64,000 nt of DNA from Trachythela sp. YZ-2020 (taxonomy: Eukaryota; Cnidaria; Anthozoa; Malacalcyonacea; Clavulariidae): positions 700,001 to 764,000 of the forward strand of contig JADLSH010000268.1 in the NCBI GenBank assembly GCA_016169945.1, read 5' to 3'. Both the position numbers and the translations under genes were made by a program. This document shows positions 1 to 64,000 of this stretch, one piece after another; the stretch's first letter is position 1, and the number at the start of each line of letters is the position of its first letter. The notes beneath the pieces were generated by a model. It saw nothing but the letters and a program-made list of their open reading frames with translations, did no database searches and was not told the origin of the DNA.

Positions 1-387
1 CAAGAAAAGATGTGTTTTATACCAAATGTCCTTATTCTGTGTACTATGATACTATATATTGCTTTTAAAAGCTAACCTAAGTTTTTCGCTTTAGGTTTGA
101 AAAAAACGTAGTTTTTAACGGCATTAGAAAATATTGCTGACGTGAGCAATACGAATTATTCAAACCTTTTAAACTCCCGAGGGGATAATTGTATCGACTT
201 GAAATTTGTTATGAATACTTGCTATAAGCAGCCATATATAAACAGCCAGCTTGATAGGTTGCACGTTAAAGATTTTAGAATTTAGTCATGTGCAAAACCT
301 CTATAGTTGGTTCAGTTTAAGTTTCTTTCTGATAAAGCTTTCCAGTTATAAATAAGATTAGTTAATGTATGTCTATCATTCATTCAG

Positions 388-521
388 GGTTTTAACAGTG
401 AGTTTGAAGAGATCTGTCAAACACAAAAGACGTATGCCGTGCCAGATGAAAACCTGAGGGATCAATTACGTCAAGATAATATCAATTTGATTGTAAATAA
501 CTACCGCTCTTTTCAGGGAAA
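388..521 (+). CDS. EXOC7: Exo70 (exocyst complex component 7), penultimate coding exon
   Basis: Internal exon of an Exo70-type exocyst subunit, the protein that tethers secretory vesicles to the plasma membrane through phosphoinositides. The reading frame begins GFNSEFEEICQTQKTYAVPD and continues through RDQLRQDN to SFQGK. This matches the C-terminal helical region of animal EXOC7 (FN..EE.C..QK.WA.PD..LRD). It is bounded by a consensus acceptor (attcattcag) and donor (gtaagt), and the last codon is split so that AA joins G of the next exon to give Lys. Upstream exons must lie left of the window, since no other exon was found in 1-387. The short length is normal for an internal exon. Assignment is from family resemblance and exon structure. 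Confidence 0.85.
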
Positions 522-847
522 GTAAGTAACAACCATCACCAGTAGAGTATCATTAAGATAGTATTGTATTGTTGTAATACAATAATGTCGGGTATAAATA
601 ATGACAGTTCCGAAGTAATGTCAAAAATTGAACAAACCATGCACCATGCAATTCTATGTCAAAAAGAGAAATGGTTTCCTAAGGCTACGATTTGGTTTCT
701 TTAATAGCACACATGAAATGGAACAGATTTTCAGTTTTCGTTCCGTTTTGTGATTAGGTGAATCTTCCCTTGTCAAAAAAATTAAATGTGGCTAAATTGG
801 TCAATGTAGGAACGAGGTGGGGCATAGGAGATACTGCGGGTCTTTTG

Positions 848-905
848 GATCGAAGTACCTGAAAAGTACAATAAGAACTTCGACGTTTCGAGCGAAGGGC
901 CTTCG
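848..905 (+). repeat. Degenerate half-copy of the 3' foldback element
   Basis: The stretch containing GTACCTGAAAAGTACAA, AGAACTTCGACGTTTCGA and GAAGGGCCTTCG matches one arm and the loop of the hairpin element found after each family gene (for example 11020-11182). It shows that the element is dispersed and not unique to the family. Confidence 0.6.
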
Positions 906-938
906 AGATATTGTATTGTTTTCTATAGTAAATTATCA

Positions 939-1530
939 TCTCACAACCATCACCATCATCATCATCACTACCACCATGATCATCATCATCATTACCATCA
1001 TCATCATTGGCATAATTACCAATATCAATCTTCATCACTGTCATAGTTATCACCACTACTGTTATCATCTGTAGTTTCATCATCGTCACTACATCATGGT
1101 CAACACCATTACCATAATTGCCACCATCACTATCATAATTGCCGTCATCATATTTACCAGCAAAACGTTTGTCACAATACTGTTACCATCATTATCACTT
1201 TCAACTTCATCATCACCACTATTATAATCACCACCAACATAATCGCCCTAATTGTCACCATCAATCACCATAATATCTACCACCATCATTGGCACCATCA
1301 TCAGTAGTGTACCACGATCATAATCATTATTACATCGTGATCAACACCCTCGCCATAATTGCCACCATCATCAGCTCTGTCATAATCATCATCACCACCA
1401 TATTTGCGTATGTCACAACCACTATCAAATATTCTCATCATCAATCACCACTATATGCAAAGGTGAAATGCACGTAGACAAATCACTATACTACAAACAC
1501 CATCATCAGCATCACTGTCATCAGCCTTTC
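939..1530. repeat. Degenerate (CAT/ATC/CAC)n microsatellite tract
   Basis: About 590 bp dominated by CAT, CAC, ATC and ATT triplets, decayed to varying degrees. It lies in the last Exo70 intron. Confidence 0.9.
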
Positions 1531-1591
1531 AAAATTAAAAGTTGGTTCCTTTAAGTTCAATTGTGAAACCGAAAACCTATACATTTTTTAG

Positions 1592-1694
1592 GTACACTGC
1601 CATACAATTTACAAAAAACGTTGAGAAATACATCAAGTATACCCCGGGGGAAGTCGAGAAGCAATTATCAACATTGTTCGATTTATCTGCTTAA
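1592..1694 (+). CDS. EXOC7: Exo70 (exocyst complex component 7), terminal coding exon
   Basis: Last coding exon of the Exo70 gene. After the acceptor (acattttttag) the frame reads YTAIQFTKNVEKYIKYTPGE, then VEKQLSTLFDLSA and a TAA stop. This is the conserved C-terminus of animal EXOC7 (FTKNPEKYIKY...L FD.SA), which carries the basic membrane-binding surface in the family. The intron before it (522-1591) is largely filled with a CAT/ATC-type repeat. AATAAA signals at 1930-1935 and 1951-1956 could end the transcript. This 3' end is separate from the two Exo70 5'-end fragments further right, which are on the same strand but downstream, so those cannot belong to this transcript. Confidence 0.87.
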
Positions 1695-2757
1695 ATCTTC
1701 ACTGGAATTCACCGACCTTGGAGCAAAGGTCTCAAAAATCGGTAAGATTGAGCATGTGTTCTTTGAATGGTGTTGAGACACCGTTGGACCTTGCAGGACG
1801 TTTTGTGAAGTTAACTGTTCGTGGTTGAAACGAGATATTGCATGATACATAATGCATTAAGGGAATTAATAATGAATATTTGAGTTTTAATAATGCGAAA
1901 TAATGCATAAGGGATCCATGGTGGAATCAAATAAAAGAATAATGAACAGCAATAAATGAAAGAATCATAGACAAATAGTATAATAGTCTGAAAATTAGGA
2001 AAACTAATTCGCTTCTACCCCCATAACATGGGAGATGATTTGTGACATCAAATAGAATGCATGACGGTCTATTTCTAAGCCATAAATTTAACACGTTATC
2101 TACTGTTTAAAACAAAGTGAAATTCGTTGTGGTCGAAATATTCGATTTACAGCACTTTGACACGATGCCCATTTACTCTTGATAGACCATCATTGTTTGT
2201 TACAATTGATGAGCAAGACTATATGTATGAGGCACTTCTGATTTTCTGTTTACAGCTGAAACTTTGAGAAATTTTAATTTCCGGCCTTTATTAAATTTAT
2301 ATATCAGCCCAAGTACACCGCATTAAGCATTGAAGTGCCAGCGAGATACAGGCAGATATCTTGAATTGTCTCATCCTGGGAGAGGGGGCTGATATTAGTT
2401 TTAGTGCGGCTTTCATTGAACTCCGGTGCCCTTGTGCAGGGAACTTTTCAAGGAAAACGTGGTCGTCGGGACCAGCAAGTTTGTATCTGTCGGCTCGTGT
2501 AGTCACGCGAGAATATTACGTCATGCTAAATAAACCAAACAATTACGAGTTGTGCATGATGTCACTTGCACGAGCTGACTTCGATTTAAAGAATAACATT
2601 ATGATTTTATAAACTAATAACTTGATTAGCGATACCGATCCGTTAGAAAATACTGCAATTAGCTGGACAAAAATCGTATGAAAACTGTTTATGACCTTCA
2701 CAGATTTGGACGTCAATTCCCGCCATCTTGGCTTCACTTGGCCTATTGGTCGAACAT

Positions 2758-2812
<55 letters not shown>

Positions 2813-3386
2813 GCAGACATGCATGTGTTTCGCCGTTCAACGGCTCGTTATATGCAACGTCATCTGCTTCGCTCTCACTTCAGGCGTATGGTTATACAGA
2901 CATATATCCATGCGAGTGACTTCGAAGTGTTATACCATATAGTGCACTTTCCCAAGCGCATGTGGTACACTCACAGATGCGTGTCTTGACATGCGTGAAA
3001 TATATATATATGGAGCTCACTGGAGCCGAAAAAATATCACCGAAAATTGCAGTCATCTACAAATTTAGTGTTTCAATTGTCGCTTCATTATCTTTATTTT
3101 AATGACACTATTAAAGGGATATGGCAATAAAATTTAGTTTGTCTTATTTGAAAGAACTTTTAAAATTATACATAAATCTTCCTTACCGATTTTTGGTATC
3201 TTTCTTAGTTCTTGAGATATTTTGACAGAAATAATCATAAATCATGGATTTTTGTGGATATGCATGTTAACGTCACAAGCAGGGTCACGCAAGATCTTAC
3301 CCAGAAAGCCAATGGTCATTATGAGCCCACTATTTCAAATAACAAATTGACTGACAACTTTTCATGAACATCTACTAATAAAATGT
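1695..3386. other. Exo70 3' UTR and gene-free spacer
   Basis: The first 250 bp are probably Exo70 3' UTR, with AATAAA at 1930 and 1951. The rest contains an AT microsatellite and A/T-rich unique-looking DNA. The short ORFs overlap on both strands and include translated dinucleotide repeat. I see no supported gene. Confidence 0.6.
2757..2806. repeat. (AT)n microsatellite
   Basis: About 50 bp of uninterrupted alternating AT/TA. Two overlapping ORFs with poly-Tyr-Ile runs are artefacts of it. A shorter AT run occurs near 3000. Confidence 0.95.
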
Positions 3387-4089
3387 TAACCCATTAGCTT
3401 GCAATGCGCCCAAATGTAGATGCATGCCCGGTTTAAAGGATCTCGCTTAAAAAACAGCTTATATGTATACAAGCTATGACCAGCCTCTATCGTTGACATG
3501 ATAGCGGTTGTACCTCAGCTGTTTGACGTCTTGCCCTGTGTTTAGTGATTGTGTACTGATTTCAAATATAAAGTGATTTTAGACAGAACTGCTCCAACGA
3601 TAATGCGAATAAAACCATCGCTCATTGCCTGTTGCGCATCGATTTTCAATGCTGAGTTTAAATGCTTTGGTTTATATATATTGGGGTGTGATTACAAGTT
3701 AGTGATAGAATATAGGTGATTATAGAGATTGTGGTACGAGGTTGTGTTGGCAAGTGATTCTGTGATTTGAACGGTGATAATAAATAAAACAAAAATCTAT
3801 ATTGTGAGTTATGTAGGCTTAACACTGAGCATGTGACGGCATTACAAACAATATTTTAGTGTCTGTGTATATGATCCTGGTTAATACCGAGACATCTCAC
3901 CTAGTACTTTTGATGTATTGAAATTAGTCACGGTTATTGACTAGGTGAAATTTCGTCTATTTTACGATACAGAGTACAGAAAGACAACAACAGAAAGCCA
4001 GTTTATAAAGCGATTATAATGTAGTAACAACATAAGGATCTCATCAACAACATTTTAGTTGCTTTAAACATCGCGTGACTTTTGTATTA
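3387..4089 (+). promoter_or_regulatory. Conserved upstream block of family copy 1, part 1 (candidate promoter/leader)
   Basis: This block recurs, in whole or part, upstream of the family genes (21412-21471 continuing at 27868; 37356-37680; 41655-42600; 59950-60880). It begins with a fragment of a TTAACCC-type MITE. It contains a TATA-like TTTATATATA at 3671-3680, followed 20-25 bp later by a strongly conserved stretch (GTGTGATTACAAG ... TTGGCAAGTGATTCTGTG). Conservation among copies and the TATA placement suggest a promoter with a non-coding first exon, but no transcript evidence is available. In this copy it is split by a Tc1-like insertion at 4090 and resumes at 5071. Confidence 0.4.
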
Positions 4090-5070
4090 CAGCTAATTGC
4101 ATTAAGGTTGTCCTTCGACAAAGCTAAAAGGTAAAAGCCAAGCGCGAAAAGAACGATGGGAGCGACTAGTTTGAATTAATTAACTGCGTGTGAATAAATA
4201 CCTATTTTCCCGTTTAAACCAATTTTCTTTGTTGTCGAGTTTAACCGACATGACTAAACTGCATGTGGAAAAACGTTAGTTGTTGTTTTTCGAAAAGCAG
4301 TTCATGGAGTTTGCCAGTGATTGCATTTGAAGTATTCTAAGTAATACCTCCAAGAACATCAGGCAGTTTTTGTTTACAAATAACTTGCAGATAGTTGTGA
4401 AATAGAACGCAGGCAAAAAGCAACGAATTTTCTCCCCGGGGACCTCAAATATGCTGGAGCCCGCCAGTTGTTGAAATGTCGAATAATTAAGTAATCTCTG
4501 CGTAGCTGTGCTATCACGATAGTGTTAAACTCTAAAGCAGTGTTTTGTACAAAAATGGATGAGGAGGATACTGTAAATATTATGCTGTTGTTCGCCAAGG
4601 CAATAAGAATCAAAACGATACTTATACTAAGCAAGATGTCCCGTACCGTATAATGTTTCTCTCGTATAATATATACTTGCTCTCGTATAGATCTCCTCAA
4701 TATCGATTCCCACTATTTCAATTTGAGGGAAATAGCTCTCCATCGCAAATCGGGACTGTACGCACGAGGCATTTTTAACACAAAACGTAACAGTCTGCAA
4801 TTCGTAAGAGGTATTTTACTTGTTTTCAAGGGACAATTATGCTATCGCGGCCACGCTGGGACGAAACTTTAAATCATAGTCTTGTTCTGCCGTTTGGCAT
4901 GCGGATTGAATAAATTATGAGGGAATTTCATAATAACAATGTATTCATTAGCGTTCTCAAGGGACTCAAACTTGGCTTGCTGCATGGTCAAGCATAAATC
5001 CCATCGAACTTTTCGCGCTTGGCTTTTACCTTTTAGCTTTGTCGGAGGACAACCTTTATGCAATTAGCTG
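4090..5070. mobile_element. Non-autonomous Tc1/mariner-like foldback element
   Basis: A 981-bp element with inverted termini of about 70 bp. The left end begins CAGCTAATTGCATTAAGG and the right end is its near-exact reverse complement. It is flanked by TA at 4088-4089 and 5071-5072. The equivalent sites at about 42326 and 60614 are empty, reading continuously through TATTATACATGC or a close variant. TA target and CAG-starting termini suit the Tc1/mariner superfamily. No transposase ORF is present; a 108-codon minus-strand ORF inside it has no recognisable domain. Confidence 0.8.
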
Positions 5071-5461
5071 TATACATGCTGACTTATTTCAATAGTCATT
5101 AAATGTATCATTGCGTAGGCGGTAACTGACCTCACACATGCATAATGACTTATATCAGGAATGTTACCTATCTGTGTGTTTATCAAATAGAAAAAACTAA
5201 ATTGAGCAAATCATATATAATTATATATATGTGCTTTTCTCTCACCAGATTTAATTTGCCGATTCTATGGAGTTACATTCGAAAACAAATAAGATGTAGA
5301 AACTTTTCTTATAAACCATTAGATGCATTTGTGCAGTTTTGCATTTGCGTCACTTGGAAGTTGAAAACACTCCCCATTTCCGTTGCAAATTATGATAATT
5401 ACAATACTGTACTTATGAATAATTTTGCAAAATATGTTTCGAAGTCTGAAACGAAAAGTTC
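5071..5461 (+). repeat. Conserved upstream block of copy 1, part 2
   Basis: Continuation of the duplicated upstream block beyond the Tc1-like insertion. It matches 30105-30255 plus 32248-32440, 42327-42560 and 60615-60850. The small ORFs in it are not conserved as protein between copies. Confidence 0.6.
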
Positions 5462-6320
5462 CTACTATTAGGTATAAACACAACCTGAGTATTTGTAGAA
5501 CATGCAGCAACCCAGCAAATCAGAAATGCGTTATGTGGAGTTAAAAATACAGTCAGGTAGTTTTTTAGAGCTTAGATATCTATCCGAAGAAACAGATATC
5601 GATGGGGAGCTCTTCGAATCCCCTCATACTGCATGAACACATGAAGTACAAAGTGCACAAGTTTCCCGTGTTATAAAAAATGGAAAGAAGGTATATCGTA
5701 GGATGTCAGCATGAAATCTATGTAAATAACCAATTCCAACAGCTTGTCAACAAGTTGTAACAATATTGTCATTTTATGATGTTGCTACGCCTACAAGGTT
5801 GTCACTCACATCTTGTTAACAAGTTGTTGAATTGCAAGACGATAACAAATTGCTGGAACAACTAACTGAGGAAATGACGAAAATAGCTGGGATAAATAGA
5901 TCTAAAATAGCCGCAAAACACGTAAGCTAAACACGTAAGGATTAAAGGCATTTTAAAGACTGTATATTCTAAAGTAGTTTTTGTCCTACAATAACACGCC
6001 AAACTATATAAGAATCTTTCGGAAGAAATTCGCCGGAGATATTGGAATGTTTCATCTCATTAAAATGTTTCATTATTATAGCTTTTTAGTTAAATCCTGC
6101 AAACAGACAAACACCCAAACACACAAACAAACCAAGGTGGAAACATAACCTCCTGGCGAGGTAATAACTAGTAAATATATTAAGTACAATACAATGGGTA
6201 GGAGACCCAGACAGACTATGCACAATGGTGTACCATGCAAGGTGCCTTACATTGATGATTTCCAGGGGGACTGCGAATGCTAGATCGTAGTATTACAAGG
6301 CTTTCAAAATAAGCTGGTTG
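5462..6320. repeat. Locally duplicated upstream DNA with AACAAGTTGTTG-type repeats
   Basis: 5462-5900 is repeated at 7300-7740 and partly at 50285-50570. It contains dyad-like AACAAGTTGTTG words (around 5745-5850). 6078-6300 matches 36235-36360. No gene is supported. Confidence 0.55.
5502..5636 (+). other. Conserved 44-codon mini-ORF, copy a
   Basis: ATG to TGA frame reading MQQPSKSEMRYVELK, with FLELRYLSEETDIDGELFES near its end. The same frame is open at 7338-7472, while the copy at 50326-50459 has a 1-nt deletion. The acidic, compositionally protein-like C-terminus suggests a former coding exon carried in the duplicated upstream region. Alternatively it is simply open by chance in recently copied DNA. 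Unrecognised. Confidence 0.25.
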
Positions 6321-6530
6321 ACGGCTGAGCTCCAGCAATGCAAGAAAGTTTAACATCAGCTATCTTCTTAAAAACATTACTCCTCGTGTTGAACTAAATC
6401 TTCATTTATCATATTTTACCAAATATGTCAAGAGAGCTATAGAACAAACCAATGAAGCGATCTTTATCGTTAACTATTATCTAAATACTAAAAATAAGCT
6501 ACATATTTATGAAGGACTAATTATATTATA
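6320..6530 (+). repeat. Penelope-like element 3'-UTR fragment
   Basis: Matches 46005-46215 on the same strand. It also matches, in reverse complement, 36590-36775, where the sequence lies directly behind a GIY-YIG-coding relic. It is therefore inferred to be the 3' tail of that Penelope-like family. No coding part is attached here. Confidence 0.5.
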
Positions 6531-6640
6531 CCCATTAACTGGCAGTAGCCTACCACTGACGAGTAAAATCGTCTGGCGTTCCTTAGATTGAGTAAAATAC
6601 TAAAGTAGGGCGCATCTGGGCGCATTGCCAGCTAATAAGT
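6531..6640 (-). mobile_element. TTAACCC-type MITE (inverted orientation)
   Basis: About 110 bp with termini CCCATTAACTGGCAGT and its complement, around a conserved core (GACGAGTAAAATCGTCTGGC). The same element occurs at 20938, 21080, 41159, 41321, 45749, 46216 and 59458. Confidence 0.6.
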
Positions 6641-8570
6641 TCATTTTTGCAACATTTTTAAGTTTGCCCTTTCCTATCCCAATCAATGACACATCTCTTT
6701 AAAACTACAGCCACTCTAATACTACAACGGTACTATAAATATGTTGAACAATCACAGTCAATCACATTGAATTAGTTAACGACCTAAGTATAACGTATCA
6801 AATGCTCTAGATAAACTTTATATTTTAGCCCGGGTTGAGAATTTCAATTCTATATATTCTGCCTTTTGTTGAAATACTGTAGCTGTATACAGTTGACTGA
6901 TGCATTTGTGTTTTGCATTTGCGTCTCTTGGAAGTTGAAGACACTCCCGATTTCCGTTGCAAATTATGAAATTACAATAATTACAAAAATTTGATCTAAC
7001 AATATAGCCAAACTAGGTGCAGTTCTCTTCAACACAAAGAAGATGTTTTGAATTCGCGAAACAGAACTTCCTATCTTTGGCAGAAAGCGTATATCGCCTG
7101 ACGTTAGGAAACACTAGAAAACTTGTACTGTACTTATGAATAATTTTGCAAAGTCTGAAACGAAAAGTTCCTGAATTCGCGAAACAGACTTCCTATCTTT
7201 GGCAGAAAGACTGACGTTAGGAAACACTCGAAAACTTGTACTGTGCTTATGAATAATTTTGCAAAGTATGTTTCGAAGTCTGAAACGAAAAGTTCCTACG
7301 TTATTAGGTATAAACACAACCGGAATATTTGTAGAACATGCAGCAACCCAGCAAATCAGAAATGCGTTATGTGGAGTTAAAAACGCAGTCAGGTAGTTTT
7401 TTAGAGCTTAGATATCTATCCGAAGAAACAGATATAGATGGGGAGCTCTTCGAATCCCCTCATACTGCATGAACACATGAAGTACAAAGTACACAAATTT
7501 CCCGTGTTATAAAAAATGGAAAGAAGCTATATCGTAGGATGTCAGCATGAAGTATATGTTCCAACAGCCTGTCAACAAGTTGTAACAATATTGTCATTTT
7601 ATGATGTTGTTACGCCTACAAGGTTGTCAATCGCATCTTGTTAACAAGTTGTTGAATTGCAAGACGATAACAAATTGCTGGAACAACTTACTGACGAAAT
7701 GACGAAAATGGCTGGGATAAATAGATCTGAAATAACCGCAGTCAATACATTTACATATATATGGCTGATGAACAGAAAGAATCTTAAAGAGACTTCCTAT
7801 ATCTTTATCAAACAGTGTATCGTCTTCAACTCAAATATTATTCGACAATTTTGGTTATGACTTATGAATTAATTTGTTCAAAAATATGTTTCGACATCTG
7901 ATCAAATCTGAATATTAATGCTAACAATGTAAAAGGGATAGGAAGCAGGAACGTATGGTCAATGTTAAGAAATATTAAAGAGGTTAGACTTCACTCTATA
8001 GCATTAAGAGTTTTAAAATCACCACAGTGCATAATATACCCACATAATACACTCTCTATTACACTGATAATTTGATCTAGCAATACCTACGCACATTATA
8101 GATGAATTAAGAAAATTAATATAACCTATAGCTTTACTGAACACAAAGAATGTCTTTCTATATCGAAGTTGTGAAGAGGCTTCCTATTTTAATCACAAAG
8201 GTGTCAAAGCGTATTTCGTTTCAACAAATATCCCGAAACTTGTTCTTTTGAAATAAACGTGTCGTTTTTTAAAACAACAATTAAGAAGTACGGTTGCATG
8301 GAGTGCTTCCTGTATACACAATCTTTGAAAACATACATTGGGACAATCTAGTTTTAACATGCATTCGGAGTATTAGTATAGTTATTTCCTCTTTCTCCCC
8401 CACCCACGTCAATGTTGTGATTTGGTCAACCGACATCCTCTTCTTACGAAATTGGGTGCAGTTCTCTTCAACACAAAGAATATGTTTTTGCTAAAACGAC
8501 TTCCTATCATATCAGGAAGCTCGTCGCCACAACGTCAAGAAACACTCGGAAAGTATATTTGCGAATAATT
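6641..8570. repeat. Segmentally duplicated 5' flank of family copy 1
   Basis: Nearly identical to 46330-46555 plus 49873-51425, the flank of copy 5, which is interrupted there by a CR1-like LINE. Internal short direct repeats (GAAACGAAAAGTTCCT words at 7154 and 7278) mark local tandem duplication. No recognisable coding exon apart from the mini-ORF at 7338-7472. Confidence 0.65.
7338..7472 (+). other. Conserved 44-codon mini-ORF, copy b
   Basis: Second open copy of the mini-ORF at 5502-5636, differing by a few substitutions such as Ile to Thr at codon 16. See that entry for the alternatives. Confidence 0.25.
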
Positions 8571-8604
8571 AATGCCATCTGTTGATCTTGTGACTGTCTC
8601 AAGG

Positions 8605-8610
8605 TATAAA
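8605..8610 (+). promoter_or_regulatory. TATA box-like site close to copy 1
   Basis: TATAAA 40 bp before the ATG at 8650, shared with copy 5 (51454-51459). Copies 2 and 3 read ATATTATAATAG, and copies 4 and 6 read GTTATTAATATAAC at this place. A proximal promoter with a very short leader is therefore possible only for copies 1 and 5. The alternative is a splice acceptor (TTTCAAG) right before the ATG. Confidence 0.3.
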
Positions 8611-8649
8611 TATAACGTTTGTTGTGGTGAATGCTTCACTAATTTCAAG

Positions 8650-10326
8650 ATGACTGAGATCGTAAGCGGAGTTTTGAAGCTTACATTTGGCTTTTTGGCG
8701 AACAAGGCTCGCAGTGAAATTGCGGAACGTTTGAAAGATGGCGACGTCACGGACGAAAAATGTCGGCGTTTGATCGTCAGGGAACTTGATGATATCAAAA
8801 CCAAGTTGGATGGTTTGGCGAGAGCGGATTTACTCAGTAGCCTTTGTTTTCTACAAGATGGAGTCAATGCACTATATCGGGCTCTACTTCAGTTTAAATC
8901 AACTGAGAATACAGCAGAATCGACCGAACAAGCGACCTTAGTTGAAGCTGCGTCATCCAGAGACACTGGTCCTGATTCTTCTATCAACGAGGCTGTTGCT
9001 TTGATAAATGCCATCGGTTCATTGAAAATACATTCCAACGAACACTTTAAGTCAGCCATAGAATCGTTCAAACTCGCACATGAAAATGCCACCAAAGCCT
9101 TCTGCAACGAAGCCTTGTCAATTGAGGACCGAATTCAAGCGTCGCAGGTTCGAATGACGGCCAGAATTTTAGAAAATTTGGAATACCCAGACGCAGGCGT
9201 AAGCGATTGTCTACAATACCTGGAGCAGCTTCATGGTATCGGAGCTATTCCCGAAATATTTTCCGTTCTGATTGACGGAGGAATCAAATCCCGGTTTAAT
9301 CAAAAGAAGCGACTTAACATTGCTTCGTCTGTTCATCATATGAATCAGCTATTGTTTGATTTCGCTAGAAAGTTCACGAAATTGCGATCAAGGTTTTTTG
9401 ACTGGCCCATGATTTTGCTTGGTGAGAAAAGTTATCATCCCGTGTTTGGAGAATATCGCCTTGTTAAAAAACTGAAGGAGTCTGGTGTGAAAGTTATGTC
9501 ACCGCATCCAGATTTTACATTTGGTGATCAAATTTTCTCTTACCACTCTGTTGTAAACAGCAAAAGAGAGATTGTTGCAGAGATGTTGGAAGAGAATACT
9601 ATTAAAATTTTTAAACCCTCAGGAGAATGCCGTACATTATGTGAAGTTCCCAAAGAAGGGCATGAGCCAGAATCCCATGTTGTTGCGATGGATATCGATG
9701 GCAAAGATAACCTTTACGTCATCACGAGATTTCGAGAAAGCTATTGTCAACCGTGGAGTTTTAAATTGTTTATGTTTGATGAGAATGGAGACAAAAAACT
9801 TGAGTCTCTGTTGCCTTTTCGTCAAAACTCTTCCACAGAAGTGTGTATGGCAATAAACAAGGACGGGAAGATTGCTATTTTAACATACGATCGGAATATC
9901 CTGTATATTGGAAACGTATGTATTGAGCTGAATTCGTTTAAAGTCGACAAAAGTTTTCATCTCGAGGAAGTATCTAGCGTTTGGGATATACAGTTCTCAG
10001 ATATTAATGAAACAAAAATAATTGCCGCAGGTGATGACACTGTTTATATTTACACAGAAAGCGGACAGTTTCAAGACAAAATTAAGATACCGAAAGAATA
10101 CAGAGATATTTCTTCGGTTGCAATAAATCACATCACAAAACGTATTCTGGTTAAAACGGGCTTCCCAACACGCGACAGTCTTCTCAGTTTCTCAGAAACT
10201 GGAGAACTAATAGACAGTTTATGTTTGGGGTCTAGCGAATGGATTAAATATGCTAAGCTAACTTCTCATCCAAATGGCGCAGTTGCTTTAGTTGGTTTCT
10301 TTGGGGCAGCTTTTCTTCAACTGTAG
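8650..10326 (+). CDS. Helical-domain/beta-propeller family protein, copy 1 (intact)
   Basis: 558 residues, unrecognised by name. Start chosen at MTEIVSGVLKLTFGF because this Met is shared by all six copies; the frame is open upstream but that extension is not conserved. Residues 1-245 look entirely alpha-helical, with an amphipathic hydrophobic first helix. A linker follows (FDWPMILLGEKSYHP), then from about 289 six blade-like repeats of about 47 residues, each with a 'd.DGkI.I' turn and an 'F.e.G' turn (FDENGDKKLE, YTESGQFQDK, FSETGELIDS). No signal peptide, membrane span or catalytic motif is apparent, so a cytosolic sensor or scaffold is likely. AATAAA lies at 10397-10402, 71 nt after the stop. 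A non-coding 5' exon is possible. Its linker closely matches copy 2, while its upstream flank matches copy 5. Confidence 0.8.
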   Translation: MTEIVSGVLKLTFGFLANKARSEIAERLKDGDVTDEKCRRLIVRELDDIKTKLDGLARADLLSSLCFLQDGVNALYRALLQFKSTENTAESTEQATLVEAASSRDTGPDSSINEAVALINAIGSLKIHSNEHFKSAIESFKLAHENATKAFCNEALSIEDRIQASQVRMTARILENLEYPDAGVSDCLQYLEQLHGIGAIPEIFSVLIDGGIKSRFNQKKRLNIASSVHHMNQLLFDFARKFTKLRSRFFDWPMILLGEKSYHPVFGEYRLVKKLKESGVKVMSPHPDFTFGDQIFSYHSVVNSKREIVAEMLEENTIKIFKPSGECRTLCEVPKEGHEPESHVVAMDIDGKDNLYVITRFRESYCQPWSFKLFMFDENGDKKLESLLPFRQNSSTEVCMAINKDGKIAILTYDRNILYIGNVCIELNSFKVDKSFHLEEVSSVWDIQFSDINETKIIAAGDDTVYIYTESGQFQDKIKIPKEYRDISSVAINHITKRILVKTGFPTRDSLLSFSETGELIDSLCLGSSEWIKYAKLTSHPNGAVALVGFFGAAFLQL

Positions 10327-11019
10327 TAAAATCACTTTCATGAAGGAAGATGTTAAAAATGCATTAGCCATTACTTTGATATTAACGAGCAATGGTAATA
10401 AAACTTTGTTTGTCAAAATTGGTAAACTCCATGAACTGTAGTATACAGTCAAATCTGTATATAACTGTGGAAACTGATTGCTTAATCCAGGTTCCTGTCT
10501 AATACAGGGCCGGTAAAAACACTAGTTTGCCGTGGTCAATTATATATTTGAATTCATAATTATACATTATATACAAACAATAAAATAATTTGTTTTTCAC
10601 AGCTTTTCATGACGCTGTTTCCCTTGGCCTCATAGACAGTAAATAAGTGTCAAATAACCTATATAAGAAAAATATGAATTTGTAAATGAAATGAAAGTAA
10701 AGAATAGCGACACCGAACTGATGAACAATTCCTAATTGTGTAGTATAGTTTTCACTTTGATATTTTTTGTAAGTAAAAATATATGATTTGTTGAACACAA
10801 ATTACAACAGCTCAAACTGTTAGATTTACAGTTAATTAATGCATGTGACGATCACGTGTATCCATGCAGGAACAAAGCCAAAACGTTTAAAAACGATCGC
10901 TTTCTTTTGGGAGGGGTGAAGGGGTAATGGTCAGATGAAAATCTTTTTGCAAAATTCAAAAACAACTTGTTAGCACTGCATGTATAACACTGAATGCAAA
11001 TGATAGTTACTTTCAAGAT
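10327..11019 (+). repeat. 3' UTR and conserved 3' flank of copy 1
   Basis: Conserved after all six copies (34367, 40043, 44584, 53147, 62863). It contains AATAAA at 10397 and a G-run (GGGAGGGG here) whose length differs between copies. The short minus-strand ORFs are not maintained between copies. Confidence 0.7.
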
Positions 11020-11182
11020 ATGCTGAGGGTCTGTAGAATCAAACTACCTGAAAAATACAACAAGAACTTTGACATTTCGACTATAATGGACCTAACTTCC
11101 AGACGAAGGAAGGGTCTTCGCTTGAAACGTCGAAGTTCTTTGTTGTATTTTTCAGGTAGTTTGATCCTAAAGACTCGCAGCA
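11020..11182. mobile_element. 163-bp foldback element, copy 1
   Basis: Inverted arms of about 60 bp. The left arm is ATGCTGAGGGTCTGTAGAAT to CATTTCGA, and the right arm ends TTTGATCCTAAAGACTCGCA before GCAT. They flank a loop of about 40 bp carrying GAAGGAAGGGTCTTCG. The arms would pair almost completely. Present after every family gene. A 70-codon ORF across it is open in all copies but is explained by recent DNA duplication. Likely a MITE; a structured RNA is the alternative. Confidence 0.65.
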
Positions 11183-11254
11183 TATCGTGTATAGACGCTA
11201 CCTACACTGAAACTACCCGTTCAAGATATTAATATACTTTCAATGTCGTTCTTA

Positions 11255-11460
11255 AGACCTGTTCACACGATCAGATTTATCCACTGTGGATTTATCGGAT
11301 CTGATTCTCCTCTTGACGTATGTGATTTACTGGATTAGCTGACAAGAGTAAGGCTATTGGCTCACACCTTACGAAAAGTGTGGTTGTTGCTGTATTGTGT
11401 GAAATCACATACGTCAGGAGGAGAATCAGATCCTACAAATCGGATCGTGTGAACAGACCT
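11255..11460. mobile_element. Harbinger-like MITE with long inverted repeats, copy 1
   Basis: About 200 bp. The ends are AGACCTGTTCACACGATC and its approximate complement GATCGTGTGAACAGACCT, and the inner arms carry GACGTATGTGATT / AATCACATACGTC. TTA precedes it; in most copies TTA also follows. This would fit the 3-bp TTA target of PIF/Harbinger, although the outermost bases match imperfectly. This copy has about 15 bp of extra sequence in the left arm. Confidence 0.6.
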
Positions 11461-11709
11461 TTGCTGTGTGAAGGTCATAATTATTTACTCTACCATACAC
11501 TACCATACGAGGAGGGGAGGGCAACAATAAATTATTACGTTAACTGGGGGGGCTTCTTTCTGGTCACTATAGCCTCACCTCTATATAAATTATGAACCCT
11601 TCCTAAATATCAATTATCTACAGGAATTTTTACTCCGAGTCTATTTCAGCCTTCATTTCAATGTAATAGTTGACATACTTATTAAGACAATATTATTTTT
11701 CGTTTACAG
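11461..11709 (+). other. Intron-like DNA before the protease exon
   Basis: Ends in a pyrimidine-rich acceptor (TTTTTCGTTTACAG). Matches 54280-54509. No upstream protease exon with the catalytic His or Asp was found between here and the family gene. Confidence 0.5.
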
Positions 11710-11954
11710 ATGATCACAGATTATCGATCACCGAGCAAATGTTATGTGCTGGAGTTGACGACAGCATCTTGAGTGGTTGCCATGGTGACAGCGGTAGTTC
11801 CTATGTATGCGGGGATATCAACAATCGGTTCGTCCTTCAAGGGGCTGTCAGTTGGGGTTCTCCGAGATGTTCAGCATCGGAACGCTACACCGTTTTCGCT
11901 CGAGTTTCGAAGTTCCGAAATTGGATCGACTCCGAAATAAGTCGCGCTGGTTAA
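11710..11954 (+). pseudogene. Chymotrypsin-like serine protease, last exon only, copy 1
   Basis: S1-family terminal exon: LSITEQMLCAGVDD, then CHGDSGSSYVC with the catalytic Ser, GAVSWGSPRC of the substrate pocket, and FARVSKFRNWID at the C-terminal helix. The acceptor at 11709 is intact and the stop is TAA. The His and Asp exons are absent nearby, so this is an orphan exon unless spliced over a great distance. The normally invariant GDSGGP is GDSGSS here, which would damage the oxyanion-hole region. Copy 2 at 54510 keeps GDSGGP. AATAAA at 12071-12076. Confidence 0.8.
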
Positions 11955-12963
11955 ACCACTTGCAACAACGATATTTCAAATTCTAGCAAAACCAATTTTA
12001 ATGCTATAGAATATGTAATAGAATGCTTGTCCATTGGCAGCAATAATTAGTTAAACAATGATCAATTCTGAATAAAACATGAAAGATATATGTGTTGTGT
12101 TTTGTGATGATATATGAAACGTTCAATTGGTTCTAATATTGGCGGCAAGTTATGACGATGGCCCTGCCACCCAAACAATGAAATTCGTAAATATAAGAAT
12201 AAACTGTATATATAAGAATTTCTACCCCTTTTTACGTTCACTGTTCCGCTTTAATTAAAGGAATCTCCTTTCGAATGAAATTTTTGCAAAAATCAAGGAA
12301 TTGAAGTTTTGAACAATGCATTACGAATGTCATAATTCGAATATTTAAAAGTTACAAGAAGTTACCGCTCTATTACCTCAATAACTGTATTATGCATTTA
12401 AATTTGTTCAAAATTTCAGAAAATTTGCTTAAGTGTAAGCCCTTCAAAACGTCGCGCAAACTTTCATTTTTAAGAAAAAATCAGCTTTTGCATGCTTAAT
12501 TTACGCCTTTACCTAATTTGCATATTGTCTAGACAATGCAACACCCAACACATTTTCCACCCACTAACTCAAAATAACTTTTAAGCATTCAAATTTCGTG
12601 CGCAAGCCATTTTTGATCTGTTGGACAAGACACCCCCCCTGGGTTTTGAAAAATGTAACTTTCAGAATTTTTTAGTTTATTCTACATTATAAGTACCCAA
12701 ACAATATATATTACTAAAAAACTTCGTACCTGGAGCCGCTTCGCGAAATTGAGAGCAATTTCAATTTTGTTCAGTTTTTTTTTATACACCCTGTATAATG
12801 AGTAGTTTTGCACTATCCTTGGGATCTCTGAGTTACGTTATACATGTTTATCCCTGCTCAGTTTACTGTTTACATGCCAGCTGTTTCATGGTAGTTTATA
12901 CCTCGTAAGTTGTATTCAAGTTATATCTTAATTTGAATCTCATTTTATATAAGTGTTGTTGTG
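11955..12963. other. Gene-free spacer
   Basis: The first 190 bp are shared with 54755-54940, and this is where the segmental duplication ends. The rest is A/T-rich, probably old repeat, with a TACACCCTGTATAATG word near 12785 typical of dispersed repeats. No gene seen. Confidence 0.5.
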
Positions 12964-13160
12964 AATAGACCACTTTTATAACAATGACTAAATTGATTAA
13001 TATTCTTTTATGTGCATTTTAATAAGCCTTTCTCGCCTCGTTTGTGTGTCTGTAAGTGTGATTCAAAATAATATTTTCTTTATAGCGAGGCCAGAAAGGC
13101 TCATTTAGATGCACATAAAAGAATATTTAAAACGGTGGCCATTATGAAAGTAGTCTATAC
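12964..13160. mobile_element. Foldback MITE of about 200 bp
   Basis: Inverted arms: TAGACCACTTTTATAA and AATATTCTTTTATGTGCAT on the left are mirrored by ATGCACATAAAAGAATATT and TTATGAAAGTAGTCTA on the right. AAGCCTTTCT-CGCCTCG / CGAGGCCAGAAAGGCT lies nearest the loop. No clear target duplication. Confidence 0.6.
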
Positions 13161-13660
13161 TGTAGAGGTTTTAGTATATGCATGCATATATGGGCTATTT
13201 TTACTGTTTCTGTTCGTACATTTCTACATAACATGTGTCATGGCCTCTGTATACAGAAATTGCATTGCAAATTGCCCAATGTTCTCAATTAAGACATATA
13301 GACTAAACATAGTCGTAGACTACAAGTTCTCGGCAGTTGGAGCTCTTTTACACACACATGAGTTCCAGGGAGGTACAATACGATTGAAGAAAAACGACAA
13401 TTAAAAATACATATTTTATACAACTGAACTTTAAGTTTGTAATATATAAGCTGCCGTTGGCCCACATGAAAAAGACTATGCGACCTCAAGAGCACTCCAA
13501 CATGAGTTGTACTTCAAATTGTCAAAGTGAACCGGTTTTGAAATATTCGTATGAATAGTGCAGGTGTTACGACAGTTACGTACAAGCGTCTACACAGAAT
13601 ATATGCGACGGCCGATTGAAGAAGAAAACAGAAACTTTTTGCTCAAGATCACGAGTTAAT

Positions 13661-14545
13661 ATGCATCTCAGCACTTTTTTTAACGCGCTATTTCTATGTG
13701 TTTTGAATGTTTTCTTCATGATCGCAGGAACGTTCCTAAATTCTGTGGTTATAATCAGTCTATGGAGATCGTCACAACTTCGAAAGAAACTATGCTACTT
13801 TATGATTCTTGTTCTATCTTGTTTTGATCTGGCTGTAGTCGTCATTACTCATCCTGCCTTTGTATTAATAACAATTTTCTGGTCTATAGAAGATTATAAT
13901 GAACTACGTGAAAAAATATTGGTATACATTGGTGGTCTCCTGCACGGCTTTTCAATGCTTGCCCTGTTGACCCTGAATATCGAAAGGTTCGTGGGCTTAA
14001 CCAATCCAATTTTCCATCGAACGTCAGTGACTAAGAGAAGGCTTGTATATCTTTTGACGTTTCTCGTGATTTTACTAGCAAGTCTGATGGCCTTATCTTT
14101 AGTAGACCAGAAAACATTTGTCCACGTAGTAGTAACGGTTTACCTTTCTATTTTGTTGTTGTTGTTGATCATTTACTTAAACTACAAAATGTTTATCATC
14201 GCGAAGACGAAGTCAAAACGGAACGATGCAACAATTGCTCAACTACAGCAACGACGAGTAATGAAGAAAGAAAAAGACACAAGTTGAATTTTAAAAGTAT
14301 TTCTACATGTTCTTTGACGGTTATTTGTTATTTCGTCTGTTCTTGTCCAAGAATGGCATATTCTACTTTACGTTTGACGTCGAATACGCCTTTTCACGAT
14401 AGACAAGTCTTGTTATTTCATATATGGTCTGGCACATTTCTCTATGAACTCGACATTCAACTGTCTGATATTTTTCTGGAGAAATTCCATCCTTCGTCGA
14501 GAAGGAATGAAGGTAGTAAAATGTTTTCGCACCGAAAGATCTTGA
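13661..14545 (+). pseudogene. Rhodopsin-class GPCR, frameshifted
   Basis: Seven-transmembrane receptor of the large cnidarian-type class A group; ligand unknown. From ATG 13661: TM1 (GTFLNSVVIISLW), TM2 (FMILVLSCFDLAVVV), TM3 ending LTLNIERF (ERF in place of DRY), TM4 (LVYLLTFLVILLASL), TM5 (VYLSILLLLLIIYLNYK). The frame stops at 14285 after QQRRVMKKEKDTS. TM6 (TVICYFVCSCPRMAYSTLRL) is in a different frame, and TM7 (SMNSTFNCLIFFWRNSILRR) is back in the first frame, ending in TGA at 14543. Two compensating frameshifts therefore flank TM6. It is a recent pseudogene or has sequence errors. Single-exon layout is normal for such receptors. Confidence 0.8.
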
Positions 14546-14810
14546 TAGTGGTTGCTTTAGTAATAAATGTTGTAAATATAATACAAACTAGAAAAGTATG
14601 GAAGTAAGTTAACACATCGTGGCACCATAATTGACACGGTAACTATGGTGACCATAGTTCTTGGGATATATAAACTGAAAACATATTGTATAAAAAATAT
14701 TATAGTTACTTTTCAAGTTAGCCTGCCGGAGCTGCCCGCGTTTCTGCTCAATTGTTCCGCGCCTCGTGTTGGTCCTGAACTCCCCAACCCTTGGCCTTTT
14801 AAGCCGCTAT
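14546..14810. other. Spacer after the GPCR
   Basis: GPCR 3' flank without further coding signal. Confidence 0.4.
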
Positions 14811-15085
14811 AAATTCCTAAACTCTATGGTTATATTTAGTTCATGGAGGTCGTCACAGCTTCTAAACTAGAAACAATGTATAAACTGTTTTATGATTCTT
14901 GTTTGATTTGGCTGTAGTCGCCACTACTTATCCTGTCCTAATATCATCAACAATTTGCTGTTCTTTAAGAGATTGTAATGAACTACGTGCAAAAATAGGG
15001 CATGTTCCTGTGGTCTTCTGCAAGGACAAGGTTTTCCCCTGCTTTCGCTCTTGTCCCTGAATATTGAAATATTCTTAGTTTTAAC
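14811..15085 (+). pseudogene. Ghost copy of the GPCR (TM1-TM3 region)
   Basis: Clear nucleotide similarity to 13735-14005 with many indels: ATGGAGGTCGTCACAGCTTC against ATGGAGATCGTCACAACTTC, TTTTATGATTCTTG, and GATTGTAATGAACTACGTG against GATTATAATGAACTACGTG. No open frame remains. Confidence 0.75.
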
Positions 15086-16082
15086 GCATCTTTAATAACA
15101 TTACAGCTTCTAACAAGACAAACAAATAGAAGACCAACTTCCTCTCACTAAAACTCAGTACAAAACCGTTAATATTCTTAACAGTCTTTCTGACGCTATA
15201 TCCTATACCATAGAGGGCGGAAGATTGGTTTAGTTGCGTGGGGCTACACAAACTCGAGGGAGGCCCGGGGGCCATGCCCCTCAGAAAATATTGAAATATG
15301 GCATTTCCTGGGTGTCTAGGGAAGATTTGACGTGCAGAAACCAGGTCATTTTGTTCATTTTGCATTACAGGCAACGAAAAATCTGACACCTTTGTATTAA
15401 GTTCTCCCAGTCTTAGGGGAGGGGCGCTTAGCCCCTCATTTCTGCTTTGGGGGCTATAAAAAGCCCTGGGTACGAGGTTGGGGCTATTGCCTCCTAGCCC
15501 CAGGGTGTTGCCGCCTATGCCCTATACGCGGTTAGCTATATTTTAGATACCCGTGGCTAAGAGTTCCATTTTACTAAACATATATAACACATGCATATGT
15601 ACTGATACATATATAAACGTATACCTGAACAATTCAGGGCTTATTTTAAGATTTTGTCAGTGGGGGTAGGCATCTGGGAAAAGTGACCTAACTGGAACGG
15701 CGGGTGAACTGTGGGGTACCACACTACCACATGCTGAAAATTTTCGTATTTTTAAGCCTCTGATTTTCTGCATTTTTCAGACACAATATTATTTGATATA
15801 TTCCATCTAGAGACTGAGCTTTCACTGTTTCAGTATGAAAACAAGGCTTGCTTATGTAAAAATGAAAACACTCTTCTGAACTAAGTAACTTTTTTATGTT
15901 TTAGACAACAAGAAAATTCGCTGGGGTGGGCAACATGGGGCTGGGGAGCCTTCCCCCTCCCCATCTTATATATTAAAAAATAGCCGGCTGCCTAGGAACG
16001 ATTAAGGCATCTCAAAAACACTTCTACGTTTCATTGTGACGTTTTGAGTTTCTATTTACAATGCGGCTCAATTTCAGCCTTG
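15086..16082. repeat. Decayed repeat DNA
   Basis: Contains CCCCTCAGAAAATATTGAAAT with surrounding G/C-rich words that recur around 16540 (CCCCCAGAAAATTTTGAAAT), so two copies of a dispersed element are present. The short ORFs over these G-rich tracts are not credible genes. Confidence 0.45.
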
Positions 16083-16212
16083 TCATGAGTTGTACTTCAA
16101 ATTGTCAAAATGGCGGTTTTGTAATGTTAGCATGAACAGTGCAAGTGTACTAAGCGTCTATATACTTTATGTAGAATATACCGACGGACTGCATTTGAAA
16201 AAGAAAACTGTG
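16083..16212 (+). pseudogene. Ghost copy of the GPCR 5' flank
   Basis: Matches 13500-13630 immediately upstream of the GPCR start (CATGAGTTGTACTTCAAATT and the later TATATGCGACGG-like region), then diverges before the coding region. Together with 14811-15085 it shows that the receptor was duplicated locally and lost. Confidence 0.65.
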
Positions 16213-16900
16213 TAATGGTTAACCCGTTTATATTTTCGGCTGGTGTTAGACAGAGTACATATTAAGTAAAAACGTCCACCTTTTCAACAAGAAGAGTTCG
16301 CAGTTATTTTTCCTAACTTATAATACTGAGTAGTCTGGGTTGGCACCAGTGGCGAAACTACCACCTTTTCGTTGGGGGGGAGGTCTGGTAGAATTGTCCT
16401 GCCAAAACCTATGATGTCCTGCAGCGCTATGAGGGACCATCGAGTATTTTTTTGGATTGAGAGGGCTAAAGATCTCCGAGAGTGCAGTGACACTAGTATC
16501 GAGTGCTGAAGGAGCGAGACATTTAGGGGGGTATGGGGGCATGCTCCCCCAGAAAATTTTGAAATCTACTGCCTCTGACATGCCATTTCATGCACTTTGG
16601 GAGAAGATTTAAGAGCAATGGCACAATAATTCTTTTCAAAATATTTGGTCGAACGAAAAGCTGCTGACCACCAAACCTAACGATCGTACCTACGCAAACG
16701 AATCATAATTATTTACTGCGAAGACTGAAGAAGAGAAAAAAGTGCCTAATTTAATACCTTAAACATTCGTATTTTTTAAAAAATCGATCTGAAAAGCCGC
16801 ACCAAAAAGTCCGACGATTCCCTGCTATTGCTAGATTTAAATAAACAATAAGCCTTAGACATAGCAGAGATCTTGAATTAAGGTTTTCTCCAGTTAACTT
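16213..16900. repeat. Decayed repeat DNA
   Basis: Second copy of the G-rich dispersed repeat (16480-16612) plus A/T-rich sequence. No gene supported. Confidence 0.4.
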
Positions 16901-17390
16901 AGATAAGATATATAAGATAAGATAAAACTTTATTTAAACACGCTTACTCCGTCAGCAGGTTTGCTGGTTTCCAAAGAGGGCGTGCAACTTTAAAATACAT
17001 ATATAAATATACATAACTAAGGTTACATGCATGATCATATTACTTAAGGATTAATTGATTAATTACACAATCATATTAATATTTACAAAGACTACAATTG
17101 ATTTAAATTTCTTTATGGTTGTGAAAAATTACAATATCTTTAACTATGCCTATTCAACTGGAAATCACAATATGTATGACAGTTATAGGTAAAAATTCAG
17201 CATGTAATGTATATACCGCTGTGAGCAGGTGCTAAGGTCACTTATTGACAATGCGTACTTATAATTGATATGTTTTGGAACAGTATTCATCGTATTTTTG
17301 TATTGATCTGTACAAAATCAGTACAGAATCAAAATGTTCTTACGTAAAACTAAAAAAGTGACATAAGAAATGAATTTTTTAGTTCAACTA
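16901..17390 (-). mobile_element. Probable truncated LINE/SINE 3' end
   Basis: Read on the minus strand, it ends GTGTTTAAATAAAGTTTTAT followed by (CTTAT)n units (plus strand: AGATAAGATATATAAGATAA). This is the classic short-tandem tail of a 5'-truncated non-LTR element. The left, internal edge is uncertain and no coding part remains. Confidence 0.5.
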
Positions 17391-18189
17391 ATCTTGTTCT
17401 TTTGGTCTTTCTTTCTTTTTTTCAAATCCTGTGCGCAACTGCACCATGACTTCGTTGCCCTGCAAGACCTTTGATTGCCCTACCAATTCGGTTTTCTAGT
17501 AGTTTGGGGGTGTCACACCCCCCCCCCATACCCCCATACCCTCCCATACCCCGCTTAAGATTCGCCCCTGGTTGGCACTAACAACTTGTTAGCACCTTTC
17601 AATGCAAGACGATAACAACTTGTTGTATGCGAGTTGTTAGTTAAAGTTCAAGCCAATTATCAGCTGTCAGTAAGATCTTTGTCCGTCAAAAATACGTTCA
17701 AATATTAGTAGTCAGTTGCATTATTAAAGTTGTACAAAGTCTGCTTGCAAACCTGTAACAACTTGTAGCAACAAGCTGGGAACAAGCAGTGCGTAAACAT
17801 CCGGTCAGTACTAGCCTGCCTCGAAGACGTCCTTCAGTACAGGCTTGTTGTTGTAACAATCTTGTTCCAACAAGCTGGAAGAAACTGCGGTTTGTTCACA
17901 CAGTCCTGTACTTTGTAGCAAGTCTGCTGCAAGTTTGTTACAGCTTTTGCGTTTTCACATGGATAAGGCGTATTCATTATAGGGCCATAGTTAATAGGGC
18001 GTATTGCGACTTACTCCCTGATCTGCATATAATACTGGAATTACCGATATTCGTTAACCTGAAACACCCGCAAATTTAAAGTGCAGCAAAATTTCAAAAT
18101 GGCGATCGATCGAGAAGAAGTCAGTATGATATTTCCTTGTGTTTAAACTGTGAATCAGAGCTCACAGAGTCTAGCTCTCGGTTGATAAT
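17391..18189. repeat. Spacer with AACAAGTTGTTG-type repeats, 5' flank of Exo70 fragment 1
   Basis: 17600-17960 is built of degenerate words such as AACAACTTGTAGCAACAAGC. From about 17640 to 18189 it matches 55440-56081 upstream of the second Exo70 fragment, so this may include the Exo70 promoter. A C-run at about 17518-17527 lies in the older repeat. Confidence 0.55.
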
Positions 18190-18258
18190 ATGACGCTAGG
18201 TGGAGGGGGAGAGGATGTCTCTCAAAGAAAGAAAATTCTCGCTGAGAAACTTTCAAAG
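18190..18258 (+). CDS. EXOC7: Exo70 exon 1, partial gene copy 1
   Basis: Start codon and first 23 codons of an Exo70 protein: MTLGGGGEDVSQRKKILAEK then LSK, with a GT donor at 18259. With exons 2 and 3 it gives the N-terminal coiled-coil of EXOC7 (family: ...R..IE.KL..E...LSFI..SL.KS.QLT.NM..ILSSFE.RL..LE..I.PVH..T..LQ). Only exons 1-3 are present; exon 4 onward is not found, so this is a 5' fragment, probably a pseudogene despite intact splice sites. Confidence 0.8.
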
Positions 18259-18360
18259 GTACAAAGTTTTAGCACAATTCATGTCAAAATTATTGAGTTG
18301 TTGCGCTCTGCTTGGATGTTGTCACGATACTGATAAATGTATGTTTATATTTATACGCAG

Positions 18361-18426
18361 GAGCAAGCCAATTTATCCTTTCTCAAGGAAAGTCTGACTA
18401 AAAGTGAACAGTTAACACAAAACATG
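18361..18426 (+). CDS. EXOC7: Exo70 exon 2, partial gene copy 1
   Basis: 22 codons, EQANLSFLKESLTKSEQLTQ then NM, between acceptor TATACGCAG and donor GTATGT. Phase 0 at both ends, joining exon 1 cleanly. Corresponds to the ETLSFIRDSLEKSDQLTKNM part of animal EXOC7. Confidence 0.85.
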
Positions 18427-20455
18427 GTATGTTTTGAAAAATACATTTTGACAATTTTGCATGAGAATGTTACAGTACACGATTGTCCATGATTGTTTAC
18501 AGGACATCATTTTAAAGTGCCATTACAGTCTATAATTATTCCACAATATTTGTAGGAGAGGAACCTTAAGGTTGTCTGAAAATGGGCATTCCAGAAAACA
18601 TCCACACTGGCCTCCCCCACAAATGAAATGGGAACATAACCCCCCTCCCCACTTCTGATGTCCTAGTGCATTTTAATATTATCAGAGGTAGATTTCACCC
18701 ACTCCCCTTTCCAGAATTTCTCCTGTGGGGGGAGTTTTCATGATCTTTTCAGGAATGACCCAACCTGATGAATTATGTTAGATGCTATTCTGAATGTCTC
18801 CGCATCAGACAAGCCAGGGTGCATTTTATGTAAAGGCCACGCCGAAGATACGCCAGCCCTCGAACAAGGTCACGCCAAGACATTTCAGAAACGTTCAAGT
18901 GCCACGCCAAACATTGAAATTGCTACGCCAAGCTTAGCCTGGGCGCAAGCTCCCGGCCGCCAATGCATTGATTGAAATATTTCCAGTGTGTCGATAAATA
19001 ACACCGTAGGCTTAAAATTTAGTACTTTCATACGCCAGTACGTCAAAAAGTATACAATCATATGCCAGTACAGCGAGAATTTCTGAAGTCCACGCCGAAG
19101 ATCTTTGGCGTATTACACTTAAAATGCACCCTGGCAGACAAGCTGGAAAAAAATTGCTTGACTGCAGTGGGAACTGGAAATCAATCCCATGCCTTTGGAG
19201 ACTCTCGCATTTTAGAACCAGTACTCATCTCCCTCCAGCATGACCACCATTTGAGGAAATCTCTCGCATTCGTTGTAGTAATGACTTATGTATGTTCAAT
19301 TTGGTTTGTTGATCTTAAAAGGAGAACTAGCTGAGACTCTTAAAGCACTAGTAAAACTGAATAATTGATGTAAACAAATTATATGTGCATGTTGTCGCTT
19401 AGTCATTTTATCAGCAAGTGGGTTTACACACATCCCACAGATTAGCAAGAGCGCTCTAAATGTAAATTCAGTTTCAACATGGCTGGCTTTCCTAAACAAA
19501 GCTGAAGAAATGCCTTAAATGTTCTTACATATTAGTATCTAATCATTACGGCTGGATGCCACCAGTGGATTCACAGCGTCCCTTAAACCTGGTTTCAATA
19601 TAACACCAACCAGACACTGACTCATTGTCGGTAATCATTGAAGGACAAAATGATTTCATATAAGATTTTACTCATCAGTAATCACCGACAATGGAACTCG
19701 CTGACTGTTGGCGCCATATGGAAACCAGGCCTTAGACCATGCTGCAAAGTTCATGAGCTCCTTGTTGTTGCCAGCTTATGTCATTCGCAGAAAAAAACAC
19801 AAATATTGTTTATTTCCCTCATTTTATTCACAACAACTTGGCAGATCTGGTGGGCTCCATACCTAAGCTTAAATATTCTTTGACCATGGTGGGAATTGAA
19901 TCAGTGACCTTTGGTTTGCTAACATTACTTTACTAGATAATTTAACAGTCAGCCATCCACTATTTTCTGAGCAAATTTTTGATATGGTTGTCTATATGGA
20001 TTGCTATATATCACTGACATTAGATGTATGACCAACCATTTTGCCTCGTTAATAATTTCTCCATCATTCTTGTGAAAATATGCAAGTGAACTAATTATAA
20101 TGTAATGTACAGTACAAGTTTTCTCTTTTGAATTCTATAAGTAATTACTGTCTGATCATGTCCGACCACAATGTGGGTTTAGAATTACATTGCAGTCTGA
20201 CTAAGGGTGGATCTAGGTTGGTTAATGGAGATGAAGATTTTTCAGAATGGGTGTACAATTCACAATCGCCACACAATATGGTTAAAGGGTTAGGGATTGG
20301 GTTGGGATTCGGGTCAAGATCAAAGAGAAATATTTGTGACTCGTAACACGGCCTTATAACTTACCCTAATTTGAACCTGCAAATTATGTCAAAAATGTCG
20401 TTATTCATGAAACATGACAAATCTGATGATGATGACTTTGTCTGTGTCATTTCAG
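18427..20455 (+). other. Exo70 intron 2, copy 1
   Basis: 2-kb intron. It holds a hAT-like MITE (18814-19134) and C/A-rich tracts around 18600-18740. It matches 56342-58974 with indels; the second copy carries extra sequence from about 58000 to 58870. ORFs inside it are not supported. Confidence 0.7.
18814..19134. mobile_element. hAT-like MITE in Exo70 intron 2, copy 1
   Basis: 321 bp with termini CCAGGGTGCATTTTA and TAAAATGCACCCTGG, flanked by an exact 8-bp duplication CAGACAAG at 18806-18813 and 19135-19142. The inside is rich in CACGCC words. 8-bp TSD and CAGGG-type ends are the hAT signature. Confidence 0.85.
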
Positions 20456-20555
20456 CTTGGCATCTTGTCATCTTTTGACAGTCGTTTGAGTAAGTTAGAG
20501 GGAAATATTTTGCCTGTTCATCGAGAAACTGTTGACTTACAGAGAAGACAGAAAA
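20456..20555 (+). CDS. EXOC7: Exo70 exon 3, partial gene copy 1
   Basis: Frame LGILSSFDSRLSKLEGNILP, then VHRETVDLQRRQK, after acceptor GTCATTTCAG; donor GTATCC at 20556. It matches the EXOC7 segment ILSSFESRLMKLE..I.PVH. The next expected sequence (the .ENVEKTL...LD.V..YY region) is not seen in the following 900 bp, where MITEs and the family upstream block begin instead. The gene copy thus ends inside intron 3. Confidence 0.85.
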
Positions 20556-20937
20556 GTATCCTTACATGTAACAACCAAATATAGTCTACTGCATTCTGTA
20601 CTTTCATGCAAGGAAAGTAAAAGGGAAGATGGTAGGCAAAATACTTATTATTTTTTATTTCAAATTTTTCACAATTTTATTGAGTAGATATTCTATTGTA
20701 TAATCAATGTGCTCAAAATGTACTCAGAGGCTGCATACCTCAGCCAGCAAATTAATTCAAGTATTTATGCATAAATTATACATGCACTAATTATGCATTC
20801 AGTTCTCTTCAGTCTGGGAATTAGTAAGACAAACTTTTGTAAATTTCTCATCCAGTTTTCATTCAAATTGAACCACAATTTAATCGATTTGTCCTTGTCC
20901 TATGCGCATGAGCTCCACAAATTCTCGTATTAAAATG

Positions 20938-21055
20938 TTTAACACATTAGCTGTCAATGTGCCCAGACCCACTCTACTTTAGTATTTTACTCTGCTAAAG
21001 CCAGACAATTTTACTCGTCCGTACGTGGTAGGGTACTGCCATTTAATGGGTTAAC
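20938..21055 (+). mobile_element. TTAACCC-type MITE
   Basis: About 118 bp from TTTAACACATTAGCTGTCAA to TACTGCCATTTAATGGGTTA; imperfect inverted termini around a GACAATTTTACTCGTC core. Confidence 0.6.
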
Positions 21056-21079
21056 AAAACTATCTGCCAGTGTCTCTTG

Positions 21080-21187
21080 TTAACCGATTAGCTTGCAATG
21101 TGCCCAGATGCGCCTACTTTAGTATTTTACTCTGTTTAACGCTGACGATTTACTCGTCAGTGGTAGGGTACTGCCAGTTGTTGGTTA
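21080..21187 (+). mobile_element. TTAACCC-type MITE
   Basis: Second copy directly after the first, from TTAACCGATTAGCTTGCAAT to CTGCCAGTTGTTGGTTAA. Confidence 0.6.
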
Positions 21188-21471
21188 ATTATAGCTTTTT
21201 AGTTATCCTCCTAGCAGACAAACACCCAAACACACACATACTGTAACCTGCTAGCGAGATAATAACTAGTTAAAATACTAGGAGTTACTATCGCAAGGAA
21301 GTGATGCTGCAGAAGCCTTAAACGACCACTGTCTGCCACACAGGCCATGACCATTGACCAACATGCCTCCATTTACTCTGTCTAAAACACACACAACTAA
21401 ATGTAGATGCATGCCAGGTTTAAAGGATCTCGTTTATATAAACAGCTTATATTTATACAAGCTATGACCAG

Positions 21472-21663
21472 TGTTATATTTTCGTTAAAATATAATATGA
21501 TAACTAAACATTACTTTAGTTTTGTCTTTTAATATTATGAAAATACACTTATAAATCAATAGTCCTGTCTTTTAAAGTCAACAACAACAGTTTTTCCCCC
21601 GTGATGATAACCTGTTTGACCGGTTATTATTAGAACACAACTTATACAATATAGTTTCTTACA
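21472..21663 (-). repeat. 3' LTR of the BEL/Pao element
   Basis: 192 bp; on the plus strand starts TGTTATATTTTCG and ends GTTTCTTACA. Lacks 12 bp (an A/T-rich stretch near 21650) present in the other LTR. Confidence 0.92.
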
Positions 21664-21672
21664 CTCCCGGCG
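21664..21672 (-). other. Polypurine tract candidate
   Basis: On the minus strand CGCCGGGAG abuts the 3' LTR, the expected place for plus-strand priming. Short and therefore tentative. Confidence 0.5.
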
Positions 21673-21717
21673 TTGATCACCCCGAAGTGATCAAAATACA
21701 CTAAAACAATATTGTAT

Positions 21718-21981
21718 TTATGCCATCCCCTTTCGTGAAATTATCGCTGCAGCTCGTCTCGGCCGCTGTCTGGTAGTGTCTTCTTCCGTGGACTCACTTT
21801 CAACATTTGGATGCTCAACGATTTCTGTATCTGTACTTAATCGCAACTCAAGAGGAACTAAATGTTGAATTGGTCGTCGTAACTCAATCACACGGCCTTT
21901 TCCAGAATTTACGACGCAAAACTTTGCTGCCCGAATTACACCGTCCTTGCTTTTAATAAGCTCCTTGACTCTTGCAAGCTT
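21718..21981 (-). pseudogene. C-terminal end of BEL Pol, behind a stop codon
   Basis: The Pol frame stays open past the TGA at 21982-21984, reading KLARVKELIKSKDGVIRAAK and ending near RPRRAAAIISRKGMA. This is the end of the DUF5641-type domain typical of Pao elements. The TGA sits where the family normally has Trp after RMF, so it looks like a point nonsense mutation that removes about 87 residues. Confidence 0.75.
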
Positions 21982-24900
21982 TCAAAACATTCGCGGAGTG
22001 GAGTCTTTCTTCAACACTACTACGTCACCAACGGCTATCGTTTCTCCTTCTGTCCCGTGAAGTACGCGCGAAGTCTCCCGAAGACTGAACAAATATTCCA
22101 TTCTCCAGCGATTAGTAAATTGCTCCAGTAAGCGCTTTTGATTCTTTGCTCGTTTGGTTAATGATCGATTAGTACTGATAATGTCGAATTGTCGATCACT
22201 GGGAGTCAACGCTATTTGTCTACCATAAATTAGTTGAGAGGGTGTAAGTGGGTACGACACGCCGTCCTCATCGTCATAGACATATGTAAGTGGTCTATTA
22301 TTTATCGTCGTCTCAATTTCTACTAAGAGTGTTCTCAATGACTCGAAGTCCATGGAAGATCGTCCGAGAGTTTTCTTCAAACACCTCTTAGTACTCTGTA
22401 TCATTCGTTCGTAGAATCCTCCTTGCCAGGGTGCTTTCTCTATAATGAATTCCCATTTTACGCCCTTCGAAGCCATTTCTCGTTGAATTTCGGAGGATCG
22501 CACGATGTTCTTCACCTCTTTCGATGCACTCTTGAAAGTCTTAGCATTGTCAGTTATTAATCTCGATGGCAAACCTCTTCGGGACACAAAGCGTCGAAAG
22601 GCTTGAAGAAATGAAGAAACGGATAAATACGGAACAAGTTCCAAGTGGACCGCCCTAGTAGAGGCGCACGTAAACAGACAGATATATACCTTCTTCGATT
22701 CGCAATTCGTCGCAGCATATAGAGGACCAGCAAAGTCAATACCTGTGTTGGCAAATGGTGGATCTTCGCAAACTCGACTTGATGGTAACGCTGGTTCTTT
22801 TGCCGCAGCAAAAGGTTTGGCCTCAAATCGTTTGCATATCACGCAACGTCTTACAATTCCTTTAACGCTCTCTCGACCACGCAACACCCAATATTTTCCT
22901 CGAACGCAATTTAGAGTTTCTCTAATTCCGTCGTGATGTACCAACTCGTGACTTTCGCGTATGATCAACTTTGTAAATTCATGCTTTGGTGGCAAAAGAA
23001 TTGGTTGTTTTGCATCATCAGGCAGCGCAGAGTGGCTAATTCGACCGTCACAACGAATAATCTTATCATCATCGAAAAATAAACCAAGCTGTTTAACTCG
23101 TAAGTTAGCGCGACCATTTCGAATACATTCGATCTCCTCGGCAAAGGCAGTGGACTGAATACTACAGATCCATAATTTCTCTGCTTCGTTTAATTCGTCA
23201 GAGTTTAACTCGGGTGACATGGTACAAGGTTGCTTTCTGGTCTTCTTTATGAATCGGATAACTAATGCTGTGACACGAAGTAACTTGGTCTTCGTGCTGT
23301 ATCTCTGAAGATCGACAAAGTTCTCCATATGGACAGAACTATTTAACGATATTCCAGACAAGGAATGCACGATCGGAGGCGGATTTTTCATCACTTCCTT
23401 GTAAGCTTCATCGTTGTTATTACTCGTAGGTTGAGGATCTACTGGCCATTGATCTTTTGACTGCTTCAGAAACCTTGGGCCATTCCACCAAGTTTCAGCT
23501 TCTGCGAGTTCGCGGCCCGAACAGCCACGAGAAGGCAAATCTGCGGGATTTAATTCCCCTGGGCAATGTCTCCATTCATGGTTGCTAGTTAAATCCCTGA
23601 TTTCATTTACTCGATTCTGGACAAACGTCTTCCACACCTTATGGTTTAGTATCCAACATAATGTGGTGAACGAGTCCGTCCATAAAACGACATCGGTAAT
23701 TTCCTTAATCGAAGTTAGGGCTTTAATGACAGAATCGACCAATCGCGCTAATATATTTGCTCCTAACAGTTCGAGTCGTGGTATGGTTTGTCGTTTGATA
23801 GGCGCAATTCGTGTTTTAGATGCAATCAAATTTATTTCAACTTCTCCATTGCTATGTTCTGTGCGAAGGTACACCACTGCAGCGAACGCAAGGTTGGATG
23901 CATCACAAAACCCGTGAATCTCATGAGTTCGAAATAGTTCGTCAAACCGGCGAAAGTAACATCTTGGTACTCGTATATCACTCAGGGATTGTAAATCCCT
24001 TACGAGAGACTTCCAACTCGCTAATGCCTTGCCATCTAACTCGTCATCCCAATTCAAGCTGGTGGTACACAGTGTTTGGAACAACACTTTCATGGTAACC
24101 GTAAATGGAGCGAAAAAACCGATGGGGTCAAATACCTTGGCAGAGAGCTTTAACACTGACCGTTTAGTAGAAGGAAGGGATTTCGCATAGTCAACTAACT
24201 CGCTGAGGTCATAACAAAATTCGTCACTGTCCTCGTTCCAACTAATTCCAAGAATCTTTACGCAATTCCTTTTCGGTACTGTAGTATCTTGCGATGGTGA
24301 ACTTGGTAATGAGGCTTCGCCAATACGTACTTCTGTGTCAGCAGTGGCGTTGTGGTGAGAGGATTCTAAATTCTCTTTCGTTGCTTCGTATTTCGTACCT
24401 CCATTTTCGCCTTCTTGTGATGCAATGAAATCTCGAACGTAGGCGGAGCTTGAATGCCATTTTCGAAGTTTGAACCCACCCTTGTTCATTAGATCACCAG
24501 ATGTGCGATAGATACGTAAGGCTTCTTCATCATCATGAGCTCCACTGGCCAAGTCATCGACATACAGAGACTCAAGCAACAATGAGACTATGTCAGGTGC
24601 GATTTCCTTGTATCTTGAAAGATGATGGGATATAGTGCTGGATAAGATAGCAGGACTGGGGGTTAGGCCAAATGGCAGACGTCGAAACTCGTATTCCTTG
24701 AGAGTAGGGGGGTCTTGAGTAATATCTTCGAACCAGAGAAACTTCAGCATCTTCCTATCCTCAGGAGCAATTTGTATCTGATGGAAGGCTTTCTCGATAT
24801 CAGCAACAAGTCCGATGGGGTAGCCTCTGAAATTTACAACTGTATCAAATAGTCGTGGAACCAAATTTGGGCCCTTTTGGAGACAATCGTTCAAAGATAG

Positions 24901-26907
24901 ATCATCCTTTGAAGGTTTTGCAGAACCATCAAACACAATTCTAAGTTTCGTCGTTTCCTTGTCTTGACGAACCACACCATGGTGTGGCAGATATTGGCTG
25001 GTTTCTCCAGGTTCAACTACGGAGTCTATAATACCGCCTTTCTCTTGATCTTTAAATATGTTGTCATACTGTTCGAGTAATTGTTTGTCTTTATCGAGAC
25101 GAGACTTAAGTTGATGGAGTCGTTTCAAACACATACCAAATCCATTTGATTTCGGAATACACTCATCCTTCCATGGCAAATTAACTTCGTATCTGGCTTC
25201 ATCCTCAAGATATTGAATGTTCCTTAAAAAATCATCCTTTGTCACCTCTTCCTCATTAATTCCCATCGATTCGATCTCCCAGAAACGACTTAAACACTTC
25301 GAAAGTTCAGATTCATCTTCTCTCAATTCGATTGAGATTGGTGTTGACAAGAAACATTGCTCCTCAATGAGCAAATGTACTCCACAGACCTTCGAACATG
25401 ATTCTGTAGCATTCGTCGGGCCCGTAACAACCCAGCCAAAATCACTGTTAATGGCCACAGGCCCACTTTCGCCTCGTACTATCTCGCCAGTAAGAATATC
25501 GAAATAAGAGTCTGCACCAATCAGAATGTCGATACTACTATCACTTTGTCGTCCTTCGAGAATGTTGAGATCAGAGAGCTGTAAATCTTGTAAACATTGG
25601 GGATACAGGCTAAGATCAATGGTGGTTGTCAACGGTGAGCAAAGTTTTGGAAAACAAAGTGCATTTATCTTTCGATCACCGCTTTTCCCCTTCAAAACCA
25701 ACTCAACCATATCGCATTGTCGCTTCTTAAAATGATCATCACCAAAAGTATTCAAATTAAGCGTCTCTGTTCGAATTGGAACCAAACCAAGTCGCCCCTT
25801 TAATGAATTGGTGATGTAGGAACGCTGGCTACCGCTATCCAAAAGTAATCGAACCGGTATTGGATTTGAGCCATCTTCCCCTTGCGCATAAGTAACCGCT
25901 GTTTGCAGAAGAACCTTATTTCGGGTTTTAGTGGCGGTTGTCGTTGTCACATTCTCAATTATCAAATCATCAGTTTTAGCCAAATTCTCGACCCCATTAA
26001 TGACGGATGCAGTTCTAGTATCATTCGGGTCCTTCGTAGATGGGAGCCTGTCATCTTTACTTGGTTGTTTATATTTATTTCCATTCATGGAATGTTCTTC
26101 GTGGGGGCCCTTAGATGCTTGACAAATCGACTGGTGATGTCTGCCATGACATTGTCTACAACTCTTCTTTGACAGGCACCGTGTACTGCGATGACCAATC
26201 CCCAAGCATATAAAACATCGATTGTCTCTCCTCAATATGTCCTTGCGATCATTTGGGTTTGTCACTCGGTCGCATGATGCCGAAAAGTGAAACTCTTTGC
26301 AATAACAACATTGAATCTGTTTACCAGTTCTATCTTGAGCCGTAAATGCACCTGCAGAGGGTAATCTAGGGGAGTAGGGTGGGCCCCTGGTTTGTTTACT
26401 CTGTTGCGGACTTGACTGTACCCCCTCGCTTACTTCCCGCGCTTCAATCTCAACTCTTATTGTGTTCAACAACTCATCAATTTTCCAAATGTCTCCGGAA
26501 CATTTTCTGGCAATTTCAAGACGGATTTCATTGGGCAATTTTGACATAATTATTGGGATTAGCATGCTACCATATTGCTCCGAAGAAATTCCAATAGACG
26601 CCAAACCCCGCACATGGACACTTACTTTGTCGTAAATATATCTCAACTGACTTGTTCGACTGTTCGTGCAAGGTTGAATTTTCAGAATTTCATCCATGTG
26701 TGCAGCTATTGTCTGTTGAGTTTTCCCAAATCGTTCTTGTAAAATTGTAATTGCAGCATCATAATTAGCACTGGTCAATGTGAGACCTTTTATGGCCCGT
26801 GCTGCATTCCCCTCCAATAATGATTGTAGATAGTTAAACTTATTAACTTTCGAAATAGTTGGGTTACTATGAATAGCTGAATCATACAAGCCCAAAAAGA
26901 AGTCCAT
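21982..26907 (-). CDS. BEL/Pao Gag-Pol polyprotein (1641 codons, partial)
   Basis: Copy-and-paste polyprotein. In order along the frame: Gag (DUF1759-type, 1-180), zinc-knuckle cysteines (CCYCKEFHFSASC, about 199; CFICLGIGHRSTRC), an aspartic protease (LLLDSGSQRSY, about 354), reverse transcriptase with YVDD (about 781), RNase H (GFCDAS about 995; LWTDS), an HHCC integrase zinc finger (HELVHHDG, about 1319), integrase core residues in GIDFAGP, LITDNAK and the GGFYERM Glu, then the start of DUF5641. The N-terminal 200 residues or so of Gag lie in another frame (26790-27596), and the C-terminus is cut by TGA. All enzymatic motifs are intact. Confidence 0.92.
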   Translation of the reverse strand: MDFFLGLYDSAIHSNPTISKVNKFNYLQSLLEGNAARAIKGLTLTSANYDAAITILQERFGKTQQTIAAHMDEILKIQPCTNSRTSQLRYIYDKVSVHVRGLASIGISSEQYGSMLIPIIMSKLPNEIRLEIARKCSGDIWKIDELLNTIRVEIEAREVSEGVQSSPQQSKQTRGPPYSPRLPSAGAFTAQDRTGKQIQCCYCKEFHFSASCDRVTNPNDRKDILRRDNRCFICLGIGHRSTRCLSKKSCRQCHGRHHQSICQASKGPHEEHSMNGNKYKQPSKDDRLPSTKDPNDTRTASVINGVENLAKTDDLIIENVTTTTATKTRNKVLLQTAVTYAQGEDGSNPIPVRLLLDSGSQRSYITNSLKGRLGLVPIRTETLNLNTFGDDHFKKRQCDMVELVLKGKSGDRKINALCFPKLCSPLTTTIDLSLYPQCLQDLQLSDLNILEGRQSDSSIDILIGADSYFDILTGEIVRGESGPVAINSDFGWVVTGPTNATESCSKVCGVHLLIEEQCFLSTPISIELREDESELSKCLSRFWEIESMGINEEEVTKDDFLRNIQYLEDEARYEVNLPWKDECIPKSNGFGMCLKRLHQLKSRLDKDKQLLEQYDNIFKDQEKGGIIDSVVEPGETSQYLPHHGVVRQDKETTKLRIVFDGSAKPSKDDLSLNDCLQKGPNLVPRLFDTVVNFRGYPIGLVADIEKAFHQIQIAPEDRKMLKFLWFEDITQDPPTLKEYEFRRLPFGLTPSPAILSSTISHHLSRYKEIAPDIVSLLLESLYVDDLASGAHDDEEALRIYRTSGDLMNKGGFKLRKWHSSSAYVRDFIASQEGENGGTKYEATKENLESSHHNATADTEVRIGEASLPSSPSQDTTVPKRNCVKILGISWNEDSDEFCYDLSELVDYAKSLPSTKRSVLKLSAKVFDPIGFFAPFTVTMKVLFQTLCTTSLNWDDELDGKALASWKSLVRDLQSLSDIRVPRCYFRRFDELFRTHEIHGFCDASNLAFAAVVYLRTEHSNGEVEINLIASKTRIAPIKRQTIPRLELLGANILARLVDSVIKALTSIKEITDVVLWTDSFTTLCWILNHKVWKTFVQNRVNEIRDLTSNHEWRHCPGELNPADLPSRGCSGRELAEAETWWNGPRFLKQSKDQWPVDPQPTSNNNDEAYKEVMKNPPPIVHSLSGISLNSSVHMENFVDLQRYSTKTKLLRVTALVIRFIKKTRKQPCTMSPELNSDELNEAEKLWICSIQSTAFAEEIECIRNGRANLRVKQLGLFFDDDKIIRCDGRISHSALPDDAKQPILLPPKHEFTKLIIRESHELVHHDGIRETLNCVRGKYWVLRGRESVKGIVRRCVICKRFEAKPFAAAKEPALPSSRVCEDPPFANTGIDFAGPLYAATNCESKKVYICLFTCASTRAVHLELVPYLSVSSFLQAFRRFVSRRGLPSRLITDNAKTFKSASKEVKNIVRSSEIQREMASKGVKWEFIIEKAPWQGGFYERMIQSTKRCLKKTLGRSSMDFESLRTLLVEIETTINNRPLTYVYDDEDGVSYPLTPSQLIYGRQIALTPSDRQFDIISTNRSLTKRAKNQKRLLEQFTNRWRMEYLFSLRETSRVLHGTEGETIAVGDVVVLKKDSTPRMF

Positions 26908-27596
26908 TCAGTTACCTTACCTCCATACTTTGGGAGTTCCAACTTGGGAATCTTTGGCAAACTTGATACAAAATGTCCCGAAGGCGTTGTTGACATAGCC
27001 ATAGGCATTGTTGACATATGCGTTGTTGGCATAGCCGGTTGTTGCAATGAGGGCGAATTATTCACTGAGTTTAAACTAGTATTTTCCTCGTTTTCTACGA
27101 TCATAGACGGTAAATTATTTGAATTTTCGCCTGTTTCGGTTGCATTTTCGATAACTTCCTGTTCTATATTCGCACTCGGAATCAGGTTCGATTTCGTAAC
27201 ATTGTCATTCGTAACAATGTCATTCGTATTAATATTGTCGTTCGTAATATGACTCGGATTTGTTTTCGCTTTGGCAGATTTTATTCGCTTGTCGATTCTT
27301 CGCTTCATGTTCAAAATTCTATCGGAAATTTCTGCTGATTCTTCGATTTCGGTTTGTATTTCGCTCACGTCGCAAATGTTGCATACTTCGTCGTCGATTT
27401 CGCTTAATATTTTCAATTTTCCTTCGAGTTGTAGAGCAATAATCTCGCTTCGTTCGATGTGATCGTCTTCGTATTCGGGTGTCTGTATTATCTGTAATAA
27501 CTCAATCGCTTCTTTTTCTAGTTTCGTACATACACCGCGATGACCTCGTCGCCTAGCACGTAGCCTGTTCAATTTTTCCTTCGCTTCATCGGCCAT
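26790..27596 (-). CDS. BEL/Pao Gag N-terminal region, separate frame
   Basis: 268 codons starting MADEAKEKLNRLRARRRGHR, with an acidic coiled-coil (30-105), an Asn/Thr-rich linker, then LPKIPKLELPKYGGKVTEW, the usual beginning of the DUF1759 Gag domain. Past KVTEWTSFW the homologous Gag continues in the overlapping frame of the 1641-codon ORF, and the last 25 or so codons here are out of frame. The break lies at a T-rich run (CTTCTTTTTGGG on the minus strand, about 26895). A 1-nt indel is the simplest reading. Ribosomal frameshifting is possible, but BEL elements normally have a single fused ORF. Confidence 0.85.
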   Translation of the reverse strand: MADEAKEKLNRLRARRRGHRGVCTKLEKEAIELLQIIQTPEYEDDHIERSEIIALQLEGKLKILSEIDDEVCNICDVSEIQTEIEESAEISDRILNMKRRIDKRIKSAKAKTNPSHITNDNINTNDIVTNDNVTKSNLIPSANIEQEVIENATETGENSNNLPSMIVENEENTSLNSVNNSPSLQQPAMPTTHMSTMPMAMSTTPSGHFVSSLPKIPKLELPKYGGKVTEWTSFWACMIQLFIVTQLFRKLISLTIYNHYWRGMQHGP

Positions 27597-27640
27597 TTCG
27601 CTTCCGGGTTCGATTGGGAGACTTTAGTTCGATAAAGTCA

Positions 27641-27658
27641 GCCCCACGTTGGGCGCCA
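27641..27658 (-). other. Primer-binding site, lysine tRNA type
   Basis: Directly inside the 5' LTR the minus strand reads TGGCGCCCAACGTGGGGC, 18 nt matching the primer site used with tRNA-Lys(1,2) in known retroelements. Recognised from memory of that site. Confidence 0.8.
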
Positions 27659-27862
27659 TGTTATATTTTCGTTAAAATATAATATGATAACTAAACATTA
27701 CTTTAGTTTTGTCTTTTAATATTATGAAAATACACTTATAAATCAATAGTCCTGTCTTTTAAAGTCAACAACAACAGTTTTTCCCCCGTGATGATAACCT
27801 GTTTGACCGGTTATTATTAGAACACAACTTGAAATATAACTTAAAGTATATAGTTTCTTACA
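27659..27862 (-). repeat. 5' LTR of the BEL/Pao element
   Basis: 204 bp, TGTTATATTTTCG to GTTTCTTACA on the plus strand. Nearly identical to 21472-21663 except for the 12-bp indel. Confidence 0.92.
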
Positions 27863-27867
27863 ACCAG

Positions 27868-28158
27868 CCTCTATCGTTGACATGATAGCGGTTGTACCTC
27901 AGCTGTTTGACGTCTTGTCCTGTGTTTAGTGATTGTGTACTGATTTCAAATATAAAGTGATTTTAGATAGAACTGCTCCAACGATAATGCGAGTAAAACC
28001 ATCGCTGATCGCCTGTTGCGCATCGATTTTCAATGCTGAGTTTAAATGTTTTGGTTTCTATATATAGTAAGGTGTGATTACAAGTTGGTGATAGAATATA
28101 GGTGATTATAGAGATTGTGGTACGAGGTTGTGTTGGCAAGTGATTCTGTGATTTGAAC
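27868..28158 (+). promoter_or_regulatory. Conserved upstream block of family copy 2, middle part
   Basis: Continuation of 21412-21471 beyond the BEL element. Contains CTATATATAGTAAGG before the conserved GTGTGATTACAAGTTGGTGA stretch, ends at GTGATTTGAAC where a LINE is inserted, and resumes at 29926. This unit is thus split three times (BEL, LINE, palindrome), which should impair any long-range promoter function for copy 2. Confidence 0.45.
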
Positions 28159-29925
28159 CGATGCCAACCGAGTTCCAAATTCCTTGGCAGCCAGGGTCGC
28201 AGAGGTAGAAATTATAGACCACGAACCGCCACTACCAAGCATCGGACAAGTAAAGACAATATTAAAATTTTTAAATCCCAAGAAGGCAACCGGTGTTGAC
28301 GGTGTACCTGCATGGGTACTAAAGCGTTTCCATGAAGAACTAGCCCCGAGTATCCACGAAATTATCTGCGCTAGTATCCTCCAATGTAAATACCCAAGCC
28401 CTTATAAACATGCTCTGATTAGCCCTGTTCCGAAGGTAAACAATCCTGAGGATTTAAGTACTGACTTCAGGCAGATCTCAATCCTACCGCAAGTCGCAAA
28501 AGTCTTGGAGAAGGTACAATTAAAGCTAAACCAAGCTGATCTTAAAATTAAAACCAACCAGCACGCGTTTACGAGGGGTAGATCAACAGTTAGCGCTTTG
28601 ACAAGCATGACTCAGGATTGGTATGACGCCACAGATAAAGGCAGCCCACATGATGGTGTACATGCGCTGTTTATAGATTTCCGGAAAGCGTTCGACCTCG
28701 TCGATCATGAGATCCTGCTAACGAAGTTGGGAAGTATGGGGGTTAATAAGTCATTTTGGTTATGGTGTCAGAGTTTTCTGACCAATCGGACACAGCAAGT
28801 TAAATTCTTAAATGCCCTCTCCAGAGTGGAAACAATACCGGCTGGTGTCCCCCAAGGGGCTGTTATCTCCTACGCTATTTAACATTTATATCAATGACAT
28901 GGAAGATTGTATTCAAACGAACTTCCAACAACCATATGTAAGTACGCCGATGATTGTAGCCAATATGAACTTGTCTCTACTGGATCAAACAGTAAAATGC
29001 AAGAAGTAGTGCATCTTTTGGAAGACTGGGCTACCCAAAACAAAATGGAGTTAAATACCGGTAAGACTAAAGATATGTGGATAGGATTTACGAGATCAAG
29101 CCCAGCCCCCCCAAGTATCAGTATAGGCAACGAAACGATTGAAAGAGTCACAAAATTTAAACTCCTTGGGGTTACCATGCAAAACGACCTTAAATGGAAG
29201 TCACATGTACAAGATATCGTTAAGAAGGCAAGTAAAAAAATCTACTTCGTGAGAGTCTGCAGGAAAGCAAATCTCCCAAGCAATATAGGGCTAACAACCT
29301 ACTGCACAAAGATAAGACCCATACTGGAATATGCGGCACCAATCTGGGCTGGCTTACCATATTACCTAAAGGAGGATATTGAAAGGGTACAAAATCGCTG
29401 TTTAGACATCATTGGCTTATCAAGAAACAAAATTGAATCGCTTGCGTCAAGAAGAAACTATTTAACAAGTAACGAATACAATAACATACTAAATTCAGAA
29501 AATCACCCATGTAAAAGACTGATTCGCAGAACTAACGCGCATGAACATAACTTAAGGACAGGTTATAACCCACTACTGGCACCAATATCATCCACAGATA
29601 GACATAAACAATCTTTCATACCTAGAGCTGCCTGGTTGAAATATTTTAATGAACATGGCTAACTAAACAAAACTATTTGTATACATAGGAATAGCTCCTT
29701 TTATTCTAGTAAAATGTACATTATTGTCGATGTAGTTTTTACATATCTTAAACACTCTACATAGATAATAGCTCTCCTCTATTCTAGTAAAATGTACATT
29801 ATTATCGATGAAGCTTTTACATATCTTAAAAATTGTTGTAAAAATTTTTTAAATACTTTAATTGTAATACCACTGTAATTCTTCTGCCAAAGGTGGTAAA
29901 TAAAAAAAAAATATATATTATTATT
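28159..29925 (+). mobile_element. 5'-truncated non-LTR retrotransposon (Jockey/CR1-like RT)
   Basis: Fragment of a LINE reverse transcriptase. The frame from 28160 reads through LNPKKATGVDGVPAW, QHAFTRGRSTVSAL, LFIDFRKAFDLVDH and AGVPQG; it then shifts (about 28855) to LLSPTLFNIYINDM and again (about 28935) to CKYADDCSQY with the catalytic YADD. It continues to a C-terminal LGVTMQNDLKWKSHV...RPILEYAAPIWAGL region ending at 29662. A/T-rich 3' UTR follows with an AATAAAAAAA-type tail near 29900 and TTATTATTAATGATAA. No endonuclease domain is present. It sits in the family upstream block; the paralogous site at 42017 is empty. Two frameshifts make it inactive. Confidence 0.87.
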
Positions 29926-30253
29926 AATGATAATAAATAAACTAAAATCTATATTGTGAGTTATGTAGGCTTAACACTGAGCCTGTGACGTCATTACAAA
30001 CAATATTTTAGTGTCTGTGTATATGTCTATATGATCCTGGTTAATACCATCACCTAGTACTTTTGATGTATTGAAATTAGTCACGGTTATTGACTAGGTG
30101 AAATTGACTTATTTCAATAGTCATTAAATGTATCAATTGCGTAGGCGGTAACTGACCTCCCACATGCATAATGACTTATATCAGGAATGTTACCTATCTG
30201 TGTGTTTATCAAATAGAAAAAACTAAATTGAGCAAAACATATATAATTATATA
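29926..30253 (+). repeat. Conserved upstream block of copy 2, third part
   Basis: Resumes with AATCTATATTGTGAGTTATG as at 3796 and 42037. Lacks about 220 bp relative to copies 1, 4 and 6 (the stretch around ATTTTACGATACAGAGTACAG). Confidence 0.6.
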
Positions 30254-30255
30254 TA

Positions 30256-32247
30256 GTCTAGGACCTGCATAGGAGTTTGTATGCATTTCATTTAGCACAG
30301 GCAATCTCAACTGTTTTAGGGTAAAATTATATGGTCAACACAGATATGTGCCAAAAAGTGGGACTAAAGTCCTGAAAATGACTGCCTTGAATGGTAAGTA
30401 CATAGCTTTACCTTTCAAAAGCAAAGCGACAGCCCTTTCGAAGTGCTATAGCTTAGAAGGGTTGCTTTAGGTGTTATTGGAAGGAAAAATTTGTTCAAGT
30501 ATAATATTTTACAAGAAAATGACCATGCACCACCTCAGGTCAACTGCATTATGCATGAAATAACTCATATACCTGGCAGACAATTTTCTTATTTCCTAAA
30601 AAATTTATCATGGGATGAAATATGCTTAATTTAATATATTATTGTAGATTTTCATAAGCTGATTGACATTGTTTTGTTTAAATATGACACATTTTATTTA
30701 TTACTTCACTCAAAACACGATTTCAGCCATATTTGCCGTCTTGTTTGCTTTTATCGCCGAGTCTTGAAAGTATCATCCATTTACTTTGTATTACTGATAG
30801 AGTGGCTAAAGATTTTCAACTGTTTCGTCAAGTTTGAAGCAGTGCAGTGTAGTTATCTTCGATGTTGTGTCTTCGATATTTCGTCAAATATGCCGCCATT
30901 GCAGCCTCGCAGTTCTCTGCCCGATAAATGCTGTTCGTCTTCATATGTATTTAGATTACAGTATTCAAGAGTGCTTCATTGTAGAATAGTCCCAATTGAA
31001 AATTGAAAACATTAGTTGCACTTGAAAAGGCAAAAACTTCACATTTAGACCAGAATCAAGAACACAAGTTTAAAATACTTGAAAGTCACGCGCAATCTGA
31101 AAACTCTGGGTTACTTAACAGGGGAATATTCACAAAACGTTTGTTCGTTACCACAGAACCCAAGTAAATATATTATATTTTTATGATTTATGATAAAAAC
31201 AATAAATTTTTGCCGTATTTTCTATTGTTTTTATCATAAAAATACAATAATTATACTATATTTACTTGGTTCTGTCATTCTGTGGTGGCGAACAAACGTT
31301 TCGTGAAAATATCTCCCCTGTTAAGTACCACGAGGAGTTTTCGAAGATTGCGCGTGACTTTCAAATTATTTTTAAACTTGTGTTCTTGATTCTGGTCCTA
31401 AATGTGTTATGGGAGGTTTTGCCTTCAAGTGCAACTAATGTTTTCAATTTTTCAATTGGGACTATTCTACAATGAAGCACTCTTGGATACTGTAATCTAA
31501 ATACATATGAAGACGAAGAAGTGGCATTTATCGGGCAGAGAAGCTGCGAGGCTTGCAATGGCGGCATATTTGACGAAATATCGAAGGACACAACATCGAA
31601 GATAAAATACACTGCACTGCTTCAAAACTTGACGAAACTTGGTTGAAATCTTCTTTAGCCATCTATCAATATGTAAAAGTACAACAATTGATGATACTTG
31701 CAAGACTCGGCGATAAAAAGCAAACAAGACGGCAAAATATGGCTGAAATCGTGTTTTGGTGGGGGGTAAGTGAAATAAAATGTATTATATTTAAACAAAA
31801 CAATGTCAATCCTTATGAAATCTACAATAATTATATTAAATTAAGCATAGTTTTTCATCCCATGATAAAAATTTTAGGAAATAAGAAAATTTAATCTCTG
31901 CCAGGTATATGAGTTATTTCATGCATAATTAGCAGTTGGCCTGGGGTGGTGCATGGTCATTTTCTTGTAAAATATTATACTTGGACAAATTTTTCCTTCC
32001 AATAACACCCCTAAAAGCAACCCTTCTAAACACTATAAGCACTTCAGAAAGGCTGTCGCTTTTGCTTTTCGGAAGGTAGAGCTATGTCGGCACTGCCGTT
32101 TCAGGGCGGGTCATTTTCAGGACTTTCGTCCCGGATTCAGGTTTTGGCACATATGCCATGTTGACCGCCATGGTCATTTTACCCTAAAACAGTTGAGATT
32201 GCCTGTGCTAAATGAAACGCATACAAACTCCTATACAGGTCCTAGAC
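30256..32247. mobile_element. 2-kb near-perfect palindrome (giant foldback element)
   Basis: The termini GTCTAGGACCTG and CAGGTCCTAGAC are exact complements, and the whole left arm (30256-31203) is mirrored by the right arm (31223-32247) with moderate divergence and small indels, around a loop of about 20 bp. TA flanks both sides (30254-30255, 32248-32249). The unoccupied site is seen near 5222 (AATTATATATATGTG). No transposase ORF; the ORFs within occur as mirrored pairs. The only sequence beyond the arms is the loop. Best read as a non-autonomous DNA transposon with TA target. Confidence 0.85.
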
Positions 32248-32249
32248 TA

Positions 32250-32680
32250 ATATATATGTCATTCTCTCACCAGATTGAATTTGTCGATTCTATGGAGTTA
32301 CATTCGAAAACAAATAAGATGTAGAAACTTTTCTTATAAACCATTATATGCATTTGTGTTTTGCATTTGCGTCACTTGGAAGTTGAAAACACTCCCCATT
32401 TCCGTTGCAAATTATGAAAATTACAATACTGTACTTATGAAAGGTAATGAACTGTCAGTAAAAATGCATACGTCGTAAGTTAGGTATCATATTTATATCA
32501 GGGTGTGATTACAAGTTAGTGATAGAATATAGGTGATTATAGACTGTGGTACGAGGTTGTGTTGGCAAGTGAAATATAAATGAAATTGGATATCATGACA
32601 GGTCATCATGTGTTGATCTTGTGACTGTCTCGAGATATTATAATAGTGTTTGTTTGGGTGAATATTTCATTAATTTCAAG
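32250..32680 (+). repeat. Proximal 5' flank of copy 2
   Basis: Contains the end of the upstream block and a second copy of its leader-like core (GGGTGTGATTACAAG near 32502), then ATGAAATTGGATATCATGAC shared with copy 3 (38248). Copies 2 and 3 share the GAGATATTATAATAGTG proximal sequence. Confidence 0.55.
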
Positions 32681-34366
32681 ATGACTGAGATCGTAAGCGG
32701 AGTTTTGAAGCTTACATTTGGCTTTTTGGCGAACAAGGCTCGCAGTGAAATTGCGGAACGTTTGAAAGATGGCGACGTCACGGACGAAGAATGTCGGCGC
32801 TTAATCGTCAGCAAACTTGATGATATCAAAACCAAGTTGGATGGTTTAGCGAGAAAGGATTTACTCAGTAGCCTTTGTTTTCTACAAGATGGAGTCAATG
32901 CACTATATCAGGCTCTACTTCAGTTTAAATAAACTGAGAATACAGCAGAATCGACCGAACAAGCGGCCTTAGTTGAAGCTGCGTCATCCAGAGACACTGG
33001 TCCTGATTCTTCTATCAACGAGGCTGTTGCTTTGATAAATGCCATCACTTCCTTGAAAATACATTCCAGCGAACGCTTTAAGTCTGCCATGAAATCATTC
33101 GAGCTCGCACATGAAAAAGCCACCGAAGCATTCTGCAACGAAGCCTTGTCAATTGAGGACCGAATTCAAGCGTCGCAGGTTCGAATGACGGCCAGAATTT
33201 TAGAAAAATTGGAATACCCAGACGCAGGCGTGAGCGATTGTCTACAATACCTGAAGCAGCTTCATGATATCGGAGCTATTCGAGAAATATTTTCCGTTCT
33301 GATTGACGGAGGATTCAAGTCGCGGTTAAATAAAACGAAGCGACTTAACAATGCCTCATCTGTTCATCTAATGAACCAGCTATTGTTTGATTTCGCTAGA
33401 AAGTTCACGAAATTGCGATCAAGGTTTTTTGACTGGCCCATGATTTTGCTTGGTGAGAAAAGTTACCATCCCGTGTTTGGAGAATATCGTGTTGTTAAAA
33501 AACTTAAAGAGTCTGGTGTGAAAGTTATGTCACTGTATCCAGATTTTACATTTGGTGATAGAATTTACGCTCTCACCTCTGTTGTAAACAGCGAAAGAGA
33601 GATTGTTGCAAAGATGTATAAAGAGGATACTATTAAAATTTTAAAACCCTCAGGAGAAAGCCGTACATTATGTGAAGTTCCCAAAGAAGAGCATGCGTCA
33701 AGATGCGATGTTGTTGCGATGGATATGGATGCCGAAGATAACCTTTACGTCATCACGGGATTTGAAGAAAGCGATGGTCAACCATGGAGTTTTAAGTTGT
33801 TTATCTTTGATGAGAATGGCGACAAAAAACTTGAGTCTCCGTTACTTTTTCATCAAAACTTTCCTTTGCCACGAGTGCGCATGGCAATAAACAAAGACGG
33901 GAAGATTGCTATTTTCGATTTCGTGAAGAGCATTGTGTATATTGGAAATGTATGTATTGAGCTGAATTCGTTTAAATTCGACAAAAGTTTTCATCTCAAC
34001 GAATTACCTAGCCACGAGTGTGTGAACATACGGTTCTCAGATATTAATGGAACAAAAATAATTGCCGCAGATTATGATGCTGTTTATATCTACACAGAAA
34101 ACGGACAGTTGCAACGCAAAATTCAGATACCGGAAGGACGTGGATTCATTTATTCGATTGCAGTAAATCATGTCACAAAACGTATTCTAGTTAAAACTGG
34201 CTGCTCATCACCCTACAGTCTTTTTAGTTTCTCAGAAACTGGAGAATTAATAGACAGTTTATGTTTGGGGTCTAGCGAATGGATTGAAGATGCTGAGATA
34301 ACTTCTCACCCAAATGGCGCAGTTGCTTTAGTTGGTAAAACAGGAGCAGCTTTTCTTCAACTGTAG
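32681..34366 (+). pseudogene. Helical-domain/beta-propeller family, copy 2 (one nonsense codon)
   Basis: 562-codon span that would be full length apart from one TAA at 32930-32932 (codon 84), where every other copy has TCA (Ser) in FKSTENTAES. The frame is otherwise open to 34366 and the propeller region looks well preserved, so inactivation is recent, allelic or a sequencing error. An internal Met at 33032 would give a 444-residue product lacking the first helices. The linker reads FFDWPMILLGEKSYHP as in copy 1. Blade loops differ from all others (RIYALTS, HQNFPLPRVRM, EGRGFIYS). AATAAA at 34432-34437. Confidence 0.8.
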
Positions 34367-35054
34367 TAAAATCACTTTCATGTCGAATGAAAATGTTAAA
34401 ATGCAATACTTTGACATCAAAGAGCAATGGTAATAAAACTTTGTTTGTCAAGATTGGTAAACTCCTTGAACTGTAGTATACAGTCAAATCTGTATATAAC
34501 TGTGGAAACTGACTGCTTAATACAGGTCCCTGTCTAATACAGGGCCGGTAAAAACACTAGTTTGTCGTGGTCAATTATATATTTAAATTCATATATGCGT
34601 TGTACGAACACTAAAATAATTTGTTTTTCGTAGCTTTTCATGACGCTGTTTCCCTTGGTCTCATAGACAGTAAATAAGTGTCAAATAACCTATATAAGAA
34701 AAGTATCAATTTGTAACTAAAACATGAGTTTCAAGTAGAATTAAAGTAAAGAATAGCGACACCGAACTGATGAACAATTCCTAATTGTGTAGTATAGTTT
34801 TGACTTTGATATTTTTGTAAGTAAAAATATATCATTTGTTGAACACAAATTACAACAGCTCAAACTGTTAGATTTACAGTTAATTAATGCATGTGACGAT
34901 CACGTGTACCCAGGAACAAAGCCAAAACGTTAAAAAACGATCGCTTTTTGGGGGGCGTTTAATTGTCAAATGAAAATCTTTTTGCAAAACTCAAAAACAA
35001 CTTGTTAGCACTGCATGTATAACACTGAATGCAAATGATAGTTACTTTCAAGAT
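34367..35054 (+). repeat. Conserved 3' flank of copy 2
   Basis: Same 3' block as after copy 1, with AATAAA at 34432. Confidence 0.65.
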
Positions 35055-35217
35055 ATGCTGAGGGTCTGTAGAATCAAACTACCTGAAAAATACAACAAGA
35101 ACTTTGACATTTCGACTATAATGGACCTAACTTCCAGACGAAGGAAGGGCCTTCGCTTGAAACATCGAAGTTCTTTGTTGTATTTTTCAGGTAGTTTGAT
35201 CCTAAAGACTCGCAGCA
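35055..35217. mobile_element. 163-bp foldback element, copy 2
   Basis: As at 11020-11182, with GAAACATCGAAG replacing GAAACGTCGAAG in the right arm. Confidence 0.65.
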
Positions 35218-35289
35218 TATCGTGTATAGACGTTACCTACACTGAAACTACCCGTTCAAGATATTAATATACTTTCAATGTCGTTCTTA

Positions 35290-35480
35290 AGACCTGTTCA
35301 CACGATCAGATTTGTCGGATCTGATTCTCCTCTTGACGTATGTGATTTACTGGATTAGCTGACAAGAGTAAGGCTATTGGCTCGTACCTGACGAAAAGTG
35401 TAGTTGTTGCTATATTGCGTGGAATCACATACGTCAGGAGGAGATTCGGATTCTACAAATCGAATCGTGTGAACAGACCT
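35290..35480. mobile_element. Harbinger-like MITE, copy 2
   Basis: AGACCTGTTCACACGATC to GAACAGACCT, flanked by TTA on both sides. Confidence 0.6.
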
Positions 35481-36235
35481 TTAGGTTCAAATACAGATTA
35501 CGTAATACATAATTGATATTCTCTCGCCGTTAGAAAAACTTATTACAGATTTAGATATTACGTATTGCAGCGTTAACTATCATAGCACCAGCCGTCCCCA
35601 TATTTTAAAACTACTTGGAGTAGCTATGCATGTGGTAGCTTTGCTACCCATTTAGGTTCAAGGCCGGCGAGAAGGGATGGGGTGGGGTGGGCAGAAGGGG
35701 CAAAATAACCTGGGTGCGGGCTGTTCAAAGGGGCCTGGAAAAGTTGCTTAAGGATGATCGCGTCACTTCTCAAACTTTTATGTGCGCCTATTCATTGAAT
35801 ATATTCTACATTTTTGGAATAAATTGTGTATAATTGAATCCATAACATAGCATGTTAGCTAAACACGTAAGGATTAAAGGCATTTTAAAGACTGTACATT
35901 CTAAAGTAGTTTTTGTCCTACAATAACACACCGAAGTATATAAGAATCTTTCGCAAGAAATTCGCCGAGATATTGGAATGTTTCATCTCATATTAAAATG
36001 TTTCATTGAAGGGCAAATCACTCCTAAAAAGTGTACGAAAAAGTGTAAAAAATCATGTGATTTGTTTTGTGATTTTGTGATTTTTTTGACATTTTTCTAT
36101 ATTTTTGCGATTTGTCTATTTTTTGTGATTTTTTCGCTTATTTCTTTCGTGATTTATTTTTGTGTGATTTTTTTGTGATTTTTCTGAAGGTGTACGATAT
36201 TTAAATCAGTGATTTGGCCCTCGTCTTTCATTATT
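35481..36235. other. Gene-free spacer with T-rich satellite-like tract
   Basis: Unique-looking DNA, then 36040-36190 made of degenerate GTGATTTTT repeats that yield a spurious Phe/Ile-rich ORF. Confidence 0.55.
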
Positions 36236-36470
36236 ACAGCTTTTTAGTTAAATCCTGCTAACAGACAAACACCAAACACACACCCAGAGTATGCACAATG
36301 GTGTGCCATGCAAGGTGCCCTACATTGACGATTTCCATGGGGACTGCGAATGCTAGATCGTAAGCTATACGCTTGCCATACGAAATAAATTTGTCGTGAT
36401 TTAATAAAGTTCAAATGAAGTAACTCTTTTTGTCTTACTACACACACTAGCATTAGGATTAGGTTTAAAG
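36236..36470 (+). repeat. Segment shared with the copy 1 upstream region
   Basis: Matches 6078-6295, including GTGCCATGCAAGGTGCC and GGGACTGCGAATGCTAGATC. Confidence 0.5.
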
Positions 36471-36939
36471 CTAGGATTAGCTGAACTAGAATGGCTGTAG
36501 AGTGTAGTTTTAAAGAGATGTATCATTGATTGGGATAGGAATGGGCAAATTTTAAAATGTTGCAAAAATTAATTACTTCATAAATATGTCGCTTATTTTT
36601 AGTATTTAGATAATAGTCAACGTTACATATCGCTTCATTGGTTTGTTCTAAAGCTCTCTTGGCATATTTGGTTAAATATTATAAATGCAGATTTAGTTCA
36701 ACACGAGGAGTAATGTTTTTAAGAAGATAGCCGGCAATAAACTTTGTTGCACTGCTGGAGCTCAGGCGTACCACACTCATCAGGTGATTATCGCGTCTGA
36801 TGTAATGCCTAGGAGGTACTTGGATATATTACACGGGTGACGTCATTGCAATAAAATCTGGTTTTATGAATAAATTAATAAATTAATTTAATAATAGTCT
36901 TGAAATCTCATCAGTTATTTGTTACAAGGCAAATGTTTT
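36471..36939 (-). mobile_element. Penelope-like element, 3' UTR part
   Basis: Reverse complement of the sequences at 6320-6530 and 46005-46440 (GAGCTCCAGCAGTGCAAC, AACATTACTCCTCGTGTTGA). It continues directly from the GIY-YIG relic on the same strand, which ties those plus-strand fragments to this element family. Confidence 0.6.
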
Positions 36940-37354
36940 TTTCCGGTGTCTGCATGTGGAAATAAGTTCGTTTCTAGTGTTCAGTGAACATAATTCTGGA
37001 TGGCAAATTATGATGAAGGCATAGATTACATCTTTTTGTTTTGTTGTTGGAATAGGGTCTGCATCGTTTGATGATTTTCCATTTGACTGAGTATCGGACA
37101 TCTGAATCCTTTAAGGTCCAAATGTACTTACTAAGTCAGTAGAATGCCTGCGTTGCTGGTTTCTGAAAGAGCTGGTGTGGTTATTGAATCTGGTCTTAAA
37201 CGTACCTTCAGTGAGTCCCACGTAGGTTTTCTCGTCTCCGCTGTCCTCTCGTTTTACTGTAGCTTGATACACAATTCCTTCGGTTTGGCATTTTCCAGAG
37301 AGTGGGCAGTTCTCGTTGTGGCGGCAGTTACAATCTTTTGTCGAAGCTTTTGTT
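36940..37354 (-). pseudogene. Penelope-like element GIY-YIG endonuclease relic
   Basis: Minus-strand frame from 37352 to a stop at 37111 reads KDCNCRHNENCPLSGKCQTE, GIVYQATV, then KTYVGLTEGTFKTRF and H.SSF. In a shifted frame it continues [19 protein letters not shown], then [16 protein letters not shown]. The Cys cluster, the (G)IVYQA..Y.GLTEGTFK.R core and the trailing WxLKD...W.I motif are characteristic of the C-terminal GIY-YIG endonuclease of Penelope-like retroelements. The catalytic YIG appears as YVG. The reverse transcriptase is absent and at least two frameshifts are present. Confidence 0.8.
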
Positions 37355-37355
37355 A

Positions 37356-37687
37356 ATGAACTGTCAGTAAAAATGCATACGTCGTAAGTTAGGTATCATA
37401 TTTATATCAGGGTGTGATTACAAGTTACTGATAGAATATAGGTGATTATAGAGACCACAATGTGGTACGAGGTTGTGTTGGCAAGTGATTCTGTGATTTG
37501 AACGATGATAAATAGAACAAAAATCTATTGTGAGTTATGTGGGCTTAACACTGAGCATGTGACGGCATTACAAACAATATTCTAGTGTCTGTGTATATGA
37601 TCCCAGTTATCGAGACATCTCACCTATAACTACCCTGTTACAACAACTGAACAACAGAAAGCCAGTTTATAAAGCGAGTATAGTTAG
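37356..37687 (+). promoter_or_regulatory. Partial upstream block of copy 3
   Basis: Starts TAATGAACTGTCAGTAAAAA as at 32447 in copy 2, then the conserved GGGTGTGATTACAAG leader-like core, and ends near the short gene relic. It lacks the distal CTGTTTGACGTCTTG region. Confidence 0.4.
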
Positions 37688-37760
37688 TACTTTGCTTTTG
37701 GCTTTTTCGCAAACAAGGTTTGCAGTGAAATTGCGGAACGTTTCAAAGATGGCGACGTTA
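37688..37760 (+). pseudogene. N-terminal relic of the helical/beta-propeller family
   Basis: About 70 bp matching codons 12-34 of the family (TTTGGCTTTTTCGCAAACAA, then GCAGTGAAATTGCGGAACGT and AAAGATGGCGACGTTA), with both edges abrupt. A seventh, almost wholly deleted copy lying 600 bp before copy 3. Confidence 0.8.
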
Positions 37761-38350
37761 GCGCCGCCGTCAGCGCTTGTGAGTCAGTCCATGTTTAACC
37801 AATTGAGTCCAGCCCTTGTTATTCTGTATCCGCTATTCGATGTCCGCTATCCGCATTTTTCACCCTGCCCTTGACACGGAGATGTGAGCGAATAATAGAT
37901 CTCCAACTTGGACAGAGATGATTGATAAATCCATAATCCAATGTCTTTACCCCTGCTGGGATTTCGAATAAAATTTTGATCAGCTCAGCAATTATCCAAT
38001 ATTCAATTTCAGCAAAATCAGACATTCCTCAAATATTTCGCCCTCAATAGAGTTTTTGATATTCTGTTGTTTGATAAAATTATCTGGAAGGACTAAGGAG
38101 ATCTTTTACGATTAAAACATGGTCTTGATACACGCCCTAAGGCATCTGACATTATTGCCTCGGCTGAATCTATTTGGGAACAATTAAGACGGAACAGTCT
38201 CCATCCAAATATTCATCCTCAAACATAATATGTGTTTCGTAAGTCTAAATGAAATTGGATATCATGACAGGTCATCATGTGTTGATCTTGTGACTGTCTC
38301 GAGATATTATAATAGTGTTTGTTTGGGTGAATATTTCAGGAGAGTTCAAG
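37761..38350. other. Spacer between relic and copy 3
   Basis: Contains an unidentified coding-like remnant (38022-38228) and, from 38248, the proximal flank shared with copy 2 (GATATCATGACAGGTCATCA). Here TTTCAGGAGAGTTCAAG precedes the ATG, a possible splice acceptor. Confidence 0.45.
38022..38228 (+). pseudogene. Unidentified coding-like remnant
   Basis: One frame reads FLKYFALNRVFDILLFDKII, WKD, a stop, then GDLLRLKHGLDTRPKASDII and ESIWEQLRRN before TAA. Composition is protein-like and continues across the stop. Possibly a transposon remnant; not recognised. Confidence 0.3.
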
Positions 38351-40042
38351 ATGACTGAGATCGTAAGCGGAGTTTTGAAGCTTACATTTGGCTTTTTGGC
38401 GAACAAGGTTCGCAGTGAAATTGCGGAACGTTTGAAAGATGGCGATGTCACGGACGAAGAGTGTCGGCGTTTGGTCGTCAGGGAACTGGATGACATCAAA
38501 ACCAAGTTGGATGGTTTAGCGAGAAAGGATTTACTGAGTAGCCTTTGTTTTCTACAAGAAGGAGTCAATGCACTATACCAGTCCCTACTTCAGTTTAAAT
38601 CAACTGAGAATACAGCAGAATCGACCGAACAAGCGGCCTTAGTTGAAGCTGCGTCATCCAGAGACACTGGTCCTGATTCTTCTATCAACGAGGCCATTGC
38701 TTTGATAAATGCCGTCACTTCATTGAAAATACATTCCAACGAACACTTTAAGTCTGCCATGGAGTCATTCAAACTCGCACGTGAAAAAGCCACCGAAGCA
38801 TTCTACAACGAAGCCTTGTCAATTGAGGACCGAATTCAAGCGTCGCAGATTCGAATGGCGGCCAGAATTTTAGAAAAATTGGAATACCCAGACGCAGGCG
38901 TAAGCGATTGTTTACAATACCTGAAGCAGCTTCATGATATCGGAGCTATTCGAGAAATATTTTCTTGTTTGATTGACGGGGGATTCAAATCGCGGTTTAA
39001 TAAAACGAAGCGACTTAACAACGCTTCGTCCGTTCACCTAATGAATCGACTATTGTTTGATTTCGCCAGAAAGTTCACGAATTTGCGACTAGCGATTTTG
39101 GCGGACTGGCCCACAATTTTGCTTGGTAAGAAAAATTACCGTCCCGTGTGTGGAGAATATCGTCTTGTTGAAAAACTTAAAGAGTCTGGTGCGAAAGTTA
39201 TGTCACTGTATCCAGATTTTACATTTGGTGATGAAATTTTCCCTTCCCACTCTGTTATAAACAGCAAAAGAGAGATTGTTGCAAAAGTGTGTAGAGAGGA
39301 TACTATTAAAATTTTTAAACCCTCTGGAGAAAGCCGTACATTATGTGGAGTTCCCAAAGAAGAGCATGCGTCACAATGCCTATTTGCTGCAATGGATATC
39401 GATGCCGAAGATAACCTTTACGTCATCACGGCATTTCGAGGAAGCGATGGTCAATCATGGGTTTTTAAGTTGTTTATCTTTGATGAGAATGGAAACAAAA
39501 AACTTGAGTCTCCGTTACCTTTTCATCAAAGCTCTCCTTTGCTACGATTGCACATAGCAATAAACAAGGACGGGAAGATTGCTATTTTCGAATTCGTGAC
39601 GAACATTCTGTGTATTGGGAACGTATGTATTGAGCTGGATTCGTTTAAAGTCGACAAAAGTTTTCATCTCAACGAAATATCTAGCTACCATGAGTTTGTG
39701 AACATGCAGTTCTCAGATATTAATGGAGCAGAAATAATTGTCGCAGATTATGATACTGTTTATATCTACACAGAAAACGAACAGTTACAACGCAAAATTA
39801 AGATACCGGAAGGACATGAATTGATTTATTCGGTTGCAATAAATCATGTCACAAAACGTATTCTAGTTAAAACTGGCTACTCATCACCCTGCAGCCTTTT
39901 CAGTTTCTCAGAAACTGGAGAACTAATATACAGTTTATGTTTGGGGTCTAGCGAATGGATTAAACGTGCTAAGGTAACTTCTCATCCAAATGGCGCAGTT
40001 GCTTTAGTTGGTGAAACAGGAGCAGCTTTTCTTCCACTGTAG
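38351..40042 (+). CDS. Helical-domain/beta-propeller family protein, copy 3 (intact)
   Basis: 563 residues from the conserved MTEIVSGVLKL start; an in-frame upstream Met at 38315 is not shared. The N-terminal helical domain differs from copy 4 at only scattered sites. The linker is LAILADWPTILLGKKNYRP, the version shared with copies 4 and 5. Blade loops are distinctive: EIFPSHS, KVCRED, QCLFA, the long HQSSPLLRLHI, ISSYHEFVNMQ, EGHELIYS, YSSPCSL and ETGAAFLP. The blades themselves (FDENGNKKLES, FSETGELIYS) are kept. AATAAA at 40110-40115. Function not known; a recognition role is inferred from the loop pattern. Confidence 0.82.
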   Translation: MTEIVSGVLKLTFGFLANKVRSEIAERLKDGDVTDEECRRLVVRELDDIKTKLDGLARKDLLSSLCFLQEGVNALYQSLLQFKSTENTAESTEQAALVEAASSRDTGPDSSINEAIALINAVTSLKIHSNEHFKSAMESFKLAREKATEAFYNEALSIEDRIQASQIRMAARILEKLEYPDAGVSDCLQYLKQLHDIGAIREIFSCLIDGGFKSRFNKTKRLNNASSVHLMNRLLFDFARKFTNLRLAILADWPTILLGKKNYRPVCGEYRLVEKLKESGAKVMSLYPDFTFGDEIFPSHSVINSKREIVAKVCREDTIKIFKPSGESRTLCGVPKEEHASQCLFAAMDIDAEDNLYVITAFRGSDGQSWVFKLFIFDENGNKKLESPLPFHQSSPLLRLHIAINKDGKIAIFEFVTNILCIGNVCIELDSFKVDKSFHLNEISSYHEFVNMQFSDINGAEIIVADYDTVYIYTENEQLQRKIKIPEGHELIYSVAINHVTKRILVKTGYSSPCSLFSFSETGELIYSLCLGSSEWIKRAKVTSHPNGAVALVGETGAAFLPL

Positions 40043-40684
40043 TAAAATCACTTTCATGTCGAATGAAAATGTATAAAAATGCAATACTTTGACATCAAAG
40101 AGCGATGGTAATAAAACTTTGTTTGTCAATATTGGTAAACTCCTTGAACTGTAGTATACAGTCAAATCTGTATATAACTGTGGAAACTGACTGCTTAATA
40201 TAGGTCCCTGTCTAATACAGGGCCGGTAAAAACACTAGTTTGCCGTGGTTAAATATGAATTACAATTGATATGCATTATACAAACAATAATGTTTTTCAC
40301 AGCTTTTCATAGAGCTGTTTCCCTTGGCCTCATAGACAGTAAGTAAGCTAGTGTCAAATAATCTATATAAGAAAAATATGAATTTGTAACTGAAACCGGA
40401 GTTTCAAGTAGAATTAAAGTAAAGAATAGCGACACCGAACTGATGAACAATTCTAAATTGTGTAGTATAGTTTTGACTTCAGTTCAAACTGTTAGATTTA
40501 CAGTTAATTAATGCATGTGACGATCACGTGTACCCAGGAACAAAGCCAAAACGTTAAAGAAACGATCGCTTTTTTGGGGGGGGGGGCGTAATTGTCAAAT
40601 GAAGATCTTTTTGCAAACACACAAAAACAACTTGCTAGCACTGCATGTATAACACTGAATGCAAATGATAGTTACTTTCAAGAT
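40043..40684 (+). repeat. Conserved 3' flank of copy 3
   Basis: 3' block with AATAAA at 40110 and a G-run of about 12 near 40577. Missing about 70 bp (a TTTTTGTAAGTAAAAATATA-type stretch) present in other copies. Confidence 0.6.
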
Positions 40685-40847
40685 ATGCTGAGGGTCTGTA
40701 GAATCAAACTACCTGAAAAATACAACAAGAACTTTGACATTTCGACTATAATGGACCTAACTTCCAGACGAAGGAAGGGCCTTCGCTTGAAACGTCGAAG
40801 TTCTTTGTTGTATTTTTCAGGTAGTTTGATCCTAAAGACGCGCAGCA
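40685..40847. mobile_element. 163-bp foldback element, copy 3
   Basis: As at 11020-11182. Confidence 0.65.
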
Positions 40848-40921
40848 TATCGTGTATATAGACGTTCCCTACACTGAAACTACCCGTTCAAGATATTAAT
40901 ATACTTTCAATGTCGTTCTTA

Positions 40922-41112
40922 AGACCTGTTCACACGATCAGATTTGTCGGATCTGATTCTCCTCTTGACGTATGTGATTTACTGGATTTGCTGACAAGAG
41001 TAAGGCTATTGGCTCATACCTGACGAAAAGTGTAGTTGTTGCTGTATTGTGTGAAATCACATACGTCAGGAGGAGAATCGGATTCTACAAATCGGATCGT
41101 GTAAACAGACCT
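40922..41112. mobile_element. Harbinger-like MITE, copy 3
   Basis: As at 35290-35480; TTA on both sides. Confidence 0.6.
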
Positions 41113-41158
41113 TTAGTTTCAAATACACAATAGCGACATAATTGATATTTTCTTGCTG

Positions 41159-41228
41159 TTAACCCATTAGCTGGCAATGCACCCAGATGCGCGCTACTTT
41201 AGTATTTTACTCTGTCTAACGCCAGAGT

Positions 41229-41270
<42 letters not shown>

Positions 41271-41443
41271 TAGGGTACGGCCATTTAATGGTTAACAAAA
41301 CTATCTCCCTGTGTCTCTTGTTAACCCATTTAATAGCTGGCAATGCACCCAGATGCGCCTTACTTTAGAATTTTACTCTGGCTAATGCCAGACGATTTTA
41401 CTCGTCAATCGTTATGGTAGGGTACTGCCAGTTAATGGGTTAA
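41159..41443 (+). mobile_element. Two TTAACCC-type MITEs in tandem
   Basis: 41159-41295 (with a 28-bp internal repeat of TATTTTACTCTGTCTAACGC) and 41321-41443, both with TTAACCCATT at the left and TTAATGG(G)TTAA at the right. Same pairing as at 20938-21187 and 59458-59757. Confidence 0.6.
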
Positions 41444-42906
41444 TTATAGCTTTTTAGTTATCCTCCTAGCAGACAAACACGCAAACACACACATACTGTA
41501 ACCTGCTAGCGAGATAATAACTAGTTAACATACTAGGAGTTACTATCGCAAGGAAGTGCTGCTGCAGAAGCCTTAAATGACCACTGTCTGCCACACAGGC
41601 TATGACCATTGACCAATATGCCTCTATTTACTCTGTTTAAAAACACACAACTAAATGTAGATGCATGCCCGGCTTAAAGGATCTCGTTTATATGAACAGC
41701 TTATATTTATACAAGCTATGACCAGCCTCTATCGTTGACATGATAGCGGTTGTACCTCAGCTGTTTGACGTCTTGTCCTGTGTTTAGTGATCGTGTACTG
41801 ATTTCAAATATAAAGTGATTTTAGACAGAACTGCTCCAACGATAATGCGAATAAAACCATCGCTCATCGCCTGTTGCGCATCGATTTTCAATGCTGAGTT
41901 TAAATGCTTTGGTTTATATATAGTAAGGTGTGATTACAAGTTAGTGATAGAATATAGGTGATTATAGAGATTGTGGTACGAGGTTGTGTTGGCAAGTGAT
42001 TCTGTGATTTGAACGGTGATAATAAATATAACAAAAATCTATATTGTGAGTTATGTGGGTTTAACACTGAGCATTTGACGGCATTACAAACATTATTTTA
42101 ATGTCTGTGTATATGATCCCAGTTACCGAGACATCTCACCTAGTACTTTTGATGTATTGAAATTAGTTACGGTTATTGACTACGTGAAATTTCGTGTATT
42201 TTACGATACAGAGTACAGGAAGACAACAACAGAAAGCCAGTTTATAGAGCGATTATAATGTAGTAACAACATAAGGATCTCACCAACAACATTTTAGTTT
42301 TAAACATCGCGTGATTTTTGTATTATACATGCTGACTTATTTCAATGGTCATTAAATGTATCCATTGCGTAGGCTGTGATTTACCTCCCACGTGCATAAT
42401 GACTTATCAGAGAATGTTACATATCTGTGTGTTCATCAAATAGAAAAAGCTAAAGTGAGCAAAACATATATATGTGTCATTCTCTCACAAGATCAAACTT
42501 GTCGATTCTATGGAATTACATTCGAAAACAAATAAGATATACGAACTTTTCTTATAAACCCATTATGGATATGTGACGTGGACTTGCATACCAAACATTA
42601 TTGAAATCTTAAAAACAAGTCGGCAAAGAAACGAATGTCTTTTAGAGTAGATATTTTGTAGTTTTGAAATATTTTATGAATAGGACAATAAAATACACTA
42701 TATTCACATTTAAAACCCAACATTGTACTATCGGCATAAATTTGACTCGGTGTTGAATTTTTAGTTTTGAATAAAGGACAATAAAATAGTTTGTATTTGA
42801 ATAAAAAGAGATGTCATGCAGGGCCATGCATGCATATATTGATCTTGTGACTGTCTCAAGTTATTAATATAACGTTTGTTTTGGTGAATGCTTCATTAAT
42901 TTCAAG
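41444..42906 (+). promoter_or_regulatory. Complete upstream block of copy 4 (uninterrupted)
   Basis: Full-length version, with empty sites for BEL (about 41722), the LINE (about 42017) and the Tc1-like element (about 42326). TATA-like GGTTTATATATAG at 41911, leader-like core GTGTGATTACAAGTTAGTGA after it, and a possible donor GAACGGTGATAA. The last 300 bp match only copy 6. A non-coding first exon spliced to the acceptor-like TTTCAAG before the ATG at 42907 is a reasonable hypothesis; no transcript is available. Confidence 0.4.
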
Positions 42907-44583
42907 ATGACTGAGATCGTAAGCGGAGTTTTGAAGCTTACATTTGGCTTTTTAGCGAACAAGGCTCGCAGTGAAATTGCGGAACGTTTGAAAGATGGCG
43001 ACGTCACGGACGAAGAGTGTCGCCGCTTGATCGTCAGCGAACTTGATGACATCAAAACCAAGTTGGATGGTTTGGCGAGAAAGGATTTACTGAGTAGCCT
43101 TTGTTTTCTACAAGAAGGAGTCAATGCACTATATCAGGCTCTACTTCAGTTTAAATCAACTGAGAATACAGCAGAATCGACCGAACAAGCGACCTTAGTT
43201 GAAGCTGCGTCATCCAGAGACACTGGTCCTGGTTCTTCTATCAACGAGGCTGTTGCTTTGATAAATGCCATCACTTCCTTGAAAATACATTCCAGCGAAC
43301 GCTTCAAGTCTGCCATGAAATCATTCGAGCTCGCACATGAAAAAGCCACCGAAGCATTTTGCAACGAAGCCTTGTCAATTGAGGACCGAATTCAAGCGTC
43401 GCAGGTTCGAATGACCTCCAGAATTTTAGAAAAATTGGAATACCCAGACGCAGGCGTAAGCGATTGTCTACAATACCTGAAGCAGCTTCATGATATCGGA
43501 GCTATTCGAGAAATATTTTCGGTTTTGATTCACGGGGGATTCAAGTCGCTTTTTAATAAAACGAAGCGACTTAACAACGCTTCGTCCGTTCACTTCATGA
43601 ACCGACTATTGTTTGATTTCGCCAGAAAGTTCACGAATTTGCGACTAGCGATTTTGGCGGACTGGCCCACAATTTTGCTTGGTAAGAAAAATTACCGTCC
43701 ACTGTTTGGAGAATATCGTCTTGTTGAAAAACTTGAAGAGTCTGGTCTGAAAGTTATGTCATTGTATCCAGATTTCACATTTGGTGATGAAATTTCCTCT
43801 GACCACTCTGTTATAAACAGCAAAAGAGAGATTGTTGCAAAGATGAGTGAAGAGGATACTATTAAAATTTTTAAACCCTCAGGAGAAAGCCGTACATTAT
43901 GTGAAGTTCCCAAAGAAGAGCATGCGTCAGAATGCCGTGTTGCTGCGATGGATATCGATGCCGAAGATAACCTTTACGTCATCACGGGATTTCGAGAAAG
44001 CGATGATCAATCATGGAGTTTTAAGTTGTTTATCTTTGATGAGAATGGAAACAAAAAACTTGAGTCTATGTTACCTTCTCATCTGAATCGGGTGCGCATG
44101 GCAACAAACAAAGACGGGGAGATTGCTATTTTAGATAACGTGGAGAACATTCTCTATATTGGAAATGTATGTATTGACATGAATTCGTTTAAAGTCGACA
44201 AAAGTTTTCATCTCAACGAATTACCTAGCCACCTGCGTGTGAACATACAGTTCTCAGATATTAATGGAGCAGAAATAATTGCCGCAGATCGTGATACTGT
44301 TTATATCTACACAGAAGACGGACAGTTACAACGCAAAATTAAGATACCGAAAGGACATGGAGGGATTTATTCCGTTGCAGTAAATTATGTCACAAAACGT
44401 ATTCTAGTTAAAACTGGCTGCTCATCACCCTACAGTCTTTTCAGTTTCTCAGAAACTGGAGAATTAATAGACAGTTTATGTTTGGGGTCTGGCGAATGGA
44501 TTGAAAATGCTAAGCTAACTTCTCATCCAAATGGCGCAGTTGCTTTAGTTGGTTACAGTGAAGCAGCTTCACTTCAACTGTAG
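42907..44583 (+). CDS. Helical-domain/beta-propeller family protein, copy 4 (intact)
   Basis: 558 residues; used as numbering reference. Helical domain 1-245, beginning EIVSGVLKLTFGFLANKARS, a hydrophobic helix followed by charged helices. Linker 248-288. Six blades, with first-strand turns at N304 (NSK), 351 (DAEDN), 401 (NKDGE), 451 (DINGA), 494 (YVTK) and 540 (HPNGA), and outer turns PSGE (324), DENGN (378), TEDGQ (469) and SETGE (515). Variable loops at 295-300, 313-316, 341-345, 391-397, 439-448, 460-463, 481-487, 504-510, 532-537 and 549-556. No catalytic motif. AATAAA at 44646-44651. The unbroken upstream block makes this the best candidate for an expressed copy. Confidence 0.83.
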   Translation: MTEIVSGVLKLTFGFLANKARSEIAERLKDGDVTDEECRRLIVSELDDIKTKLDGLARKDLLSSLCFLQEGVNALYQALLQFKSTENTAESTEQATLVEAASSRDTGPGSSINEAVALINAITSLKIHSSERFKSAMKSFELAHEKATEAFCNEALSIEDRIQASQVRMTSRILEKLEYPDAGVSDCLQYLKQLHDIGAIREIFSVLIHGGFKSLFNKTKRLNNASSVHFMNRLLFDFARKFTNLRLAILADWPTILLGKKNYRPLFGEYRLVEKLEESGLKVMSLYPDFTFGDEISSDHSVINSKREIVAKMSEEDTIKIFKPSGESRTLCEVPKEEHASECRVAAMDIDAEDNLYVITGFRESDDQSWSFKLFIFDENGNKKLESMLPSHLNRVRMATNKDGEIAILDNVENILYIGNVCIDMNSFKVDKSFHLNELPSHLRVNIQFSDINGAEIIAADRDTVYIYTEDGQLQRKIKIPKGHGGIYSVAVNYVTKRILVKTGCSSPYSLFSFSETGELIDSLCLGSGEWIENAKLTSHPNGAVALVGYSEAASLQL

Positions 44584-45276
44584 TAAAGTCACTTTCATGA
44601 AGGAAAATGTTAAAATGGAATACTTTGACATCAAAGAGCAATGGCAATAAAACTTGAGTTTGTCAAGATTGGTAAAGTCCTTGAACTGTAGTATACAGTC
44701 AAATCTGTATATAACTGTGGAAACTGACTGCTTAATACAGGTCCCTGTCTAATACAGGGCCGGTAAAAACACTAGTTTGCCGTGGTCAATTATATATTTA
44801 AATTCATATGCATTATACGAACACTAAAATAATTTGTTTTTCGTAGCTTTTCATGACGCTGTTTCCCTTGGTCTCATAGACAGTAAATAAGTGTCAAATA
44901 ACCTATATAAGAAAAATATGAATTTGTAAATGAAACCGGAGTTTCAAGTAGAATTAAAGTAAAGAATAGCGACACCGAACTGATGAACAATTCCTAATTG
45001 TGAAGTATAGTTTTGACTTTGATATTTTTGTAAGTAAAAATATATCATTTGTTGAACACAAATTACAACAGCTCAAACTGTTAGATTTACAGTTAATTAA
45101 TGCATGTGACGATCACGTGTACCCAGGAACAAAGCCAAAACGTTAAAGAAACGATCGCTTTTTTTGGAGGGGGGGGGGGCGTAATTGTCAAATGAAAATC
45201 TTTTTGCAAAACACAAAAACAACTTGTTAGCCCTGCATGTATAACACTGAATGCAAATGATAGTTACTTTCAAGAT
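44584..45276 (+). repeat. Conserved 3' flank of copy 4
   Basis: As after copy 1, with AATAAA at 44646 and a G-run of 10 near 45170. Confidence 0.65.
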
Positions 45277-45439
45277 ATGCTGAGGGTCTGTAGAATCAAA
45301 CTACCTGAAAAATACAACAAGAACTTTGACATTTCGACTATAATGGACCTAACTTCCAGACGAAGGAAGGGCCTTCGCTTGAAACGTCGAAGTTCTTTGT
45401 TGTATTTTTCAGGTAGTTTGATCCTAAAGACTCGCAGGA
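45277..45439. mobile_element. 163-bp foldback element, copy 4
   Basis: As at 11020-11182. Confidence 0.65.
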
Positions 45440-45511
45440 TATCGTGTATAGACGTTACCTACACTGAAACTACCCGTTCAAGATATTAATATACTTTCAA
45501 TGTCGTTCTTA

Positions 45512-45702
45512 AGACCTGTTCACACGATCAGATTTGTCGGATCTGATTCTCCTCTTGACGTATGTGATTTACTGGATTTGCTGACAAGAGTAAGGCTATT
45601 GGCTCATACCTGACGAAAAGTGTAGTTGTTGCTGTATTGTGTGAAATCACATACGTCAGGAGGAGAATCGGATTCTACAAATCGGATCGCGTGAACAGAC
45701 CT
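45512..45702. mobile_element. Harbinger-like MITE, copy 4
   Basis: As at 35290-35480; TTA on both sides. Confidence 0.6.
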
Positions 45703-45748
45703 TTAGTTTCAAATACACAATAGCGACATAATTGATATTTTCTTGCTG

Positions 45749-45793
45749 TTAACCCATTAGCTGGCAATGCGCCCAGATGCGCCTTACTTTAGT

Positions 45794-45835
<42 letters not shown>

Positions 45836-45861
45836 TAGGGTACTGCCAGTTAATGAGTTAA
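45749..45861 (+). mobile_element. TTAACCC-type MITE
   Basis: Single copy, TTAACCCATTAGCTGGCAAT to CCAGTTAATGAGTTAA. Confidence 0.6.
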
Positions 45862-46555
45862 TTATAGCTTTTTAGTTATCCTCCTAGCAGACAAACACAC
45901 AAACACACCCACACATACTGTAACCTGCTAGCGAGATAATAACTAGTTAATATACTAGGAGTTACTATCGCAAGGAATTGCTTCCACAGAAGCCGTAAAT
46001 AAGCTGGCTTACGCCTGAGCTCCAGCAGTGCAACAAAGTTTACCACCAGGTATCTTCTTAAAAACATTACTCCTCGTGTTGAACTAAATCTGCATTTATC
46101 ATATTTTACCAAATATGTCAAGAGAGCTATAGAACAAACCAATGAAGCGATCTTTGTCGTTAACTATTATCTAAATACTGAAAATAAGCTACATATTTAT
46201 GAAGGAGTAATTATATTATACCCATTAACTGGCAGTACCCTACCACTGACGAGTAAAATCGTCTGGCGTTCGTTAGACTGAGTAAAATACTAAAGTAGGG
46301 CGCATCTGGGCGCATTGCCAGCTAATAAGTTCATTTTTGCAACATTTTTAAGTTTGCCCTTTCCTATCCCAATCAATGACACATCTCTTTAAAACTACAG
46401 CCACTCTAATACTACAACGGTATAAATACGTTGAACAATCACAGTCAATCACATTGAATTAGTTAACGATCTAAGTATAACGTATCAAATGCTCTAGATA
46501 AACTTTATATTTTAGCCCGGGTTGAGAATTTCAATTCTATATATTCTGCCTTTTG
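45862..46555 (+). repeat. Penelope-like 3' tail, inverted MITE and duplicated flank
   Basis: 46005-46215 is Penelope-like 3' UTR, 46216-46327 an inverted TTAACCC MITE, and 46330-46555 the flank matching 6641-6870 up to the LINE insertion point. Confidence 0.55.
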
Positions 46556-49500
46556 TTCAATTCTATATATTCTGCCTACTCGATGTAGAGTACGAAATAT
46601 TGAGCAAATGAAAACAACAAAGTCTAATTATATTCCCGTCATTCAGTATACAAGAAGGACATATACTGGCTATAGAAATTATAGACGGAATAATGAACGC
46701 CTCGTTGAACATAATAATTTACTCCAAATTCAAGGTCCGTTTTCAAACAATTCGCGAAGGAACAGGCTTTCTATGCCCGTTAGTTGTCCCATTCCACCCC
46801 CTGTAGATGGTCAATCTCAACTACGCGACGGTTTACGGTTTGCATGTGTTAATGCTCGGTCGGTACGAAATAAGACTACGGAATTAGTGGAGTATATTGT
46901 AGACTCGAATATTGATATATGTATTATTACTGAAACATGGCTAAAAGAATACGATTATGTTACTGCTGCGGCGTTGTCGCCCAATGGTTACGGTTTTAAA
47001 GGCTTTCCTAGACAGTCAAATAGAGCAGGTGGTGGAACTGGAATCATGTTTAAAAACTCATTAACTGTATCTATGGTCGAAGGGAAAGAAATGAAATCGT
47101 TTGAATATTCTGAGTGGAATGTTTGCATACACAAACGTAACATTAAATTAGTGGCATTGTATCGCCCTCCATATTCAGAGGCTCATCCAGTGTTGCCTAA
47201 TATATTTTTCGAGGAGTTTTCAAATTATCTTGAGTCAATTGTCATGTCCCCTGAGTCGTTGGTAATTACAGGGGATTTCAATTTTCATCTTGACTGTGCC
47301 TCTGATAACAATGCTAATAAGTTTATTGAACTCTTAGAGACTTTTGGACTATGTCAACATGTAAATGTACCAACTCACTCCTCTGGTCATATACTTGACC
47401 TTATTATCACGCGAGCGAACCTGGATATCAAAATAACCGAACCAACCACCACCACATTTCTCTCGGATCACTTGTTCGTAGAATGCAAATTAGATGTCCC
47501 TCGACCTAATTTATCGGTAAAAGAACTTCGTTTTCGAAAGTTAAAACAGATAAACTTGAACTCTTTTAAAGATGATATTTTGTCGTCCGAATTATATTCT
47601 AGGACAACCTGGCAGGATATAAATGAGTTGGCTAATTGCTATGACAACACCCTTATGCTAATATTGGAAAATCATGCTCCGCTTAAATGTAAGACCATGG
47701 TTATTAGGCCCAAAATACCCTGGTTCAGTGATAACCTTAAGAAGCTCAAGCGGAAGCGAAGAAAATTGGAACGAAAAATGTTAAGAACTCGACGTTCATG
47801 TGACAAAGAAGCATATCGTATAGTGCGTGACGAGTATTCATCCCTACTGAATGAAAGTAAAATATCTTATTATGCCGACTTGATTGATGATTGCGCAGGG
47901 GATTCGAAAAAACTTTTTCGAGTAATCAATATGATATCGAAAAAGCATCAACCTGATCTATTACCACCTCACGATGATCCCCTTGTCTTGGCTAATCAGT
48001 TTGGAGAATACTTCTGTCGGAAGATAGAACTAATTAAAACAGAAATTGACAGCATCGTTGTTGAGACCCCTGCAGTTGAACACCCACAACATGTTCCTAA
48101 ACTAGAGGCTTTCTCCCCCCTTTCAGAGGAAGATGCACACAGAATTATTATGAACTCATCCAATGCCTCTTGTCAGCTAGACCCTATTCCAACATCACTT
48201 GTAAAGACGTGTTGTGATGTTCTTGTTCCAATCATTACCAAAATGGTGAATTTGTCTCTAGAAGATTGTGTCGTACCCGATAAATGGAAAGTTGGTCTTG
48301 TTTTACCTTCGTTGAAAAAGCAGAATCTTGACTTGGTGTTTTGTAACTTTAGACCTGTGAGTAATTTACCATTTGTCTCCAAAATTGCTGAAAAGGCAGT
48401 GCTGCCAGACATGTTAGATCATTGTTCAATTAACTCACTTATGCCATCACATCAGTCGTCCTATCGGAAATTTCACTCCACCGAGACTGCCTTGTTGAAA
48501 GTCCACAACGATATTCTCTTGAATATGGACCAACAAGAGATTACATTACTTGTTCTTTTAGATCTAAGTGCTGCGTTTGATACGATTGACCACACTGTTC
48601 TGTTGGAAACCTTGGAATCTGACTTTGGAATAGTGGGGAATGCCCAGAATTGGATTGCTTCTTTTTTGCTAGGAAGAGAACAACGTATTGTTATTGATCA
48701 AGTTCAATCAGAAGGTCGTGGTTTAACCTCCGGTGTTCCTCAGGGTACTTGCTTGGGACCAGTGCTATTTCTCCTTTACGCTTCAGGAATATTTAAAATA
48801 GTTTCAAAACATCTCCCTTCCGCCCACGGCTTCGCTGACGACACCCAATTATACCTTTCATTTAAACCAACGTCTTCGTCCTCCCAGTCGGATGCTATTC
48901 GACTAATGGAGGAATGCATAGCTGAAGTTCGAGCCTGGTTAATTGGACATAAACTGTTAATTAATGATACAAAGACTGAGTTTCTGATCATTGGTTCCAG
49001 ACAGCAGCTGACTAAGGTGACCGTTAACTCTATTAATGTTGGAGAATCCATGATTATGCCGATATCATCTGTGCGCAACCTTGGTACTTGGTTCGATAAT
49101 CAAATGTCAATGAGTGTCCACGTTGGAAAAGTTTGCAGCAAGGCATTTCGTAGTTTGTATAACATTCGTCAAATTCGAAAGTTTTTAACTCCTGACTCGA
49201 CGAAAACACTAATTCATGCCTTAGTCACATCACATCTTGACTACTGTAACTCTTTGTTATATGGTATACCCCAGTACCAATTTAATAGATTACAGAGAAT
49301 TTTGAACGCTGCTGCTCGAGTCGTCTGCGTAGTTCCTAAGTTTGAGCATATCTCACCAATCTTAAAGAAGCTGCATTGGTTGCCTGTTCGATATCGCGTG
49401 GAGTTTAAAATTGCTCTCATTGTTTTTAAAGTGTTACATGGGGAGGCACCTGCATACCTTGAGAACTTGCTTCGATTAAAGGACGTAGGAACTTATCGTT

Positions 49501-49872
49501 TAAGATCTAGTGAACAGAAACTACTCGTTGTTCCAAGAACAACTTGTAAAACATTTGGAGACCGTGCTTTTCTAAAAGCTGGTCCTGTTGTGTGGAATAG
49601 CTTGCCTCTTAATATAAGAGAAACTTCCAATGTTTCAACTTTTAAGAAACTCTTAAAGACCTTTTTGTTCACAAAGGCCTTTGATTTATAGAAAGACTTG
49701 TAGTTTTTAGCAATTTTATGATATAACATTTTGGACTCCTGTAAAAGATATATATTTATACATACATTTATTTATATAGTTAGATAACAAAAGTTGTAAG
49801 TTGTAAACTGCGCTTTAGAATATTTATAGTTTCAGCGCAATATAAATACTTTTTAAATTAAATTAAATTAAA
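46556..49872 (+). mobile_element. CR1/L2-like LINE, apparently complete
   Basis: Non-LTR element with one long intact ORF, a short 5' leader and a 3' UTR ending in (ATTAA)n-type repeats (TTTAAATTAAATTAAATTAA at about 49853). Unoccupied sequence at about 6868 runs TTCTGCCTTTTGTTGAAATA. At the occupied site, about 15 bp of target (GAAATACTGTAGCTG) is missing and CAATTCTATATATTCTGCC is duplicated at the 5' junction (46532, 46557). No simple target duplication, so element edges are approximate. Confidence 0.88.
46608..49691 (+). CDS. LINE endonuclease/reverse transcriptase (ORF2-like), intact
   Basis: 1027 codons. N-terminal apurinic-type endonuclease: CVNARSVRNK (about 80), ITETWL, GTGIMFKN, ITGDFNFHLD (about 220), SDHLFVECKL (about 286). 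Then a basic linker (LKKLKRKRRKLERKM) and reverse transcriptase: NFRPVSNLPFVSKIAEK, QSSYRKFHSTETALL, LLDLSAAFDTIDH, SGVPQGTCLGPVLF, and the catalytic FADD (about 741). The C-terminal domain ends PVVWNSLPLNIRETSN, as in CR1/L2-type elements. No stop or frameshift, so it may be or recently have been active. A separate ORF1 was not found; the leader is only about 50 bp. Confidence 0.92.
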   Translation: MKTTKSNYIPVIQYTRRTYTGYRNYRRNNERLVEHNNLLQIQGPFSNNSRRNRLSMPVSCPIPPPVDGQSQLRDGLRFACVNARSVRNKTTELVEYIVDSNIDICIITETWLKEYDYVTAAALSPNGYGFKGFPRQSNRAGGGTGIMFKNSLTVSMVEGKEMKSFEYSEWNVCIHKRNIKLVALYRPPYSEAHPVLPNIFFEEFSNYLESIVMSPESLVITGDFNFHLDCASDNNANKFIELLETFGLCQHVNVPTHSSGHILDLIITRANLDIKITEPTTTTFLSDHLFVECKLDVPRPNLSVKELRFRKLKQINLNSFKDDILSSELYSRTTWQDINELANCYDNTLMLILENHAPLKCKTMVIRPKIPWFSDNLKKLKRKRRKLERKMLRTRRSCDKEAYRIVRDEYSSLLNESKISYYADLIDDCAGDSKKLFRVINMISKKHQPDLLPPHDDPLVLANQFGEYFCRKIELIKTEIDSIVVETPAVEHPQHVPKLEAFSPLSEEDAHRIIMNSSNASCQLDPIPTSLVKTCCDVLVPIITKMVNLSLEDCVVPDKWKVGLVLPSLKKQNLDLVFCNFRPVSNLPFVSKIAEKAVLPDMLDHCSINSLMPSHQSSYRKFHSTETALLKVHNDILLNMDQQEITLLVLLDLSAAFDTIDHTVLLETLESDFGIVGNAQNWIASFLLGREQRIVIDQVQSEGRGLTSGVPQGTCLGPVLFLLYASGIFKIVSKHLPSAHGFADDTQLYLSFKPTSSSSQSDAIRLMEECIAEVRAWLIGHKLLINDTKTEFLIIGSRQQLTKVTVNSINVGESMIMPISSVRNLGTWFDNQMSMSVHVGKVCSKAFRSLYNIRQIRKFLTPDSTKTLIHALVTSHLDYCNSLLYGIPQYQFNRLQRILNAAARVVCVVPKFEHISPILKKLHWLPVRYRVEFKIALIVFKVLHGEAPAYLENLLRLKDVGTYRLRSSEQKLLVVPRTTCKTFGDRAFLKAGPVVWNSLPLNIRETSNVSTFKKLLKTFLFTKAFDL

Positions 49873-51497
49873 ATTATACAGTTGACTGATGCATTTGTGT
49901 TTTGCATTTGCGTCTCTTGGAAGTTGAAGACACTCCCGATTTCCGTTGCAAATTATGAAATTACAATAATTACAAAAATTTGATCTAACAATATAGCCAA
50001 ACTAGGTGCAGTTCTCTTCAACACAAAGAAGATGTTTTGAATTCGCGAAACAGACTCCCTATCTTTGGCAGAAAGCGTATATCGCCTGACGTTAGGAAAC
50101 ACTAGAAAACTTGTACTGTACTTATGAATAATTTTGCAAAGTCTGAAACGAAAAGTTCCTGAATTCGCGAAACAGACTTCCTATCTTTGGCAGAAAGACT
50201 GACGTTAGGAAACACTCGAAAACTTGTACTGTGCTTCTGAATAATTTTGCAAAGTATGTTTCGAAGTCTGAAACGAAAAGTTCCTACGTTATTAGGTATA
50301 AACACAACCGGAATATTTGTAGAACATGCACCAACCCAGCAAATCAGAAATGCGTTATGTGGAGTTAAAACACAGTCAAGTAGTTTTTTAGAGCTTAGAT
50401 ATCTATCCGAAGAAACAGATATAGATGGAGAGCTCTTCGAATCCTCTCATACTGCATGAACACATGAAGTACAAAGTGCACAGGTTTCCCGTGTTGTCAA
50501 AAATGGAAAGAAGCCATATCGTAGGATGTTAGCATGAAGTCTATGCGAATAACCAATTCCAACAGGCTTGTATAGCAATATATATGCCTGATGAACAGAA
50601 AGAATCTTAAAGAGACTTCCTATATCTTTATCAAACAGTGTATCGTCTTCAATTCAAATAGTATTCGACAATTTTGGTTATGACTTATGAATTAATTTGT
50701 TCAAAAATATGTTTCGACATCTGATCAAATCTGAATATTAATGCTAACAATGTAAAGGGGATAGGAAGTGGACAGAGCAGGAACGTATGGTCAATGTTAA
50801 GAAATATTAAAGAGGTTAGACTTTACTCTACAGCATTAAGAGTTTTAAAATCACCACAGTGCATAATATACCTACATAATACACTCTCTATTACACTGAT
50901 AATTTGATCTAGCAATACCTACGCACATTATAGATGAATGAAGAAAATTAATATAACCTATAGCTTTACTGAACACAAAGAATGTCTTTCTATATCGAAG
51001 TTGTGAAGAGGCTTCCTATTTTAATCACAAAGGTGTGAAAGCGAATTTCGTTTCAACAAATATCCCGAAACTTGTACTTTTGAAATAAACGTGTCGTTTT
51101 TTAAAACAACAATTAAGAAGTACGGCTGCATGGAGTGCTTCCTGTATACACAATCTTTGAAAACATACATTGGGACAATCTAGTTTTAACATGCATTCGG
51201 AGTATTACAGCATTTTTTATATAGTTATTTCCCCTCTTTCTCCCCCACCCACGTCAATGTTGTGATTTGGTCAACCGACATCCTCTTTTTACGAAATTGG
51301 GTGCAGTTCTCTTCAACACAAAGAATATGTTTTTGCTAAAACGACTTCCTATCATATCAGGAAGCTCATCATCACAACGTCAAGAAACACTCGGAAAGTA
51401 TATTTGCGAATAATTAATTAATGCAATCTGTTGATCTTGTGACTGTCTCAAGGTATAAATATACGTTTGTTGTGGTGAATGCTTCACTAATTTCAAG
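49873..51497. repeat. Segmentally duplicated 5' flank of copy 5
   Basis: Matches 6885-8640 with small indels and lacks about 190 bp of the AACAAGTTGTTG region (7565-7755). Proximal TATAAA at 51454-51459. A mini-ORF homologue at 50326-50459 is frameshifted by 1 nt. Confidence 0.65.
50326..50459 (+). pseudogene. Conserved mini-ORF, copy c (frameshifted)
   Basis: Same sequence as 5502-5636 and 7338-7472 with a 1-nt deletion in the run after GAGTTAAAA. The FLELRYLSEETDIDGELFES part remains, read from another upstream frame. Confidence 0.25.
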
Positions 51498-53146
51498 ATG
51501 ACTGAGATCGTAAGCGGAGTTTTGAAGCTTACATTTGGCTTTTTAGCGAACAAGGCTCGCAGTGAAATTGCGGAACGTTTGAAAGATGGCGACGTCACGG
51601 ACGAAGAATGTCGGCGCTTAATCGTCAGCAAACTTTATGATATCAAAACCAAGTTGGATGGTTTAGCGAGAAAGGATTTACTCAGTAGCCTTTGTTTTCT
51701 ACAAGATGGAGTCAATGCACTATACCAGGCTCTACTTCAGTTTAAATCAACTGAGAATACAGCAGAATCGACCGAACAAGCGACCTTAGTTGAAGCTGCG
51801 TCATCCAGAGACACTGGTCCTGATTCTTCTATCAACGAGGCTATTGCTTTGATAAATGCCTTCAGTTCATTGAAAATACATTCCAACGAACACTGTAAGT
51901 CAGCCATAGAATCGTTCAAACTCGCACATGAAAAAGCCACCGAAGCATTCTGCAACGAAGCCTTGTCAATTGAGGACCGAATTCAAGCGTCCCAAGTTCG
52001 AATGGCGGCCAGAATTTTAGAAAAATTGGAATACCCAGACGCAGGCGTAAGCGATTGTCTACAATACCTGAAGCAGCTTCATGATATCGGAGCTATTCGA
52101 GAAATGTTTTCTGTTTTGCATGACGGGGGATTCAAATCGCGGCTTAATAAAACGAAACGACTTAATAACGCTTCGTCCGTTCACTTAATGAACCGACTAT
52201 TGTTTGATTTCTCCAGAAAGTTCACGAATTTTCGACTGGCGATTTTGGCGGACTGGCCCACAATTTTGCTTGGTAAGAAAAATTACCGTCCCGTGTTTGG
52301 AGAATATCGTGTTGTTGAAAAACTTGAAGAGTCTGGTGCGAAAGTTATGTCACTGTATCCAGATTTTACATTTGGTGATAAAATTTACCCTTACCACTCT
52401 GTTCTAAACAGCAAAAGAGAGATTGTTACAAAGATGTATGAAGAGGATACTATTAAAATTTTTAAACCCTCAGGAGAAAGCCGTACATTATGTGAAGTTC
52501 CCAAAGAAGAGCATGCGTCAAGATGCGATGTTGTTGCGATGGATATCGATGCCGAAGATAACCTTTACGTCATCACGGGATTTCAAGAAAGCTATGGTCA
52601 ACCATGGAGTTTTAAGTTGTTTATCTTTGATGCGAATGGAAACAAAAAACTTGAGTCTCCGTTACCGTTTCTTCTGAATTCGGTGCGCATGGCAATAAAC
52701 AAAGACGGGAAGATTGCTATTTTAGATATCGTGGAGAACATTCTGTATATTGGAAATGTATGTATTGAGCTGAATTCGTTTAAAGTCGACAAAAGTTTTC
52801 ATCTCAACGAATTATCTAGCGACCAGTGTGTGTACATACGGTTCTCAGATATTAATGGAGCAGAAATAATTGCCGCAGGAAGTCGTACTGTTTTTATCTA
52901 CACAGAAAACGGACAGTTCAACGCACAATTAGGATACCGGAAGGACATGGATTGATTTATTCGGTTGCAGTAAATCATGTCACAAAACGTATTCTAGTTA
53001 AAACTGGCTACTCATCACCCTGCAGTGTATTTAGTTTCTCGGAAACTGGAGAATTAATATACAGTTTATGTTTGGGGTCTAGCGAATGGATTCCAGACGC
53101 AGTTGCTTTCGTTGGTTACAGAGGAGCAGCTTTTCTTCAACTGTAG
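51498..53146 (+). pseudogene. Helical-domain/beta-propeller family, copy 5 (frameshifted)
   Basis: Open for 485 codons from the conserved Met, then out of frame after YTENGQF because one A is missing in GGACAGTTCAACG (others GGACAGTTACAACG, about 52918). The proper frame resumes at 52952 and ends at 53146. A separate in-frame 27-bp deletion removes most of the ..AEITSHPNGA blade-6 strand (SSEWIPDAVAFVG). Helical domain intact; linker of the LADWPTILLGKKNYRP type. The truncated product would lose blades 5-6, so the propeller could not close. Variable loops: KIYPYHS, FLLNSVRM, LSSDQCVYIR. AATAAA at 53214-53219. Confidence 0.82.
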
Positions 53147-53852
53147 TAAAATCACTTTCATGTCGAATGAAAATGTTTAAAAATGCAATACTTTGACATC
53201 AAAGAGCAATGGTAATAAAACTTTGTTTGTCAAGATTGGTAAACTGCTTGAACTGTAGTATACAGTCGAATCTGTATATAACTGTGGAAACTGACTGCTT
53301 AAAACAGGTCCCCGTCTAATACAGGGCCGGTAAAAACACTAGTTTGTCGTGGTCAATTATATATTTAAATTCATATGCATTATACGAACACTAAAATAAT
53401 TTGTTTTTCGTAGCTTTTCATGACGCTGTTTCCCTTGGCCTCATAGACAGTAAATAAGTGTCAAATAACCTATATAAGAAAAATATGAATTTGTAACTGA
53501 AACCGGAGTTTCAAGTAGAATTAAAGTAAATAATAGCGACACCGAACTGATGAACAATTCTTAATTGTGTAGTATAGTTTTGACTTTGTTTTTTTTGTAA
53601 GTAAAAATATATCATTTGTTGAACACAAATTACAACAGCTCAAACTGTTAGATTTACAGTTAATTAATGCATGTGACGATCACGTGTACCCAGGAACAAA
53701 GACAAAACGTTAAGAAAACGATCGCTTTTTGGGGGGCGTAATTGTCAGATGAAAATCTTTTTGCAAAATTCAAAAACAATTGCAAAATTCAAAAACAACT
53801 TGTTAGCACTGCATGTATAACACTGAATGCAAATGATAGTTACTTTCAAGAT
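53147..53852 (+). repeat. Conserved 3' flank of copy 5
   Basis: As after copy 1, with AATAAA at 53214 and a short tandem repeat of TTGCAAAATTCAAAAACAA at 53760-53797. Confidence 0.6.
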
Positions 53853-54015
53853 ATGCTGAGGGTCTGTAGAATCAAACTACCTGAAAAATACAACAAGAAC
53901 TTTGACATTTCGACTATAATGGACCTAACTTCCAGACGAAGGAAGGGTCTTCGCTTGAAACATCGAAGTTCTTTGTTGTATTTTTCAGGTTGTTTGATCC
54001 TAAAGACTCGCAGCA
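53853..54015. mobile_element. 163-bp foldback element, copy 5
   Basis: As at 11020-11182; shares the GGAAGGGTCTTCG variant with copy 1. Confidence 0.65.
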
Positions 54016-54087
54016 TATCGTGTATAGACGTTACCTACACTGAAACTACCCGTTCAAGATATTAATATACTTTCAATGTCGTTCTTA

Positions 54088-54277
54088 AGACCTGTTCACA
54101 CGATCAGATTTGTCGCATCTGATTCTCCTCTTGACGTATGTCATTTACTGGATTAGCTGACAAGAGTAAGGCTATTGGCTCATACCTGACGAAAAGTGTA
54201 GTAGTTGCTGTATTGTGTGAAATCACATACGTCAGGAGGAGATTCGGATACGACAAATCGGATCGTGTGAACAGACT
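54088..54277. mobile_element. Harbinger-like MITE, copy 5
   Basis: Right end altered (GAACAGACTGTGTGAGAAGG), joining sequence that in copy 1 also leads to the protease exon. Confidence 0.55.
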
Positions 54278-54509
54278 GTGTGAGAAGGGGGGGGGCAACA
54301 ATAAATTATCAAGTTAACTGGGGGGCTTCTTTCTGGCTAAAATTTAAAGATCACTATAGCCTCACCTCTATATAAATTATGAACGCTTCCTAAATATCAA
54401 TTATCTACAGGAATTTTTACTCTGAGTCCATTTCAGCCTGCAATCCTTCATTTCAATGTAATACTAATAGTTGACATATTTATTGAGGCAATATTATTTT
54501 CGTCTACAG

Positions 54510-54754
54510 ATGGTCACAGATTATCGATCACCGAGCAAATGTTATGTGCTGGAGTTGACGACAGCATCTTGAGTGGTTGCCATGGTGACAGCGGTGGCCC
54601 CTATGTATGCCGGGATAGCAACAATCGGTTCGTCCTTCAAGGGGCTGTCAGTTGGGGCTCTACGAGATGCTCAGCGTCGGAACGCTACACCGTTTTCGCT
54701 CGAGTTGCGAAGTTCCGAAATTGGATCGACTCCGAAATAAGTCGCGCTGGTTAA
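54510..54754 (+). CDS. Chymotrypsin-like serine protease, last exon only, copy 2
   Basis: Same exon as 11710-11954, with intact acceptor (TTCGTCTACAG) and the canonical CHGDSGGPYVCRD around the catalytic Ser, GAVSWGSTRC and FARVAKFRNWID. His and Asp exons are not present between it and copy 5, so it is an orphan last exon unless joined to a distant gene. The preserved active-site motif, in contrast to GDSGSS in the other copy, suggests it left functional constraint later. AATAAA at about 54872. Confidence 0.78.
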
Positions 54755-56081
54755 ACCACTTGCAACAACGATATTTCAAATTCTACCAAAATCAATTTTA
54801 ATACTATAGAATATGTAATAGAATGCTTGTCCATTAGCAGCAATAATTTGTGAAATCAATGATTAATTCTGAATAAAACATGAAATATATATATGTTGTG
54901 TTGTGATATGTCAAATGTGGGCTTCTAATGTTGGCAGACTTGAACAATATTCATGATTGAAGAATCTTAAACCCTGGTCTGACGAGGATGAGAGTTGATG
55001 AAAGTCAACGAGACTTGCAACTTTCGCTCGCGTTTGACCGCCAACTCATCAATTCTTCATCAACTTTCAACAACTTTGAGCTGGTTCAAATTTGATGAGA
55101 GTTTTCCCTCGTTCCGGACAGGTACGCGTGGTAATATCCAGTCAACTTTCATGCGACTCTTGCTAGATCGTTTGATCAGGTTATGAGAACTAATAAAACT
55201 CTCATCAAAATCTCGCTTGCCAATTCTCATCAACTCTCATCTTCGCGTTTGACGAGGCCCGTTTCCTACCTGAAAAGTAAATTTGAAAACTTGAGACTTT
55301 TCGATCGAATGCCTTTTGTCTGGACGTGTAGTGACTAGTTTTATCTTTTAATGCGCCAGGATATAGTCTTGGAATTAACGAGTTTTCTTCAAATGCTGAC
55401 GTGTTTGAGCGCTCTGACCGCAGTCCACTCAACCTAACCAATGCATAAGAACTTTGCATAATTCATCGTTTGTCAGCTATTAGTAAAGATTTTATGTCCG
55501 TGTCAGTTGCTGCATGTCTGTAACAACTTGTCAACAACCTGAACACAACCAATTTGAACACCAGTTGATATCGGGTTGCTAAAACTACCTTGTTATAAGT
55601 CTGTTGCAGGTCTGTAACAACTTGTCAACAACCTAGAACACAACCAACTTGAACACAATTGGCTTGTTGAAACAACCTTGTAACCATTCTGCTTTTAGGG
55701 CATATTTAGGGCCTTTGCCCTTGTCAACAAGCTGAAAGAATGTGCGGTGCGAAAACAACTTGATATCGGCTTGTTGAAACAATCCTGTAGCAAGTCTGCT
55801 TCAAGTTTGTTGCAGCTTCTGCGTTTTTACGTGAATAAGGGATTAAGGGTTATTCATAATAGGAACATAGTTAATTAATAGGGCGTATTGCGGCTTACTC
55901 TTGATCTGCATATAACACTGGAATTACCGATATTCGTTAACCTGAAACACCCGCAAATTTAAAGTGCAACCAAAATTTCAAAATGGCGATCGATTGAGAA
56001 GAAGTCAGTAACTCAGTATGATATTTCCTTGTGTTTAAACTGTGAATCAGACCTCACAGAGTTTGGCTCTGTGTTTACAAT
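54755..56081. repeat. Spacer with foldback MITE and AACAAGTTGTTG repeats
   Basis: Up to about 54940 matches copy 1. 54969-55268 is a likely foldback MITE (GATGAGAGTTGATGA / TCATCAACTCTCATC arms). 55440-56081 matches the Exo70 5' flank at 17640-18189, including degenerate AACAACTTGTCAACAACC units. No GPCR is present here. Confidence 0.5.
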
Positions 56082-56150
56082 ATGACGCTAGGTGGAGGGG
56101 GAGAGGATGTCTCTCAAAGGAAGAAGATTCTCGCTGAGAAACTTTCAAAG
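56082..56150 (+). CDS. EXOC7: Exo70 exon 1, partial gene copy 2
   Basis: Same 23 codons as 18190-18258 (MTLGGGGEDVSQRKKILAEK, LSK), donor GTACAA. Nucleotide differences from the first copy are synonymous here (AGAAAG/AGGAAG). Confidence 0.8.
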
Positions 56151-56275
56151 GTACAAAGTTTCAGTAATCAGTACAATCATGTCTCTGTCAAATTCATGTC
56201 AAAATTATTGAGTTGTTGCGCTCTGCTTGGATGCTGTCACGATACTGATAAATGTATGTTTATATTTATACGCAG

Positions 56276-56341
56276 GAGCAAGCCAATTTATCCTTTCTCA
56301 AGGAAAGTCTGACTAAAAGTGAACAGTTAACACAAAACATG
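56276..56341 (+). CDS. EXOC7: Exo70 exon 2, partial gene copy 2
   Basis: 22 codons identical in protein to 18361-18426. Acceptor ATACGCAG and donor GTATGT intact. Confidence 0.85.
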
Positions 56342-58974
56342 GTATGTTTTGAAAAATAAATTTTGACAATTTTGCATGAGAATGTTACAGTACACGATTG
56401 TCCATGATTGTTTACAGGACATAATTTTAAAGTGCCATTACAGCATATAATTATTCCACAATATTTGTAGGAGAGGGACCTTAAGGTTATCTGAAAATGG
56501 GCATTCCAGAAAACATCCACACCGGCCTCCCCCACAAATGAAATGGGAAGTTAACCCCCCTCCCCAAGTCTGATGTCCTAGTGCATTTTAATATTATCAG
56601 AGGTAGATTTCACCCACTCCCCTCTCCAGAATTTCTCCTGTGGGGGGAGTTTTCATGATCTTTTCAGGAATGACCCAACCTGATGAATTATGTTAGATGC
56701 TATTCTGAATGTCTCCACATCAGACAAGCCAGGGTGCATTTTATGTAAAGGCCACGCCGAAGATAAGCCAGCACTCGAACAAGGCCACGCCAAGACATTT
56801 CAGAAACGTTCAAGTGCCACGCCAAACATTGAAATTGCTACGCCAAGCTTAGCCTGGGCGCAAGCTCCCGGCCGGCAATGCATTGATTGAAATATTTCCA
56901 GTGTGTCGATAAATAACACCGTAGGCTTAAAATTTAGTACTTTCATACGCCAGTACGTCAAAAAGTATACGATCGTATGCCAGTACAGCAAGAATTTCTG
57001 AAATCCACACCGAAGATCTTTGGCGTATTGCACTTAAAATGCACCCTGGCAAACAAGCTGGAAAAAATTGCTTGACTGCAGTGGGAACTGGAAATCAATC
57101 CCATGCCTGGGGAGACTCTCGCATTTTAGAACCAGTACTCATCTCCCTCCAGCATGACCACAATTTGAGGAAATCTCTCGCATTCGTTGTAGTAATGACT
57201 TATGTATGTTCAATTTGGTTTGTTGATCTTAAAAGGAGAACTAGCTGAGACTCTTAAAGCACTAGTAAAACTGAATAATTGATGTAAACAAATTATCTGT
57301 GCATGTTGTCACTTAGCCATTTTATCGGCAAGTGGGTTCACACACATCCCACAGATTAGCAAGAGCGTTCTAAATGTAGATTCAGTTTCAACAAAGCTCA
57401 TTCTGTGCTGAAGAAAAGCCTTGAATGTTCTTACACATTAGTATTGAATCATTACGGCTGGATGCCACCAGTGGATTCACAGCGTCCCTTAAACCTGCTT
57501 TGAATATAACACCAACCAGACACAGACTCATTGTCGGTAATCATTGAAGGAGAAAATTATTTCATATACACAAAAGATTTTACTCATCAGTAATCATCAC
57601 CGACAATGGAACTCGCCGTCTATCGGCGCCATATGGAAAACCAGGCCTAAGACCATGCTGCAAAATTCATGAGCTTGTTGTTGCCAGCTTATGTCATTCG
57701 CAGAAAAAACACAAATATTGTTTATTTCTTTCATTTTATTCACAACAACTTGGCAGGTCTGGTGGACTCCATACCTGGCAAGCTGAAATATTGTTTGACC
57801 ATGGTTGGAACTGAACCAGCAACCTTTGGTTTGTTAACACTACTTTACTAGTCAATATAACAGTCAGCCATCGACCATTTTCTAAGCAAATTTTTGATAT
57901 GGTCGTCTACTGATTGCTATCCACTGACATTAATGGCCAACTATTTATGCCTCGTTAATAATTTCTCTGTCATTCTTGTGAAAATTGTGGATCTAGGTTG
58001 GTTAATGGAGATGAAGATTTTTCAGAATGGGTGTACCATTCAGCCACCATTTGAATTGGCAAGTTGCAATTTGCAAGAAGATTTGAATTGCCATTTGCGA
58101 ATTTACAGTTTTATTTTTGCGAATTGAGATATTTTAGTATAATGTAGTTGTTTTCAATTTCTGCTGTCCAATGTTTTCTCTACAAATAGATGGATGAAAT
58201 GAACGAAAGTATAGCTGAAATCTCTTCAAAATATTAACAAAGTTTGCAATGAAACAGCAACCATTATTTTTTGCAAGCCATCTAATTCCACTTTTCATAT
58301 AAAATTAGATTTCCTTTAAATTTTCAATGAATGAAATTTACGAGCCAAATTTTCTTCTCTAAGGGACTGGTCAGGGACCGGTTATATGAAGCCTGTTTAG
58401 CCTATCCGGTGGATAAATCGAAAATATCGATCAAGTCTACACATTCATCGAACAGCCAAGCTAAAATTGTTCAACTGGAATAGAACAATTATGTTTGCAA
58501 CTCCATATATTAAGTGCATAAGATTTAAGTTCAGTCATTTGCAAAATGTGTGTATTATAAGTGTTATTTAATTTTGGATTATCCACTGTTTAAGCTAAAC
58601 GGCATTTGTACAAGACCGTTACAGGTGAGAGGAGGATGGTGGAAAAAGAGGGGGGGTTGGAAAAGTGGGGGTCAGATAGTTTTGTGCATGGAAAAGTGGG
58701 AGGGGGGGGATATTGTTGTACAAGTAGTTTTTATGCCATCTGTAATTCAGGTTTTCTACAATGGGTTTCATAGATTATGTCCACTTTACGTAGGGTAGGG
58801 GTGGGGGGGGCAACAAAATTCGAACATCTCATTTTTTCCAGCACCCCTCCCCTGTACTGTAATTGAATGATGACCGGTCCTTCATTTGAACCTGCTAATT
58901 ATGTTAAAAATGTCGTTATGCATGAAACATGACAAATCTGACGATGATGACTTTGTCTGTATGTGTCATTTCAG
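56342..58974 (+). other. Exo70 intron 2, copy 2
   Basis: Matches the first copy with a hAT-like MITE at 56729-57049 and extra sequence, including G-rich tracts (58630-58820), not present in copy 1. ORFs in it are not supported. Confidence 0.65.
56729..57049. mobile_element. hAT-like MITE in Exo70 intron 2, copy 2
   Basis: Same insertion as 18814-19134. Left TSD CAGACAAG, right TSD CAAACAAG (one substitution). Shared position means the insertion preceded the Exo70 duplication. Confidence 0.8.
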
Positions 58975-59074
58975 CTTGGCATCTTGTCATCTTTTGACAG
59001 TCGTTTGAGTAAGTTAGAGGGAAATATTTTGCCTGTTCATCGAGAAACTGTTGACTTACAGAGAAGACAGAAAA
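58975..59074 (+). CDS. EXOC7: Exo70 exon 3, partial gene copy 2
   Basis: Identical in protein to 20456-20555 (LGILSSFDSRLSKLEGNILP ...), acceptor GTGTCATTTCAG, donor GTATCC. Exon 4 is again missing; the copy ends in intron 3 at the same point as the first copy. Confidence 0.85.
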
Positions 59075-59949
59075 GTATCCTTACATGTAACAACCAAATA
59101 TAGTCTACTGCATTCTGTACTTTCATGCAAGGAAAGTAAAAGGGAAGATGGTAGGCAAAATACTTATTATTTTTTATTTCAAATTTTTCACAATTTTATT
59201 GAGTAGATATTCTATTGTATAATCAACGTTCCCAAAATGTACTCAGAGGCTGCATACCTCAGCCAGCAAATTAATTCAAGTATTTATGCATAAATTATAC
59301 ATGCACTAATTATGCGTTCAGTTCTCTTCAGTCTGGGAATTAGTAAGACAAACTTTTGTAAATTTCTCATCCAGTTTTCATTCATATTGAACCACAATTT
59401 AATCGATTTGTCCTTGTCCTATGCGCATGAGCTCCACAAATTCTCGTATTAAAATGTTTAACACATTAGCTGTCAATGTGCCCAGACATACTTAGTCTGC
59501 TCGCAGACTGTCTTACCCCCCTGGTGGAGGGGACGATCCTAGAGGGTGCCCAGACCCACTCTACTTTAGTATTTTACTCTGTCTAAAGCCAGACAATTTT
59601 ACTCGTCCGTACGTGGTAGGGTACTGCCATTTAATGGGTTAACAAAACTATCTGCCAGTGTAATGTACCCAAATGCACCTTACTTTAGTATTTTACTCTG
59701 TCTAATGCCAGACGATTTTACTCGTCAGTGGTAGGGTACTGCCAGTTAATGAGTTAATTAACCTCCTAGCAGACAAACACCCAAACACACACATACTGTA
59801 ACCTGCTAGCGAGGTAATAACTAGTTAAAATACTAGGAGTTACTATCGCAAGGAAGTGCTGCTGCAGAAGCCACTGTCTGCCACACAGGCCATGACCATT
59901 GACCAACATGCCTCCATTTACTCTGTCTAAAACACACACAACTAAATGT
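59075..59949. repeat. Broken Exo70 intron 3 and TTAACCC-type MITEs
   Basis: Matches 20556-21411. MITEs at 59458-59641, carrying an insertion of about 70 bp (59487-59549, CTTACCCCCCTGGTGGAGGG), and at 59656-59757. Confidence 0.6.
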
Positions 59950-61192
59950 AGATGCATGCCAGGTTTAAAGGATCTCGTTTATATAAACAGCTTATATTTA
60001 TACAAGCTATGACCAGCCTCTATCGTTGACATGATAGCGGTTGTACCTCAGCTGTTTGACGTCTTGCCCTGTGTTTAGTGATCGTGTACTGATTTCAAAT
60101 ATAAAGTGATTTTAGACAGAACTGCTCCAACGATAATGCGAATAAAACCATCGCTGATCGCCTGTTGCGCATCGATTTTCAATGCTGAGTTTAAATGTTT
60201 TGGTTTATATATAGTGGGGTGTGATTACAAGTTAGTGATAGAATATAGGTGATTATAGAGATTGTGGTACGAGGTTGTGTTGGCAAGTGATTCTGTGATT
60301 TGAACGGTGATAATAAATAAAATAAAATCTATATTGTGAGTTATGTGGGCTTAACACTGAGCATTTGACGGCATTACAAACAATATTTTAGTGTCTGTAT
60401 ATGATCCCAGTTACTGAGACATCTCATCTAGTACTTTTGATGTATTGAAATTAGTCACGGTTATTGACTAGGTGATATTTCGTCTATTTTACGATACAGA
60501 GTACAGAAAAACAACAACAGAAAGCCAGTTTATAAAGCGATTATAATGTAGTAACAACATAAGGATCTCATCAACAACATTTTAGTTGCTTTAAACATCG
60601 CGTGACTTTTGTCTTATACATGCTGACTTATTTCAATAGTCATTCAATGTATCCATTGCGTAGCCAGTAACTGACCTCCCACATGCATAATGACTTATCA
60701 GAGAATGTTACATATCTGTGTGTTCATCAAATAGAAAAGGCTGAGTAAAACATATATATGTGTCATTCTCTTACAAGATCAAACTTGTCGATTCTATGGA
60801 ATTACATTCGAAAACAAATAAGATATACGAACTTTTCTTATAAACCCATTATGGATATGTGACGTGGACTTGCATACCAAACATTATTGAAATCTTAAAA
60901 ACAAGGCGACAAAGAAACGAATGTCTTTTCGAGTAGATATTTTGTAGTTTTGAAATATCTTCCAAATAGGCCAATAAAATACACTATATTCACATTTAAA
61001 ACCCGACATTGTACTATCGGCATAAAGTTGACTCAGTGTTGAATTTTTAGTTTTGAATAAAGGACAATAAAATAGTTTGTATTTGAATGAAAATCGATGT
61101 CATGCAGGGCCATGAATGCATGAGCTGATCTTGTGACTGTCTCAAGTTATTAATATAACGTTTGTTTTGCTGAATGCTTCATTAATTTCAAG
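59950..61192 (+). promoter_or_regulatory. Complete upstream block of copy 6 (uninterrupted)
   Basis: Like 41655-42906, with TATA-like GGTTTATATATAG at 60203 and leader-like core GTGTGATTACAAGTTAGTGA. Empty sites for BEL, LINE and Tc1-like insertions. Confidence 0.4.
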
Positions 61193-62862
61193 ATGACTGA
61201 GATCGTAAGCGGAGTTTTGAAGCTTACATTTGGCTTTTTGGCGAACAAGGCTCGCAGTGAAATTGCGGAACGTTTGAAAGATGGCGACGTCACGGACGAA
61301 GAATGTCGGCGTTTGATCGTCAGGGAACTGGATGACATCAAAACCAAGTTGGATGGTTTAGCGAGAAAGGATTTACTGAGTAGCCTTTGTTTTCTACAAG
61401 ATGGAGTCAATGCACTATATCAGGCTCTACTTCAGTTTAAATCAACTGAGAATACAGCAGAATCGACCGAACAAGCGGCCTTAGTCGAAGCTGTGTCATT
61501 CAGAGACACTGCTCCTGATTCTTCTATCAACGAGGCTATTGCTTTGATAAATGCCTTCAGTTCATTGAAAATACATTCCAACGAACACTGTAAGTCAGCC
61601 ATAGAATCGTTCAAACTCGCACATGAAAAAGCCACCGAAGCATTCTGCAACGAAGCCTTGTCAATTGAGGACCGAATTCAAGCGTCGCAGGTTCGAATGG
61701 CGGCCAGAATTTTAGAAAAATTGGAATACCCAGACGCAGGCGTAAGCGATTGTCTACAATACCTGAAGCAGCTTCATGATATCGGAGCTATTCGAGAAAT
61801 ATTTTCCGTTCTGATTGACGGAGGATTCAAGTCGCGGTTAAATAAAACGAAGCGACTTAACAATGCCTCATCTGTTCATCTGATGAACCAACTATTGTTT
61901 GATTTCGCCAGAAAGTTTACAAACTCGCGAGCAGCGATATTTGACTGGCCCACGATTTTGCTTGGAAAGAAAAGTTACCATCCCTTACTTGGAGAAGATC
62001 GCCTTTTTAAGAAACTTAAAGAGTCTGGTGTGAAAGTTATGTCACCGTATCCAGATTTTACATTTGGTGATAAAATTTCCCCTGACTGCTCTGTTGTAAA
62101 CAGCAAAAGAGAGATTGTTGCAAAGATGAGTGGAGAGGATACTATTAAAATTTTTAAACCCTCAGGAGAAAGCCGTACATTATGTGAAGTTCCTAAAGAA
62201 GAGCATGCGTCAAGATGCGATGTTGTTGCGATGGATATCGATGCCGAAGATAACCTTTACGTCATCACGAGATTTCGAGAAAGTGATGGTCAACCATGGG
62301 GTTTTAAGTTGCTTGTCTTTGATGAGAATGGAAACAAAAAACTTGAGTCTCCGTTACCTTTTCATCTGACTTCAGTGAATTTGGTGCGCATGACAATAAA
62401 CAAAGACGGGAAGATTGCTATTTTAGATTTCATGAAGAACATTCTGTATATTGGAAACGTATCTATTGAACTGAATTCGTTTAAAGTCGACAAAACGAAA
62501 TATCTGGCCTCCTGTGTGTGAACATACGGTTCTCAGATATTAATGGAACAAAAATAATTGCCGCAGAAGGTCGTACTGTTTATATCTACACAGAAAACGG
62601 ACAGTTACAACGCAAAATTGAGATACCGGAAGAACATGGATTGATTAATTCGGTTGCAATAAATCACATCACAAAGCGTATTCTAATTAACACGTACGAC
62701 TCAACAGGCTACAGTGTATTTAGTTTCTCGGAAACTGGAGAACTAATATACAGTTTATGTTTGGGGTCTAGCGAATGGATCGATTATGCTAAGCTAACTT
62801 CTCACCCAAATGGCGCGGTTGCTTTAGTTGGTAAAAGAGGACCAGCTTTACTTCAACTGTAG
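61193..62862 (+). pseudogene. Helical-domain/beta-propeller family, copy 6 (frameshifted)
   Basis: Open for 442 codons from the conserved Met, then stops at 62521 because a net loss of about 13 bp replaces KSFHLNELPSHE by KTKYLASC and shifts the frame before VNIRFSDING. The correct frame resumes at 62518 and runs to 62862, covering blades 4-6. The linker is unique (FDWPTILLGKKSYHPLLGED), combining elements of the copy 1/2 and copy 3/4/5 types. Variable loops: KISPDCS, MSGED, HLTSVNLVRM, EEHGLINS, YDSTGYSV. Helical domain intact, 1-245. AATAAA at 62928-62933. Confidence 0.82.
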
Positions 62863-63530
62863 TAAAATCGCTTTCATGTCGAATGAAAATGTTAAAATGC
62901 AATACTTTGACATCAAAGAGCAATGGTAATAAAACTTTGTTTGTCAAGATTGGTAAACTCCTTGAACTGTAGTATACAGTCAAATCTGTATATAACTGTG
63001 GAAACTGACTGCTTAATATAGGTCCGAACACTAGTTTGTCGTGGTCAATAATATATTTAAATTCATATATGCGTTGTACGAACACTAAAATAATTTGTTT
63101 TTCGTAGCTTTTCATGACGCTGTTTCCCTTTGTCTCATAGACAGTAAATAAGTGTCAAATAACCTATATAAGAAAAATATGAATTTGTAAATGAAACCGG
63201 AGTTTCAAGTACAATTAAAGTAAAGAATAGCGACACTGAACTGATGAACAATTCTTAATTGTGTAGTATAGTTTTCACTTTGATAATTTTTGTAAGTAAA
63301 AATATATCATTTATTGAACACAAATTACAACAGCTCAAACTTGTTAGATTTACAGTTAATTAATGCATGTGATGATCACGTGTAGCCAGGAACAAAGCCA
63401 AAACGTTAAAAAACGATCGCTTTTTGGGGGGCGTTTAATTGTCAAATGAAAATCTTTTTGCAAAACACAAAAACAACTTGTTAGCACTGCATGTATAACA
63501 CTGAATGCAAATGATAGTTACTTTCAAGAT
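62863..63530 (+). repeat. Conserved 3' flank of copy 6
   Basis: As after copy 2, with AATAAA at 62928. Confidence 0.6.
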
Positions 63531-63693
63531 ATGCTGAGGGTCTGTAGAATCAAACTACCTGAAAAATACAACAAGAACTTTGACATTTCGACTATAATGG
63601 ACCTAACTTCCAGACGAAGGAAGGGCCTTCGCTTGAAACGTCGAAGTTCTTTGTTGTAATTTTCAGGTAGTTTGATCCTAAAGACTCGCAGCA
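63531..63693. mobile_element. 163-bp foldback element, copy 6
   Basis: As at 11020-11182; one T to A change in the right arm (TTGTAATTTTCAGG). Confidence 0.65.
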
Positions 63694-63765
63694 TATCGTG
63701 TATAGACGTTACCTACACTGAAACTACCCGTTCAAGATATTAATATACTTTCAATGTCGTTCTTA

Positions 63766-63956
63766 AGACCTGTTCACACGATCAGATTTGTCGCATCTGA
63801 TTCTCCTCTTGACGTATGTGATTTACTGGATTTGCTGACAAGAGTAAGGCTATTGGCTCATACCTGACGAAAAGTGTAGTTGTTGCTGTATTGTGTCAAA
63901 TCACATACGTCAGGAGGAGAATCGGATTCTACAAATCGGATCGTGTGAACAGACCT
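63766..63956. mobile_element. Harbinger-like MITE, copy 6
   Basis: As at 35290-35480; TTA on both sides. The window ends 44 bp later in the common flank. Confidence 0.6.
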
Positions 63957-64000
63957 TTAGTTTCAAGTACACAATAGAGACATAATTGATATTTTCTTGC

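Follow-up and report, generated by a model that had tools for sequence, protein, structure and literature searches.

Organization of the gene cluster

The window, which is the whole analyzed stretch of 64,000 nucleotides from Trachythela sp. YZ-2020, carries a + strand tandem cluster of six copies of one gene between positions 8650 and 62862, all in the same orientation (Table 1). Three of the six copies (1, 3, and 4) were open over their full length. Copies 2, 5, and 6 were broken and may be pseudogenes or assembly errors; the frameshifts of copies 5 and 6 both fell within the propeller.

Table 1. Features of the cluster in window positions; residue numbers refer to copy 4.
Feature	Position	Strand	Basis or remark
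Copy 1	8650..10326	+	Intact; 558-residue-class protein; frame without intron; open frame starts at 8572
Copy 2	32681..34366	+	Match over full length; in-frame stop at codon 84
Copy 3	38351..40042	+	Reading frame intact
Copy 4	42907..44583	+	Reading frame intact; supplies reference numbering
Copy 5	51498..53150 (3' end approximate)	+	Frameshift near 52920; some codons missing near 3' end
Copy 6	61193..62862	+	Frameshift near 62500
5' leader of copy 4, about 90 bases	42817..42906	+	Alignable in six copies; mean p-distance 0.139
N-terminal helical region of copy 4, residues 1-245	42907..43641	+	Model and omega
Six-bladed NHL-type propeller of copy 4, residues 288-558	43768..44580	+	Model and positive-selection tests
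3' noncoding flank of copy 4, about 1.1 kb	44584..45703	+	Common to six copies; mean p-distance 0.020-0.067
Inverted-repeat element in 3' flank of copy 4	45271..45446	.	Inverted-repeat detection
Second inverted-repeat element, 3' flank of copy 4	45508..45706	.	Inverted-repeat detection

Several other elements were found in and around the cluster. A short + strand match to N-terminal residues 13-34 lies upstream of copy 3 (37697-37762) and is perhaps the remnant of another copy. Copies 1 and 2 are separated by a BEL/Pao-type retrotransposon on the - strand (21982-27596; Peptidase_A17, RVT_1, and integrase zinc-binding matches), and copies 4 and 5 by a LINE-type element on the + strand (46608-49691) with endonuclease and reverse transcriptase in a single open frame of 1027 residues. 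Also on the + strand are two adjacent open frames with pieces of reverse transcriptase (28184-29662) and a Rhodopsin-family GPCR-like fragment (13616-14287; Pfam 7tm_1, 32.5 bits against a cut-off of 30.5).

The two parts of the protein differed in conservation among the six copies. The mean pairwise identity of residues 1-245 was 91.2%, with 194 of 245 columns invariant, compared to 76.8% and 127 of 271 columns in the propeller (288-558). This agrees with the contrast drawn in the first-pass annotation, whose description of the N-terminal 245 residues as almost invariant was slightly too strong. At the nucleotide level the p-distance was 0.062 in the N-terminal coding region, 0.127 in the linker, and 0.116 in the propeller, and the 3' flank was less diverged than the propeller. 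A 30-base piece of an arm of the element at 45271..45446 recurred without mismatch at 11040, 35075, 40705, 53873, and 63551, and was thus present in all six flanks. Upstream of the leader, sequence was common only to pairs of copies (1 and 5, 4 and 6, partly 2 and 3), which could represent different promoter types.

The synonymous divergence among the copies was 0.12-0.15, and the low divergence of the 3' flank beside this value suggests conversion between copies, although constraint on a 3' UTR may be responsible instead. A recombination signal, seen as clustered compatible sites, was present in the N-terminal region (p 0.0005) as well as the 3' flank (p 0.006), with no such clustering in the propeller (p 0.43), and incompatible site pairs were abundant overall (0.56-0.61). 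In trees, the three intact copies belonged to a clade of 4 by the N-terminus and to a clade of 11 by the propeller (support 0.67).

A protein search gave 495 matches at E 0.001 among the 7991 scored candidates that shared most words, and the best 120 of the 495 were examined. Named relatives among the matches listed were proteins of Paramuricea clavata, Dendronephthya gigantea, and Xenia. From these 120, 87 mostly near full-length homologues were picked by hand and 33 were left out, with the window sequences excluded. Two distant sets were chosen by rank and length, comprising 46 of the 49 sequences P0143-P0191 and 19 of the 24 sequences P0199-P0222. When the three sets were combined in one tree, the 87 homologues formed one clade with the window sequences and the 46 formed another, from which the 19 were not separate. 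No description of the family was found in the listed titles and abstract starts of open-licence PMC papers.

Predicted fold and the position of variable sites

The structure predicted for the C-terminal part is a six-bladed propeller, as the first-pass annotation had supposed. DSSP analysis of the model gave five four-stranded blades and a last blade with three strands, and the nearest solved folds were the NHL domains of Brat, Mei-P26, NHL-2, TRIM71, and TRIM2. In profile comparisons, TRIM2 NHL matched weakly (whole-sequence E 2e-4), no Pfam NHL repeat reached the gathering score in the six window proteins, and among nine homologues only P0119 showed one, at 18.1 bits and below the cut-off of 20. 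In homologue P0061, a segment of about 20 residues in blade 2 (EERASK...AIDAEDN) occurs three times in tandem, which hints at in-frame expansion inside the propeller. The N-terminal helical region gave no confident match in the fold comparison (candidates included pore formers, 14-3-3, and Cry domain I), and residues 87-113 of copy 4 had a pLDDT under 50.

The variable clusters previously placed between blades (295-300 to 532-537) and in mid-blade (313-316 to 549-556) coincided with DSSP loops. To compare the faces, loop classes were taken from the model, independently of variability. Among the six copies, invariant columns made up 20 of 29 in AB and 16 of 23 in CD, compared to 5 of 25 in BC and 23 of 47 in DA, confirming that the AB and CD turns hardly change. 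Loop lengths also varied, by up to four residues in the 391-397 loop and up to three in the 439-448 loop. The former was 7 to 11 residues long in the alignment rather than 7 to 12 as first reported, and such variation is not by itself an argument against neutral drift, as which it had been offered.

The same asymmetry was shown by the outside homologues. The mean site rates in the 87 homologues were 2.10 for BC and 1.60 for DA, compared to 0.64 for AB and 0.66 for CD; the structured N-terminus had a rate of about 0.43. Strand residues evolved more slowly toward the bottom of the propeller (1.24 in the top third, 0.47 in the bottom third). In the distant sets of 46 and 19 sequences, the top rates were 2.03 and 1.87 and the bottom rates 0.48 and 0.58. 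The linker (246-287) was also fast in the 87 homologues, with a mean site rate of 1.07. The faster evolution of BC and DA loops may partly be generic to propellers. Together with the selected sites described below, these results place the variation mainly on one face rather than on both.

Codon-level selection on the propeller

The DNA-level tests used the six copies, three of them broken, from one cluster of one species. A dN/dS of 1.97 obtained with the loop list of the first-pass annotation is circular, because that list was chosen by variability; the fair tests are those with structure-defined loop classes and those with outside homologues. By counting in the six copies, DA and BC together had a dN of 0.240 and a dS of 0.187, compared to 0.053 and 0.136 for AB and CD. 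For BC the values were 0.368 (dN) and 0.162 (dS), and for DA alone 0.173 and 0.200, a ratio below 1. With copies 1, 3, and 4 only, dN/dS was 1.45 in the top loops and 1.10 in the bottom loops, the latter a value based on few pairwise differences (28 nonsynonymous, 6 synonymous). The bottom loops thus have a low dN, and a dN/dS below 1 is not established for them.

Likelihood estimates were then compared between regions. The omega of the N-terminal region in the six copies was 0.38 (0.28 by counting), and that of the propeller was 1.54, with a 2dlnL of 7.81 against a value of 1. Within the propeller, omega was 1.92 in the top loops, 1.59 in the strands (p 0.043), and 0.82 in the bottom loops, the last indistinguishable from 1. 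The three intact copies gave 1.39 for the propeller (p 0.11), 1.98 for the top loops (p 0.047), and 1.96 for the bottom loops (p 0.28).

Codon site models supported positive selection in the propeller. The 2dlnL of M2a over M1a was 101 for the propeller of the six copies and 46.9 for that of the three intact copies, compared to 1.06 and 3.42 for the N-terminus. Since three copies have one topology, a wrong topology cannot explain the three-copy signal. The propeller values were 67.0 (six) and 26.7 (three) when multi-nucleotide changes were allowed, 75.3 and 43.0 when gap-adjacent codons were dropped, and 115 on a star tree. In 60 simulated nulls for the six copies, 30 of them with tree labels shuffled per 20 codons, the maximum was 14.5, and in 60 for the three copies it was 8.7. 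The nulls at times exceeded the chi-square expectation, which makes the nominal p values too low; the observed values lay far above all simulated nulls. At 23 propeller sites the NEB posterior exceeded 0.9 in the six copies, and 22 of these were in the top half, which holds 149 of the 268 classified sites; the top loops contained 14 of them and the bottom loops none, each single site being a candidate only, because NEB posteriors ignore parameter uncertainty. The loops of the top face therefore do not show the dN/dS well below 1 that would speak against diversification.

Interpretation and comparison with known systems

The proposal that variation on one face, joined to a constant domain, marks a diversifying recognition family is supported by the fold, the position of the variable sites, and dN/dS. 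Within that proposal, the immune or allorecognition role of the family and the effector or oligomerisation role of its N-terminus are inferences. We consider the most probable reading, at a probability of roughly 0.6, to be an octocoral tandem recognition family, in which a conserved helical N-terminus is joined to an NHL-type propeller with a positively selected upper face and a likely microbial or viral partner. The upper face, which comprises the DA and BC loops together with the strand ends next to them, is under positive selection and would contact an ever-changing partner, most likely a molecule from a microbe or virus. The proteins would presumably reside in the cytosol, and the conserved N-terminus would most likely serve a downstream step common to all members, for example oligomerisation or signalling. 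The N-terminus and the 3' flank would be held similar through exchange between copies and the propeller faces held different through selection, with copies being gained and lost. Positive selection does not by itself identify immunity, but a constant part, a selected variable contact face, and broken members in a cluster suit a recognition family.

Comparisons with HET-D/HET-E, tachylectin-2, and LIN41 led us to favour pathogen recognition over allorecognition, and the latter over RNA regulation. Octocorals are colonial animals, and their colonies might compare propeller faces as fungi do with HET-D/HET-E. According to the available part of PMC1805685, the selected codons of HET-D/HET-E in Podospora map to the d-a loop and to the b-c turn, at the top of a WD40 propeller that evolves in concert, which is the geometry of the selected sites here. 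As described there, the Podospora HNWD genes are likewise a multigene family with positive selection on the DA/BC face, exchange between members, and inactivated members; they differ in having near-identical shuffled WD40 repeats that follow a NACHT domain, in place of an NHL-type propeller with a helical N-terminus. Membership in the NLR/STAND class of HNWD was rejected, as no NACHT or NB-ARC NTPase match was found with Pfam in the window proteins. Inspection of the translations by eye revealed neither an obvious signal peptide nor a membrane segment, which speaks against comparison between colonies, and we regard allorecognition as unlikely.

NHL propellers are known mainly for RNA binding, and the TRIM-NHL proteins (Brat, Mei-P26, TRIM2/3/71) share the six-bladed fold, so that the genes might encode RNA-binding regulators with a diversified RNA-reading face. 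The upper surface of the LIN41 NHL propeller binds RNA through a basic patch, as far as the available text of PMC5908797 describes it, whereas the top loops here were acidic, with a mean net charge of -4.84 in the 87 homologues; the individual charges of the three intact copies were -8, -11, and -12. The bottom loops were equally acidic (-6.05), and acidity is therefore not peculiar to the top face. Unlike TRIM-NHL proteins, this family is a clustered multigene family with a hypervariable top face, and no RING or B-box match was found with Pfam in the six window proteins (E 1) or in nine homologues (E 0.5). We consider a role as RNA regulators improbable.

Tachylectin-2 is a five-bladed propeller, and membership in this lectin family was rejected for the six-bladed octocoral model. 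The coral tachylectin-2 gene is an anthozoan propeller gene with tree-dependent site-model support for selection among alleles; in the available part of PMC2880987 it was modelled on the tachylectin-2 structure, and its selected sites showed no significant 3-D clustering. The window proteins also resemble another group in their architecture. TRIM5alpha and finTRIM B30.2 proteins likewise pair an unvarying helical portion with a beta domain that diversifies in its loops, but their domain is a B30.2 sandwich rather than a propeller, and RING and B-box are present.

Relaxed constraint in a redundant, partly decaying array, with a drifting propeller whose loops tolerate change, would fit the three broken copies, the varying loop lengths, and a one-ratio propeller omega that is indistinguishable from 1 in the intact copies. 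M1a, which allows neutral sites, was rejected in the intact copies alone and beyond the simulated nulls, and the outside homologues repeat the face asymmetry, so this explanation has little probability. Other forms of diversifying selection, for example in gamete recognition or symbiont tolerance, would be expected to yield the same evolutionary pattern, and we give them slightly less weight still. The least probable explanation is that recombination with divergent donors or biased repair mimics selection on the propeller, as the incompatible pairs and clustered compatible sites might suggest, because block-shuffled nulls and the single-topology three-copy nulls stayed far below the observed values and GC was as high in the top loops (0.433) as in the bottom loops (0.431).

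More tentatively, and with the odds somewhat against it, the recognition family may be a large clustered octocoral family of intracellular proteins that couple an unclassified helical effector to the hypervariable NHL face. It would then act as a repertoire of receptors diversified in the germline and would not depend on the NLR, TRIM, and lectin systems. If the recognition reading is right, cnidarians would possess a germline-diversified recognition repertoire built on a beta-propeller, separate in origin from fungal HET-D/HET-E and using the same face. The molecules that octocorals recognize, and the triggering of defence or cell death by the constant helical part, would become testable, and the NHL propeller would have been turned into a variable recognition surface.
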